This document shows, piece after piece, positions 1 through 64,000 of a DNA stretch of 64,000 bases (positions are counted from its first letter, which is position 1; every line of letters starts with the position of its first letter). The stretch spans positions 4,668,001 to 4,732,000 of the forward strand of contig OX387201.1 of assembly GCA_947561715.1 (NCBI GenBank). The letters run 5' to 3'. A program made the translations under genes and the position numbers. Origin of the DNA: Ascidia mentula. Its lineage: Eukaryota > Chordata > Ascidiacea > Phlebobranchia > Ascidiidae. The notes below the pieces were generated by a model. The model was not told where the DNA came from. It was given only the letters and a program-made list of their open reading frames with translations, and made no database searches.

Positions 1-11
1 TGGCAGACAGG

Positions 12-1100
12 TTGGAGCGACGCTGTTATGCCTGTGGAAAACCAGGACACTTGCAAAGATTTTGCCCAATGCAAGGTAAGCGCGGCTTTCATACCAGTTT
101 TACGCCTCGCAGGAATTTCAATAAAAGACCTGGTACCCCTGTGACCCAAGAGGCAAAAGCAAGCGTATGTTTGAAGGACACCGAACCAAAAACTTCGAAT
201 CCTACCAATAATCAGAACACGAGCGAGAATCCCACCAAACCCCGATTAGTACGGTTTGTCAACATTTCTATCGCTTCAGAGCCGGTATGTGCTTTAGTTG
301 ATACTGGTGCAAGTGTCTCTTTGATTAGCCAAAAGTGTTTAGAGACGTTGAACAATGATCGCCTCAAAATCTCCCCGCTGGGCCAAAACGAACGTTTTTC
401 TGGAATTAACGGTAGTTTGGTTTCAGTTATTGGGAAAATCACTGTAAATGTTAAACTGGGAGGGCTAGATGTACCCACGTGTTTATATGTCGCGTCGGGC
501 GTCGCTCACCACTTAATTTTGGGTTTGGATTTTCTGCAGAAGAACCGCTGCAGTGTGTGTTACGACCAAAATTTGTTGACAGCGGGCCGTGCTAAGGTGC
601 CATTACTCTCGTCGTCTTTCGTACAACGTACCAGAGATATTTGTGTGACCGATGCCACAGAAGTCCCTCCAATGTCGGAGGTGTGGGCCACATGTCGTTA
701 CCACCTTGACGTCCGCGGAGAAGACATCCCTGACTTTGAAGTGTATATTGCGCGAAGACCGGGGTTCACAGAAAAGATTGGACTCTGTACAGCGAACTGT
801 GTTTCAACTGTGCGGAAAAATGAGGTAAACATACGTATAGCCAATTTTACCGATGACCCAATCCTAGTACCATCAGCAACTAGGGTTGCTGTCGCGATTC
901 CAGTACACGCTTTTGGCAACGTTGCATGTCCATTATCGGAATGGTGTGTTGTTGTTGAAGATAGCAGTGTGCAACCTACAGAGGAAGTTTGCAATATCTC
1001 CTATGCACAGACACCGACCAATGAAGAAAGTTGGGAATGCATTCACCAAGGCGTGAGTATCGGAGATGGGTTGTCAGCAACCCAGAGGGAGGATGTTTAA
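12..1100 (+). pseudogene. gypsy gag zinc knuckle and aspartic protease, interrupted
   Basis: The open frame runs in from upstream; the first residues have no natural ATG. Residues about 5-18 form a nucleocapsid knuckle of the C-x2-C-x4-H-x4-C type (CYACGKPGHLQRFC), which binds the element's RNA. Near residues 95-105 the motif LVDTGASVSLIS marks the retroviral-type aspartic protease that would cut the polyprotein. The later GLDFL stretch fits the second half of a protease. The frame ends at TAA 1098-1100, but reverse transcriptase continues in the same frame directly afterwards. The stop is therefore probably a nonsense mutation, though a programmed stop cannot be excluded from one copy. Confidence 0.85.
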
Positions 1101-2111
1101 AAACTTCTTCGTCGCCATCAAAAAGCATTTTCGACATGTAACTTTGACCTAGGCCGGACTGATCTTGTTCGACATTCGATCGTCACCGGGGATGCGGCGT
1201 CAATCCGTCAACATCCTCGAAGAATGTCCATCCATCATAAAACGGAGGTTGAGAAGATCATCAACGAAATGCGAAGCCAAGGACTCGTGAGACCTTCAAC
1301 CTCGCCATGGTCAAGTTCGATTGTTCTGGTGAAAAAGAAGTCTGGTGAGTTACGATTTTGCGTCGACTATCGACAAGTAAACGAAGCAACCAAAAAAAAC
1401 AGTTACCCTATTCCCCGGGTTGATGATAGCCTGGATGAAATGTCTGGGTCACGTTTCTTTTCCACCCTTGATCTAAAATCTGGCTACTGGCAGATCCCCA
1501 TGGACGAACAATCAAGGGAGAAGACAGCCTTTGCCAGTCACATGGGTTTGTTTGAATTCACCGTGATGCCTTTGGGATTATGCAACTCAGCGGCAAGCTT
1601 CCAACACCTAATGCGTATTGTGCTGCAGGGTATAGAGTGGCAAGGAACACTCGCATACTTAGACGATGTGATTGTTTATGGTAGAAATTTCAACGAACAC
1701 ATGCAGCGTCTTGAAGATGTTCTTTCACGCCTAGAGTCGGCTGGACTTACACTAAAGCCCACGAAGTGCGACCTGTTCAAAGATGAAGTGCGATTCCTTG
1801 GTCACGTAGTGTCAAAACATGGAATACGATGCGACCCCGATAAGGTGAAAGATTGGCCAGTACCAAAATCTGTAAAACAGGTACGTCAATTTGTGGGTCT
1901 TACATCGCATTACAGAAAGTTTGTTAAAGATTACGCTCGTATTGCCTCCCCCTTGCACAAATTGACAGAAAAGGGACGTCGTTTTGTCTGGACGGACAGT
2001 TGCCAGCAGGCGTTCGCCAGACTGAAAAGAATTCTGACAACAGCTCCAGTCCTACAGTATCCCGACTTTAGCCGACCCTTCGTGTTGGACATGCCTCGGA
2101 CACAGCCGTAG
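1101..2111 (+). pseudogene. gypsy reverse transcriptase domain
   Basis: This is in the same frame as the gag/protease segment, beginning right after its stop; the first ATG is only at 1224. The polymerase signature YLDDVIVYG (about 1653-1679) gives two of the catalytic aspartates, and FSTLDLKSGYWQIPM gives the third. Also visible are the fingers motif SPWSSSIVLVKKK and the thumb-side FLGHVVSKHG. The enzyme copies element RNA into DNA. The frame is lost near 2091, at the start of RNase H: a few bases are missing and the reading runs into TAG at 2109-2111. RT itself is intact in sequence, but no longer linked to the downstream domains. Confidence 0.9.
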
Positions 2112-4072
2112 GTTGTGTTCTCGGTCAGGAAATTGACGGTAAGGAGCATGTGATCGCTTACGGCAGTAGGTCATTGAGCAAAGCTGAAAAGCATTATTCC
2201 ACAACTCGCAAGGAATTGCTGGCCGTCATATTTGCGACTAAGTTGTATCGCAGTTATTTGCTCGGATCGAAATTTTTGTTGCGCACAGACCATTCATCCC
2301 TTCGCTGGCTGTGGAGATCCAGGGAACTCTATGGACAATGTGCTCGATGGGTTGAACACCTGGCTAGTTACAATTTTGATCTTCAACACCGGCCCGGAAA
2401 GAAGCACACAAACGCAGACGCGCTTAGCCGGAGGCAACCGGAAGATGACGGATTCCCTTACACAGTTCGTGAGGATGAGTCATTGGAAGAGGTACTTGCA
2501 CTTGATTTAAAGGCGGAGTACGGGTATGAGTCCACCCATGTAGCAGAAGCGCAGTATGGGGACTTAAGTTTGCGTCCTGTAGTAAAATGGGTGCAACAGG
2601 GTATAAGGCCGTCTTTTCGCCACGTCAAACGCCTGTCGGCAGAGACAAAACACTTATGGAGCCTTTTCGAGCGGCTATCATGTCACGGTGGGGTGCTATT
2701 CATTACTGACCCTGGTGCGGTGCCAGGTTTAAACGATGTTCAGAAAGTGTTGGTACCCTTTGCCATGCGCAGCGAAGTGCTGTCCGCGTGCCACGACCAG
2801 GTACACGGCGGGGGACACTTGGGAATGGCTAAAACCCTGAGCAAACTGTCACAGCGTTTTTACTGGCTAAAATGGAGAGAAGAGACCGAGGCTTATTGCC
2901 GTAAATGCGAACACTGTCAACGAAACAAGAAACCAACCACTACCACCCGAGCACCGTTAGTTCCATCACAAGAAATGCGACCGATGCAACGCGTTGAGAT
3001 TGATGTGCTTGGTCCACTTCCGTTAACCAGGACAGGATACCAGTATATCCTAGTCGCTTGTGATTTATTCACAAAATATGTCAGAGCGTGGCCTATGCGG
3101 CATCAAACCGCACATGAAACAGCGAGCATTTTGTTTCACAGGTGGCTAACGGTACATGGGGTACCTGAGGTAATTCACTCCGATCAAGGGGGGAATTTCG
3201 AAAGCAAATTATTTGCAGAACTGGTGAGGTTGATGGGTTATAAAAAGACCCGAACAACGCCATATCACCCCGCGAGCAATGGGGGAGTCGAACGCAACAA
3301 CCGCACCATCATAACAATGCTCCGCAATTACGTACAACGCGATAGTAAACAATGGGATGAAGCACTGTCGGCGGTGGTGGCTTCGTACAACGCAAGCCGG
3401 CATGAAAGCACGGGGGTATCCCCTCACTTTCTACTTACAGGACACGAACTGCGCCTACCCGCCGATCTCATTTCTCCAGATCATAAAGTGGCAACGACTC
3501 CGCTGGTTCATTTGGATGGGCTACGAGCTCGGTTGCGACTGGCCGAGGAGGTAGCCAGAGAAACCCTGACGACCCAACGAGTTCACATGCAAGAACAATA
3601 TAATAGACGACGGCATGGAGACGAAATCACGAAAGGCGACATCGTTCTGTTGGAGAATCCGGTGGTTCCGCCTGGCGAGTGCCGAAAATTCATCAGACCA
3701 TACAAAGGCCCTTTTAAAGTTATTGAGCAACACGGTATGGTGAATTACCTTATTGAAGGAGAGGATGGCAAACAGCAGCAAGTACATTTTAACCGCTTGA
3801 AAAAGGCAAACATGCCTTACCATGAAAAAGAACGCCGAAGCACGCAGCCGGATGAGCTCGGGCTGCACGACACAGACAATTTTGTTATCTACACACCACA
3901 AAGCGAAACACGCACGGACGCACCCACTGCGCAGGATACTGGGTTGCCTACACGGCCATTGATGGACGTTGGTCAAGGTTTGGGCGCCGACATAAATGAC
4001 GCTGCGGCGACGATGAATGATAGCCGGCCACAGCGAAATCGGCGACAAACCAAATTTTATCAAGCGTCCTAA
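2093..4072 (+). pseudogene. gypsy RNase H and integrase domains, frameshifted
   Basis: The frame continues in a different register from RT. RNase H residues visible include YGSRSLSKAEKHYSTTRKE and LRTDHSSLRWLW, but the first catalytic Asp region falls at the frameshift and is damaged. Integrase follows. Its zinc-binding HHCC domain has His from VHGGGHLG and Cys from CRKCEHC. The DDE core has Asp in VEIDVLGPLP, Asp in HSDQGGNF and Glu in NGGVERNNRT. A C-terminal GPF motif (YKGPFKV) is typical of gypsy integrases. The frame ends at 4072, 29 bp before the LTR. No envelope-like gene is present. Confidence 0.88.
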
Positions 4073-4101
4073 CGGAGTAGGACAATTTTTAACGTGGGGG
4101 G

Positions 4102-4620
4102 TGTAAACGTCTATGTTCGTTTTGTTTTTCACACGCTTTATTTCTTTTTGTATTTTCACTTCACCTTCACTTTTACTCACATGTTTTTCTTTGTTTACTT
4201 ACACTCACCTTTTATAATATATTTGTAATTATTTCTATTTTACTCGTTTTTATACGCCCGAGCAGTCACGCTTGCGTGGCAAACGTGGACAGTGATAATT
4301 GGTGTAAGTGCTGGCGGCGAAAAGAATAAGCGAAAAGCCAGGCAGTTCTCTGGTGGTGGCGAGTAGAAAGCACTGTTTTTATTGTGGCGAGAAGTAATTG
4401 TTGTGAACGCTATATGTGCAGTGGAAAGTCCTTTTTGTATAAAAAACAACCGTTGTTTTATCCGTACTTTTACCATTTTACGCTTTTATACCTATTAGCG
4501 CTTCCATTTTATTACAAAACTAGCCACCTTGGTCGTGTGACTCCAGGTCTTGGCGATAGGCCGTTAGTGCGGAGTAACCTGGGCGTTAGCCGGTTTAGAG
4601 AGAAGCTAATTTCGGTTACA
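4102..4620 (+). repeat. 3' long terminal repeat of the gypsy element
   Basis: It begins TGTAA right after a run of six G (polypurine tract, 4096-4101) and ends TTACA, giving a short perfect inverted terminus. Length is 519 bp. A TATA-like stretch lies at 4211-4222. The right boundary is supported independently: from 4621 the sequence aligns with 16,618 onward, a related host segment that lacks the element. The matching 5' LTR is outside the window. Confidence 0.8.
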
Positions 4621-5900
4621 CATATCCCCATCTGCTTGGTGTATCTCTGTCGTTTCGAAAAACGTGGAGTTGAGGCTGTTTTTTAAAGACATTTTGCGGA
4701 GCAAATATGTGCCTGTTTTATGTATGAAATTTCTTACTTAACGTCTACCAAAAATCAAAAACGAACGACGTTACTTTGCACGTACATTCTATTGCGTTCA
4801 GTGTTGTTGTGCTTTTGTTCCGCTTAACGAATTTCTTTCAATTGGCATTTCGGCTGCAATTCACCGCACAAAAATCCTACATTGAAACGCATTGGCTTAA
4901 CGCAGTTGGAATTGTTTTATCAGACTGTGCATTTTTGTAAACAGACTGGGTGTTGTCCAAAACCCATTTTAACGAGTCTTCTGCTTCGTTTCTCTCAGGT
5001 TTACTGTTAAAACTGCAGTTACTGAAATTGTTGCAAACAGACATGGTGCCAAGAAAACTATCACCAAACAAACGTGCAAAGCTTGCAGCGACAAAGTAAT
5101 CGTAATAGTGTACTTGTAATGCTGACTACAATAAACAACTTGTTTGTTCTAATGAGCGAATGTATGTTGATCGATGAGCTAACCTAAACTTGGATTCAAG
5201 TCAAACCTTACAAAATTTTTCCCACGTATGACTTGTGAAATCCTGCAAATAGTTTTTTGTACTGGTTGAGCTCCTCTTTAACCGTGAGTCAGCCGTAATG
5301 CGGTTGACGTTATAAAGGTTGATAATTGGATTAATTTAGAAAATTGATAATTGGTTGTTAGTTTCTGGTCGGACACGATGTTGCAACTATAGGGTTTATG
5401 TGACGCCCACCGCAGGTAAATACGTCACTGGCAACGCCCAATAGTCAGCATCGTCTGTGGGTGGCTTTGGCACTGCGCAAAGTGTGGATATTTTACGTGT
5501 TTGCGTTTGCAGGGACGTCACGTTTGCAAAAAGAAAACACCCGGAATCCTATGACTATATAAAAACATTTGCCAAGGACTACCTTCGCGACCTTTTAATC
5601 AAAATATAACGATGACGAAACATATCTTGGATGACAACATATAACGTTAAATGCGGCGACGAGGGCTAAAAACATTAAATAACAAAGTTTTGATGCACTT
5701 TTTCTGGGCTACCGATGCGTAACTGGTGAAGCAAAATTGTTTCAAAGAATACAATTAGAAAAGTGAACAAGAACAGGTACGTCGTGAGACATTTGCCGGA
5801 AGGCCTTGTCAAAGAGAAAGCTTTGCATCGGAACGCTACCACTGGTGCGAATATGTTTTCAGCAAACAGATTATGTGCCAATTAATTATAGCATTTACGA
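4621..5900. repeat. Partial copy of the gene-family flank (resembles 16.6-17.9 kb)
   Basis: This stretch aligns by eye with about 16,618-17,900. It holds a degenerate minus-strand first exon (next entry), the conserved upstream flank of such exons (5,050-5,340), and a motif block (5,690-5,830) that recurs at 6,700-6,800 and 17,680-17,780. No intact gene is seen. Confidence 0.6.
4877..5044 (-). pseudogene. Degenerate module A first exon
   Basis: The ATG at 5042-5044 opens MSVCNNFSNCSFN, nearly the same as the start of the better preserved exon at 7,689-7,785. After that the frame diverges: the expected GDMHIDKS stretch and the phase-1 donor are missing, and the frame runs to a stop near 4877. 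No module B or C exon follows it in the minus direction before the retrotransposon. I take it as a relic of a duplicated gene start. Confidence 0.6.
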
Positions 5901-5989
5901 CCACGAATTCGAAAAAAGTATCAACAAATATACTATAGGCTGGTCTTGCGAAATGGATTAGGCTTTCATTTGGTTTGTCCCTTGGTGGT

Positions 5990-6560
5990 ACACACAGATG
6001 TACCAATGGCACAGGAAGGGGTTCGTTTGTTTGGCATACAGGGACGGAAACAAAAAGGCTTTAATGTTACGCAGGTGGCCTCAAGCAATAATGTTACGCA
6101 GGTGGCCTCAAGCAAAACAAAACAATGGCCTTAATTGTTTGCTTGTCGCGTATACGCTGACGTGCGGAAAATGCGTTTGAATAAGCGAAATAGCGTTTAT
6201 GTTGCCGAGCAACCGGTATTAAGCTATGTTTTGTGTGCGGTGTGTTTCCGCTTTTACCCCAAGTACGAGGCAATAAAAAAGCGATTACTTCTGTCTCTTG
6301 CCCGAGTCAGAGTTTAGGATTAGCTTTCCATCTACCCTTTGCGAACAAATAGCGATTTGTTTTTGTTGCAATGCAACCACATATCCAGTGTTTAGTCTAA
6401 GCATCTTTAATGCCTTTTGTTCAACTTGTAGCAAACTTGGCATTTAACAATAGCTGTAGAAAACAGTACTCGGGCTACATTTTCGTGAGTTACAAAGGAA
6501 AGTTACATAATACAAATTGCATAATACAAAAGTGATGACTCACACAACGTGAGAAACGTT
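5990..6560. repeat. Dispersed repeat shared with about 15,990-16,440
   Basis: A roughly 430-bp segment beginning with the GGGGTTC-TTTGTTTGGCA block matches about 16,010-16,440. Inside it, at 6,061-6,116, a 27-bp stretch (GTTACGCAGGTGGCCTCAAG core) is tandemly doubled; the 16-kb copy has it once. A shorter related piece is found at 26.7, 47.2, 50.7, 59.15 and 62.0 kb. I see no convincing gene. Confidence 0.5.
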
Positions 6561-7290
6561 TGTTAATTTTACTTCACCCACGCATTGCTCCCGTGTGTTC
6601 CCAATCCACACATACGGATGCATTTCGTTTCCCCTACATTGTATATTTTCTTTAGTCTAATCCGCGCGATTGGCCCTGCAGCAAAAACTTCTACGTATTT
6701 GCTTTTTCTTGGCGACCAATGCGAAACTGGTGAAGCAAAACTTTTCAAAGAATACAATAAGAAAGGTGAACAAGAGCAGGTACGTCGTTAGACACTTGCC
6801 TGAATGCCTTAACAAGCTTTGCAGCGGAACGCTACCACTGGTGCGAATATTATTCCAGCAAACAAATTCGCAAGGCACACTACACTGCAGTAAACATGGT
6901 GTAATAGTTATAAACAAACAACATCATGCTATAAAATTCATCAAGTTTTACATGCTTAGTCGTTTGAAACTACATTTTAAAAAGGTACAACATGCTAAAA
7001 TTAAGAAAATTAAATATATCAAAAAAAGAGTGTGAACGTTTTGCTCTTCTCACTAAAAATTGATGCCATCTGTATGCAAATTTTTTTCATTTTAGATATT
7101 TCGTGCTCATGGATTATTCAAAACTGAGAACTTTTAGCAAATTTTAATTTTGCTACTTGCCTGCATTTTTAACGTTTCCCACAACACCAACCTTTCCGTA
7201 ATAATTATTTTGGGGCCCTGCGAAATATAAAAGAGATTTTGGTAAAATTAACACAAACAGTAACACAGAAGTTGACCGTAGCCAGAAAAA
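6561..7290. other. AT-rich intergenic stretch, partial repeat copy
   Basis: 6,560-6,880 aligns with about 17,500-17,860 and in part with 5,690-5,880. The remainder, 6,900-7,290, is AT-rich. Its last 60 bases match the intron that follows the module C exon at 25,977 in the 26-kb copy. A plus-strand open frame at 6,670-7,035 is lysine-rich, low-complexity and shared with no copy; I do not call it a gene. Confidence 0.4.
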
Positions 7291-7785
7291 TTAAGTCCCA
7301 TGATCACCAACGTTTGCAGTGTGAACTGTTGCGCCAGAAAAATTATAATTTGATCCACCGTATGAGTCACCAATGTGCTGTGGCCCTGAGTAAACAAAGT
7401 TGCAATCAGCAGAAATGATTTTATGGTTTCCAGTAGAAAGTATAACCATTCATTGCGTTCTTTTTAACTTGGTAGGAGAAGATATACCATTTACCAGTGT
7501 TACAAACTGCAATCACATTTAAACCATTTGACTCACCCATATTTACGTTTCTCTGCACTCCCACAACCGATCCTCCACTGATATTCGTACCTTGCAAGTT
7601 CACTTGTTGTACCTTGCTATCCTTGTATACTGCTCACAAAAAATTGAATAATTTTATAAGGAATGGTTGATTTGTACAGGTGGACTACCTTTTGTGGATT
7701 TGTCGATGTGCATATCTCCTTGTGCTTCGTTTATCTCAGTCTTCCCGTTAAAACTGCAGTTACTGAAATTGTTGTGGACAGACAT
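7291..7785 (-). pseudogene. Three-exon A-B-C module gene, donor lost by deletion
   Basis: Exons on the minus strand: 7,689-7,785 (ATG; MSVHNNFSNCSFNG... to DKSTK), 7,537-7,629 (module B, KDSKVQQVNLQG...GNVNMG-like end) and 7,291-7,385 (module C, PQHIGDSYGGS...VGDHGT). Borders are AG/GT and all three introns are phase 1, so the parts join in frame. In the third exon, the stretch that in sister copies reads GTVNQG plus its GT donor is gone. A deletion of about 30 bp joins GDHGT to an immediate TAA at 7,291-7,293. The copy may still make an 83-residue protein if transcribed, but relative to its sisters it is truncated. Product function is unknown; the modules are Gly/Asn-rich, with a pattern suggestive of beta-strand turns. 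Confidence 0.6.
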
Positions 7786-8880
7786 GTGCCAAAGAAAACC
7801 TTACAGATCACCAAATAAAGGTGCACAGCTTGCAGCGTAATCGTAACAGTGTACTTGCAATGCTGGTAACAATAAACAACTTGTCAAATGAACTAATGTC
7901 TTTATATCTCAGACCAAAAACGGAGCTTATTTTCAAACCACATCTGACAAAAGTCGTCCCACGTATGACTTGATCAATCCTGTCATGGGTTTTACGATTT
8001 GATTCGAGTTCCTCTTTCACCGTGACGTAAGCAAGATATTAAGCGAGCTACCGTGACGTAAGCAAGCTACTGATCAACAGTAGTCGTTGCACCCACACTG
8101 CATCCAAAGTTCTAAAATTTCCTCGCGACAACACTGTATACACTTTTAAAACTTCGTTTTCTCATTTTTGTATGTTGCTTATAGCGGCGCAGATCAGATG
8201 ACATTACAAAGGTTGATGATAATAATAAAGAAAATGCGGAATATTTGTTGTAAATTGATCGGTACCACACGGTGATTAAGGCCAAACTTGACGGGTAAAC
8301 CACAGAGTAGTTGCGACTTTTAACTGGTATGCCCACCTTATTGTGATTGATTTAGCAAAGGTGACCCCTTTCTCAGCTAATTACGAAATTTCCTTAAGTT
8401 AAAGGCACACCAGTTTCAACTTTTATCTCCAATTGCTTTTAGTTTTAAGCCAGCATAGCTAACAAAAATCGTCCTACGTATGGCTTGATTAATCCTGTCA
8501 TGAGGTTTACGTTTTGGTTCGAGTTCCTTTTTCACCGTGACGTCAGCAAGATACTAAGCAAGCTACTAATAGTAGTGAGCGCGTCCTCGCTGTATTCAAA
8601 GATCTAAAATCTCCTCGCAACAACGCTGAATTCACCGGTTGATATGACATACAAAAGTTGATAATTGGATTAAGTGAATGCGGAGTATTTGTTGTAAATG
8701 GATCGTATCCAAACGGTGATTACGACCAACCATGGCGGTTAAACCACAGAGTGCTTACGACTTTCAACCTGTATGCCTATATTTTATTGTAAATAATTCA
8801 ACAAACGGTTACTCCTTTCCTTCACAGTTACAGCAAGGCGAAGAACTCCGGAAATTAACAATGGCTGTGAAAAATTAAAA
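7786..8880. promoter_or_regulatory. 5' flank of the module A gene, with paired CRE-like sites
   Basis: This is the region upstream of the 7,785 start codon. Related flanks stand at 5,050-5,340, 11,080-11,360, 17,030-17,370, 18,895-19,300, 44,500-45,310 and 59,270-60,070. TGACGTAA occurs at 8,023-8,030 and 8,054-8,061, 31 bp apart, each inside a CCGTGACGTAAGCAAG block. A second, more diverged copy of the flank follows (8,440-8,800, one TGACGTCA near 8,538). TGACGTCA/TGACGTAA is the CREB/ATF consensus; use as a promoter is inferred only from position and conservation. Confidence 0.4.
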
Positions 8881-9049
8881 AAAACAATCTAAACTAACAA
8901 GAAGCGGTATTGTTTATTCCATTTACAGATTTAGGGCAAATCAGCGGTGCGTCAAAACCAATTTAGTTATATCTTACAACCAAAACAGTCTTCAGATGCT
9001 TCATATCAGCAGTTTAACGTTTGCGATGTCTGGTTTATGTTGAAAACTT

Positions 9050-9890
9050 TAGGCACGGATCGGTATACATTGTTGATGGTTATGGAAACAATGTTCATAA
9101 TTAGGTGTGTTTGAAATATATTGTGAAAACAACTGTGCTCATAAGTTTTAAAAGTATAAACGCACAATGTCTGATAATTTCAGTGCGGAAAAAGTATTTA
9201 CACGCAAGCAACAAACATAAAGTGGATACAGGTGACAGGTAAACCATGGTGTCACACGGTGTTGGGAACTGTTTGTCTGCAAAAAGAGATAATATTTAAA
9301 CAACCACAAACACATTATGCATCCCTCACTGCTCACCTAATCTCCACCTTTAACAACCTTGGCCGTTTGGTAAACTTCAGATGCATCGCCACTAGGTGGC
9401 GGATTTCCTACGCACAAGTGTAAGCGGTGATTACTTTTGTGATAAAAACAATGAGGAATTTAGGAGTTACCATAATTTGCGCCAAATAAGTAGACAACTA
9501 ATGTAAAATTTATGATAAAAAACATAAAATAGTTTAGATTGATTAGGTTCGCTGGTATTACAGCCAAGCTGCATCAACCCTTCAACAAAATCCCTGAAAA
9601 ATCAAACTTGATGTTCGAACTAACGACTCTGGGGTTACCAGGACCAACTCCATATCAACAAAGCTGCAAGAGCTCAGCGGTTAGTAGGTGTAAATTGTAT
9701 CAAGAGAGCATTTCTGCAAAGACCTAAATCATTTACAAAAGGAGTCTAAATACACCACAACGTCACTCAACCGTAGAGAGATTTGTCCTGGTCTTGGGTT
9801 GGTTTTTGATTTTCTTAAGCATTTTTGTGCACACCGGTTTCTTTTTTGCCTATGTATGATGAAAAGAAAGTTGTAAATTGGTTTAAATGT
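9050..9890. repeat. Segment duplicated at 33,145-34,000
   Basis: About 840 bp align with 33,145-34,000. Shared landmarks include a CTCF-like motif (9,389-9,402), a tRNA-derived SINE remnant with a TTCGAAC box (9,600-9,690) and the candidate terminal exon at 9,815-9,849. The two copies differ by several indels, so the duplication is not recent. Confidence 0.65.
9389..9402 (+). promoter_or_regulatory. CTCF-like motif
   Basis: CCACTAGGTGGCGG fits the vertebrate/fly CTCF core CCASYAGRKGGCRS at every position. It is retained exactly in the duplicate at 33,508-33,521, while flanking bases differ. One 14-bp match is weak evidence by itself. Confidence 0.3.
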
Positions 9891-10754
9891 AGCAAAAGTC
9901 TAATTTATAACCATATGTAACAGGGCAGAAATTAGGTATCGTGGTCACGGGTATGGTATTAACCTTGTAACAATGAATTGATCCAGAATAACACATCACA
10001 AGCTTTTAACCGTTTGTAAACACCATTCTTTTACCATTATAACGACATATGAAATCGCTATTACCTTGGTTGACTGTACCGTGGTCACCGACAATTTGGG
10101 CGTTGACAGTTGCACCTCGCATGTCCATTTTCGATCCGCCATAACTGTCGCCGTGGTGTTGTGGAGCTTCAAAATACATCGTTTAGGTATGTAAGGACAA
10201 TAGTAATGGAATTAGAAGTCAAACAGTAAATGATAGCAGATTTCGAATGTAGCAAAAAAGTTTTTGAAATAAGTTTTAATGCTCGAGCATTTCTCGTGCA
10301 ACAAGTTTAACTATCGCCATACGATGGAATTTGCGCAATAGGACAACTTACGATATATTAGATCTACTATATTGATTTAACTTTTAAACGCGTCCATTGT
10401 TGGAAAATAGGAACAGGGTTAGGGGGCACGATGGGTTTACTTTACAGTAATGCAGTTTAAATTGTATGGTTTTTAAAAATTGTTTTTAATTTTTAAAAGA
10501 TTTAATTAAATAACTGAGAAGAACTGTTGTTTTAAATGCCAGCTAACAACTCACTGTTCTTCTAACTCTGAACATCGGTCACGTATTCATTCAAAAAAAC
10601 TTTTACACTGTGACAAAGTTATAAAAAGTATATGTGTCTTAAATCGTTTGCTGAATTTACCCCCATAATGTTGATTCACGGTCATGTTTTCTTTGGATGT
10701 ATTAAACGTTGTGTTTCCTTCTATTTTGGCGTTACCGCTGAAGCTGACAGACAT
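9815..10754 (-). CDS. Small module A + module C gene, three exons
   Basis: Exons on the minus strand: 10,661-10,754 (ATG; MSVSFSGNAKIEG...TVNQHYG), 10,065-10,166 (module C: PQHHGDSYGGSK, RGATVNAQIVGDHGTVNQG) and a candidate last exon 9,815-9,849 (KKETGVHKNA then TAA). The first two have clean GT donors and all introns are phase 1; the total, 231 nt, gives 76 residues. The last exon is supported by its duplicate at 33,905-33,960, which is also open in the same phase. A phase-0 reading of the last exon (stop at 9,769) is also open, so the C-terminus is uncertain. Unlike the ATG exon of other members, this one lacks the FNN start but keeps the F-x-G-N-x-x-I pattern. A broken relative of exon 1 lies at 26,380-26,410. 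Function unknown. Confidence 0.55.
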
Positions 10755-11080
10755 GGCGCTGGAAAACTATTTACTGTTGCTGGAAAAACTTTCAACTCAA
10801 AACAGAAACAAGAATGTGAAAATTTCAAACTGAAAACACCATTTTATTGAATGTAAAAACTACACGAGTTGTCGTTCTGTCTTTAGGTAAAAAATTATAT
10901 CTGACAGTCATGGCACAGGAACAACCAACGTTAACGAAGAAAAAACAAATTCCAAGAGTTAAGGAATGTGCCAGGTTGCTCAACTAACTCTTCATCAACA
11001 ATGCGTTTTCGATTGTTCATGTGTCATGCCTGTAAAATTACAATAACTATTATATTTTGCACAAACCAACTTAAAGCCAC
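10755..11080. other. Upstream flank of the 10-kb gene; nothing recognised
   Basis: AT-rich sequence between the 10,754 start codon and the next duplication block. I see no exon, RNA gene or repeat match here. Confidence 0.3.
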
Positions 11081-11593
11081 ACCAATTTATCCTTTTGTCT
11101 GCAACTTCCTTTGGTTTTAAGCCTGCACACCTGACAAATCGACTCACGTATGGCTCGATCAATCCTGTCATGAGGTTTACCTTTTGGTTCGAGTTCCTCT
11201 TTCACCGTGACGTAGGCAAGTTACCAAGCAAGCTACCGTGACGTAAGCAAGCTTGTAACAGCAGTGAACGCGTCCTCGCTGTATTCAAAGCTCGAAAATC
11301 TCCTCACAACAACGCTGAATTAACCGGTTGATATGACAAAGAATAATGATTGGATTTTAGGGCAAATTTAGCGATGCGACAAAAAACCCATTTCAATATA
11401 CTTCACAACCAAGCAGTCTTAGAATGGTTTATATCGGCAGTGTAACGTTTACGATGCCTGGTTTATGTGACGCCAACCAGGTAAATACGTCACTGGCAAC
11501 GCCCACCTGAATGAATGACTCTCTTTTGTCAAACCCAGCTCTTACGAGGATTCCGAAGAATTGTAGTATGACTGCTCACTTTTACTGCAGTTT

Positions 11594-11902
11594 TTGAAAA
11601 GTCAGCATTGTCTGTGGGTGTCTTTAGCATTGCGCAAAGTGTGGTTATGGATGTCATTCACCAACTATCGTGATCAGTTACATTTCATGCATAACGAAAT
11701 TATGAAACGCCTTCGCCTGTTGGTTAATAAAGAGACACAGTCCACCGTCATGCGTAAAATATGTATCACAATTGAGGATCAATTACATACTTTTTGCGAA
11801 GTAATAGTTCATGGGAAAGTAAGGTATCATCAGAACATGCGTCAAACTATATTTATTGCTGAGTCTAGAAGTGGTTGGCTTTCTTGTCTGCCAATGAAAT
11901 GA
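11594..11902 (+). other. Recurring plus-strand open frame, coding status doubtful
   Basis: 102 codons, opened by TTG rather than ATG. The same frame exists at 60,333-60,689 (118 codons) and, broken by a frameshift, at 45,550-45,900; a fragment is at 19,700-19,859. The 11.6-kb copy lacks 16 codons of the 60-kb copy but stays in frame. The peptide is rich in Trp, His and Lys (ALRKVWLWMSFTNYRDQLHF) and ends SCLPMK. No known domain is recognised. Retained frame across copies hints at coding; absence of ATG and the broken copy argue against. Confidence 0.25.
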
Positions 11903-12860
11903 ATTATGTCCGCCTGTGTTACTAAACTGTCTTTTTAGGGTTGTCAATGATGTGCCAATTTGTAAAATGAGTAACATGGAAATGTCGGTGGAATTTTCAT
12001 AACTTCTTGCAATGGTGTGACAGTTGTATTAGAACGTTTTGCTGGGATTTTGCAAGCTTTGTGGAATCTGGTGACGAATACAAATATTGACTTTTGAATG
12101 ATTTCCTAGAGGAAAATGTAATGGAATCATTAAATATGTGCGTGAAGCCTTGAAATTCGTCTTGACGATTTAGAATTAAAGTATAGCGAGCAAGTCTGTT
12201 ACAACTAACTTAGCTTCCTCGTTTAATTAGAACTTGCTGTTGCAGTTTGCTTTTGCTGTACTGTAACCACATAAGCCAAGGTGTACGAGTATTTTATTCC
12301 CAACAACAAATATACCAGGATATGTGTTCAATGTAGAAGTGTTTCTTTATCCAGCTTTTCATACCTCGGTGGTGCAAACAATGTGTGCATATAAACGTAT
12401 AATGTTCAAATATCTTGCCCCCCACGTCATAACATTTGGGCCTAATTACGTCGGATATTAAAAAACTATCATTGCACCATATGACGTCAGTCAAGCAGTA
12501 ATGAGCAAAATGCGTTAATGAAGACGCCAAAATTAGCTTTACCGAGGACGAATAAGTCCAAATCGATTTATAACGGTTTGTTTTTGTTTTTCTGCTACCC
12601 TGTCTATGTACGGTTACTAGTTTTTGTTTGATGTTGACCATCTGCAACGACGGATTTGTTATAATGTTAAATCTTTATTGGCGTTGAAGCGAAATACATT
12701 CAAACACACATTTATGTTGGTTTGCGTCTAATACTGCCTTCAATGCTGGGAACTTACATTTTATCATGTCAACATATTTAAACAGTAAAAAACAGTTTCG
12801 ACAAAAAAAAATCGGTTTATCCTCAAGGAACCCAGTTAAGCGTCAAATTCCGGCACCAAA

Positions 12861-13082
12861 ATGCCATATTACTTCGGCGTCTTTATTTCACCTAAATTTA
12901 ACGAGGAGATTTCCACGTATGTTTATGCAAGGTTTACAACACAGCTTACCATAGATGGCCAGTATTTGTCGTTAGATTGTCAGCAAAAAGCTTTTCTGTT
13001 TGTGAGCGTTTTGTGGCAAAACATGTTTCATCATATGTTTATAAACGTGGGGCAGATAGAAATCCCGTACATCGCCCAATAG
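12861..13082 (+). CDS. Possible small protein, MPYYFG family
   Basis: ATG-started frame of 73 residues: MPYYFGVFISPKFNEE then YARFTTQLTIDGQYLSLDC. Related ATG frames stand at 46,694-46,858 and 61,484-61,648 (54 residues each, ending SGRNCC) and 20,422-20,538 (38 residues). The 60-residue frame at 18,106-18,288 shares the core RFATQHVTDGRYLAL. The core (F-x-T-Q-x-T-x-DG-x-YL) stays in the same frame in all five, while the 3' ends differ. That is what a decaying or rapidly changing coding exon looks like. No family recognised; could be a non-coding repeat. Confidence 0.3.
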   Translation: MPYYFGVFISPKFNEEISTYVYARFTTQLTIDGQYLSLDCQQKAFLFVSVLWQNMFHHMFINVGQIEIPYIAQ

Positions 13083-13104
13083 AGTTGGACGGGTGACTTA
13101 CGAT

Positions 13105-13194
13105 ATGCATATCAAATTGTGTGTATTTGTGCTGTGCATAAACTATATTTACGCCCAACCTAGTAAGTGCAATAAATTTGTTACATCATTGTAA
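13105..13194 (+). other. Signal-peptide-like leader frame
   Basis: ATG followed by MHIKLCVFVLCINYIYAQP, a short basic N-terminus and hydrophobic core like a secretory signal, then a stop after 29 codons. A GTAAGT right after the leader and a TTAG about 50 bp later could form a mini-intron. Copies: 18,297-18,359, 20,590-20,805 (longest) and, with ATG changed to ATT, at 46,970 and 61,760. Coding status uncertain. Confidence 0.25.
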
Positions 13195-13199
13195 TATGG

Positions 13200-14266
13200 A
13201 AATAATTAGCAAAGCAGATAAATCAAACGAAGTGTTTCACGACTTTTATGAACTGGCGTCGTACTCATTCCTAATGATTGTTTTGATGACGTACGAGACC
13301 AAGCGTACAACAAGAATTCGTTTTTAAGGTCAAGCAGTTTGATGTGAAAATAAACTTGTGACGCGATAACAACATTAAAACGATGCACCAGTGAGTCGCA
13401 ATGCATAACATTTGTGAACCTTTGGCATAACCAATGCAAATGACAATTTTCGACCTTAGCTACTGCATCTCTCCTGATGAGATTTTAATTTTACCGATTC
13501 CTATTTTTGTATTGACTTTGCGGCCAAACAAAAAGGGAATCAATCAACCCTTTTGGTAAACTGACGAGGTCATCAACTGTGCAGACGTTATGTACTACGC
13601 AAGTCTGTCGAAATACGGTTCAGTTAAAAACAAACATGGGAGACTCACATTTGATATATTGTAGTGCGTGGAATGAAGTAGAACTTTCGGAATTCCTAAT
13701 AGCAAATCACAAATCATTGACTATTTTTGATTCGCAATCGATTCGCAACAAGAAAACCAATACATCGAAGGTATTTACATCTTTCCTAAATTTCATTGTG
13801 AACGGAATATGACTGATTTTGGGCATGCCAAGAAGGGTAATAGAAAAATTAAATGATAACAAATCACGATTTTGTGAAAAAGATATGATGATTTCTATTT
13901 GGTATATGGCTGCACCCCGACCTCTTGTGGCTGGAATATTCATTATCTACTCACATTAAATTTCAAATATCCGGCATTCTTGTTTTGCAAAATTACATCA
14001 GGATCGGCACGTTATTTTCATGTTATTATTATATTTCTCAAATATGCTTACACTCGAAGCGCATTAATAATCAACAGCACATTAATACAGTATGTACATT
14101 TCTCTATAGTGTATCAAATAAAATCTATAATGTATCAAATAAAAACTTAACAGTTAAAAGAAGATGTATGTTACATTACTACAAGAATAAACTTGGAAGC
14201 GAACAAAATGTGTGGAAAAGCGGTTACGAACGATGAAACTCAGAAAGTGGATTTGGGTGCGTGGTG
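13200..14266. other. Intergenic, no gene recognised
   Basis: AT-rich. 13,200-13,290 continues the similarity to 18,420-18,460 and 20,670-20,730; 13,890-13,950 resembles 18,470-18,540. Open frames here are short and shared with no other copy. I see nothing further. Confidence 0.35.
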
Positions 14267-14894
14267 TTAAAATTTCTCAGGAGTATACACATTGCAGCAG
14301 CAATGTATATTACAACACATACAGCACTTAAAGCAAAATTCCCCCTCATTGGTTGCTGGCGGCTCCTAAACATACAAAGGTAGTTGCAAAAGAAATATTA
14401 TGTTTTGTATTCACTGTATGTCTTACACTGATTGACATGTGGTCACGCAATGTTATACAAATATAATGCTAAAATTTTAAGCTAAAATTCATAACAAGTA
14501 CTCATTAATTTGGATTCAAGAGTGGAAATAATTTACCTGCGACGGTCCTGGTTGAGTTCTTCCTTGTGGCAATTGTGAGTCACCTTTACGTATACGATGT
14601 GTATCAGTTTAAGTGCAAATTGCAGTATACAGTGAGCTGGGTAACTTAAATAACAATCACAAATGTTTCTTGATTGTTTGGATCGGTGTAACCAAAAGAT
14701 TTACTAAAGCAATTTTTTGATTCTTTTGCGCAACCGGTCTGGAAATATTTTTGATACACCTTATTCTTTTACCCTTGCAGCATGTGAAATTGCCATTAAC
14801 CTACCTTGTTTGGCAGTACCCTTATCCCCGATGTTTACAGTCGCACCTTGAATGCCGAATTTCGATTCACCATAAGTGTCACTGTTGTGTTGTC
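14267..14894 (-). CDS. Module C gene fragment with Cys-rich C-terminus
   Basis: Three minus-strand exons join in frame. 14,805-14,894 is module C (QHNSDTYGESKFGIQG, ATVNIGDKGTAKQG), phase 1 at both ends. 14,537-14,583 (DSQLPQGRTQPGPSQ) goes from phase 1 to phase 0, with a weak acceptor. 14,267-14,365 is a last exon read in phase 0: EPPATNEGEF, then CFKCCMCCNIHCCC, then NVYTPEKF and TAA. The tail has nine cysteines in 14 residues, which could be palmitoylated (membrane anchoring) or metal-binding; that is inference. No start-codon exon was found upstream, so either it is farther away or the gene is incomplete. The Cys-rich tail is seen nowhere else in the window. Confidence 0.45.
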
Positions 14895-15500
14895 CTACGA
14901 AAACACAAATGGTTGTTGTGGGGACGGTAAACGGTAGTATTGTTTTGCAAGTAAATTTAAAATATATTATAAATATGAGTTCTCACGCTCGACCAATTTA
15001 CATGCAGCAAGTTTTACTTTTAATACACGAGTATTGATAACTAAGCAGTCCAAACCTAAACTGCGAATACCATGTGACTAAAAAATTATGTTTTTGATGC
15101 TTGGTCTTCGTTTGCAGTACACCTTTAATCGCTGTGTTGCAAACCGCCTAAAATTGAAACCTTATTACTTGATTTACGTTTTGTACAGAGCTGGGCAGCG
15201 AACGTTCCAAGCTTGAACAAAACGTTTTGTCCAAAGGTGCTCAGTTGCCGGTGAACTTGACACAGCCTGTGATGTCGCAAACGGTCGCGTTGGCTACTTT
15301 GTTACCCACCAAAACATAACAAGGGCTACATACAATGGTCAAGTTGATGTTTAAAGCCTAGAAAAGTTTTTTTTCCAAATCACCAAATCAAAAATGAAAA
15401 TGCTTCCAAGGTTTCAAATACAACTTTTTTACATTTTTTGGGGTTGTTTACACTATGAAGTGTCCTACATGCAGAAGTATTATATGCAGTGGTGAAAAAT
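14895..15500. other. Upstream of the Cys-tailed gene; first exon not found
   Basis: This is where a start exon for the preceding gene would be expected, but no ATG exon of module A type is visible. 15,400-15,480 resembles the flank upstream of the first exons at 28.18, 50.03 and 58.51 kb (phrase GTTTCAAA-TACAACTTTT), so a start exon may have been lost by rearrangement. Confidence 0.3.
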
Positions 15501-18100
15501 AAAAATTTTATATTAATGCTCAAGTAAATTGGAAAGTGTTTGCAAAGAAATAGATGTCCATTTTCCGAAAATAATCACGCCTCGAACCTTATCTGTACCC
15601 CTTTATTTCTGTTATTCTATAGAACTTGTTGCCCTCGAAGCTGGTTTCAACAGTCATTGTTATATTCCAAGTATGTTCTGTTGCTTTTGTGGATTTTGTC
15701 AACTTGCCGGGCATTTTTCAGCAAATTTACTTTAAGTTGGTCTTGCGAAACAGATTAGGCTGCAGTGACACCGATTACTCGAGGTTTGTTGTTTTGCTTA
15801 TTTTGTCATCAAAGATGTTTATCCGTTGTGAACTTTTCTGTCTACATTTTTCTACTTACCCCCTTTATGTTTTTATGAATAAATCTTTAACTTTTGTTGG
15901 TTTTATTGCTTGTTGGCTCATGTTTGCAATGTGCGTTGAAAAATAAATATTGCACGTTCACATGTAAATATATCTACACCATCGAGCCCCAGGCCCAGGT
16001 ATATTCATTTCTTGCGCAAGAAGGGGTTCTTTTGTTTGGCAAACCGGGATGGAAACAAAAAGGCTTTAATGTTACACAGGTGGCCTCAAGCTAACAAAAC
16101 AATGGCCTTAATTGTTTGCTTATCGCGTTTACGCTGACGTGCGGAACATGCGTTTGAATACAGTTTTATGAGAAAATGAAAAGCGAAATACCGTTTATGT
16201 TGCCGAGCAACCGATATTATGCTATGTTTTGTGTGCGGTGTGTTTCCGCTTTTATCCCAAGTACGAGGCTATAAAAAAAAGCGATTGCTTCTGTCTCTTG
16301 CCCGAGTCAGAGTTTAGGATTAGCTTTCCACCTGCCCTTTGCGAACAAATAGCGATTTGTTTTTGTTGTAATGCAACCATATACACAGGGTTTAGTCTAA
16401 CCATCTTTAATGCCTTTTGTTTAACTTGAACAACAACCATATGTGGAGTTTGTTAAAACTGATGGTCAATTCCAAAGAAACCATATTAACTAATCCGCTT
16501 GTTCAACAATAAGCGAACCGCTAATATTCGCATCTAGCAAGACATAGAATTTTTAATTGGTTTCTTGGGAAACTTTACTTTTGATGCCACAGTTACCTCT
16601 TGTGGAGTTATAAATATGCATATCCCTTTCTGCTTGGTGTATCTCTGTTGTTCCATAGCGCTTGTTCGGGCTGGTTTTGGAAGACATTTTACAAAGCAAA
16701 AATGTTATGAACGAAATTTCTTACTTGTCGTCTACCAAAAAGCAAAAACAAACGATGTTACCTCTATTGCGTTTAGTGTTGTTGTACTTTTGTTCCGCTT
16801 GACGAAGTTTATTTCATTGGCATTTAGGCTGCGATTCATCGCACAAAAATCCTAAATTAAAACGCATTGGCTTAACGCAGTTGGAATTTTTTTATTAGAC
16901 TTTGCATTTTTGTAAACAGACTGCGTGGGTATTGTGAAATACTCATTTTAACAAGTCTTGTGCTTTGTTTTCCTCAGACTTCCCGTTAAAACTGCAGTTA
17001 GTGAAATTGTTGAAATCAGACATTGTGCCAAGAAAACTATACAAATCACAAAATAAACGTACAAAGCTAGTAGCGACCAATCGTAATAGTGTACTTGTAA
17101 TGCTGACTACAATAAACAACTTGTCACATAAACGAAAGTATTTTGATCGCTGAGCTAACCTATACGTGGATTCAAGCCACACCTTATAAAAGTTGTCCCA
17201 CGTATGACTTGTGAAATGTTAATAGTTTTTCGTTCCGGTTCGAGTTCCTATTAAGCGTGGCGTCAGCAGGTCGGTTGACGTTACAAAGGCCGACAATTGG
17301 ATTAATAAGGGAGTACTTGTTATGAATCGAATCAAACGGTGATTAAAGCTGTTACATCAAAGGTATGTAGCAACCCCGTCATTTAACAATAGCTGTAGAA
17401 AACAGTACTCGGGCCACATTTTCGTGAGTTACAAACGGAAGTTGTCTACAGAAATCTTTCATTTTCTTTGGAAAGATTGTTTGCTTGCGTTATTACATAA
17501 TATAAAAGTGATGACTCACACAACGTCAGAAATGTTTGTTGATTTTGCTTCACCGCATTGCCCTCCTGTGTTTCCAATCCTCACATGCGGATGCATTTCC
17601 TTTCCCCTACTTGTATATTTTCTTTAGCTTAATCCGGGCGATAAGCCCTGCAGGAAAAACTTTTACGTATTTGCTTTTTCTTGGCTACCAATGCGTCACT
17701 GGTGAAACAAAACTTTTTAAAGAATACAATTAGAAAAGTGAACAAGAACAGGTACGTCGTGAGACACTTACCGGAAGGCCTTAACAAGGAGAAAGCTTTG
17801 TTGCGGAACGCTAACACTATGGTGCGAATATATTTCCAGCAAACTGATTGTGTGCCAATTAACTACTGTTGTTGGTTTTACTGCTTGTTGGCTCATGTTT
17901 GCAATGTGCGTTGAAAAAAAAACATTGCTCATATAAATATCTACAACATCTAGCCCCCGACCCAGGTGTATTCGTTTCTCCTGTTGACAAAATTTGATAA
18001 ACGTTTTAATAAACATACACAGGGCGTAAGAATTTGCACATGTTTTCATTTGGTTTTTATCGTGACCTCCTTACCGCCTCTAGCGTCCGCTAATATGCTA
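15500..18100. repeat. Old copy block resembling 4.6-6.9 kb
   Basis: 15,990-16,440 matches 5,990-6,430; 16,618-17,370 matches 4,621-5,340; 17,500-17,860 matches 6,560-6,880 and 5,690-5,880. The order of pieces differs between the two loci, so the segments were rearranged after duplication. Plus-strand open frames here are repeat-derived or unshared, and I do not call them genes. Confidence 0.5.
16943..17023 (-). pseudogene. Degenerate module A first exon
   Basis: The ATG at 17,021-17,023 opens MSDFNNFTNCSFNGK, clearly the module A start, but the frame reaches TGA after 26 codons, where intact copies have GDMHIDKS and a phase-1 donor. The flank above it (17,030-17,370) is the shared upstream region. 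No B or C exon follows within 1 kb. Relic. Confidence 0.6.
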
Positions 18101-18105
18101 TCTAT

Positions 18106-18359
18106 ATGACCGCTTCTGGGTATGGTGACCTGAGACTATGTATGCGTGGCAGTAATGTGAAGGACTCGTTGCGTGATATATACTCTACTGTAAATGAAAG
18201 GTTTGCAACACAACATGTCACAGATGGCCGTTATTTGGCGTTATATGTAAAACACCACGCAGATTGCCAAATCGTGTTGGGCGGGTGACTTACGACATGC
18301 ATATCAAATTGTGCGTATTTGTGCTGTGCATAAGCTATATTTACAACCAAGTGCAATAG
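18106..18359 (+). other. Plus-strand ORF of the MPYYFG family plus leader frame
   Basis: 18,106-18,288 is an ATG frame of 60 residues ending HHADCQIVLGG. Eight bases after its stop, at 18,297, the leader frame MHIKLCVFVLCISYIY opens and closes after 20 codons. The same tandem order (MPYYFG-like core, a GGGTGACT stop, then the leader ATG) is seen at 12.86-13.19, 20.42-20.81, 46.69-47.0 and 61.48-61.8 kb. Coding status unproved. Confidence 0.3.
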
Positions 18360-18743
18360 GTTTGTTACATCATTGTAATATTGGAAATAAAGGAAATAAT
18401 TAGCAAAGCAGACAAATCAAACGCAGTGTTTCCCGACTTTTATAAACTGGTGACGCACTCAAAAACATATTATGATTTCTATTAGTTTTATAGCTACACT
18501 CTGACCTCTTTTGGCTGGAATTTTATTCATCTACCAACATAACACCATTTGTTACTTAATGCAATAAAACAAACCATAGTTTTAGAAAAATTAGAAAAGT
18601 AATTGCAAACAAATGTATTTACATGCGAAAATTAACTCGTCGAAATAAACTCCTGTAACATCATGCCTTTGCAATTGCTTGTTTGGTGTAGATAAAATCA
18701 GTAAAGAATTCGTTGCTTAATAATGGAAATTAGACAACATGAT

Positions 18744-18820
18744 TTATGTTTCGTCCATAGCCTCCATGCTTTTGATTTCCTTTTCCATATTTCGTGGCCG
18801 TTGATTTCCTTGTTGGTTTT
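18744..18820 (-). pseudogene. Orphan last exon, copy of the 21-kb gene
   Basis: Acceptor ATTATTTTAG, then phase-1 coding NQQGNQRPRNMEKE...SMEAMDET and TAA. It is the twin of the last exon at 21,014-21,090, differing mainly at few residues with the reading frame kept. At about 18,895 the sequence changes to the shared upstream flank, so exons 1 and 2 are absent. This looks like a duplication truncated at its 5' end. Confidence 0.55.
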
Positions 18821-18894
18821 CTAAAATAATATAATCCCCCGTTTACTTAATGCAACCAGAACATGCATCGTAGAAATGGAGCAACAAGATAAAT

Positions 18895-20540
18895 ATACTT
18901 AAAAATCACCAAATAAACGTGCACAGCTTGCAGCGACAAAGTAATCGCAATAGTGTGCTTGTAATGCTGGGAACAACAAACAACTTGTCAAATGAACTAA
19001 TGTCTTTCGATCTCAGACCTAAACGGAGATTATTTTTAAACCACACCTGACAAAAGTTGCCCCACGTATGGCTTGATTAATCCTGTCGTGGGTTTAACGA
19101 TTTGATTCAAGTTCCTCTTTCACCGTGACATCAGCAAGCTACCGTGACGTAAGCAAGCTAGTAATAGCAGTGAGTGCGTCCTCGCTGTATTCAAAGCTCT
19201 AAAATCTCCTCGCAACAACGCTGAATTAATCGCTTGATATGACAAATGATAATTTTTACCGGTATGCCCATACTTTATTGTGATTGATTTAACAAACGGT
19301 GACTCCTCTCCTAGTCAAAACAAAGAAGAAACGATATTGTTTATTCTAATTACAGGTTTACAGCATATTTAGCAATGCGACAAAACCCATTATAATATCT
19401 CTCACACCCAAACAGTCGTATGATGGTTTATATCAGCAATGTAACGTTTGCGAAGTTCGGTAAAGGTTGAAAACAACTCTTAGGCCTTGTGTGTTGTGGT
19501 AACAACAACGCATCTGCGTCTCGATGCATTTATAAACTGAAAAAAAATTACTCTCTAAAGGTCTGAAACGATGTTGCAACCAGTGGGCTTCTGTGAAAGC
19601 TTCCGCCAACAAGGCAAATACGTCACTGGCAACGCCCACCTGGATGAATGAGGCGACTCTGTTTGTCAAATCCAGCATTTACGTGGGTTTCCAAATATTG
19701 TTGCAAAATTCCTCACCTTTGAAGTGGTTTCAGTATGGTCAGCATCGTCTGTGCGCAGTGTGGATATGGATGTTATTTACCATCTATTGTAATCAGATAC
19801 ATTTCATACATTACAAAATTATAAAACGCCTTTGCCTTATGGTTAATAAGGATACATAGTCCATGTTTTTTTGTAGGATTTATACAATGCCTTATACAGC
19901 GCATGCCTTACAGTCTAGTCTTAACTGTACCTGTTCCTGAGATTTCTTTATCTAAAAATATCTGCCAATGAAATATAGAATGGAAATTGGGCAATCAAAT
20001 TATTCACTACTTTGACCAATTTTGCCGCCTGTGTTACTAAACTGTTTTTGCAGTGTTGTCAATTTGGTGGCAATTTGTAAAATGTGCAACATGGAAATGT
20101 TGTTTTAATCGCTATCTTTATAACATCTTGCAATGGTGTGACAGTGTGTTAAAAAAACGCTTTGCTGGCATTTTGCAAGCATTTCTAATGGAAGCATCAC
20201 AAAAAAATTTTTTGACGATTTAGAATGAAAGTTGACCAAGCACAACTAACTTAGCTTCCTCGTTTAATTAGAACTTGCTGTTGCAGCTTTTGCTATAGCG
20301 TAACGAAGAAAGCCAAAGCGTTTTTTTTTTACATATTCTCAAGAAACCCAGTGAATGGCGTCAAATTTCGGCGTTATGTTTCGACAGATGAAAAACGTCG
20401 ATATTTATTTTCTGCACCAAAATGCCGCATTCCTTCAGCGTCTATATTCGACTTAAATTTAACGAGAAGATTTTAACCACGTTTTATGAAATGTTTGCAA
20501 CACAACATACCACAGATGGCTGTTATTTGGCGGTATAAAA
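18895..20540. repeat. Old copy of the duplication block (18.9-20.5 kb)
   Basis: CRE-like flank at 18,895-19,300, then text matching 11.4-12.2 kb and 45.4-46.2 kb with many changes. A fragment of the Trp-rich plus frame lies at 19,740-19,859. The MPYYFG frame at 20,422-20,538 (MPHSFSVYIRLKFNEK) is cut short by a TAA in an A-run. Confidence 0.55.
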
Positions 20541-20589
20541 AAAAAAATCACGCAGATCGTCAATTAGTGTTGGACGGGTGACTAACGAC

Positions 20590-20805
20590 ATGCGTATCAA
20601 ATTGTGTGTATTTGTACTGTGCGTAAACTATATTTACGCCCTACCTGATAAATTTGTTCCAATTAATAAAGCAAATAAATATAACGCAGTGTCTCCCGAC
20701 TTTTGTGAAGTGGCGACGCACTCAAAAACATGTTATGATTTCGATGTCAAATATAGCTGCACTCTGACCTCTCGTGGCTGGAATTTTATTCATCTATCCA
20801 TATAA
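20590..20805 (+). CDS. Possible small secreted protein, 71 residues
   Basis: ATG at 20,590. The N-terminus MRIKLCVFVLCVNYIYA looks like a signal peptide, with possible cleavage after YIYA. The rest (about 54 residues) holds three cysteines and ends SRGWNFIHLSI. It is the longest of five copies of this leader; the others stop early or have lost the ATG. In the 13.1- and 18.3-kb copies a 40-50 bp insertion with GTAAG...TTAG-like ends sits just after the leader, so those could be intron-containing forms. No family recognised. A chance frame in a repeat is the main alternative. Confidence 0.35.
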   Translation: MRIKLCVFVLCVNYIYALPDKFVPINKANKYNAVSPDFCEVATHSKTCYDFDVKYSCTLTSRGWNFIHLSI

Positions 20806-21013
20806 AAGCATTCGTTACTTAATGCAATAAAACAAACCATAGTTGTACAATAAAAATTAGAAAAGTAATTGCAAACAAATGTATTTACATGCGAAAATTA
20901 ACCGTAGAAATGAACTGTCGCAAAATCATGCCTGTTCTTTGCAATTGCTTGTTTGGTGCAGATAAAATCAGTAACAAATTCGTTGTTTAATAATGGGAAT
21001 TAGAGAACATGAT

Positions 21014-21948
21014 TTAGGTTTCGTCCATAGCCTCCATGCTTTTGGTTTCCTTTTGCATATTTCGTGGCGGTTGATTTCCTTGTTGGTTTTCTAAAATAAT
21101 ATAATCCCTGTTTACTTAATGCAACCGGAACATACATCGTAGAAATGGAGCAACAAGATATATGAGAATATCTGAAGTACTTTAAGTGCATTACTTTTAG
21201 TTTAACAACAAACTGTGTTTCGAACAAAATGATTTATCCGTTATGAAGTTACAGGAACATTGCCACAGTATTAGAAATGATTGATAAGAAGAGAAACTAT
21301 TTGTTATTTTACAAACAAATCCACATATTTAATACCGAAGTTGCAAGTTTAAGTTTCAAGTAAGTAGGCTATAGTCTTACGTTTGAGCCAGCTGGCTGTA
21401 CATTGTGTACTAATACAATCACTACCAATTGCACTTACTTATACGAAGATGGTTAGTTATACTTTTGACATTATTTAAAATTAGTAATACTACTATTTGC
21501 GTAATATTTGCAGTACCATCTCTGGCATCATTTTTGTCCTCCGTTCTCTCACGTCTTTCATTTGTCTCGCGTTAGGGGTGCTAAATTTACAAAAACAAGT
21601 TATTAGCATCGAACCAAAACACAACTAAACAAAACGAAGTAAGTTAATATGCGTTACATTTGGCAACAACGTATATAACTAAATTCAAGTAATAATTACC
21701 CATATTCACAATGTTTTCGTCACCGATGCTTCCGGCTTGAACTGAACCTTGGAAGTTATATTTGCTTGGTTGTTGACCTATACACAAACCATGTAAATTC
21801 ACTATTGAATGTAGACTGGAAGATATATAAGATCACTGATAAAGACAAATACCCTATTTTTAACCCTATTTACTCAACAAAATTATAAAACCAAAATGAC
21901 GTATGTGTGTATATAATTACCTTGTTGGTTGTTGGGCGGTGTCGCCAT
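21014..21948 (-). CDS. Small MATP-type gene with a short module C
   Basis: Exons on the minus strand: 21,921-21,948 (ATG; MATPPNNQQ, phase-1 donor), 21,700-21,777 (QQPSKYNFQGSVQAGSIG, then DENIVNM) and last exon 21,014-21,090 (NQQGNQPPRNMQKE...SMEAMDET, TAA). Phases fit (28+78+77 = 183 nt, 60 residues). The middle exon is a short module C lacking the PQH-x-GDSYGG half. The last exon has an orphan twin at 18,744-18,820 and the first exon has a twin at 28,974-29,001 (MATPSNNQQ), so both ends are independently supported. A possible extra exon near 21,517-21,560 (RERRTKMMPEM) has an unclear acceptor. Function unknown. Confidence 0.6.
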
Positions 21949-23281
21949 TTTACCAAGAAGTAAAAAGTTACGAACTATAAACTGACGAAACAACAATACG
22001 GGAATAATGCAATTGAACTTATTATTATGAAGTACTTTTTCAAATACCAATTATTAAAGCTGCACAAGTGAAAAAGTCCTGTGTTATACTGCAAGTCAAA
22101 ATCTGTACCTGAAAATCGGGTTGCTACAACTGTACAGTCAACTGGAACTGAAGGCTAGCGCAAAGCAGTTCACAAATACTTCACGCTTTGCTTCACATGT
22201 TTAGCTACTGGGTAACGGACGGTAACATGATCTTTTTACCTTTAAAACTATTTGGATGGAAAACTGCAAACTTAACCATGTAAAGTTTTCTTGATATTTA
22301 GGCCCTATTCTTTGTCAAGTAAGCACACATATAGTTGTTGTTCTGGTTCCACTTCTCGTGTTGCTGTTTCAATATTTGTTGCGCTCGAAAAAATTGTTCG
22401 ACTTACCATATTAAAGCAAAGCGCAAAGCACTGTTATATTAAATGTTGACTCTACTTAAACCTGTATTTATTGTCAAACATGACAGTTAAACAACAAACA
22501 AGAACGTTTTTGTTGGTTGGTCAACCGTGACTTAATTCCGGGCTATTTATGTGAAGAACTTACATGTTGAATAAACGGCAATTTCAGAAATAATGGCAGT
22601 GTTTTCCACAAAACCTGATACAAGCGTCATTGTCGCAGTAAAAATAATTGTATAATATATAAATTTAAACTAATACACCAACGTTTATTTTTACCGCCTG
22701 TTACGTTTCACTACACCAGGACTCGAACCCGTGTTATCCTGCTTATGAAACCCGTCTGAAATTGTTACTGGTGATGTGGTTCATGTGCCTTGGTTAATCT
22801 TGCCAAAACTTGACCACCTGTGGGCACTAGTACTTACTGCAACTCCGATGTACCAGTAGCCACAATTGCCAACAATGAGCATAAACTTAAGCAGTAATTT
22901 TTGTATCCAGTTTTCAACCTGTAGCTGTGTTAACAATTATCTCACTTTGCCATAGGCTGGCTTCAAATTTTGACAAACAACAAGGGGTTTATTAGTATTT
23001 GCTGTACATTGCAGATTTAGCCACTGGGATTTATCGTTTAATGCAATCAGTAATTATAACAGTTTCTATCAATTCTCAAAATCCAATGGTCATCTGTTTG
23101 TTTTTGTAATTATTGGTAGTATCACAATTTCAGACATTGCTATGCAAGATAAAGTTGCCATACAATTCTCCAATACGTTGACAATAAAACATTTTCATAA
23201 AATTTTCAAATAATAATTGATTTTTATTTAGAGCATTGATTACATATAGTAGTGTATGTTTTGTTGGATAGCTACGACAGC
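21949..23281. other. Intergenic, AT-rich, one tRNA-like box
   Basis: No gene is seen. At about 22,710-22,735 the minus strand reads GGGTTCGAGTCC, a perfect Pol III B-box, in a remnant of tRNA-derived sequence; no full cloverleaf could be drawn. The rest is AT-rich and matches nothing else in the window. Confidence 0.35.
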
Positions 23282-26078
23282 TCAGACAGAAATGCAAACA
23301 GTTTTACAAAAGGTTGCACCACCACGAAGAATTCCCACTTTTACTTTTTTCCCTGCGGGAATCAAAGAACAAGTTTGAGCTTATTTTCGACACACAGGGT
23401 CTCATCAGTGCAGGTGGTGACTGAGCCTGGTCGATTAAGACTAGCCAGGCAACAGGTTTTTACACTTTGTGAGAGTAAAAATCGATCCTTCATCAGCTGC
23501 ACTGCTAATACGTTATATAGACAGAAACAGCGTGTACTACGTGCAAATCACCGATCGTTATAACGCACTTAAATTACCATTGGTGATTTACCCCACTGTG
23601 AATTATTCGCCTTTGTTGTAAATGTTTTTGAAGGTGTTGTATTACAGACATACGCAACTCTAGCGAAATGTTTGGTTGGGACCATCACATTTTAACTCTT
23701 CAATTATCTTACCTGTCTTCCTTCCTACTTTCATTATGTCTTCCCTGACCTGAATACCAAAATACATTAGAAAAATCATTAGTAAACATACAAGAAAAAA
23801 GAAGTTATGGTCAACAATCCTGCTGAGTTTTAAAATCACAAAAATGAGACAAGCATTTGCTACTGCAACTCAAATGAGAGCTCCGCTGCGTTTCGCTTTC
23901 GACAACTCCAATTGGTCTGACCACAGCATAAAACCTACAGATGCTCGTTAGCCCACCGCTAGGTGTCGCAAAATCAATTTTCTTTTGCAGGGCGGCGAAG
24001 GATGACCTGGGGTCAATCCCGGTTTGGTGAATAAAAGTTTCGTACTAACAAAAACAGCTGTTTTTTGAGGAATGTCTTTGGTCCCCAAATCTAAGCACTT
24101 ATGGCGAGACACATGAGTAAACGTAATTCCACTGTGGGCAACTATAGGAACTGTTTTTGTTTCGAAGATGTTGTAACGTAATTTTACGTTACATAGCAAC
24201 GTTTGCATTCTTGGAAATATGAACTATGGTCACATAACAGCCAGTTTCGTCATCAACGTCCGGAATCTCTTTCCATGGGTTTTTTGTGTAAAGGCATTCT
24301 ATAGGTAGCGTCTTGTCCAGCATCTCATTTCAAAATGTATAGCAACGGTTGTTTTCTCACGTGATTTGATCTCGTTACTAGTTTCTACGCAACAGCTGTG
24401 TTTTCATGTGATTTTATTGGCCAGCTTAAATGTGTCGCCTTAGAGAAGTCCTTCATTGTTTTGTGTGAGAGTGCGTCTTTTGTTAACTGTTCGCTGACCG
24501 TTAGTCCTTGGATCGCCTTTCTTTCACGACACTTCGTTCGCTTTGTTTCTCTCCGGTTTTAAATAATGAAACTTTCCGTGTGCGTTCAGCTGAGGTGGAG
24601 CGGGGCAGTGCAGCGGTACTGTGCTCTCCTCAGTTCGTAAATTCACTTAGTTTGGCGTTGGTATAATTGCGTATGTTAATTTCGTATCCAAAATTGTTCG
24701 TGGTAAATAAATATTGTTGGAATGTTTGCATCGAGAGTTAATTAAGTCAGGTTAGGAAAACACAACAATTAGAACTCACGTGCGATCTAATGTCAAATGC
24801 GCTAATCAAATAGGATTCCCGTCGATCATAAATATATTGTTAAGACCCAATTTGAGACTAATAATTGACATAACAGATACGCAACAGATGTGTGAAAACA
24901 ACAGTGGCAGCTTTGTATTAACGATATTATTATAACCCGACGCGATAATGCTCGTACCTGTAGTGGAAGCTTGTTCCCAGCTACTCTCAGAGACAGTGAT
25001 ATTTTCAGGTTGACCACCATCTGTATTTTATCCTATAAGAGTAAAGTAAGTGTTTTTTCTACTTCCGAGATAGCCTAAAATGTGCATTAAAATTAATTGC
25101 TTTTGGAAAAAGGGGTATATTTAGAAAGTGAACACAGCCTGCTGATCAGTGTTATCATATCAGCAGTCAATGAGCTGCTACTTTGCATAAATATATCAAT
25201 ACATTAACTTTTTGACACATTAACTAGATCCATGCAAATACTGAGACCAAACATCAATCGTCTTACTTATTTCATCTTCGGTTTCTTGCCTGTTTTCCTC
25301 GTCTTGTGGCTTTCGAGTAGTTGGTGGAACACCTGCTGTATAGAACCTATATTAGACACAAGCGGATTCAACATTGAAAATACAATGATAAACGGTGGCC
25401 CCATTTCCAATATTTTTGGCGTCGACAGTTGCATCAGAGAAATCTAATTTTGGTCCATTGCACTTGTCACCTGCGTGCTGATGACCTACAACAACACAAT
25501 TACAGAGCACAGCCTGCAGAAGAAGTTTCCATTCTAGCCACTGAAGAAAAAAATTTTACGTTTTTTATGGAACTAATTTTTTACCTGAACTTGATCCAGC
25601 ATCTGATTCTTGATTGCTTTTCCTGACTCTTTTCCTCTCAGTCTCATCTACCTTCTCAGGTGCAGCTGCTGTTTGTGTGAAGCGTTTTTAGCCATTGTAT
25701 AACTTTAATTAGGGCAAATACTTACGACGTTTTGCAGGTTTTGAACCATTTGATCTGTTTTGTTGATCTTTAAACCGCTCATCTCGAGAATCTAATAAAT
25801 TGTACAAACTTTGAATAGATATTGTTTTTCAGAAAACGTCAGTTCATGGAAACAATATTCAGCCCAATATTCAAGCAAGAATGTAAAAACGGAAGAGATT
25901 TTGCTAAAATTAATACAAACAGTAACACAGAAGTTGACCATATCCAGTTTTTAACATGTACGTAAAAGTGGATTACCCTGATTCACAGTCCCATGATCAC
26001 CAACGTTTGCAGCGAGAACTGTTGCACCAGGAAAATTAAACTTTGACCAAACGTTTGAGTCACCAATGTGCTGTGGCC
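23282..26078 (-). pseudogene. Mosaic module gene with a premature stop
   Basis: Exons on the minus strand, most of them phase 1 to phase 1: 25,977-26,078 (module C, PQHIGDSNVWSKFNF, VGDHGTVNQG); 25,726-25,791 (SRDERFKDQQNRSNG); 25,585-25,665 (APEKVDETERKRVRK). Next comes 25,485 downward (HQHAGDKCNGPKLDF, module C with a decayed end), then 25,267-25,332 (VPPTTRKPQDEENRQ) and 24,958-25,032, which starts with an in-frame TAA (25,028-25,030). The last two are 23,713-23,749 (VREDIMKVGRKT, phase 0 to 1) and terminal exon 23,282-23,352 (KKVKVGILRGGATFC...CISV, TGA). The last two match exons 10 and 11 of the ZU5 gene at 40.66-44.42 kb. Its sister at 57.1 kb has GAA where this copy has TAA. ZU5 exons are missing. 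An alternative transcript skipping the stop exon is possible. Confidence 0.55.
23353..24957. other. Long intron or intergenic stretch with a SINE-like copy
   Basis: 23,400-23,700 shows no match except to 40,760-41,060, the corresponding intron of the ZU5 gene, at low similarity. 23,940-24,230 resembles 35,930-36,300 (a tRNA-derived element with a GGTCAATCC box near 24,010, followed by AATAAAAG). 24,240-24,780 has a higher GC share and no recognised content. Confidence 0.35.
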
Positions 26079-26209
26079 CTGAGTAAACAAAGTTGAAATC
26101 GGTAGAAATGATTTTATCGTTTGCAGTGGAAAATATAACGATTTATTGAATTCTATTTTATTTGTTGGACAAGAGGTTACCAGTAACACAAACTGCAAAA
26201 CTATCACAT

Positions 26210-26410
26210 TTAAACCCTATGACTTATCGACGTTCACGTTCCCTTGCACTCCCACAACCGACCTTCTACTGATATTCGCACCTTTGTGGTATTGTGGAAC
26301 TTTAAAATACACCGTTTACGTATATAAGGGCAATAGTAATCCAATTACAAGTCAAAGAGTATGATATATTTCCTACTATTTTGGAGTTGCCGCTGAAGTT
26401 TAAAGCATGG
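26210..26410 (-). pseudogene. Chimeric module B exon and broken first exon
   Basis: At 26,215-26,270 the minus strand reads module B (GANISRRSVVGVQGNVNV). The usual start (KDSKVQQV) is replaced by text matching the upstream edge of the module C exon at 10,166 (TATTTT-AAG-TTCCACAATACCAC), and the donor GT is AT. At 26,380-26,410 a relic of the 10,754-type start exon reads ATG CTT TAA. Both point to unequal exchange between family members. Confidence 0.5.
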
Positions 26411-26556
26411 CGCCGGGAAATATATTTAGTGTCGTAAAACAACATATAAAACATGTATTAATTTAAGTGCAGCTTGTATTAAGGTCTACTGGGCAAGAAA
26501 CTCAAATAACAACCACTACCTGTATCTCAAATTTATAGCAATTGAATAATTTTTAC

Positions 26557-26672
26557 CTGTGATCTTTTGTTTTGTAAGAAAAAGTGTTTCATTCAGGACC
26601 TCTTTTCTCCATTGTTCTGTTGTTAAAGTGACGTTGAGTTTTTTGTCAGCCAGGGTTTCGTTTGGTCGACTA
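26557..26672 (-). pseudogene. Fragment of the exon that follows ZU5-UPA
   Basis: The 3' part of an exon homologous to 41,617-41,864 of the ZU5 gene: NETLADKKLNVTLTTEQ, then LNETLFLTKQKITG with a phase-1 GTAAAA donor. Its 5' half is missing. Just above 26,672 the text switches to the TTTTTGCCATGTCTCACCTG phrase also found at 50,595 and 59,075. It marks where a ZU5 gene used to continue. Confidence 0.65.
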
Positions 26673-26679
26673 TAAAATT

Positions 26680-26900
26680 TTTGCCATGTCTCACCTGTTG
26701 ACTAACGCTTTAATACAGATACAGCAGTACCCATGGCGCAGGAGGTTCTTTTGTGGGCAACAGACCGAGACGAATACAAAAGGGTTTTAAGTTACAGAGT
26801 ACCTCAAGCTGAAGCATTGGCCTTACGTTTTCTGGTAGAAAGAAACTTTGAATACAGTTGTATGAGTTATGGAAAATAAAACGGCGTTGATGTTGCCATA
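26680..26900 (+). repeat. Dispersed repeat, GGCGC-AGG / CAGACCGAGACGAATAC family
   Basis: Copies at 47,190-47,345, 50,600-50,800, 59,080-59,189 and 61,980-62,135; distant ones at 6,000 and 16,010. Each can be read as a short open frame (ATDRDEYKRVLSYRVPQAE here), with different stops in each copy. I treat it as a non-coding repeat. Confidence 0.45.
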
Positions 26901-27661
26901 AACTATGTATTATTGTCCTATGTTTTGTGGTTTTGCTTTTACCTCCAGTTAAGTGCAATAAACTTTGTGTCCACCCTTTACGAACTATTTGCAGCTGTAT
27001 TTACTGTAATGCAACTAAATAAGCCAGATGTAAATTTATTTATAAACAACAAGAAATATACTACAACATGAATTTATTACAAGCATTTCTTTATCCAGCT
27101 TTATATACCACAGATGTGCAAAAAATAAATCCTAAAATTTATTGTCCATCTGCAGCAACGGATTAGTTACAAGTGTATGCCAAAGTACACTATGTTAAAT
27201 CTTCCTGTGGGCGTTGAAGCGAAATACATACAAACATGCTAATATATACAGCGTGAATTCCAGGGTGCAGCTCTTCCTACTCTGCTGCAAATAAATAACA
27301 AACAAAAGTTCAATAAAGTGATATATGCCACCATTTGGTGTTTTGTAGAGGTATGCCAACATTGAAAATATTCGGATTCGGCCGATTTTATTTTTGTTTT
27401 AATTCAACTTTTCTTTGTTGTGGTGCAAGAAGCAAGGTTTCTTTGCTATAGGAGGGAGCCGTTTACTGAGGCATTCAAGCATATTGCATCAAAACATTTG
27501 CCTCACCTTACTGCTTGCCGTCTTTGTCAGAATTGTGCTGGTCTGTGGAAAAGTTTTTCAAAAGATTATTCAAAGAATAAAACTTGTCACAATAAAAGAT
27601 AATGCAATAATATGGAAGTTGCCTGTTGCAGGTTTAAACGTGTGCGTAAAAGCGGATTTAC
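26900..27661. other. Spacer, nothing recognised
   Basis: 27,060-27,180 weakly resembles 12,340-12,640 and 46,320-46,620 of the duplication block. No exon with family features is seen. Confidence 0.3.
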
Positions 27662-28184
27662 CTTGATTCACAGTCCCTTGAGCACCAAAGTTTATATTTT
27701 GAGCAGGAGCAGTGATACTATACTTTGGCGCACTGCATGCATCACCAGTGTGCTGTGGCCCTGTGTGCACAAAATTGAAATCAGCAAAAATGTTTTTATG
27801 GTTTCCAACGGAAAGTGTTTAAGTTCAAAAATTTGACTCACCCGTATTCACGTTCCCTTGCACTCCCACAATTGCTCCTCCAGTGATATTTGCACCTTGC
27901 ATGCTCACTTGTTGCACCTTGCTATCCTTGTTTTCTGCACACAAATATTTGAAATAAGTTTCTAAATAATGGTTGGTTTGTGCATGTCGACTATCTTATG
28001 AGGATTTGTCGATGTGCATATCTCCTTGTGCTTCGTTTATCTCAGTCTTGGAGCCACCATATACGTCGCCAGTCTGTTGTGTGTCACGTTTACCTGTTTT
28101 AGATTCGTTGATGTACATATCCCCCTTTGCGTTGTTTACCTTCACCTCGCCTTGAAAATTGTTGTTATTAAACTTAGTAGACAT
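27662..28184 (-). pseudogene. A-B-C module gene start, first exon chimeric
   Basis: Exons on the minus strand: 27,996-28,184 (ATG; MSTKFNNNNFQGEVKV, then YINESKTG, GDVYGGS, joined to KTEINEAQGDMHIDKSS, then TAA), 27,842-27,934 (module B, KDSKVQQVSMQGANITGG) and 27,662-27,760 (module C, PQHTGDACSAPKYSI, INFGAQGTVNQG). Exons B and C have good borders in phase 1. Exon 1 is a fusion: its first half matches the long first exon of the 50.0- and 58.5-kb genes and its second half the 7.7-kb first exon. The join falls at a shared GGSK-TEINE point. Its donor is broken (AT for GT), so it ends at its own stop. The B and C exons could still be used from the 29.0-kb start exon. Confidence 0.55.
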
Positions 28185-28760
28185 TGTGTGACAAATCAAT
28201 GTTCAAGTCGGTCTAAGCTGTTGGTCAAAATCACTTTCAACAAAAAATAAAAATAACAGCAATTATAACCCTGCATATCCCAGTTGTGTACATATTGCAA
28301 TGCTGGCAACGATTGAAATCCTGCAAACTTGTAATAACTTTCCTGAGATTTAGGGCTCCTGTCTTTGTCAAGGAAACCCAAAAATAACTAGTGCCGTTGA
28401 ATGCCTTTTTCGTGCTGCTTCGAGTTCCTCTTTTTCTCATGACCCGTAACAGCTTTGTGCCTTTCTACTCTCAAGTTTCAAAATACAACTTTTACATTTT
28501 TGGTTTGTTGTTTGCACACTGTAAGTGGTTACATGCATTTTTAAAGTAATATAACCAGTGATCACAAATGTAAATTTTATATTGATGTCCAAGTAAATTC
28601 AAAAATGTCAACCGGACCTTTATATTCATACTTGGACCCACTTGTGTGAGTCACCATTTTGTTGTAATTCAGCAAATGAACCAAACTGCTATCAGTAGAG
28701 TTGCACAAAAATTTATGTAATCAGCAAAACTCCTTTTCTTAATTTTTTACCATGTTACCC
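28185..28760. repeat. Upstream flank shared with 50.03-50.61 and 58.51-59.09 kb
   Basis: About 570 bp conserved above the MSTxF first exons at all three loci. It includes the phrase TTTTTCGTGCTGCTTCGAG and a frameshifted module C relic (28,610-28,665; 50,460-50,520; 58,935-58,995). It probably carries the promoter of these genes, inferred from position only. Confidence 0.5.
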
Positions 28761-28973
28761 GAAAAATTTATTAAATCAGCAAAACAACAACAATATGTCG
28801 TTCCCGTTTAACAGATTGGTTAACCGAAAACAATGATATGAAATCTAGTACCTTTGATGCAAATTTCCAAGAACCCATAAAATAACCACACCCTTAACAA
28901 GCAGAAATACAACAACAAGCCAAACGCTGAAATTCGCATGTTGCAAAACAAAGAAATATTAACCTTATATTAC

Positions 28974-29001
28974 CTTGTTGGTTATTGGACGGTGTCGCCA
29001 T
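28974..29001 (-). CDS. Start exon MATPSNNQQ, partner exons unclear
   Basis: ATG at 28,999-29,001, nine codons, then a phase-1 GTAATA donor. It is the twin of the first exon of the 21-kb gene (MATPPNNQQ). The next phase-1 exons down the minus strand are 27,842-27,934 and 27,662-27,760, and joining them keeps the frame, so this may be the working start of the 23-29 kb locus. Short length makes the call uncertain. Confidence 0.4.
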
Positions 29002-29139
29002 TTTACCAGGTAGTAAATAGTTACCAACAAAACATAACCCTGTAACCGCAGTACTGCATTTGTTGATATGTTGGTAATGCTAAACACCCTGCAATTAAAT
29101 CGAATGACTGGATCTCAGAGATAAAGCGACACCTGTTAC

Positions 29140-32000
29140 CAAATGAGCCCTAAGAATGGCTTGTTGAGTCGCACGAACATAGCATGGCATGTGGCTGTTT
29201 GTTGTTTGATTCTTCCGACACCATCACTGTTTGTTCGTAACTTGATTTACGTGTCATTGGATGCTGGGTTTATGCGAACACATCTCGCGCACGTAGGCAG
29301 ACTTTGTTTAGTTTTAAATGAATATTTGCAAAACATTTGGCGTGTATTGCGAAACAAAGGCAATATCACGATGCGATGGTTAGTGTTAAAAAAGAAAAAA
29401 ATATATACTGAAGTTTACCAAGAATATTAAATTTTAAAATTTTTGCCGTTAGGTTTTGGAAAATGCATTGCTTTAAATCTGAGAGTTTGCCAACAACCTT
29501 TTGAAAACGTTACGAACGTCAAGCGTGTGCTGTCTGATTGCCAGGTATAGAGTGCATTTACCAAGTGGGAGTTGAACGACTGTTATCTTGATATTTGCAC
29601 AGCTTGCTTTGTCGGTACTGAGAAAAGAGTTTTCACCTGTGCAATACGTTGCGTAACCAAACTGAACAGAACGCACAGGGCTGTCATGCTGGTTCTACTG
29701 CCAACGGAAATTGCCAGTAATTCACAACACTTAAAACTAGATTGAATGCAGCTTGTCTGTTTATTTAAAGTAATCTGCATCAATGTATTTTTTTGGGGTC
29801 ATTGCTTCTCGAACATTTTGGAACCAGACCTAACTTTTACCACACAAGAAGCAAATACCTACCACGTACATTTATGTTTGTATTTCGGTCAAATATGAAC
29901 AATAACCATGAGTGAGAAGCAATCCACTCGTTCATCACGAGTCCAACATTTTTTTTGCCTTTTTTATTCCATGATTCCTCTGGGCACCAGTGTTATTAGC
30001 CACCCTTGTTTTGTATTGGATCATGTAATAATCGACATAATCAATTATCATGCTAGTTATTTAATGTTTCGAAACGGTTTCCAACTACAGTCTCGCACAA
30101 ACATGATATTGTATGTGGCTGCTTGATGTTTGATTCTTTCGACACCGTCATTGTTTGTTGAAAAGTTAATGTATAACATACCAATGGATCATGACCTTAT
30201 GCAAACACATCTCGCGCACGTAGGCAGACTTTGTTCGCATGGCAACGGTTGGTTTCCTGTACGTTACAACGATTGAATACAGCATCGCAAACATTTGGAA
30301 TGTATTGTGTAAAAAAGACAATGCAATGGATTGTGCAGAACTCAAATTTCTGAAACGTCAATCTTTTACAGTGACTTTTCATGATCCTATGGCCTTACTA
30401 ACATAATTGAAAATGAAATAATAGTGTTGTTTCAGACATTTCATGTTTGTTTTGTTTTTTATTTGTAGTGCATCTTCCATCACTTACTTATTTATTATTT
30501 CTATTTCTTGTCATATACGTTTTGAAAGTCAAATGATTGCTGTAGGGGTTTCCAGATATGTATTTACCAATTGGAAATTGATATAAATTTGGGTTTACCG
30601 ACTGTCGTTGCTACAAATAGTCTTGATATTTGCACAGCATCCTTTGTCGGTACTGAGAAAAGAGTTTTTACCTGTGCAATACGTTGCGCAACCAAACTGA
30701 ACAGAACGCACAGCGATGTCATGCTGTTTCTACTGCCAACGGAAATTGCCAGTAATTCACTACACTGAAAACTAGATTAATTGCAGCTTGTCTGCTAATT
30801 TGAAGTATTTTGCATCAATGTATTTTTTTGGGTCATTGCTTCTAAAACATTTTGGAACAAGACCTAACTTTTACCACACAATAAGCAAATACCTACCACG
30901 TACATTTATGTTTGTATTTCGGTCAAATATGAGCAATAACTATGAGTGAGAAGCAATCCACTCGTTCATCACGAGTCGAACATTTTTTTACCTTTTTATT
31001 CCATGATTCCTCTGGGCACCAGTGTTATTAGCCACCCTTGTTTTGTATTGGATCATGTAATAATCGACATTATCAATTATCATGCTAGTTATTTAATGTT
31101 TCGAAACGGTTTCCAACTACAGTCTCGCACAAACATGATATTGTATGTGGCTGCTTGATGTTTGATTCTTTCGACACCGTCATTGTTTGTTGAAAAGTTA
31201 ATGTATAACATACCAATGGATCATGACCTTATGCAAACACATCTCGCGCACGTAGGCAGACTTTGTTCGCATGGCAACGGTTGGTTTCCTGTACGTTACA
31301 ACGATTGAATACAGCATCGCAAACATTTGGAATGTCTTGTGTAAAAAAAGACAATGCAATGGATTGTGCAGAACTCAAATTTCTGAAACGTCAATCTTTT
31401 ACAGTGACTTTTCATGATTCTATGGCCTTACTAACATAATTGAAAATGAAATAATAGTGTTGTTTCAGACATTTCATGTTTATTTTGTTTTTTATTTGTA
31501 GTGCATCTTCCATCACTTACTTATTTATTATTTCTATTTCTTGTCATATACGTTTTGAAAGTCAAATGATTGCTGTAGGGGTTTCCAGATATGTATTTAC
31601 CAAGTGGAAGTTGATATAAGTTTGGGTTTACCGATTGTCGTTGCTACAAATAGTCTTGATATTTGCACAGCATCCTTTGTCGGTACTGAGAAAAGAGTTT
31701 TCACCTGTGTAATACGTTGCGCAACCAAACTGAACAGAACGCACAGCGCTGTCATGCTGGTTCTACTGCCAACGGAAATTGCCAGTAATTCACAACACTG
31801 AAAACTAGATTAATTGCAGCTTGTCTGCTAATTTGAAGTATTTTGCATCAATGTATTTTTTGGGGGTATTGCTTCTCGAACATTTTGTACCCAGACGTAA
31901 CATTTACCCCACAAGATCCAAATACCTACCACGTACATTTATGTTTGTATTTCGGTCAACTATAAAGCAGTAAATATTAGTGAGAAGCAATCCACTCGTT
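29140..32000 (+). repeat. 1,033-bp tandem duplication, two full units and a partial
   Basis: Equivalent points lie at 30,571 and 31,604 (spacing 1,033 bp), with the first unit beginning near 29,560 and the third fading near 32,000. Each unit carries two short plus frames. One reads DICTASFVGTEKRVFTC (30,571-30,768 and 31,604-31,801; broken in unit 1) and the other SMIPLGTSVISHPCFVLD. 29,140-29,460 is an older partial copy (phrase CTCGCGCACGTAGGCA), also found at 35,420. Units differ by a few percent. Frames without a recognisable family; probably repeat. Confidence 0.7.
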
Positions 32001-32460
32001 TATTATGTGTCGAACTCCGCGCCCCAACAAAATTTTGTCCTCTCTATGTTAGAACCATTTTTAAAATGATATCTTTTTTTTTAAATGCAACTAAATATAT
32101 ACTAGCGGGATTCTACATGACAAATAACCTTTGACAAATGTTTGGACGCGTGTAACTCAGCGATCTTACATGGTAGCAGCATTTTTTTTACACGTAATAT
32201 TTCATATGCTGATCTTTCCAAAATATTAAAATTGACGAAGTAAGCATAACACTATTTGAGTTTGCATATAAGAACAATAACTTCTCACTGCGCAAACATA
32301 GACGATGGCAAAACAAATCCTTTGCATCAAACAACCCAATGCTGCCCTGCTTGCAAATGATATCAAACTTCACTTCAATATAATTTCTATAAGTAATTGC
32401 AGTAATCAGTCAAAGGCTTGTAGCCAAAATGTAATGCTTGGGCGTAAATTCTTAACAAAT
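32000..32460. other. AT-rich spacer, nothing recognised
   Basis: No match to other parts of the window and no exon-like signal was found. Confidence 0.3.
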
Positions 32461-32464
32461 TAAA

Positions 32465-33016
32465 ATTATGAGGTTTACAGGCTTGGCAGCCCAGGCAATG
32501 TGCAGCCTAGCTGGATCAGCCACTTTTTCCTGACAAGTCGGAGCAAGATTTGAAAAATCAAGCTCCCGGTGAGGTTTGAACTCACGACCCTGGACTAACC
32601 AGGCCCAACGCTCTACCAACTGAGCTTCAGGAGATCAGTGGTTTCACGGGGTATATTGTGACCAAGGTACACTGGTGCGCAAGCGCACAACTTGCCAGGC
32701 GACCTTCACATATACGTAGGGGATCTCTACCACCGTATCAGATAACGCAGTAATGTTACATGCAATGGCATGATAGGCAGGATCGCCCCACTGCGCAGGT
32801 CCTTGCTTGGCGATCATAGCTAACGTAACGCGATCATGAGGTTTACAGGCTTGGCAGCCCAAGCCATGCAGCCTAGCTGGATCAGCCACTTTTCCTGATT
32901 GCATTGCCTGGACTGTAAACCTCATGATCGTGATACGTTAGCTGTGATCGCCAAGCAAGGACCTGCGCAGTGGGGCGATCCTGCCTATCATGCCATTGCA
33001 TGCAATATTACTGCGT
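32465..33016. repeat. SINE-like cluster with a tRNA-like head and a long hairpin
   Basis: Two direct copies of a 60-bp body (32,470-32,533 and 32,838-32,898; GGTTTACAGGCTTGGCAGCC) flank a tRNA-like sequence on the minus strand (32,561-32,634). A 104-bp inverted repeat follows: 32,745-32,848 against 32,913-33,016, with only a few mismatches and a 64-bp loop. Related pieces stand at 34,030-34,065 and 56,000-56,085. Best explained as nested or head-to-head tRNA-derived SINEs. Confidence 0.65.
32561..32634 (-). other. tRNA-like SINE head, Thr(GGT)-like anticodon
   Basis: D-arm GCTC-AGTTGGTA-GAGC, an anticodon arm with loop CTGGTTA, and a perfect 5-bp T-stem GTGAG/CTCAC around TTCAAAC. Six of seven acceptor pairs form. 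Two bases instead of one separate the D and anticodon stems, and SINE body sequence surrounds it, so I read it as a SINE promoter (A and B boxes) rather than a functional tRNA gene. Confidence 0.5.
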
Positions 33017-33144
33017 CAAATTAAAATTATGTTTAAATTGTATAATTTTCCTACACTAAAGTCTGTTTAAACATATGCTTAGTGATCATGACAACTGTAT
33101 ATTCTCCTTTTTTTGCATTTTATTACATTTGATATGCTTTAAAG

Positions 33145-34000
33145 CACGCATCGGTATACGTTGTTGAAGTTTATGGACATAATGTTCATAATTAGGTGTA
33201 TTTGGAACATATTGTGAAAACAACTGCTCATAAGTTTTAAATGTGGTATAAACACACAAGGTCGAATAAAGAGAAACCTTCCATTGCGAAATACGTCACA
33301 TGTGAAACGACCAGGTATTTACACACAAGCAAGAAACATAAAGTGGATACAGGTGACAGGTAAACAATGATGTCACGGCGCTGAGAACTGTTTGTCTGCA
33401 AAAAGAGATAATATTTAAAGGATCTCAAACACAATATGCATCCCTCACTGCTCACCTAATGTCCACCTTTAACAACCTTGGCCGTTTGGTAAACTTCAGA
33501 TGCATCGCCACTAGGTGGCGGATTTCCTATGCACAAGCGTACGCGGTGATTACTTTTGTGATAAAAAAATGAGCAATTTACGAGTTACCATAATTTGCGC
33601 CAACAACTAATGTAAAATTTATAATAAAAAAACATAAAATAGTTTAGATTCATTAGGTTCACCGGCATCACAGCAAAGCTGCATTAACCTTTCCCCACAA
33701 TCCTTGAAAAATCAAACTTCCGGTGAGTTTCGAACTAACGACTCGGAACGTGGGTAAAAAATGTTAGTAGAGGTGTAAATTGTGGTCATGATGAACTGGT
33801 GCCCAATATATCAAGATAGCACTTCTTCAAAGACCTAAATCATTTACAAAACGAGTCTAAATACATCACAACGTCACTCAACCGTAGGGAGTTTGGTTCT
33901 GGTCTTAGGTTGGTTTTTGGATTTCTTGCGCTTTTTTGTGCACGCCGGTTTCTTCTTTGCCTATGTATGATGAAAAGAAAAGTGTAAATTGGTATAAATC
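33145..34000. repeat. Duplicate of 9,050-9,890
   Basis: Carries the CTCF-like motif (33,508-33,521), a SINE remnant (33,690-33,750) and a candidate last exon 33,905-33,960 on the minus strand (KEETGVHKKAQEIQ, then KPT and TAA; acceptor CATACATAG). No module A, B or C exon lies upstream of it, so that exon is orphaned. Confidence 0.6.
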
Positions 34001-36750
34001 AGACAAAAATCCTTTCTGTAACGGACAGCATCATGAGGTTTTCAGGCTTGGCTGCCCAGGCAATACACCGTTCGAGCATTTCACGTACAACAAGTTTTAC
34101 CATCGCTATACAATGGTAATTACGCAACAGGATAACTGTTTGTTCACGCGACACCTGTTACCCATTGAGCCCTAACAATGTCCTGTTGATTCTGTCAAGC
34201 GGTTATGTTAGTTAATGATCCTTTTTTGTCAGGGCTGGCGGCAATGACGTAGCCAAGTTATTTATTCACAGGTTCTAGGGTAGTTGTTGTGTTCAAAACT
34301 TCACAAACTACCCCAGGATAACATCGAACACATTTAACCTAAACTGCGAATACTGTCTGACTAGACGGTATCACCAGGTGGATGCGTTATGCAATATTGT
34401 GACTCACGTTTCTGAAATGTCAATCATTTGCAATGAGATAATACCACGGCCTTGCAATCATAAACTGAATAATAGCAGTGCTTTTCCGGACATTTCACGT
34501 TTATTTGTTCTTTTATTTGCAGTGCACCATCACTGCATTATTTTTTTTCTATTTCTTGACATATTTTCTTGGATGCTTCATGCCTACTCTTAGGTAAATA
34601 TAACATTTCACAGTCAAGACGCTACAGAGCAACCACTGGCAACGAAGATTTATCCGTAAACGAAGGTAACAGGCAACTCCACTAAATCTTCACCAACAAC
34701 GAGTTTGTTTATTCTTGCGTCATGAAATAACAATAACGAATATATTTTATATAATTAAGTTAAAGGCACAGCTTCATATTTTTTATTGCAACTGCCTTGC
34801 AAGAGTATTATAAACGACAACGGGGTTTGTGAAGATTTTTTTAAATCCATGAAACACTTTTCCTTTCATGACATGTTGTTTGGGGCTTGGTTAAACTTTA
34901 AAAAGACGCCTAGTTGGAAACGGCACAAATTACACCCGTAGTGGAAAGAGATCTTACAGTGTACGCAAACTTTCAGCACTTTCATATATCAAACCTATTT
35001 TGTGACCCTTGCAAAAAAATTCCTGTCAAAATTTTAATTCGTGCCTTTTCGATAACGGTTCCATGGTGGATAACCTTTCTCGTTTCGCTATGCATCAGTT
35101 TCTGCCGATCAAAAATGTTAAGACAGATTTGTAAACCTTGTTAACGCCTAAATGTGTTTTACAACAGATTTGTGTATCAACGAAAGGTTTAAAGACCTAA
35201 GCTTTTAGATTGGTATTGTTGCTTCACGCATCCAGTCTACATTAGGTGTGCATAGTAAAAAAGTAACATGCGAGTTGTGAACAAAGAGCTTCGATACGTT
35301 TTTCATTTATTGCACCACACGAACATAACATGGTGTTGTTTGCTTCTCTTTGTGACGGTTTTATAAATGTTTGTTCGAAACTCGTTAAATGGCATGACGA
35401 TGGTTGGTGACCTAATGGAAACACACTTCGCGCACGTAGGCATACTTTGTTCATTTCCAAACAAACTATTGCAAACTACTGGGGTTACAAGAGGTCAGGT
35501 ACTGGCTGGAGGAGTTCGATTATATGTTATGAATATCGACATACTGTGGGTTTACTTTGTATTTGGCATTGCGTGTGTTCATGTGCATGGGAACATTGTA
35601 CTGATCCTTGGCCAGATCATATGAACATACTTGGGTAGAATTGATTTACGAAACGTTTTAAATTTAACGAATGGGTTTGGGAAACATATTGCTGTATATT
35701 TGAATATTCGCCAATAATCCTTTTAATTCTGAGAATAAAGAGACTGGCCTACACTGTTGAAAATATTAACATGTTTTATTTATTCAAAGCGAAAAGTCGA
35801 ACTGATTAACCTCACAGATCGTAGATAAGGCGTCTTTATTCTCAGAATTATAAATAAATCCGCAAAAAAACTGCAGATATTTCGATATCAACAATTCCAA
35901 TGCCCACACTATGCAATCCTATGCACGCTTGTTTTCTTTCCGCTGGGTGTCGCCAAATCGCAAAAAGCTAAATGTCAGCATTGGTCAAACGCCCGACCGA
36001 TATAAGGAGGAAATCTGATCGGGATTCGTAGCCAGGATGCCCTGGGTTTAAATCCAGGTGTGGTCAAGAAAAGTTCATATTTATTGGCCCGTGAACATGG
36101 AATTACGAAAGAAGTTGATACGTATAAAAAGTTTCACTAAGAAAATTTCACAAGGCACTTTTACCCCAAAATCAAATGAATTTCAAAATTTCGCACAAGC
36201 TTTTTTAAGTAATAATTTTTGGTTAAAAATCAATGCATTCAAAATGACAAACATGAGTACACGCATGTGAACTGCTGGTAACTATGGAACTTCTTTCCTT
36301 CGGAGAATTGCAAATCCGATAGTGGAGCTTTATGACTCTTCAGGTCAATTTCCTGTAAACGCAAATGGAAAACTTCCAGTTTTCGCTTGTAGAAGTTACT
36401 TTACTTTAAGCTACTTAAGGAAATCTGTTTGTGAAACTTATTTCTACATGATGCGAGAAAAGTTTTATACAACTGCGTTCCGTAATTGCATAACCATTTA
36501 ACACCTCCAATCTCGTTCTTGCTTATCCTTTGTGCAATACAATCTTAGCAATCAAATTTTGAAACAGCTCAAAACCTTGCTCGTGTTCGACTTTCGGCAG
36601 AGTTGTCGCCCTATTTCCATCCTCTATTTTGATGGCCAAAGAGATCAGCTGTTTTGGCCAAGTACTCGGCCTGCGTCATTTGCGTCACTTCCATATTTGG
36701 TCACATGGCCCAAATACATGGACAAAACTCGCGACATGGAAACGTAGCAT
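34000..36750. other. Repeat-fragment region without genes
   Basis: 34,020-34,065 is a SINE piece; 34,150-34,200 resembles 29,120-29,170; 35,330-35,460 resembles 29,190-29,320. At 35,930-36,300 there is a tRNA-derived element with a GGGTTTAAATCC box, related to 23,940-24,230. 35,780-35,850 holds a short inverted match (AGAATAAAGA / TCTTTATTCT). No exon recognised. Confidence 0.4.
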
Positions 36751-36751
36751 T

Positions 36752-37125
36752 TTGTGGAGTTGCAAAAAATCAGCAACTGTTGCCGGAGCGATAAACATTT
36801 CCTGAAATCGTTGCAACATCATGCAAACAAATTTATTGGGTCGTCGACCTGCTCTTGTGCAAACGTAACGCCCCTAGGTTGGTGAACTTTGTTGCCTTGC
36901 AAAATATCAGCAACTGTTGTGGGAACGATAAACATATCCTAAAACCGTTGCAACATCGTGCAAACAAACTTATTGGGTCGTCGACCTGCCCTTGTGCAAG
37001 CGAAACGCCCCTAGGTTGGTGAACTTTGTTGCCTTGCAAAAAATCAGCAACTGTGGTAGGAACGATTAACTTATCCTGAAACTGTTGCAACATCGTTGCA
37101 ACGTAGCTTTTGAGTCGTTGACCTG
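36752..37125. repeat. 137-bp tandem repeat, about 2.7 copies
   Basis: The phrase CAGCAACTGT recurs at 36,771, 36,908 and 37,045, exactly 137 bp apart. Units share GGTCGTCGACCTGC and GCCCCTAGGTTGGTGAAC. Diverged solitary relatives lie nearby at 38,030-38,150 (inverted) and 38,250-38,360, so the unit probably arose from an older dispersed repeat. Confidence 0.85.
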
Positions 37126-38785
37126 TATTGAAGGCAAAAACCGACCGAAAGCTAGCAACTAACTGCCGACATGCGCGCGTTTGACCGTCTATCACTGGTT
37201 GCAAATGTATTTTTTAAGGTACTGGATTCTGATGCATTCGACCATTGCATTGTATATGTTTCAAAGAAATTTCTACTAGATTTAGGTAATCGCTTGGATA
37301 AACGTAGGCAATGTAATCAAATAAAATTGGGATAAAAGCATGCGTTTTCAGTGGTGACGGAAGGTCACACAAAAAAGTCCAATTACCTACGATTTGTGAA
37401 ATAAAAGTCATTGTCAAAAGCAGGGATTCAATTACCTGTTGACAGTTTCTCTTGTTTGCCAAAAATAATGGCTGGGTCTGATGTCTCCTGAAAGGGGACT
37501 ACTGTTGCTCAACAGTAAAAAAATGATTGCAGCTGCATTTAGAGAGCATATGGGGAGGTTTTGCAAGGTCCTGTAGCAAAATTGCCAATCCTAGGAGGAA
37601 CAAACAGCCCTGGTTGCTCAAGATGTGGAGCTTGGTTAACGTTGTTTAAGCTAAAGACTAAGTAAGCTTGTATTTATTTTTAAAACTTTGAATTATTTGT
37701 TGTTTTCCGTTGTAATTTGTTTAAATGAACAAAATAAACCAATCAAAAAACGATCGTCTTACAAATGGCCTTATCGTCTAACTACAAAGGAAACATCTCA
37801 TCACAAAACTTGGGGACTAATGTATTTAGTCTTATCGCCGTCATCCGTCCGTCACATTACTTATCTCGACTATCGGTTATGGTAATTTTATAGAAAAGTA
37901 TAAAGTTTGAAAAAGAGAACGTGTAAAGCGATTGAATCGGGAGACCAACGACCCCCATAGTTTGTTTTTAACGGTTTTAAACAGTTTCGGGATACGTTTA
38001 TGGTTCTCGTAACAGTTGCTTCATTTGGAAACCAACAAAGTTCATTAACCTCGTGTCATTGCGTTTGCACAAGGGCAAGACAACGACCCCAAAACAATAT
38101 TTTTACAATGTTCAAACGGTTACAAGAAATGTTTATCTTTTCCACAACAGTTGAATTGTGAAAAGAGGCTATTCACAACTAATACAACATACATATTTTC
38201 ACGATCAAAAATTATCTTTGAGATTAATAGAGGCGTTTTCTTTCATTAATGCAGGTCGACGACCCTAAAACAAGAGTAAACATTGTGCTGGAAAAGCTTT
38301 GAAACATATAACCATATTACTAGTTCGTCGGTCTGCACTTGTGGAAACGCTCGATTGCAACCTGGGAATTGACCTTGCTTTTAAGTTGTTTGCAAAGATA
38401 TGCTGTAAGGGCTGATATTATGAACTCAATGATACTACACGAAAAATAATTTACCCTCTAAAGCACAATACGCTTTGGCCAGAAATTCGCTAGGTACATA
38501 CGGACGGAAGTTGTCTTTAGAAATCTGTTAATTTTCTTTGGAGACATTGTTTGCTTGCATTATGACGTGAAGTGAGACTTATAACCTAATCCACACTATA
38601 GGTCGTGCAGTAAAGCGTTTTATCATGATAAACACGGTAAGTTCAAAATTGAACATATAAACGACTCACGTAACTCAACATTCAGCTGACCACGCTCAAG
38701 CTTTATTGGAATGATTTATTTCTTGTAGTCAGTCGTCAGGCGGGCTTCCCGCATACAATTCTCGCTTTTGCAGTAGGCTTTAGAC
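37126..38785. other. Intergenic, relict repeat units only
   Basis: Contains the two diverged relatives of the 137-bp unit. 38,510-38,570 resembles 17,440-17,500. No gene seen. Confidence 0.4.
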
Positions 38786-39467
38786 CAGCGGTGCACAACC
38801 TGCGGCCGTACGGCCGCATGCGGCCGCGGACGCTATTTTTCGCGGCCGTGCACATTTATATCAAAATATATGCATTGGCGGCCGTCGTTGCTTCTGAAAC
38901 TTGTTTTTCTAGTGGTCTCAAGAGTTAAGCTTTTAATTAGGCCCATTTCCATTTCCGCGTTATACACATTCGTTCTCTGTAGCGAGTAGTAACTGGTGCA
39001 GCCACCGCAACCGAGACACAGCGCAACAATAGGGATGGTGACGTCATAAAACATCAATAGCATATCGGTAATTGTAATGTATGCATGTACAGTTGTCGTA
39101 AAGCTAAACGTTGGAATCACTCAGTCATGTCGCTGAAACGTAAAAGGTTGTTAAAACAAGAGAAAAGGGCGTTTAATCCCAAATGGGAAGTGGATTATTT
39201 TGTGATGTGGACGTGAACCTGGCGTGCAAGAACAAGGCAGTCATTGAATAATTCGACATTTCATTACATTGTAATATACGTAATTTGGCAAATGTAAATA
39301 ATAAATAGTGCACATGTATGGGACATTCCTTTCTAATAATGCTCACGTCAACTTGTCGTAATTATCAGCAGTATATCGTTGGAAAAGCAGTATATTCAAT
39401 GGCGGCCGTTAGCACACAGTGGTGTGTGTGTTGCGGCCGGCAATAGCAAAAAGGTTGTGCACCCCTG
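38786..39467 (+). mobile_element. hAT-family DNA transposon, internally deleted
   Basis: 682 bp with terminal inverted repeats: the left end GGTGCACAACCT (after CAGC) pairs with the right end AGGTTGTGCACC (before CCTG). Both sides are flanked by a perfect 8-bp target duplication CTTTAGAC (38,778-38,785 and 39,468-39,475). 8-bp duplications and CAG-type ends are hAT hallmarks. GC-rich GCGGCCG blocks sit just inside both ends. A transposase remnant is visible inside (next entry). Non-autonomous now. Confidence 0.9.
39127..39216 (+). pseudogene. hAT transposase N-terminal remnant
   Basis: An ATG frame of 29 residues, MSLKRKRLLKQEKRAFN then PKWEVDYFVMW, ends in TGA. About 20 bases later another frame reads LACKNKAVIE. 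Together they resemble the basic start and the first half of the BED-type zinc finger of hAT transposases (F-x-x-x-W-x-x-x-YFV ... C-x-x-C). The rest of the transposase is missing. Family assignment is from motif recall, not a search. Confidence 0.5.
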
Positions 39468-39475
39468 CTTTAGAC

Positions 39476-40662
39476 ATACAAATCAACACCACATCGGCTT
39501 CGTTTGTGGCATCGCCGAGTTGCTCGTACATGTTCCTGTACATCTCTTTGGTGTCAATCCGAACAATGAGTCACAACTCTTTCGGTTTTATTCCCAACAG
39601 AACAACGACGGTTAAAATACAACATGTTAATAAAATGACATTATTCTCCTTGCTATTCTTAAAAAAAACACAAGCTTTTTCCATAAATTCATTTTTTAAA
39701 TCGCACCATGTGACTGCGTAATACGTTTCTTAAGGCTTTTAAGTGCTCTTTCATTTTTGCAACCTTTTTATATTTATATTGTTGTAAAATGACAGTTTAA
39801 CATTTACTATTGTTGTGAATCTCAATGTCTACAATGCTTGGGCAAAGATAACAATTGGTTTTACAAACATGCAATTTTTAGGTCTCCCACCGACTTGCGC
39901 AACCAAGCGTAAATTCGTACGATAACGGATTCTGTGTACAGTGCCTTTTAACGGATAGTTCAGAACAAAATTTCGTTCCGTTTACGTACGTAATCTGACG
40001 GTCCTTTTCTCATACGATTTACACACGTTAACGTAATACGCATCCTGTGTACAGCCAGCTCTAAACGCAAGCAAATACCTCGCGTGGCTAGTCACATGAC
40101 ATGTCTGCTTCACGTTATACATTCTTAGTTTATTGTTGTACCAATGCGTTTGTACATTTGGTGCCTTAAAATTGCAGATGTACAGTCGGTTCACCAACAA
40201 GTTTTATCCGCACAAATCTTGTGTATGGGCTTTAACATCAAACGTATTATCTTAAAGTTCTATATCGTTGTTTAAACAAACACACAGTAAATAACAACTG
40301 ATCAAGTAACAGAAGTATTTTTTACCAAATACCCATGCACAACAAACAGTGTTTCACTGGTAACTATGCAAATTTATATTTTTTTTGATGAAAAGTTGGG
40401 CAGGTGGTAAAAACAATCAAAAAACTGATAATCTATCTTTATTCGCTAAGCAGACTACACTGTAAAAATGTGAAAAAGTTAAAATCGTAAAACATTACGC
40501 TATAAAATCCTACACTATTTTACATGTGTAGATGTTTGCAACTGCAGTTTTGTGAGATACAACATCTAAGATTTTTAAAAGAAACATTGTTTTTTTACAT
40601 GATTACAATGCAGTGTATTTTTTATAAGAGATCTTTTTCCAATATATTTTCAGATTACAAGG
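39476..40662. other. Intergenic, nothing recognised
   Basis: AT-rich sequence downstream of the ZU5 gene end and after the hAT element. No repeat match or exon. Confidence 0.3.
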
Positions 40663-43600
40663 CTATGCACTAAAATTGCAAAAGGTTGCACCATCCTGAA
40701 GAATTTCCACTGCTACTTTTTTCACTGCAAGAATAAAAGAACAAGTTTAATAATGAGCTGCAGACAGTGCACACAGCTTCAACCAATAAGACCTCAATTA
40801 GTGCAGCTGGTAACCGAGTTTGGTCTAGTTGCTATAACCTTTCCCACTTTGTGGTACTTTGCAGTAAACGCTTGCCACGAAATGCACTTTGATACCGCAT
40901 AGGTCGAAACAGCGCACATCAGATCACGTCGTTATGACTTACTACTATAACGTATTTAAATCATACGTACGTAAATTATCATTGCTGTTTTGGCACACGG
41001 CACAGTATCCTGTATAGGCGGCTTTGTTGAAAGTTTGCAAGTTTTTGTGTCACAAACTTACGCAAAGCTAGCGAAAACTTTGAATGAAAACATTTTAATT
41101 ATCCAATATTATACCTGTCTCCCTCGTCACTTTCATGACATTTTCGCCGACCTAACTATATGAATACTTCAAAAAGTTCATATAAAACAAACAAGAAAAA
41201 GATAGCTTACCCTGTTTATAGCAGCATTGTCACCAATGCTTAAAGCGTCAACCGGACGATTGAATTCATACTTGGATCCACCGTATACGTCACCAGTGTG
41301 TTGTTGCTCTACAGATAAACGAAATCACGAACAGTTGAGTTGTATAAAAGTTTAGTTAAGCAGCAAAATTCCTCTGAATTATTATTTCGTCATGTTAATA
41401 CGCTTTGTTTTAACATAGAGCTCCCGTCTTGGATTAACTGTAAGCAATAATATCAAATTATGCGAAATCTCGGAAACCATAGCCCTCCTGTAGAACAACG
41501 TATATACAACATGTATTAGTTTAAGTGCAACTTGTGTTGTACGGTGTGCTGGGTAAGAAAATCAAATAACAATCACTAAAGGTATCTTAAATCTATAACA
41601 TTTCAAGAAATTTTACCTGTGAGCTTTTGTTTCGTAAGAAAAAGTGTTTCATTCAGGACCTCAGTTTCCTTTTGTTCTGTTGTTAAAGTGACGTTGAGTT
41701 TTTTGTCAGCCAGGCTTTCGTTTCCTCGACTTTTTAGGCGATACATTTTTTCAATTCTTTGTTTGTACCAAACATCTTCGAATTTCTTCTCCTTCATCGA
41801 AATTCCTTCATCGAAATCAATTTCATCGCTTGTCAAATTTCCGTCTAGATTTTGATCTGCATGTCTGAACAAAAAATTATGTAATCGCCAAAAACATCTT
41901 CCCAGGTCGCTTACTCGATGAAAAATGAAGTGTTGATAATTTCACCAGGCTCGCTCTTGTCTCCTGGCAGATTATCGCGAATCCTAATGGTGGCGACAAG
42001 TTTAGTTGGTTCTTCTGTTCCTCGAGGAACAACAAAAGCAAATGACTTTTCTTTCTTCATTTCTAACCGGTCTGGTTGTTCGGCTGCAACCTTGAATCTG
42101 TATAAATATTTCATTTTGAAATTACTTTAAAACTATGACACATTATTAGTTATACTTAGTAAAATGTTCGACTTCAAATTTAACCAAACTCTGTCCGCGT
42201 TCCATTGCACCTTTTTTCAGTGTAGAAAAGTCAGTTTTTGCTTCTGCGCTTAAAATCTAAAAAATACATTAAATTTGTGATGCAGCTTGTTTACCAACTA
42301 TCATTTCTGGACCTGTGACGGTGAACAGTACTTTAAAGACCTTTTTTGATGTTTTGGAGGGAAATTGAACGGAACGTTGTATTAGACAGTTTTGCTGTTA
42401 CAGTTTGACTAACAACTTGTGTTTTTAACTTCCAAATGTGGCGTCCTCTTGATAATATATGAATTCGTTTGTTCTTTCTTACCTCAATATCAACTTTTTT
42501 GTTTGTTCGGTAGCAGGTGGGAAGAGTAATTTCAACAGGCTTTTTAAAGTGCAACCCATCTGGTTTACACACTATTGTAGGTGTGAGGTCATCATCTTCA
42601 TAGTATGTATCAACTTTAATCTTTACTTCTTTATCTAAGGCGCCGGAAGGAATTGAAAGTTTGCAACCGTCCACATCAATTGTTCCTCCTTTGATTCCTA
42701 TTTTCCTCGTAACTGATCTGTGACTCTGTAAGTGTTATGTTAATGTTGCCATGACAAGTTACCAGTGCAATACAAGCTAACATGGCATGATGATTTCATC
42801 TTACCGAGGTAACGTCGATAATGCTTGTTCCATCTCCGATATGTTCTGATGTGCTTGATTCGTGTTTAAGATATTTGTTTCTCCGATTGGGCTTCTGTCG
42901 TTGATCAGCTGCAGCTACATAACAAAAACTTATTTGTATGTGTGTTTGTCTCGAAGGGAAACTCAAGCCCGGTTTTAAAATGCGATCTAGAAGTGTGTAA
43001 AATTGAAGGTCAAACATTGTGCAAAAAGTGTGCCTATATATGCAACTCATACTGAGGTAGGGTGTAGGCGTCACAATTGAAGTTCAGTGCATGCGTATCT
43101 AATTTTATAAAAATAAATAAATAACATGTTCTCTTTATGTTTGTAACATGCAGGCCCAACGAAAGTGGGGTGAATTAGGTTTGGCATAACAGGGCACATG
43201 TCGTTTTGGGGAGCCCATTAGTAACAAAAGAGGAGCCCCCGAACACCATTGTTCGGAAAAAAATAATGGATTTCTATCGTAATTGCTGGCTTTCACCTAT
43301 AATTTAAGTGATCGCCCAAAAAATGGTTCTCGTTTCGGCACATTTTTTTTATCTGAAGGGCCCAGGTAACACGTAGACATAATTTTGGTAATGATGATGA
43401 ACTGTAGACACAATTGCACAATATTTATGTACTTCAATTATAACTCAACTAACATGCACACCTGTCTGGCGAATATCTATCACATTTCTATATGGGTTGT
43501 AAGTTTGCAAGAAAAACGCCTTCCTGGAAACGGCCCACAAGTATAGGTCGTGAATAATATTTACATAGCTACTTAAATTTACGAAAAACCTTAAATCTAG

Positions 43601-44417
43601 TTAATATCATCAGGTAAAATTAGTACCTACTTCCAAAAATTTTTCAAAACACGATGAGGAAATTTCAGTTTGAAACGTTTTTATAAATAATCTCCACTAC
43701 AGCAAGCCAAAATAAAGCCATTTGATTTCTATCTTGATCAATCTATTTATCTTTACGATGTTGCGAAGTTGCAGTTGGTTTAGTCACTTACGGTTAGACT
43801 ATTGAAGGGTTTGTGGGTTTGTATTCACCTACGTATGGCTCTTGTTATTAACATTGCCAATCAATTAAAAGCAATCCTTGTGTGACACGTACGGTATCAA
43901 ATGGAAGTTAGGTTGCCAGGTTTTCACGTATAAAGAGATTTACCCTGATTCACAGTCCAATGATCACCAACGTAAACTGTTGCACCAGGAGTATTAAATT
44001 TTGATCCACCGTATGAGTCACCAATGTATTGTAGCCCTGAGTAAAAATGTTTTTATAGTTTCCAGTGGGAAATATAAAGTTTTGTTTCTTTTTTTTAACT
44101 TTGCGGTCAAAAGGTTACATTTACCAGTGATAAAAACTGCAAAACTACCACATTTATACCCTTTGACTTACCCATGCTCACGTTTCCACACACTTCCACA
44201 ACCGATGTAGTGATATTCGCACCTGGTGTGTTCACCTGTAGCACCTTGTTATCCTTGTACACTGCACACAGAAATACCAATAAGTTTCCAAGAAATAGTT
44301 GGTTTGTACAGGTTGACTACCTTTAGTGGATTTGTCGATGTTCACATTTCCTTGTGCTTCGGTTATCTCAGTGTTACCAGTAAAATTGGAGTTATTAAAC
44401 TTGTTTTGGGTAGACAT
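40663..44417 (-). CDS. ZU5-UPA-like protein with A-B-C modules, 11 exons
   Basis: Exons (minus strand, in order): 44,321-44,417; 44,172-44,261; 43,944-44,036; 42,805-42,914; 42,483-42,725; 42,156-42,256; 41,915-42,097; 41,617-41,864; 41,211-41,308; 41,115-41,151; 40,663-40,724. All have AG/GT borders and compatible phases; the sum is 1,362 nt, or 453 residues. Order: module A (MSTQNKFNNSNFTG), B (KDNKVLQVNTPGANI), C (IGDSYGGSKFNTPG, VGDHWTVNQ), a linker ending HIGDGTSIIDV, ZU5 (about 142-211: GGTIDVDGCKLSIPSGAL, VCKPDGLHFKKPVEITLP). Next a UPA-like part begins after EVEHFTKF (HFT 242-244), then a charged helix-like exon, a second module C (QQHTGDVYGGSK, SIGDNAAIN) and a short tail (GATFCNFSA). 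ZU5-UPA proteins such as PIDD1 and FIIND scaffolds cleave themselves before Ser in H-F-S; here Thr stands there. No signal peptide, so cytoplasmic is likely. Twin of the 53.63-kb gene. Confidence 0.8.
42915..43943 (-). other. 1-kb intron of the ZU5 gene
   Basis: The longest intron of the gene, between the third module exon and the linker exon. No conserved module exon or repeat copy was found inside. Confidence 0.4.
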
Positions 44418-47400
44418 GATGTCAAAGAGTACGATCAAATCTATTGGATCTCACTAACCTTCCACAATCAATAGAACAAAATCGTAAAACTATAACCCTG
44501 TAACCTTACTGATCACCAAATAAACGCACAAAGCTAGTATCGACCAATTGTAATACTGTACTTGTGATTCTGGCAACAATAAACAACTTGTCAAATAACC
44601 TAATGTCTTTCGTACTCTGAGCTAAACAGAGCTTTGTTTCAAGCCACATCTGACAATAGTTGCCCCACGTATGACTTGTGAACCCTGGTAATAGTTTTAC
44701 GACTTGGTTTGAGTTCCTTTTTACCCGTGATGTCACCAACCAAAAATGTCCTCTCGACAACACTAAATGCAGTTTTCAAACTTCCATTTCTCGTTTTTGT
44801 ATGTTGCTTATAACGGTACAGATCGGGTGACATGACAAAGGTTGATAATTAGAATAAAGGCAATGCGAAATTTTTGTTGTAAATTGATCGTAACCACAAG
44901 GCGATTAAGGCCAAACTTGACGGTTAAACCACAGAGTAGTGGCGACTTTTAACCGGTATGCCTACTTTATTGTGATTGATACAGCAAAACTGACCCCTTC
45001 CCAGCTAATTACTAAATTTTCTTAAAAAGAAGGCACCCAAGTTTAAACTTTTGTCTGCAACTGCCTTTGGTTTTAAGCCTGCACACCTGACAAATCGACC
45101 CACGTATGGCTTGATTAATCCTGTCATCAGGTTTACGATTTGGTTCGAGTTCCTCTTTCACCGTGACGTAGGCAAGATACCAAGCAAGGTACCGTGACGT
45201 CAGCAAGCTGCTAACTGCAGTAAGTGCGTCCTCGCTGTATTCAAAGCTCTAAAATCTCCTCACAGCAACGATGAAATAATCGGTTGATACAAGAAAGAAT
45301 AATAATTGGATTTTAGGGCAAATTTAGCGATATGACAAAAAAACATTTCAATATATCTCACAACCAAGCAGTCTTAGAATGGTTTACATCGGCAGTGTAA
45401 CGTTTGCGATGCCTGGTTTATGTGACGCCAACCAAGTAAATACGTCACTGGCAACGCCCACCTGAATGAATGACTCTCTTTTGTCAAACCCAGCTCTTTT
45501 ACGAGGATTCTGAAGAATTGTAGTATGATTACTCACTTTTACTGTAGTTTTTAAAAAGTCAGCATCGTCTGTGGGTGTCTTTAGCATTGCGCAAAGTGTG
45601 GTTATGGATGTCATTCACCAACTATCGTGATCAGTTACATTTCATGCATAACGAAATTATAAAACGCCTTCGCCTGATGCTTAATAAAGAGACACAGTCC
45701 ACGTTTTCTGCATGCCTTGTACAATGCCTTATACAGCGCATGTCCTATTGCGTAAAATATATATGACAATTAAGGATCAATTACATACTTTTCGCGAAGT
45801 AATAGTTCATGCGAAAGTAAGGTATCATCAGAACATTCGTCAAACTATATTTATTGCTGAGTCTAGAAATAGTTGGCTTTCTTGTTTGCCAATGAAATGA
45901 ATTGTGCCCGCCTGTGTTACTACACTGTCTTTTCAGGGTTGTCAATGATGTGCCAATTTGTAAAATGAGTAACATGGAAATGTCGGTGGAATTTTCATAA
46001 CTTCTTGCAATAGTGTGACAGTTGTATTAGAACGTTTTGCTGGGATTTTGCAAGCTTTGTGAAATCTGGTGACGAATACAAATAATGACTTTAGGATGAT
46101 TTCCTGAAGGAAAATGTAATGGAATCATTAAATATATGCGTGAAGCCTTGAAATTCTTCATGACGATTTAGAATGAAAGTAGACCGGGTACATATGTTAC
46201 AACTAACTTAACTTCTTCGTTTAATTAGAACTTGCTGTTGCAGCTTTTGCTGTAGTGTATCCACATAAGCCATGGTGTACGAGTATTTTATTCCCAACAA
46301 CAAATATATCAGGACATGAATTCAATGTAAAAGTGTTTCTTTATCCAGCTTTTCATACCTCTGTGGTGCAAACAATGTGTGCATATAAACGTATAATGTT
46401 CAAATATCTTGCCCCCCCACGTCATTACATTTGGGCCTAATTACATCGGATATTAAAAACTACCATTGCATGAGTGCATATACGTTAATGAAGCCGCCAA
46501 AATTAGCTTTAAAGGGGACGATTGAGTCCAAGTCGATTTATAACAGTTTGTTTTCGTTTTTCTGCTACCCTGCCTATTTACAGTTACTAGTTTTTGTTTG
46601 ATGTTGACTATCTGCAACGACGGATTTGTTGTTATGTAAACGTTCATTGGCGTTGAAGCGAAATACATTCAAACACACATTTAAATACACAAAATGCCAT
46701 ATTACTTCGGCGTCTTTATTCCACCTAAATTTAACGAGGAGATTTCAACGTATGTTTATACAAGCTATACAACACAGCTTACCATAAATGGCCAGTATTT
46801 GTCCTTAGATTGTCAGCAAAAATACATTCTGTTTGTGAGCGGAAGAAACTGTTGTTAATTGATTATCTAAACCTTTTGTGGCAAAACATATTTCATCATA
46901 TGTTTATAAACATGGAGCAGATAGAAATCCCGTAGATTGCCAAATAGTGTTGGACGGGTGACTTACGACATTCATATCAAATTGTGCGTATTTGTACTGT
47001 GCGTAAACTATATTTATGCTCAACCTGTATTGTTTAAATTTTACCGCGTTAATGCGATTTGTTTAACTTAAGCAACATTAACATGGAACTCCCGTTATGG
47101 GGTTAACTGTAGGCAACGATATCAAATTTGGCAGGGACCCGGAAACCACTGCCCTCCTGTGGAACAACGTATACAACATATATTAGTTTTAGTGCAACCC
47201 ATGGCGCGAAAGCCACAGACCAAGACGAATACAAAAGGGTTTTAAGTTACAGAGTACCTCAAGCTGAATCAATGGCCTTACGTTTTCTGGTAGAAAGAAA
47301 CTTTGCATACAGTTGTATGAGTTATGAAAGTAAAACAGTCGGACTGTATAGCAGTGGTGTTGTATATGCCGACTATGGCAATACATTTTCTTGGACAAGA

Positions 47401-48330
47401 TATGCAATTCCCATTTTTATGCTTCCCCAAACTTGCTTTAGACCGACAAGGTTGGGAGGCATTTTTTAGAAACCAACTGATATTTCCATAATCATTGCTG
47501 TACAAAGGTGCAAATACTGGCCACCTTGCAAGGGGTGAAGCGGTTGCTGAACAAATAGGGGAACAAGGATGAATCAACTGACTGAATATTTTTTGCTGTT
47601 ATTACTGGTTGTTTCAGTTAGTCAAGTCACATTTGCTTTTTTTCGCAAACGTATTGGACGTGGTTTTTGGTAATTGTGGGGCAACAACGCACTGATAACA
47701 TCTTCGGTGGTCTAAGTATAACTTTACTGTACTGTAGTGATCAAGCAACAGTCAATCAAGGTACGTTATGATAGACTAACGTTAGACAGTTATACCACAG
47801 GTCACTAACGCGTATAATGTTGACTATTTATCAATTTCACGTAAGGGGAACCGCCTGCACATTAGTGGTTATTTTTGTCAAACGCAATTAGACCCTGCAG
47901 CGTAATAAAGTATAAATCACCATCAATGTTGTCATTTTGGTAGAGAATAGGTGGATTGAAGCAAATGACCAGCAGTACACAGCAGTTTGTATTTCTTTAT
48001 CACATATACGTAAGGTATAGAGACGCCATTTGAAAAAAAATCATGCCTTTGTTTGAACTTGTCGTAATATTCTTACATATGTACAGCGTACAAAATAACT
48101 TACTAAATTGGATTTTGTGGGTGGATGAAAATTAACTAACACAACAAACATAGTTATTGTGATTTATGAAACTACAGCAACTATTAGAAGGCAAAATGTC
48201 GATGCATCGTAGTTTTTGTGCTCACCTAAATGCCAACATAAGACACATATATACATTCGAAAAACCTTGTGCTAAATAAAATCAGTTACAGCATTATTGG
48301 AAGGTAGTGGGAAATCAACATCATCGATTA
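44418..48330. repeat. Duplication unit, intergenic part (copy 1)
   Basis: Colinear with about 59,200-63,120. Contains the upstream flank of the ZU5 gene with CRE-like sites (TGACGTCA at 45,195-45,202; TGACGTAG at 45,164-45,171), a broken Trp-rich plus frame (45,550-45,900), the MPYYFG frame (46,694-46,858) and a leader frame whose ATG is ATT (46,970). It also holds the dispersed repeat with an open 113-codon frame (47,128-47,469, opened by TTG). From 46,860 to about 48,350 I see no base difference from the 61,650-63,140 copy. Confidence 0.75.
46694..46858 (+). CDS. Possible small protein, MPYYFG family (54 residues)
   Basis: ATG frame beginning MPYYFGVFIPPKFNEE and ending VSGRNCC. The copy at 61,484-61,648 keeps the frame and length with five residue changes. 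The longer 12.86-kb relative uses a different 3' part. Unknown function; may be repeat-derived. Confidence 0.3.
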   Translation: MPYYFGVFIPPKFNEEISTYVYTSYTTQLTINGQYLSLDCQQKYILFVSGRNCC

Positions 48331-50033
48331 TCACAGATCCAAATACTCTTTGTCTTCTGTTTTCGGTTGCATCGGTGGCGGATCTGAAACGACAAAATCA
48401 AAAACTGCAGAATTTTTGCACTGATTTGTAACAATACTACAGTAAAGTCAAGTTTTTTACTTGTGCACCATGACATTCGCATAGCCAGGGAGGGCCATGG
48501 CTATCAAATTCTAAGATATAAAGATTTGTAAGTTTGGGCGTTGTCTAATTTGTGGCCGGTGTTTTCGGGATAATATTTTGCCACCAAGCTGACCAAAGTC
48601 GCATTGTTGGGCGATGTTTCCCACCGTAATCTTTTACTAGCTTAAACCTGCACCCCATATATTTGTAGCCCCAACCAAAACCTTGGTCTGGCTACCACAC
48701 TTCATCATCGGTGGTTTACCAAAAATGTATAAAAATGTATAAAATGTATATGCGAGCACTGGAATTTCACCTTGAGCGCAAAAATAAAAGGAAATACGTA
48801 CCTTGTTTAACCGCTGCTGGTTGATCAGGTTCAGCCTTCTGCTGAACCTTATTTGCATCTTCGTTAAGTGGTAGCTGTCCTAATACCCAAATAAACAAAT
48901 TACACATGACTGACATATGTTATGCCTCTGTCTACCTAACAAAATGCGGTTGTTTTTTGCCAAATGTTTCTTGATTCCTTACTTAGTGTATTTAACCGGT
49001 TTTCAAATATCTACATATATTCAGCGGTAGCTTGTATTTAATTACCGTAGTGTCACAGGCCACGCAAAATAAAGTACTGCATATTTTTTAGTTCCTTTTG
49101 GTCAAGATAAATACTTTTTCCACAGATATGTGAATACAAAGAGCCATGATAGATTTGTAAGGTGATGAGGATAATAATCACATACATAGGAGACAGGCAA
49201 CATTGGTCTTTCATCATGTTAGCTGTGCAAGCCAGGCGGAAGAAGGAAATACGTACCTTGTTCAGGTTTAGCCTTCTGCTGATCAGGTTTAGCCTTCTGC
49301 TGACTTTTATTTGCATCTTCGCTAAGTGGTAGCTGTCCTATACCCAAACAAACAAATTATACGTTGACTCACATATGTTCTATACGTCTATGCATCGACA
49401 ATTCCTAAAAAAACATTTCAGGCTATGACGTTAAAAAACTAGGTTTACTTCGACACCGAAGTTTCATAATTTTATCATATGAATATTATTTGACGTCACC
49501 TGGTTTGAAATCCTGGTTATCCTGGCCATATTACAAGTAATAAACTCTAACCTTTGTTATTTTTCTGATCATCTGGCTTGCCTGATTGCTGTTGTCCTGA
49601 TTGCTGTTGCCCTGATTGGTGCTGGCCTACAGAAATATAGGAAAGAACAAGTTGTGTGTTGTCAAGGTAACAGATAGCATATTTAAATCTATCTTTAATA
49701 ACATTGTGTGCAACTCCCAAGTACAATTCGCTGATTTGTATAGAGTACAGCAGCAACATAATTTTTTATTAATTTTGATGAAATTTACAAACGTGAACTC
49801 TAGCCGATTGTTATAAATATAAGGGAAAACTTACCCTGATTTACTGTCCCATTGTCACCAATGATTGCAGCGTAAACAGGGCTTTGGAAGTTGTTCTTAG
49901 AGCCACCAAATACGTCGCCAGTGTGTTGTGTGTCACGTCTACCTGTTTTAGATTCGTCGATGTACATATCCCGCTGTGCGCTGCGTACCTTCACCTCGCC
50001 GTGGAAAGTGTTGTTATTAAACGTAGTAGACAT
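48331..50033 (-). CDS. Five-exon A+C module protein with Gln-rich tail
   Basis: Exons (minus): 49,835-50,033 (ATG; MSTTFNNNTFHGEVKV, GRRDTQHTGDVFGGS, AAIIGDNGTVNQ), 49,552-49,626 (QHQSGQQQSGQQQSGKPDDQ), 49,257-49,337 (QLPLSEDANKSQQKAKP), 48,802-48,879 (QLPLNEDANKVQQKAEP), 48,331-48,383 (PPPMQPKTEDKEYLDL, TGA). All introns are phase 1; the sum is 486 nt, or 161 residues. In exon 1, modules A and C are fused in one exon, whereas other genes have an intron between them. Exons 3 and 4 are duplicates of each other. The tail is low-complexity, Gln/Lys/Pro-rich, with a final acidic EYLDL that could be a tyrosine-based docking motif (inference). Near-identical exons recur at 57.7-58.5 kb and 63.1-64 kb. 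Function unknown. Confidence 0.75.
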
Positions 50034-50810
50034 TGTGTGCCAAATCAATGTTCAAGCCGATCTAAGCTGTTGATCAAAATCACTTTCAACAAAAAAATAA
50101 ATAAAAGCAATTATCCCTACATATCCCAGTTACGTACATATTGCAATGCTGACAACGATTGAAACCCTGCAAACTTAAACCATGTAATAACTTTCCTGAG
50201 ATTTAGACCTCCTCTCTTTGTCAAGTAAAGCCAACAATGACTAGTGCTGTTGAATCCCTTTTTCGTGCTGCTTCGAGTTCCTCTTTTTCTCATGACCCGT
50301 AACAGCTTTGTGCCTTTCTACTCTCAAATTTCAAAATACAACTTTTACATTTTTGGTTTGTTGTTTGCACACTGTAAGTGGTTACATGTATTTTTAAAGT
50401 AATATAAGCAGTGATCACAAATGTAAATTTTATATTGATGTCTAAGTAAATTCGAAAATGTCAACCGGACCTTTTGAATTCATACTTGGACCCACTTGTA
50501 TGAGTCACAAGTGTGTTGTAATTCAGCAAATGAACCAAACTGCGGTCAGTAGAGTTGCATAAAAAATTGGTAAATCAGCAAAAATCCTTTGCCTTAATTT
50601 TTTGCCATGTCTCACCTGTTGACCAACGCTTTAATACAGATACACTGGGGTACAACCAGCTGTACGCATGGCGCAAGAGCCACAGACCGATACAAATACA
50701 AAAGGGTTTTACGTTACAGAGTACCTCAAGCTGAAGCAATAGCCTTACGTTTTCTAGTAGAAAGAAACTTTGCATACAGTTGTATGAGTAAAACAGTGTT
50801 GATGTTGCAG
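50034..50810. repeat. Upstream flank of the 161-residue gene plus dispersed repeat
   Basis: 50,034-50,610 matches 28,185-28,760 and 58,510-59,090, including a frameshifted module C relic at 50,460-50,520. 50,600-50,800 is the CAGACCGA-type dispersed repeat. Likely promoter region, by position. Confidence 0.5.
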
Positions 50811-52470
50811 AATATCTACCCATTACGAACTATTTGCAGCTGTATTGTACACTGTGTCGTCATCGCGGGACGGAAAAAAACTACAGAAGGCCTCGGAATT
50901 GACCTTAACTAGCAATTTTATTAGATAATTACGGTACATAGTAACCAAACTAATGACAGTGGTAATAATTAAAGAAAGCCGCTCACAGGAATGCATGATA
51001 TACACTTGTTTTGGCGGGAGTACTATATGAATTGATGTATACAGCAGGACGTCTTTCTTGCCATATTCACGTTCAAGGACTGTGACAATTGACTTTTTCT
51101 ACCCATGCCGCTTTGGTAACATTAACCCGGGAGTAAGTTTTTAAGATAAACTATATAGTGGCCTTTGAATACACCTTTAGCAGCCAATATAGACCACAGT
51201 CCACAGTCCCGTTTGACGTAAATTCAGCTAATAGAGTATATAGCAGTCAAGGTACTGCAGCGTACCAATTGAATCCCCGGTCGGCTGCTTTGTTAGAGCT
51301 AAAGTCTGCTTGCGTGTTCTTGATGTATAGGTTACTAAGTTCGACTCCGTGGCAGACTTGTTTATTAATTGAAAGGCACGATTGCAATACCAGGTGGCTT
51401 AAGTTTAATTTGTTTCGAGCGCGTTTAACACGTGACTGAATTGCAGCGAATTAACTATTAAAAGAACGTGCGAACGTTTACAGCGCGATGGCGAGTAAAC
51501 AACAGGGCCGAGAGAGTACGAGCGACTAAGAGAGTAGACTAGACTAGACTCAGTTCAAGGATTACGAAATGGGCGTTTTATAACAAAGTGTCAGAAAAAA
51601 TGTGTTATCCAGCAGGATGCCAGAAATTAAGCTTGTGGATGCTCCTGCAGGAAAGCCTAACTCCGTCTGCAGTCTTTGGTCCGTATGTGTTCAAAATGTG
51701 TAAAGAATTAAGTAGGGAAACATGCGTGTTGCTACAGTACGCTATGTTGGGCAAGCGCAAATCAAGCTGGGTTCACATTAGACGTTTCACATTTCCTGTA
51801 GTAAAAAGCTGCTGGAAAACTTTTGAGCTGGCTGAAGATGTTACAACTGCACGATTATCACTACATAATGTACAAGAAATATAAAATGTAACAAAAGCAC
51901 ACATATACACATATTTTCTCCCAAATGTACAAATTTTCATTTCTTACAGTGAGGTCTGGGGCAGTTATAGGTTTATTTATAACTGCTTTCAAAGGTTTTC
52001 ACATGTGCTGCAAATCGAACGTGCTAGACCTAAGAACCAAAAAGTCCGTCTAAAAAGTGATGGCAACTTGTATGTCCAGCTTTTGGCACACCCATCAATG
52101 TGTGCGCTATTACAAAATTTTAATATTTAAACATAACAAAAACTTTTCTCTTCTTTTCAACAGCTTTCAACAATAATTGAAAAGTTGATCGACAATAAAA
52201 CACACTGAACTTTGCAAAGGCAAACAAGCAACTCGCCGTTTACAATATATACAATGTTATTCACGTTGACAGTGCATAACATTTTCAGCTGTGAAAATGT
52301 CACAATAGCCAATATACTAAACGTACATAAAAAATGTGACCATTTTTATGACGTGGAAATGGGATATACACAATCATGCGCAGTACAGTAACCGCGAAAG
52401 CAAAGTAAATACGGGACAAAGTAAGTGCTTTTGCTCTCAGGAATGGATCTTTGACTTGGTGATAAGTTAC
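50811..52470. other. Unique spacer with one unassigned open frame
   Basis: No family exon. A plus frame at 51,600-51,884 starts with ATG (MCYPAGCQKLSLWML) and runs 94 codons; no domain recognised and no copy elsewhere, so evidence is length only. 51,531-51,552 has a short AGACT tandem run. The remainder is AT-rich. Confidence 0.3.
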
Positions 52471-52534
52471 TACAGTTGAACTGCAAATTGCTAAGCCTGT
52501 TACTGGTTCCAGTTAGTCACAGTAACATCTCCCA

Positions 52535-53036
52535 TCACACCACGTATAAACCTTTGATGGTTGCACCTTTAAACGTTTGTTTTTTCACCTGCCTTTGTGC
52601 AGTTGGGCGGGATGCTAAATATAGATATACCAATTGTAACACACTTTTATGTTACACATTAAGTCAGCAAATTGGTTGCACGGACGAATAATGAACACGT
52701 CGTAATAGCTTTCAATTCAAAATGTAGTCAGCATTAAAATTTTTCATCATTAAATAATGCATTTCAAAAAAGAATCGAGCGTCTCCATTTAATCCTGAAT
52801 CCACACAATTATCGGAACATAAACTTATGTCCGGATGGAACGTTCCTGTCCTGCACGTGTTGACCTGTGGTATCTACAGTAAAACATAAACATTTTATTG
52901 AAAAAAAAATCTTTTTAATGATAAAATATGGTATTGTAGTCCGAACCGTTTTGCACGTTGCCCATCACCCCCAAAGTGGAATTCTCCATCGTTGCCCTGG
53001 TAAAGTTGTTGGTTTGTTTCTGGCTGTTGTTGTATT
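52535..53036 (-). pseudogene. Module B exon and frameshifted SRPAAQ-type exon
   Basis: 52,947-53,036 is an intact phase-1 exon (YNNSQKQTNNFTRAT, LGVMGNVQN; donor GTTCGG, weak) matching exon 2 of the 53.63-56.29 kb gene. 52,535-52,614 begins SRPTAQRQVKK like exon 3 of that gene but has lost one base before its VIGNVT stretch, giving a stop at 52,535-52,537. It is either a truncated tandem copy or, since all phases fit, extra 3' exons of the gene above it if its exon 9 uses the A/GTAAAT donor. Confidence 0.5.
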
Positions 53037-53632
53037 CTGCACAAATGCATGAGCGTTTGGGTATTGCAATTTTTTATGGTCAACCGGGGAAATCACAAAT
53101 GCCCCAAGCGGTCAAAAATGCATTTGAAAAATATTCACGATTCCCGACTATAACTGCTCGAAACAGGCTCGAATTCGCCCTTGCATCAGCTTATGCATGT
53201 GTGCTCACTCAACCGTAAAACTCACCCTATGCATCACTGATTGCTTTGTGGCGTCCTCCTACTATTGTGACACATGACAGAATACAAGGTGGGCTGTCTG
53301 AACTGATTTTAAAGAAATGCCATCGTGCTTTAACTTTTGCGTACTGTAGATTTACGGATGTGACTATATGAATCATTATTACAACTTTTGCCGAATTGCC
53401 CTCCCTCAATCGTTTCTGGTGAAGCTGTATCTGCCACAACAGACGTTTAGTGCCGAATGCCTTTCTCTTCCTACTTATTAGGAGGAAGCTAAAAAGTCGT
53501 GGGAGGTTTCTTCATGTGTATGCATGTATAAAAATCTTAATGTTTTTGTACTCTGCCTTAGGAAGCGCAACAAAAACAGCAAATAACAGCTCATTTCGAA
53601 AACTTTCATAAAACGCATACTTAGATTGAAGA
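53037..53632. other. Spacer, nothing recognised
   Basis: AT-rich sequence between the relic and the ZU5 gene end. No exon or repeat match. Confidence 0.3.
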
Positions 53633-56290
53633 CTATTTACTTATGTTAACCTTACCGTTGTCACCGATATGATCAGCAATGACTTTGACACCTTTAATAT
53701 CATATTTCGGACCATTGTATGCATCTCCAGTGTTTGTTTCTGAACAAAACCGTATGTAATTATTTGAAGCAAAGAGAAACTGTTGTAAAAACTCAGTTTT
53801 TATTTCTCTGTTGTGGCCGTGAAATCTGACCCCACCTGCCAATATCCAAAGAATACAATGGAAAAGTGGCAGGCGATCATCGTCATTTCGATATCATATT
53901 TTTTATTTCAAAAATGTCTAGTTTCTAGTCTAACAGACATCGCTTTACCCACTAAGCTACGGGAGCTCAGAGGTTTTGGGGGATAATGCCTTGACTACAA
54001 AGTTATCAAACCTAATGATTTTTGTTCAACAAATATTTGTAAATGAAAATCATTAGCTACACTACAAAATACTCAAAACTTACGTTTGTTATGATTAACT
54101 TCACAATTCTGTAAAACCATCATGGCTTGAACAGGTGTTTCAGCACTGCCCACTAGCAACACAAATATTTTTTTACCGTTTTCAATAATAACCATACGAA
54201 CGTATTTAACGTTCCTAGAAAGCAATAGAATCTTACCTAGACTTTGTTTTTTTATGTAGAAATGTTTGTTCACAAGTTCTGTGATTTTGTTCTTCGATGC
54301 TATTTGAATTTTCATTTTTTTATTTGCCAAACTCTCTCCGTTTTGGCTTGTTAAGCGGAATTGGCTTTCGTCTCTTGATCTGTCCCAAATTTCAGTTATC
54401 TTTTTCTCCCCTTCATCTATACTTACTTCGTTACTGGTCAGTTTTGCAAGAAGATTTTTATCTAAACGTCTAATAAGTGGCAACAAAGAAAAGCACATGT
54501 ATTTTTTACTCAGGTAATAAACTGATATTACTAACTCAATGGGAAAGTTTGAGTGCATAATTTCATTGAGTTTATTCAATGTTTTTGCCAATGGAGTGTT
54601 GTCACAAATAAACATGGAGGCAATGATTTCTGTTGGTTCACCCGCGTCTGGTGGAACAGCAAAAATGAGAGACTTTTCCTTTTTTCCTGGCGTTTTTCCT
54701 GGCGTGATATTTTTCATAGAAATCTTAAACCTTTAAGAAAATATTTTACTTATTCGACAAGGTTTCCTGCTGTGCAAAAAATAACTTATTCCTTACAGAG
54801 AAAAGTGTTTGGTAACAAATGTAAACGTTTTGGTGTTTTGTTTCAAATAAATATCACTGACTTTGACGAAGTCTGAAGTTTCATCGGGTGCATTTTGTAC
54901 CTAGATAACAAAAGTACATCTGACAAAGATAACTGGTATAAATAAAAGTGCAATAGACTGGCAAACTTCGTTACCTCCATACATATATCTTCCTCTGATC
55001 GGTAACAGGTGGGCAGAGTGATTTTAACTTCCTTCTCAAAAGTTAGTCTATGTGGCTTGCAGATTAAAGTAGGTGATACATCATTGTTATCGTAGCAGGC
55101 GTCCACTTCAATTTCAACGTCCGTATGCAAGGCATCAGGAGGAATCGAAATTGTACATCCCCCAATGTCGATATCTCCACCCTTTTTTCCAATCAATTTT
55201 GAGGTATGTTGACGGAATAAGTATTTCTAAAACAGTTTATTTTGTGTAAATCTTGTTTTCTGTTATTAAATGGTTCGTTGTTGTTTTGACAATCGGAGAC
55301 TGACGATTAGTACGCGTTAAGCAAGTCGATGCTCCCAGCGCAATTATACTTTCATCGTGATAAAAAATGGATTCAGTAAATACTTAAAGCAAACGTCCGC
55401 GCAAATTGGTCCTCCTGTGTCAAATTTTTATGATAAATTATGAGAAAAAATTTCAGCAACAAACCTTTTCTGGAGCGTTTTCATCTAAACCAGTCTTAGG
55501 ATTTTCTGTTTTGACTTCTTGGTTTGAATTTTTACATGTTTGTTCCATTGCTTCGTTCCAGTTAGTCAAAGTAACATTTCCAATCACACCACATATGGAT
55601 CTACTAATGGTCACACCTTGAGCGTTTGCCACCTGCTTTTGTGCAGCTGGGCGGGATGCTAAATATAGATATACCAATTGTAACACACTTTTATGTTACA
55701 CATAAGGTCAACACACAGGTTGGACGAATGAACACATCGTAATAGCACTCAATTTAAAAATTAGTCAGTTGCTTTGGGGGCAAGCAATTTCATGTTGGTT
55801 GGCATATTAAAGCCACAAATCATATCCTTTTGGATGATCACAACATTGGAAAAATTATATCTACCCTCTGCAGGCCCCACATTGCCCATGACTACTGTTG
55901 TCGAGTCTATGATGGTTGCACCTGCAAAGTCGTTCTGTATTTTCGACGCATTGTGAACTGAAACAACATTATGTTTAACTTTTGTGTTCTAAGGCGCATG
56001 TGCTGCTCCGACTTGTCGGAAAGAATAAAATGGCTGATCCAGCTAGGCTGTGATGCCTCGGCTGTAAAGCCTGTAACCTAACGTTGCGTTGTATTGCATT
56101 TTAGATATGAACTTGATTGCGGTATTTTGTGTACTGTTACAGCAAAAAAGATCTTTGAGATCAAGAAATATATCAATGATTTCCACCAACCTGTTCGGCT
56201 CTGGTCGATGTTGATATTGTTTCCGGCTGTGTTAAAAGTTGCATTTCCGCTCATCTTGCAACCTTTAAAAACGGTTTGAGCAGAAGACAT
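53633..56290 (-). CDS. ZU5-UPA-like protein with modules and an H-F-S site, 9 exons
   Basis: Exons (minus): 56,191-56,290; 55,865-55,957; 55,465-55,658; 54,975-55,226; 54,797-54,900; 54,536-54,730; 54,237-54,469; 54,084-54,152; 53,633-53,739. Phases fit throughout; the sum is 1,347 nt, or 448 residues. Order: module A (MSSAQTVFKGCKMSG, NNINIDQSRTG), B (HNASKIQNDFAGATI), B-like (QVANAQGVTISRSIC, GVIGNVTL) plus acidic linker, ZU5 (about 142-213: GGDIDIGGCTISIPPDAL, ICKPHRLTFEKEVKITLP). The following strand ends VTKHFSLF (HFS 245-247), then a UPA-like part (KSLIFAVPPDAGEPTE), a charged exon with NGESLANKKMKIQI, a short exon, and a final module C (GDAYNGPKYDIKG, HIGDNGKVNI) with TAG. Exons 4-7 pair with exons 5-8 of the 40.66-kb gene, with phases identical. 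H-F-S at this place is the self-cleavage site in PIDD1. The end is uncertain because GTAAAT near the stop could be a donor. Confidence 0.8.
55958..56190. repeat. SINE fragment in intron 1 of the ZU5 gene
   Basis: 56,000-56,085 matches, in reverse orientation, the body at 32,470-32,533 (GGCTGATCCAGCTAGGCTG and GACTTGTCGGA). An old insertion. Confidence 0.6.
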
Positions 56291-57021
56291 AGTGTATCCA
56301 ATCCCTATAATTCATAAACGATTTTACTTCTGCGTATACAATTCAGTTTTATTCGGCTTTCTCAACAAAAATCAAATACCTTTAAACCGTGAAACAGTTT
56401 AACTGTTCTGCAAAATTAAACTTTCAGCCTCAGGTTAACCCCGGCAAAACAAATCGTATTGGCAACATGCTGGCAGCGAGCACTGTTTGTACATAAAAAT
56501 ACCATGCAAAGTAGTAGGGGGGATTTCTGCGTGTTAAAATGACCATGGCGCCTTGTTCGACTACGTATTGCAATTTTAATTGTCGCTATGGCACTTTAAT
56601 TTGGATGTCTGTGTAATTGCAGAATCGGTAATACTATACGCCGAGCATGGTGTTTTAGACAACACGGTTTATCGAAACAAACGCGCTGTGAACAGCAGAG
56701 GTGGTAATTTTTTCAACGCAGAGAGTTGCATCATTATTGTATCCATCGAACTGGGTCAAGATTGTGATACAGTTAGACAGCGATTTTGTTTGAGGAAGCC
56801 AAACTCTGTGGCCTTAACCGTTAACAAACCAAAAGGACTATTTGTTTGTTTTATGACGCAATCTATTTTCTTATTATGATGCATTTGTTTCGTGGACTCA
56901 ATTGATCCTAGCGACAATTCTGCATCCAACTTTTACTGGGCCCATCCAGTGCATTCAGTTATTAGTTGTCGCTGATGTTGAGCGCAGTATATATTGTTCT
57001 AAACGTTTACCTTGTCCTTGC
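56291..57021. other. Upstream flank of the second ZU5 gene
   Basis: No similarity to the flank of the first ZU5 gene or to other flanks was seen, so the two ZU5 genes may be driven differently. No other feature found. A plus open frame at 56,580-56,879 has no support. Confidence 0.3.
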
Positions 57022-58509
57022 TTAACAACATACTTTTGAATCTATACGTGTTGCAACGATATAATTTTAACCAGACGCGATGATGCTCGTACCTGTAGTG
57101 TGAGCTTTGTCTGAACTAGTCTCAGAGACAGGATTATTTTCAGGTTGATCACCATCTGTATTTTCTCCTATGAGAGAAAAATAAATGTTTTTTTTCTACC
57201 AAAAAAATCTGCAGTAATATAAATTAGATATAAGGACTAATTCGGAAAAGAAAAATATTTGAAAGTGACCACAGACTTTTGTTTAGTATTATCATATCAG
57301 CGGTCAGTGAGCTGTTACCTTGCATAAATATGTCAACGCAATAACTTTTTGACGCATTAACTAGCACATGCAAATAATGAGACCAAGCAATCGTCTTACT
57401 TATTTCATCTTCAGTTTCTTGCCTGTTTTCTTGTGGCCTTCGCGTAGTTGATGGAACACCTGTTGTATAGAACCTATATTAGACACAAGTGGATCCAATA
57501 ATGAAAATACAATGACAATTACCGTGGTGTCACAGGCCACGCAAAATAAAGTACTGCATATTTTTTAGTTCCTTTTGGTCAAGATAAATACTTTTTCCAC
57601 AGATGAGAATACAACGAGCCATGATAGATTTGTAAGGTGATGAGGATAATAATTACATACACAGGAGACAGGCAACATTGGGCTTTCATCATGTTAGCTG
57701 TGCAAGCCAGGCGGAAGAAGGAAATACGTACCTTGTTCAGGTTTAGCCTTCTGCTGATCAGGTTTAGCCTTCTGCTGACTTTTATTTGCATCTTCGCTAA
57801 GTGGTAGCTGTCCTATACCCAAACAAACAAATTATACGTTGACTCACATATGTTCTATACGTCTATGCATCGACAATTCCTAAAAAAACATTTCAGGCTA
57901 TGACGTTAAAAAACTAGGTTTACTTCGACACCGAAGTTTCATAATTTTATCATATGAATATTATTTGACGTCACCTGGTTTGAAATCCTGGTTATCCTGG
58001 CCATATTACAAGTAATAAACTCTAACCTTTGTTATTTTTCTGATCATCTGGCTTGCCTGATTGCTGTTGTCCTGATTGCTGTTGCCCTGATTGGTGCTGG
58101 CCTACAGAAAAAAAAAGAAAGAACAAGTTGTGTGTTGTCAAGGTAACAGATAGCATATTTAAATCTATCTTTAATAACATTGTGTGCAACTCCCAAGTAC
58201 AATTCGCTGATTTGTATAGAGTACAGCAGCAACATAATTTTTTATTAATTTTGATGAAATTTACAAACGTGAACTCTAGCCGATTGTTATAAATATAAGG
58301 GAAAACTTACCCTGATTTACTGTCCCATTGTCACCAATGATTGCAGCGTTAACAGGGCTTTGGAAATTGTTCTTAGAGCCACCAAATACGTCGCCAGTGT
58401 GTTGTGTGTCACGTCTACCTGTTTTAGATTCGTCGATGTACATATCCCGCTGTGCGCTGCGTACCTTCACCTCGCCTTGAAACGTGCTGTTATTAAACGT
58501 AGTAGACAT
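57022..58509 (-). CDS. A+C module gene with alternative 3' exons
   Basis: Exons (minus): 58,311-58,509 (ATG; MSTTFNNSTFQGEVKV, AAIIGDNGTVNQ), 58,027-58,101 (QHQSGQQQSGQQQSG), 57,732-57,812 (QLPLSEDANKSQQKAKP), 57,400-57,459 (VPSTTRRPQENRQETEDEI), 57,093-57,167 (ENTDGDQPENNPVSETSSD). The first three match the 161-residue gene almost exactly; the last two match exons of the 23-26 kb locus, so the gene is a fusion with its join near 57,515. All exons are phase 1 to 1. No sure last exon: a 20-nt candidate at 57,022-57,041 (SKVCC, TAA) has an acceptor but no homologue. Where the 25-kb locus has TAA, this copy has GAA and is open. Possibly functional. Confidence 0.55.
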
Positions 58510-59190
58510 TGTGTGACAAATCAATGTTCAAGCCGATCTAAGCTGTTGATCACAATCACTTTCAACAAAAAATAAAAATAAAAGCGATTAACCCTGCATA
58601 TCCCAGTTACGTACATATTGCAATGCTGACAACGATTGAAACCCTGCAAACTTAAACCATGTAATAACTTCCCTGAGATTTAGACCTCCTGTCTTTGTCA
58701 AGTAAACCCAAATATGACTAGATCTGTTGAATGCCTTTTTCGTGCTGCTTCGAGTTCCTCTTTTTCTCATGACCCATGACAACTTTGTGCCTTTCTACTC
58801 TCAAGTTTCAAAATACAACTTTTACATTTTTGGTTTGTTGTTTGCACTGTAAAGTGGTTACATGCATTATTAAAGTAATATAAGCAGTGATCACAAATGT
58901 AAATTTTATGTTGATGTCTAAGTAAATTCGAAAATGTCAACCGGACCTTTAAATTCATACTTAGACCCACTTGTATGAGTCACAAGTGTGTTGTAACTCT
59001 GCAAATGAACCAAACTGCGATCAGTGGAGTTGCATAAAAAATTAGTAAATTAGCAAAACTCCTTTGCCTTAATTTTTTGCCATGTCTCACCTGTTGACCA
59101 ACGCTTTAATACAGATACACTGGGGTACAACCAGCTGTACCCATGGCGCAAGAGCCACAGACCGAGACGAATACAAAACGGTTTTAAGTT
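58510..59190. repeat. Upstream flank of the fusion gene, ending at the duplication junction
   Basis: 58,510-59,090 matches 50,034-50,610 and 28,185-28,760; 59,080-59,189 matches the start of the dispersed repeat at 50,600. At about 59,190 this stops and text matching 44,410 begins, so the end of one duplication unit abuts the start of the next. Confidence 0.7.
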
Positions 59191-59947
59191 GGGCAGACAT
59201 GATGTTAAAGAATACGATCAAATCTATCGGTTCTCACTAACCTTCCACAATCAATAGAACAAAATCGTAAAACTATAACCCTGTAACCTTACTGATTACC
59301 AAATAAACGTGCAAAGCTAGCATCGACCAATTGTAATATTGTACTTGCAATGCTAGTAACAATAAACAACTTGTTAAATTACCTAATGTCTTTCGATCTG
59401 TGAGCTAAACAGAGCTTTGTTTCAAGCCACATCTGACAAAAGTTGCCCCACGTATGTCTTGTGAAACCCTGGTAATAGTTTTACGATTTGGTTTGAGTTC
59501 CTTTGTACCCGTGACGTCACCAACCAAAAATGTCCTCTCGACAACACTAAATACACTTTTAAAACTTCCATTTCTCGTTTTTGCATGTTGCTTATAACGG
59601 TACAGATCGGGTGACATGACAAAGGTTGATAATTAGAATAAAGGCAATGCGGAATATTTGTTGTAAATTGATCGTTACCACATGGCGATTAAGGCCAAAC
59701 TTAGCGGTTAAACCACAGAGTAGTTGGGACTTTTAACCGGTATGCCTACTTTATAGTTATTGATTTAGCAAAACTGACCCCTTCCCAGCTAATTACTAAA
59801 TTTCCTTAAAAAGAAGGCACCCAAGTTTCAACTTTTATCTCCAACTGCCTTTAGTTTTAAGCCTGCACACCTGACAAATGGACCCACGTATGGCTTGATT
59901 AATCCTGTCATGAGGTTTACGATTTGGTTCGAGTTCCTGTTTCACCG

Positions 59948-59986
59948 TGACGTCAGCAAGATACCAAGCAAGCTACCGTGACGTCA
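59948..59986. promoter_or_regulatory. Pair of CRE/ATF sites
   Basis: Two exact TGACGTCA palindromes 31 bp apart, each in a CCGTGACGTCAGCAAG block. The same pair with one-base variants occurs at 8,023/8,054, 45,164/45,195 and near 11,206/11,237. In copy 2 the gene start they would serve has been cut off. Confidence 0.45.
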
Positions 59987-61483
59987 GCAAGCTAACAGCA
60001 GTAAGTGCGTCCTCGCTGTATTCAAAGCTCTAAAATCTCCTCACAACAACGATGAAACAATCGGTTGATAAAAGAAAGAATAATGATTGGATTTTAGGGC
60101 AAATTTAGCGATGCGACAAAAAAAACATTTCAATATACCTCACAACCAAGCAGTCTTAGAATGGTTTATATGAGCAGTGTAACGTTTGCGATGCCTGATT
60201 TATATGTGACGCCAACCAGGTAAATACGTCACTGGCAACGCCCACCTGAATGAATGACTCTCTTTTGTCAAACCCAGCTCTTACGAGGATTCCGAAGAAT
60301 TGTAGTTTGACTACTCACTTTTACTGTAGTTTTTGAAAAGTCAGCATCGTCTGTGGCTGTCTTTAGCATTGCGCAAAGTGTGGTTATGGATGTCATTTAC
60401 CAACTATCGTGATCAGTTACATTTCATGCATAACAAAATTATAAAACGCCTTTGCCTGATGGTTAATAAAGAGACACAGTCCACGTTTTCTGCACGCCTT
60501 ATACAATGCCTTATACAACGCATGCGTTATACTGTCATGCGTAAAAGATATATGACAATTAAGGATCAATTACATACATTTTGCGAAGTAATAGTTCATG
60601 CGAAAGTAAGGTATCATCAGAACATGCGCCAACCTATATTTATTGCTGAGTCTAGAAATGGTTGGCTTTCTTGTCTGCCAATGAAATGAATTATGCCCGC
60701 TTGTGTTACTAAACTGTCTTTTCAGGGTTGTCAATGATGTGCCAATTTGTAAAATGAGTAACATGGAAATATCTGTGGAATTTTCATAACTTCTTGCAAT
60801 AGTGTGACAGTTGTATTAGAACGCCTTGCTGGGATTTTGCAAGCTTTATGAAATCTGGTGACCAATACAAATATTGACTTTATAATGATTTCCTAAAGGA
60901 AAATGTAATGGAAACATTAAATATATGCGTGATGCCTTGAAATTCTTCTTGACGATTTAGAATGAAAGTAGACCGGGTACATATGTTACAACTAACTTAG
61001 CTTTCACGTTTAATTGGAACTTGCTGTTGCAGCTTTTGCTGTAGTGTATCCACATAAGCCATGGTGTACGAGTATTTTATTCCCAACAACAAATATATCA
61101 GGACATGTATTTAATGTAAAAGTGTTTCTTTATCCAGCTTTTCATACCTCGGTGGTGCAAACAATGTGTGCATATAAACGTATAATGTTCAAATATCTTG
61201 CCCCCCCCACGTCATTACATTTGGGCCTAATTACGTCGGATATTAAAAACTATCATTGCATGAGTGCATATACGTTAATGAAGCCGCCAAAATTAGCTTT
61301 AAAGGGGACGATTGAGTCCAAGTCGATTTATAACAGTTTGTTTTTGTTTTTCTGCTACCCTGCCTATTTACAGTTACTAGTTTTTGTTTGATGTTGACTA
61401 TCTGCAACGACGGATTTGTTATAATGTAAATGTTCATTGGCGTTAAAGCGAAATACATTCAAACACACATTTAAATACACAAA

Positions 61484-61648
61484 ATGCCATATTACTTCGG
61501 CGTCTTTATTTCACCTAAATCTAACGAGGAGATTTCAACGTATGTTTATACAAGGTTTACAACACAGCTTACCATAAATGGCCAGTATTTGTCGTTAGAT
61601 TGTCAGCAAAAATCCATTCTGTTTGTGAGCGGAAGAAACTGCTGTTAA
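61484..61648 (+). CDS. Possible small protein, MPYYFG family, copy 2
   Basis: ATG frame of 54 residues, MPYYFGVFISPKSNEE to VSGRNCC, the partner of 46,694-46,858. Same caution applies. Confidence 0.3.
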   Translation: MPYYFGVFISPKSNEEISTYVYTRFTTQLTINGQYLSLDCQQKSILFVSGRNCC

Positions 61649-63120
61649 TTGATTATCTAAACCTTTTGTGGCAAAACATATTTCATCATATGTTTATAAA
61701 CATGGAGCAGATAGAAATCCCGTAGATTGCCAAATAGTGTTGGACGGGTGACTTACGACATTCATATCAAATTGTGCGTATTTGTACTGTGCGTAAACTA
61801 TATTTATGCTCAACCTGTATTGTTTAAATTTTACCGCGTTAATGCGATTTGTTTAACTTAAGCAACATTAACATGGAACTCCCGTTATGGGGTTAACTGT
61901 AGGCAACGATATCAAATTTGGCAGGGACCCGGAAACCACTGCCCTCCTGTGGAACAACGTATACAACATATATTAGTTTTAGTGCAACCCATGGCGCGAA
62001 AGCCACAGACCAAGACGAATACAAAAGGGTTTTAAGTTACAGAGTACCTCAAGCTGAATCAATGGCCTTACGTTTTCTGGTAGAAAGAAACTTTGCATAC
62101 AGTTGTATGAGTTATGAAAGTAAAACAGTCGGACTGTATAGCAGTGGTGTTGTATATGCCGACTATGGCAATACATTTTCTTGGACAAGATATGCAATTC
62201 CCATTTTTATGCTTCCCCAAACTTGCTTTAGACCGACAAGGTTGGGAGGCATTTTTTAGAAACCAACTGATATTTCCATAATCATTGCTGTACAAAGGTG
62301 CAAATACTGGCCACCTTGCAAGGGGTGAAGCGGTTGCTGAACAAATAGGGGAACAAGGATGAATCAACTGACTGAATATTTTTTGCTGTTATTACTGGTT
62401 GTTTCAGTTAGTCAAGTCACATTTGCTTTTTTTCGCAAACGTATTGGACGTGGTTTTTGGTAATTGTGGGGCAACAACGCACTGATAACATCTTCGGTGG
62501 TCTAAGTATAACTTTACTGTACTGTAGTGATCAAGCAACAGTCAATCAAGGTACGTTATGATAGACTAACGTTAGACAGTTATACCACAGGTCACTAACG
62601 CGTATAATGTTGACTATTTATCAATTTCACGTAAGGGGAACCGCCTGCACATTAGTGGTTATTTTTGTCAAACGCAATTAGACCCTGCAGCGTAATAAAG
62701 TATAAATCACCATCAATGTTGTCATTTTGGTAGAGAATAGGTGGATTGAAGCAAATGACCAGCAGTACACAGCAGTTTGTATTTCTTTATCACATATACG
62801 TAAGGTATAGAGACGCCATTTGAAAAAAAATCATGCCTTTGTTTGAACTTGTCGTAATATTCTTACATATGTACAGCGTACAAAATAACTTACTAAATTG
62901 GATTTTGTGGGTGGATGAAAATTAACTAACACAACAAACATAGTTATTGTGATTTATGAAACTACAGCAACTATTAGAAGGCAAAATGTCGATGCATCGT
63001 AGTTTTTGTGCTCACCTAAATGCCAACATAAGACACATATATACATTCGAAAAACCTTGTGCTAAATAAAATCAGTTACAGCATTATTGGAAGGTAGTGG
63101 GAAATCAACATCATCGATTA

Positions 63121-64000
63121 TCACAGATCCAAATACTCTTTGTCTTCTGTTTTGGGTTGCATCGGTGGCGGATCTGAAACGACAAAATCAAAAACTGTAG
63201 AATTTTTGCACTGATTTGTAACAATACTACAGTAAAGTCAAGTTTTTTACTTGTGCACCATGACATTCGCATAGCCAGGGAGGGCCATGGCTATCAATAT
63301 CTAAGATATGAAGATTTGTAAGTTTGGGCGTTGTCTAATTTGTGGCCGGTGTTTTCGGGATAATATTTTGCCACCAAGCTGACCAAAGTCGCATTGTTGG
63401 GCGATGTTTCCCACCGTAATATTTTACTAGCTTAAACCTGCACCCCATATATTTGTAGCCCCAACCAAAACCTTGGTCTGGCTACCACACTTCATCATCG
63501 GTGGTTTACCAAAAATGTATAAAAAAGGGATAAAATGTATATGCGAGCACTGGAATTTCACCTTGAGCGCAAAAATAAAAGGAAATACGTACCTTGTTTA
63601 ACCGCTGCTGGTTGATCAGGTTCAGCCTTCTGCTGAACCTTGTTTGCATCTTCGTTAAGTGGTAGCTGTCCTAATACCCAAATAAACAAATTACACATGA
63701 CTGACATATGTTATGCCTCTGTCTACCTAACAAAATGCGGTTGTTTTTTGCCAAATGTTTCTTGATTCCTTACTTAGTGTATTTAACCGGTTTTCAAATA
63801 TCTACATATATTCAGCGGTAGCTTGTATTTAATTACCGTAGTGTCACAGGCCACGCAAAATAAAGTACTGCATATTTTTTAGTTCCTTTTGGTCAAGATA
63901 AATATTTTTTCCACAGATATGTGAATACAAAGAGCCATGATAGATTTGTAAGGTGATGAGGATAATAATTACATACATAGGAGACGGGCAACATTGGTCT
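63121..64000 (-). CDS. Second copy of the 161-residue gene, cut by the window end
   Basis: The last exon 63,121-63,173 (PPPMQPKTEDKEYLDL, TGA) and the penultimate exon 63,593-63,670 (QLPLNEDANKVQQKAEP) are the same as in the 48.33-50.03 kb gene at the protein level visible here. From the constant offset of about 14,790 bp, exons 3, 2 and 1 should lie near 64.13, 64.42 and 64.82 kb, beyond the window. Confidence 0.7.

Follow-up and report, generated by a model that had tools for sequence, protein, structure and literature searches.

A short motif common to NLR receptors, ZU5 genes and a repeat-exon cluster in an ascidian genome: a candidate homotypic signalling module

Among the closest described systems are the amyloid motifs of fungal and bacterial NLRs. 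These are 20-40 residues long and sit at the N-terminus of the NLR, and related copies are found at the C-terminus of a partner protein and are repeated in some families (excerpts of PMC4344463, PMC8086366 and PMC7889193). The animal RHIM is characterized by the tetrad consensus (V/I)Q(V/I/L/C)G (excerpt of PMC9444067), and the consulted portion of PMC12119088 reports that tunicates yielded no RHIM-bearing RIPK1 homologue. PIDD cleaves itself after its ZU5 domain at HF/S (PMC3210808, in part). Ascidian NLRs are reported, in the consulted portion of PMC11508797, to be without an N-terminal CARD, which makes their signalling route an open question.

The window analyzed here is a 64-kb stretch of Ascidia mentula DNA. 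An earlier note had thought it plausible that the window holds a system for innate immunity or assembly that is expanding, includes ZU5 members, and has Gly-rich repeats reminiscent of amyloid motifs. This reading is supported, and it has become much stronger because a motif links the cluster to NLRs and to other ZU5 genes of the same genome. The note's overall interpretation is partly supported: RHIM is not supported by sequence, and UPA and any amyloid or β-structure of the repeats are unproven. Its remark that it knew of no description of the system agrees with the open-access literature searched, in which no description was found.

The repeat-exon cluster and its ZU5 members

The three exon types A, B, and C named in the note were all recovered by six-frame profile scans. 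At E<1e-3, the sequence scanned gave 17 exons of type A, 16 of type B, and 36 of type C, with profiles trained iteratively on the same data. The window itself harbors 10 A, 7 B, and 13 C exons, every one on the minus strand. Phase 1 at both exon ends was borne out for most exons: the acceptor is phase 1 in 30/35 C and 13/16 B exons and the donor in 29/35 C, 11/15 B, and 13/17 A exons, where about a quarter would be expected by chance given the allowed positions (our estimate). A genome-wide search with a C-type query returned 36 places, of which 33 lie at C69:4644112-4820996, all on the minus strand; two are on C1 and one is on the plus strand at C69:3.58 Mb. The family therefore continues beyond both window edges, in a minus-strand cluster of ~177 kb that overshoots the window by ~24 kb at its lower edge and by ~89 kb at its upper edge. 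The features of the window are as follows.

58311..58509, minus: fused A-C exon with which the coding part of gene 1 begins (MSTTFNNSTF...); HMM matches A and C; donor GTAAGT, phase 1
58027..58101, minus: Gln-rich tail exon, gene 1; read from sequence
57732..57812, minus: basic/Gln tail exon, gene 1; read from sequence
56191..56290, minus: A-type start exon, ZU5 gene 2; HMM; donor GTTGGT
55865..55957, minus: B-type exon, ZU5 gene 2; HMM
55465..55658, minus: B-type exon plus linker, ZU5 gene 2, core GVIGNV; HMM; NLR-motif profile E 3.2e-5
54975..55226, minus: ZU5 exon, gene 2; spliced protein matches Pfam ZU5 at E 1.4e-4 and 22.5 bits (cut-off 21)
54797..54900, minus: ZU5 end with HFS autoproteolysis-type motif, gene 2 (CAC TTT TCT at 54807-54799); paralogue alignment
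54237..54730, minus: UPA-position region, gene 2, two exons (54730-54536 and 54469-54237); position and paralogue alignment; no Pfam UPA match
53641..53739, minus: C-type exon downstream of ZU5, gene 2; HMM
52947..53036, minus: B-type exon downstream of ZU5, gene 2, core GVMGNV; HMM; NLR-motif profile E 0.0037
52809..52873, minus: possible last exon with stop codon, gene 2; read from sequence
49835..50033, minus: fused A-C exon, gene 3, near-duplicate of gene 1; HMM
44321..44417, minus: A-type start exon, gene 4; HMM
44172..44261, minus: B-type exon, gene 4; HMM; NLR-motif profile E 9.1e-5
43944..44036, minus: C-type exon, gene 4; HMM
42483..42725, minus: ZU5 exon, gene 4; Pfam ZU5 E 9.4e-8
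42156..42256, minus: ZU5 end, HFT motif from 42166, gene 4
41617..42097, minus: UPA-position region, two exons, gene 4; paralogue alignment; no Pfam UPA match
41211..41308, minus: C-type exon downstream of ZU5, gene 4; HMM
27999..28184, minus: A exon running into C/A chimera, one open frame; HMM
27840..27935 (HMM extent), minus: B-type exon, the cluster's best NLR-motif profile match; E 8.9e-8 of 5980 ORF fragments
27660..27758 (HMM extent), minus: C-type exon; HMM
26226..26312 (HMM extent), minus: B-type exon, RRSVVGVQGNV; HMM; NLR-motif profile E 7.2e-7
25975..26076 (HMM extent), minus: C-type exon; HMM
25385..25483 (HMM extent), minus: C-type exon; HMM
21698..21790 (HMM extent), minus: C-type exon; HMM
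16595..16687 (HMM extent), minus: A-type exon; HMM
14803..14895 (HMM extent), minus: C-type exon; HMM
10063..10164 (HMM extent), minus: C-type exon; HMM
7687..7785 (HMM extent), minus: A-type start exon of A-B-C gene; HMM
7535..7630 (HMM extent), minus: B-type exon of A-B-C gene; HMM; NLR-motif profile E 3.5e-4
7294..7383, minus: C-type exon, stop codon after GDHGT and before VNQG; HMM; read from sequence

The Gln-rich tail exons that had been claimed are present on reading the sequence. Some members look damaged, with A exons at 5044, 4692, and 17023 that seem truncated. The C/A chimera at 28184-27999 reads as an in-register exchange between C and A repeats. The C exon frame is constrained (pooled pN/pS 0.49 over 556 pairs; 0.48 in equal-length pairs vs 1.11 and 1.27 in shifted frames). 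The constraint is weaker in the B exon (0.67 vs 0.86 and 1.15), and the A exon is indistinguishable from one shifted frame (0.74 vs 1.19 and 0.77). In several of the closest pairs pN is greater than pS.

The ZU5 domain was found by Pfam at E<=1e-3 in all six spliced cluster copies, two of them inside the window, as the note had said of its members. In each of these close copies, ZU5 is confirmed to end in an HF[S/T] autoproteolysis-type site (HFS in three, HFT in three), at which cleavage is predicted. A conserved "UPA-like" stretch follows ZU5 in 6/6 copies and takes the UPA position. Its identity as UPA is unproven: Pfam UPA matched 0/6 cluster ZU5 copies and nothing else in the genome, and the controls were likewise without a match. 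No Pfam family was found in the C-terminal part of gene 2 or in the motif piece of L053, another ZU5 gene of this genome. L053 has LRR exons upstream of ZU5 and is therefore called PIDD-like.

The motif in NLR and ZU5 genes

Within the B exon is a motif of ~25 residues, Q…S-[IV]-V-G-V-Q-G-[DN]-V, which this genome also has in two further classes of gene. The core V, G, and V do not vary among 15 representatives of the classes, and Q and G hardly do. A profile built from five motifs outside the cluster, four adjoining NACHT and one (L072) without NACHT in the 6 kb examined, placed B exons, intact or broken, in all of the top 12 ranks among the 5980 ORF fragments from the cluster (E 8.9e-8 to 0.027). 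Reciprocally, the first 21 of 5189 fragments found with the cluster-B profile are outside motif exons (E 5.6e-8 to 8e-4; a single place accounts for two of them), and the best shuffled fragment scored E 0.14. Sequence comparison thus shows the B copies to be homologous to the motif that is predicted to lie N-terminal in NACHT receptors and downstream of ZU5 elsewhere in the genome. The C profile is modestly linked to the motif (hhalign E 2.9e-4, probability 41%) and the A profile weakly (E 0.012, probability 3.5%); neither gave a convincing match outside the cluster. Motif exons scanned against Pfam gave no match of any kind.

In the first class, the motif forms the exon just 5′ of the NACHT exons of NLR receptors. 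A same-strand NACHT exon lies 339-774 bp downstream of 31/36 motif sites on C69 and none is in the wrong orientation; random placement gave a mean of 0.46 such pairs and a maximum of 3 in 2000 trials. The motif likewise precedes NACHT in L071 (C52) and L075 (C2). Pfam NACHT was detected in all five NLR loci scanned (L070 7.3e-16, L071 8.7e-18, L069 1.3e-16, L073 2.3e-17, L075 4.9e-16), and the NOD2_WH winged helix passes its cut-off in L070, L071, and L075, falls short of it in L069, and is not listed for L073, a partial frame. The nearest named relatives of one NLR of this genome are from Phallusia and Clavelina. In an NLR of Phallusia mammillata (P0001, pre-annotated with LRR_6), KVDNAVVGVQGDVHQ precedes the NACHT (E 1.4e-6 and 4.4e-5, Z set to 1000). 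The motif was undetected in 14 other relatives, ten of them named Clavelina, and, among the NACHT exons scored, before 11/42 on C69 and 44/45 on C71. It is therefore not universal, a point against the homotypic reading below.

In the second class, 13 motif sites have ZU5 within 4 kb; at 12 of these the motif follows ZU5, and splicing between the two is inferred. The exception, C70:3825724, has the motif upstream of ZU5 and counts against the homotypic reading set out below. For the motif as a whole, an AG acceptor stands exactly 53 bases before the core and splits a codon at phase 1 in 21/21 distinct sites examined, many of which are recent duplicates. The motif exons of ZU5 genes on C70 mostly have a phase-0 rather than a phase-1 donor, which also speaks against that reading.

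A candidate signalling module and its rivals

The motif, N-terminal in NLRs, C-terminal in ZU5 proteins, and repeated in the cluster, probably acts as a homotypic signalling module in place of death-fold domains. In the same explanation, which we consider likely as a whole, the cluster encodes small proteins that have multiplied by tandem duplication. They consist of copies of a motif of ~25-30 residues, and in some of them ZU5 lies in the middle. Since fungal and bacterial systems have this layout, with the motif N-terminal in the receptor and C-terminal and repeated in the partner, we infer homotypic, probably templated assembly by analogy. Ligand-driven clustering of NACHT would bring the motifs together, and these would nucleate the templated, homotypic assembly of the copies that ZU5 and repeat proteins carry, replacing CARD, PYD, or death domains. 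Self-cleavage of ZU5 at HF|S or HF|T may free a motif-bearing C-terminal fragment, as in PIDD and NLRP1, and the repeat-only proteins could serve as amplifiers or decoys.

TRAF-, SUMO-, and WD40-binding peptides are short linear docking motifs that act similarly, and the shared motif could be such a peptide, by which receptors and partners recruit a third adaptor and tandem repeats serve as multivalent scaffolds without self-assembly. The shortness and strongly conserved core of the motif fit this explanation, as does the AlphaFold2 monomer model of an A-C exon, which has no strands or other regular structure (mean pLDDT 65.7) and counts against homotypic assembly. The N-terminal, C-terminal, and tandem layout, however, is better matched by amyloid signalling motifs, as these are described in the three fungal and bacterial sources excerpted above, and docking is rated unlikely, though it is the most serious of the rivals.

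Exon shuffling and gene conversion in expanding families might also have spread a phase-1 exon that has no signalling role of its own. The single conserved acceptor position, the C/A chimera, the dense tandem duplication, and pN above pS in some close pairs would all be expected, but the motif keeps a strict polarity with respect to NACHT and a nearly strict one with respect to ZU5, its core is conserved between all three gene classes (NLR, ZU5, repeat) as well as in a second ascidian genus, and the C exon is under constraint; we regard this origin as improbable. Least credible, at a very slight chance, is a structural or secreted β-helix family outside immunity. The repeats are Gly/Asn-rich and an A-B-C protein weakly resembles Pentapeptide_3, at E 0.11 and 13.2 bits, below the cut-off of 27. 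ZU5 within the same genes and the homology of B to the NLR and ZU5-gene motifs argue against such a family, as do, on inspection, start exons without an obvious signal peptide.

Comparison with known systems

If the homotypic reading is true, an exon-borne motif answers how motif-bearing ascidian NLRs signal, and the receptor-to-partner motif logic of fungi and bacteria extends to chordates. The shared motif points to a hitherto undescribed route by which immune receptors of animals may relay a signal, and whether animals have signalling amyloids other than RHIM becomes directly testable with peptides of ~30 residues.

RHIM proteins (RIPK1, RIPK3, ZBP1, TRIF) share with the system a short motif and the homotypic action in animal immune signalling proposed here. 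The RHIM likeness suggested in the earlier note is not supported by sequence: the core is typically [IV]VGVQG[DN]V and the tetrad is absent, and Pfam RHIM was unlisted at E<=10 for A-B-C proteins and motif exons in searches where HMMER filters drop most weak matches. The motif here sits instead in NLRs and ZU5 genes.

With PIDD1, NLRP1, and CARD8 the system shares LRR exons 5′ of ZU5 (in L053), HF[S/T] ending ZU5, and a candidate signalling module downstream. The differences are that repeats or a short motif occupy the position of the death-fold domain, that UPA is undetected by Pfam, and that in cluster members ZU5 is flanked by repeats on either side. Animal NLRs of the CARD/Death-NACHT-LRR type have in common the NACHT and, in the three loci above cut-off, the NOD2 winged helix, whereas a short motif exon takes the N-terminal position of their death-fold domain.

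Fungal NWD2/HET-S (HET-S-related, PP, and sigma motifs) and bacterial BASS resemble the system in their short NLR-N-terminal motif with C-terminal copies in partners. In contrast to these, the motif exons have no Pfam match and A-B-C proteins only the sub-cut-off pentapeptide similarity, and the NLR, ZU5, and repeat genes either sit on separate contigs or have megabases between them; this lack of receptor-partner adjacency counts against the preferred explanation. The partner carries ZU5, and the host is an ascidian. Whether a chordate has a non-RHIM amyloid signalling system, in which NLRs that have no death fold start a polymer templated by the motif, together with PIDD-like ZU5 proteins and a fast-evolving cluster of tandem-repeat proteins, is evenly balanced in our judgment; such a system would be the functional equivalent of fungal NWD2/HET-S.

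Repeat-exon cluster on contig C69

The Ascidia mentula genome comprises 196 Mb in 79 contigs, and the window occupies C69:4668001-4732000. The three small exon types A, B and C were recovered by six-frame profile scans, in which all window matches at E<1e-3 lie on the minus strand, as the earlier note had proposed for this family. Its phase-1 exon ends are likewise borne out, with phase-1 acceptors at 30/35 C and 13/16 B exons and phase-1 donors at 29/35 C, 11/15 B and 13/17 A exons. Across the whole genome, a C-type query matches at 36 places, 33 of them within C69:4644112-4820996. The C reading frame is constrained (pooled pN/pS 0.49 over 556 pairs; shifted frames >1). By the same ratio, constraint is weaker in B exons than in C, and A exons are not separable from one shifted frame; pN exceeds pS in several of the closest exon pairs. 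At 28184-27999, an A exon passes into a C start and then into an A end within a single open frame, a chimera that reads as a putative in-register exchange between repeats.

The window also holds identical 118-aa open frames at 47113-47469 and 61903-62259 (+), about 14.8 kb apart, which probably mark a recent segmental duplication; the genes starting at 58509 and 50033 are also near copies. A tandem repeat of 137 bp (2.5 copies, 90% matches) lies at 36760-37101. On another contig (C1:4402001-4410000, L051), two minus-strand C-type exons adjoin plus-strand frames that appear PARP-catalytic-like by eye.

Three kinds of cluster member are legible:

Legible member kinds of the cluster (minus strand)
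C69:4745569 (example), short A-B-C-(D) protein; read from profile matches
Window genes starting at 58509 and 50033, fused A-C exon with Gln-rich and basic tails
Two window genes starting at 56290 and 44417, proteins of repeats, ZU5, UPA position and repeats

In the two ZU5 genes of the window, ZU5 stands between repeats, A/B or A-B-C on its N-terminal side and C, or C and B, on its C-terminal side; Pfam matches nothing in the spliced C-terminal portion of the gene starting at 56290. Six close ZU5 relatives are found genome-wide (E <=2.4e-21), all in the cluster, the next best match being at 6.8e-9. Pfam ZU5 matches all six copies (E<=1e-3). The ZU5 end reads HFS in three copies and HFT in the other three, with an inferred intron shortly afterwards; cleavage after ZU5 is placed at HF/S in PIDD and at SF/S in CARD8/NLRP1 in the portion consulted of PMC3210808. 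The region after ZU5 is conserved across the six copies in a paralogue alignment. Since Pfam UPA gives no match in this region, elsewhere in the genome or in the controls, UPA is taken from position as the presumptive identity. The ZU5-UPA members proposed earlier are upheld for ZU5, whereas their UPA half is not recognized by Pfam and is argued from position and conservation.

Against the PDB, the ZU5-UPA profile matches ZO-1 best (E 6.4e-4 and 0.03), and its other five matches do no better than E 0.34; a single sequence finds nothing below E 0.2, and the C-exon profile gives one match at E 1.1. A ZU5 exon modelled alone reaches a pLDDT of 45.9, too low to be of use, and the A-C exon model is likewise too poor for a fold search. 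A genome search with the ZU5 query yields 157 matches at E<=10, on other contigs too, many of them weak or half-exons, and a large ZU5 expansion lies outside the cluster on those contigs. Near a ZU5 gene on C2 (C2:2666001-2674000), one long upstream frame is FAT/TPR-like (Pfam FAT E 9.8e-6, TPR_12 0.0012), and a second has no Pfam match.

The B-exon motif beside NACHT and ZU5 exons

A motif of about 25 residues in the B exons recurs outside the cluster. In a ZU5 gene on C70 (C70:2146001-2154000, L053), with LRR exons (Pfam LRR_6 E 3.5e-21, two joined exons) and ZU5 exons that end in HFT as read from the sequence, the motif SNITESIVGVQGDVHQ lies past the UPA position. The 4.5 kb upstream of this gene contain three frames of >=70 aa, none NACHT-like by eye, and the gene is therefore PIDD-like rather than NLRP1-like. 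A genome search with its motif returns 44 places. A NACHT frame stands just 3' of the motif at four of the five regions taken (L069, L070, L071 and L073), and also at L075 on C2; at L072, no NACHT is found in 6 kb around the motif. Pfam confirms all five NACHT frames (E 7.3e-16 to 8.7e-18).

A profile of the five motifs from L069-L073, run against 5980 cluster ORF fragments, places B or broken B exons at ranks 1-12 (E 8.9e-8 to 0.027). Reciprocally, the cluster-B profile places motif exons (20 distinct) at ranks 1-21 of 5189 outside fragments (E 5.6e-8 to 8e-4), the best residue-shuffled fragment reaching E 0.14. Because most outside loci were picked for the motif (L054-L073 and L075 mostly by motif match, L053 by ZU5), these reciprocal ranks demonstrate homology and say nothing of frequency. 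Neither the A nor the C profile has a convincing match among the outside fragments. The core residues V, G and V do not vary among 15 aligned representatives, and Q and G hardly do. At 21/21 distinct outside sites, many of them recent duplicates, an AG precedes the core by exactly 53 bases, with the first codon split at phase 1. A phase-1 donor is available at NLR-type sites and L072, and C70 sites mostly have a phase-0 donor.

Two queries at E<=10, weak sites included, give 74 non-redundant motif sites (C69 36, C2 16, C70 14, C71 5, C52 2, C73 1). A first neighbour count left 58/74 without a neighbour, partly because only 95/317 NACHT candidates had been scored. With a C69-type NACHT query (88/299 candidates scored), a same-strand NACHT exon starts 339-774 bp downstream of 31/36 C69 sites and none is reversed; random placement on C69 gives a mean of 0.46 and a maximum of 3 (2000 trials). 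A 32nd site (20351398, L073) has its NACHT frame in local DNA, outside the 88 scored. Scored NACHT exons carry a detected motif in 31/42 cases on C69 and 1/45 on C71, and on C2 the NACHT neighbour is settled for one site of 16, L075. Within 4 kb, ZU5 lies upstream of the motif at 12 sites (11 on C70, 1 on C71) and downstream at one, C70:3825724-3825795 (-). The motif is therefore N-terminal to NACHT and, with that one exception, downstream of ZU5.

NLR expansion and alternative identities

The NLR expansion is very large: 317 NACHT candidates were counted at first look, all 95 scored exceed the Pfam cut-off, and arrays occupy C71 0.68-0.95 and 14.2-15.3 Mb and C69 16.9-21.3 Mb. In a C71-type NLR (C71:14561501-14564500), a His-rich upstream frame, TGDVHHHEHQTVEEHYNYQTVEEHNHHAHYES (minus frame from 2587), replaces the motif and is possibly an alternative N-terminal module. 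A joined NLR query of the protein database finds at least 15 relatives among 7996 candidates scored, including 1 from Phallusia mammillata and 10 from Clavelina lepadiformis. In the Phallusia NLR, KVDNAVVGVQGDVHQ precedes NACHT and matches the ZU5-motif profile at E 1.4e-6 and the NLR profile at 4.4e-5 (Z set to 1000), against 8.7 and 7.0 for the best of 300 shuffled sequences. The motif is common to at least two genomes; its profiles have no match in the other 14 NLR relatives listed. A Clavelina NACHT relative has a TIR domain (pre-annotated PF13676), so NLR N-termini may differ between tunicate genera. Ascidian NLRs are without CARD in the survey PMC11508797, as far as its consulted portion goes.

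A transposon origin of the repeats, raised in the earlier note as a possible refutation, is not supported because the motif adjoins NACHT and ZU5 exons. A separate retroelement lies at about 1-4.2 kb of the window, where two overlapping long open frames (1101-4072, +) read as a Ty3/gypsy-type polyprotein, reverse transcriptase and integrase-like, recognized by eye. The resemblance to RHIM suggested earlier does not survive at the sequence level: the tetrad (consensus in the part seen of PMC9444067) is absent and Pfam RHIM gives no match. The part consulted of PMC12119088 reports no RIPK1 homologues with RHIM found in tunicates. A pentapeptide repeat was rejected, its match being below the cut-off. 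In protein-database searches limited by length and word size, an A-B-C single sequence finds no relative and the A-B-C alignment A4 yields 774 candidates, 0 at E<=10. As the searched database includes Phallusia and Clavelina NLRs, the repeat proteins may evolve fast or be confined to one lineage, within the same limits of length and word size.

Putative signalling chain and known systems

The sequence relations suggest a signalling chain in which assembly and cleavage are putative. A ligand would cluster the NACHT receptors, and the clustered NACHT would allow the motif to nucleate. ZU5 and repeat proteins would then be recruited, templated by the motif, and ZU5 autoproteolysis would release a motif-bearing C-terminal part. 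We give the amyloid reading of the motif system an even chance; the AlphaFold2 model of the A-C exon (15 window rows) contains no strands, which speaks neither for nor against assembly.

The earlier note knew of no description of the system, and no description of the motif was found in the open-access library searched, which takes in few subscription papers. Metazoan TRADD-N fused to a UPA-ZU5 module is described in PMC8195603, but a short motif of the present kind is absent from the consulted part of that account. The same layout is shown by bacterial motifs, which, in the parts seen of PMC7889193 and PMC8086366, are N-terminal in NLRs and C-terminal in their partners, with one family often repeated there. 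Here, correspondingly, one copy is N-terminal in the receptor, and the motif lies on the C-terminal side in ZU5 genes and in tandem in the cluster proteins.
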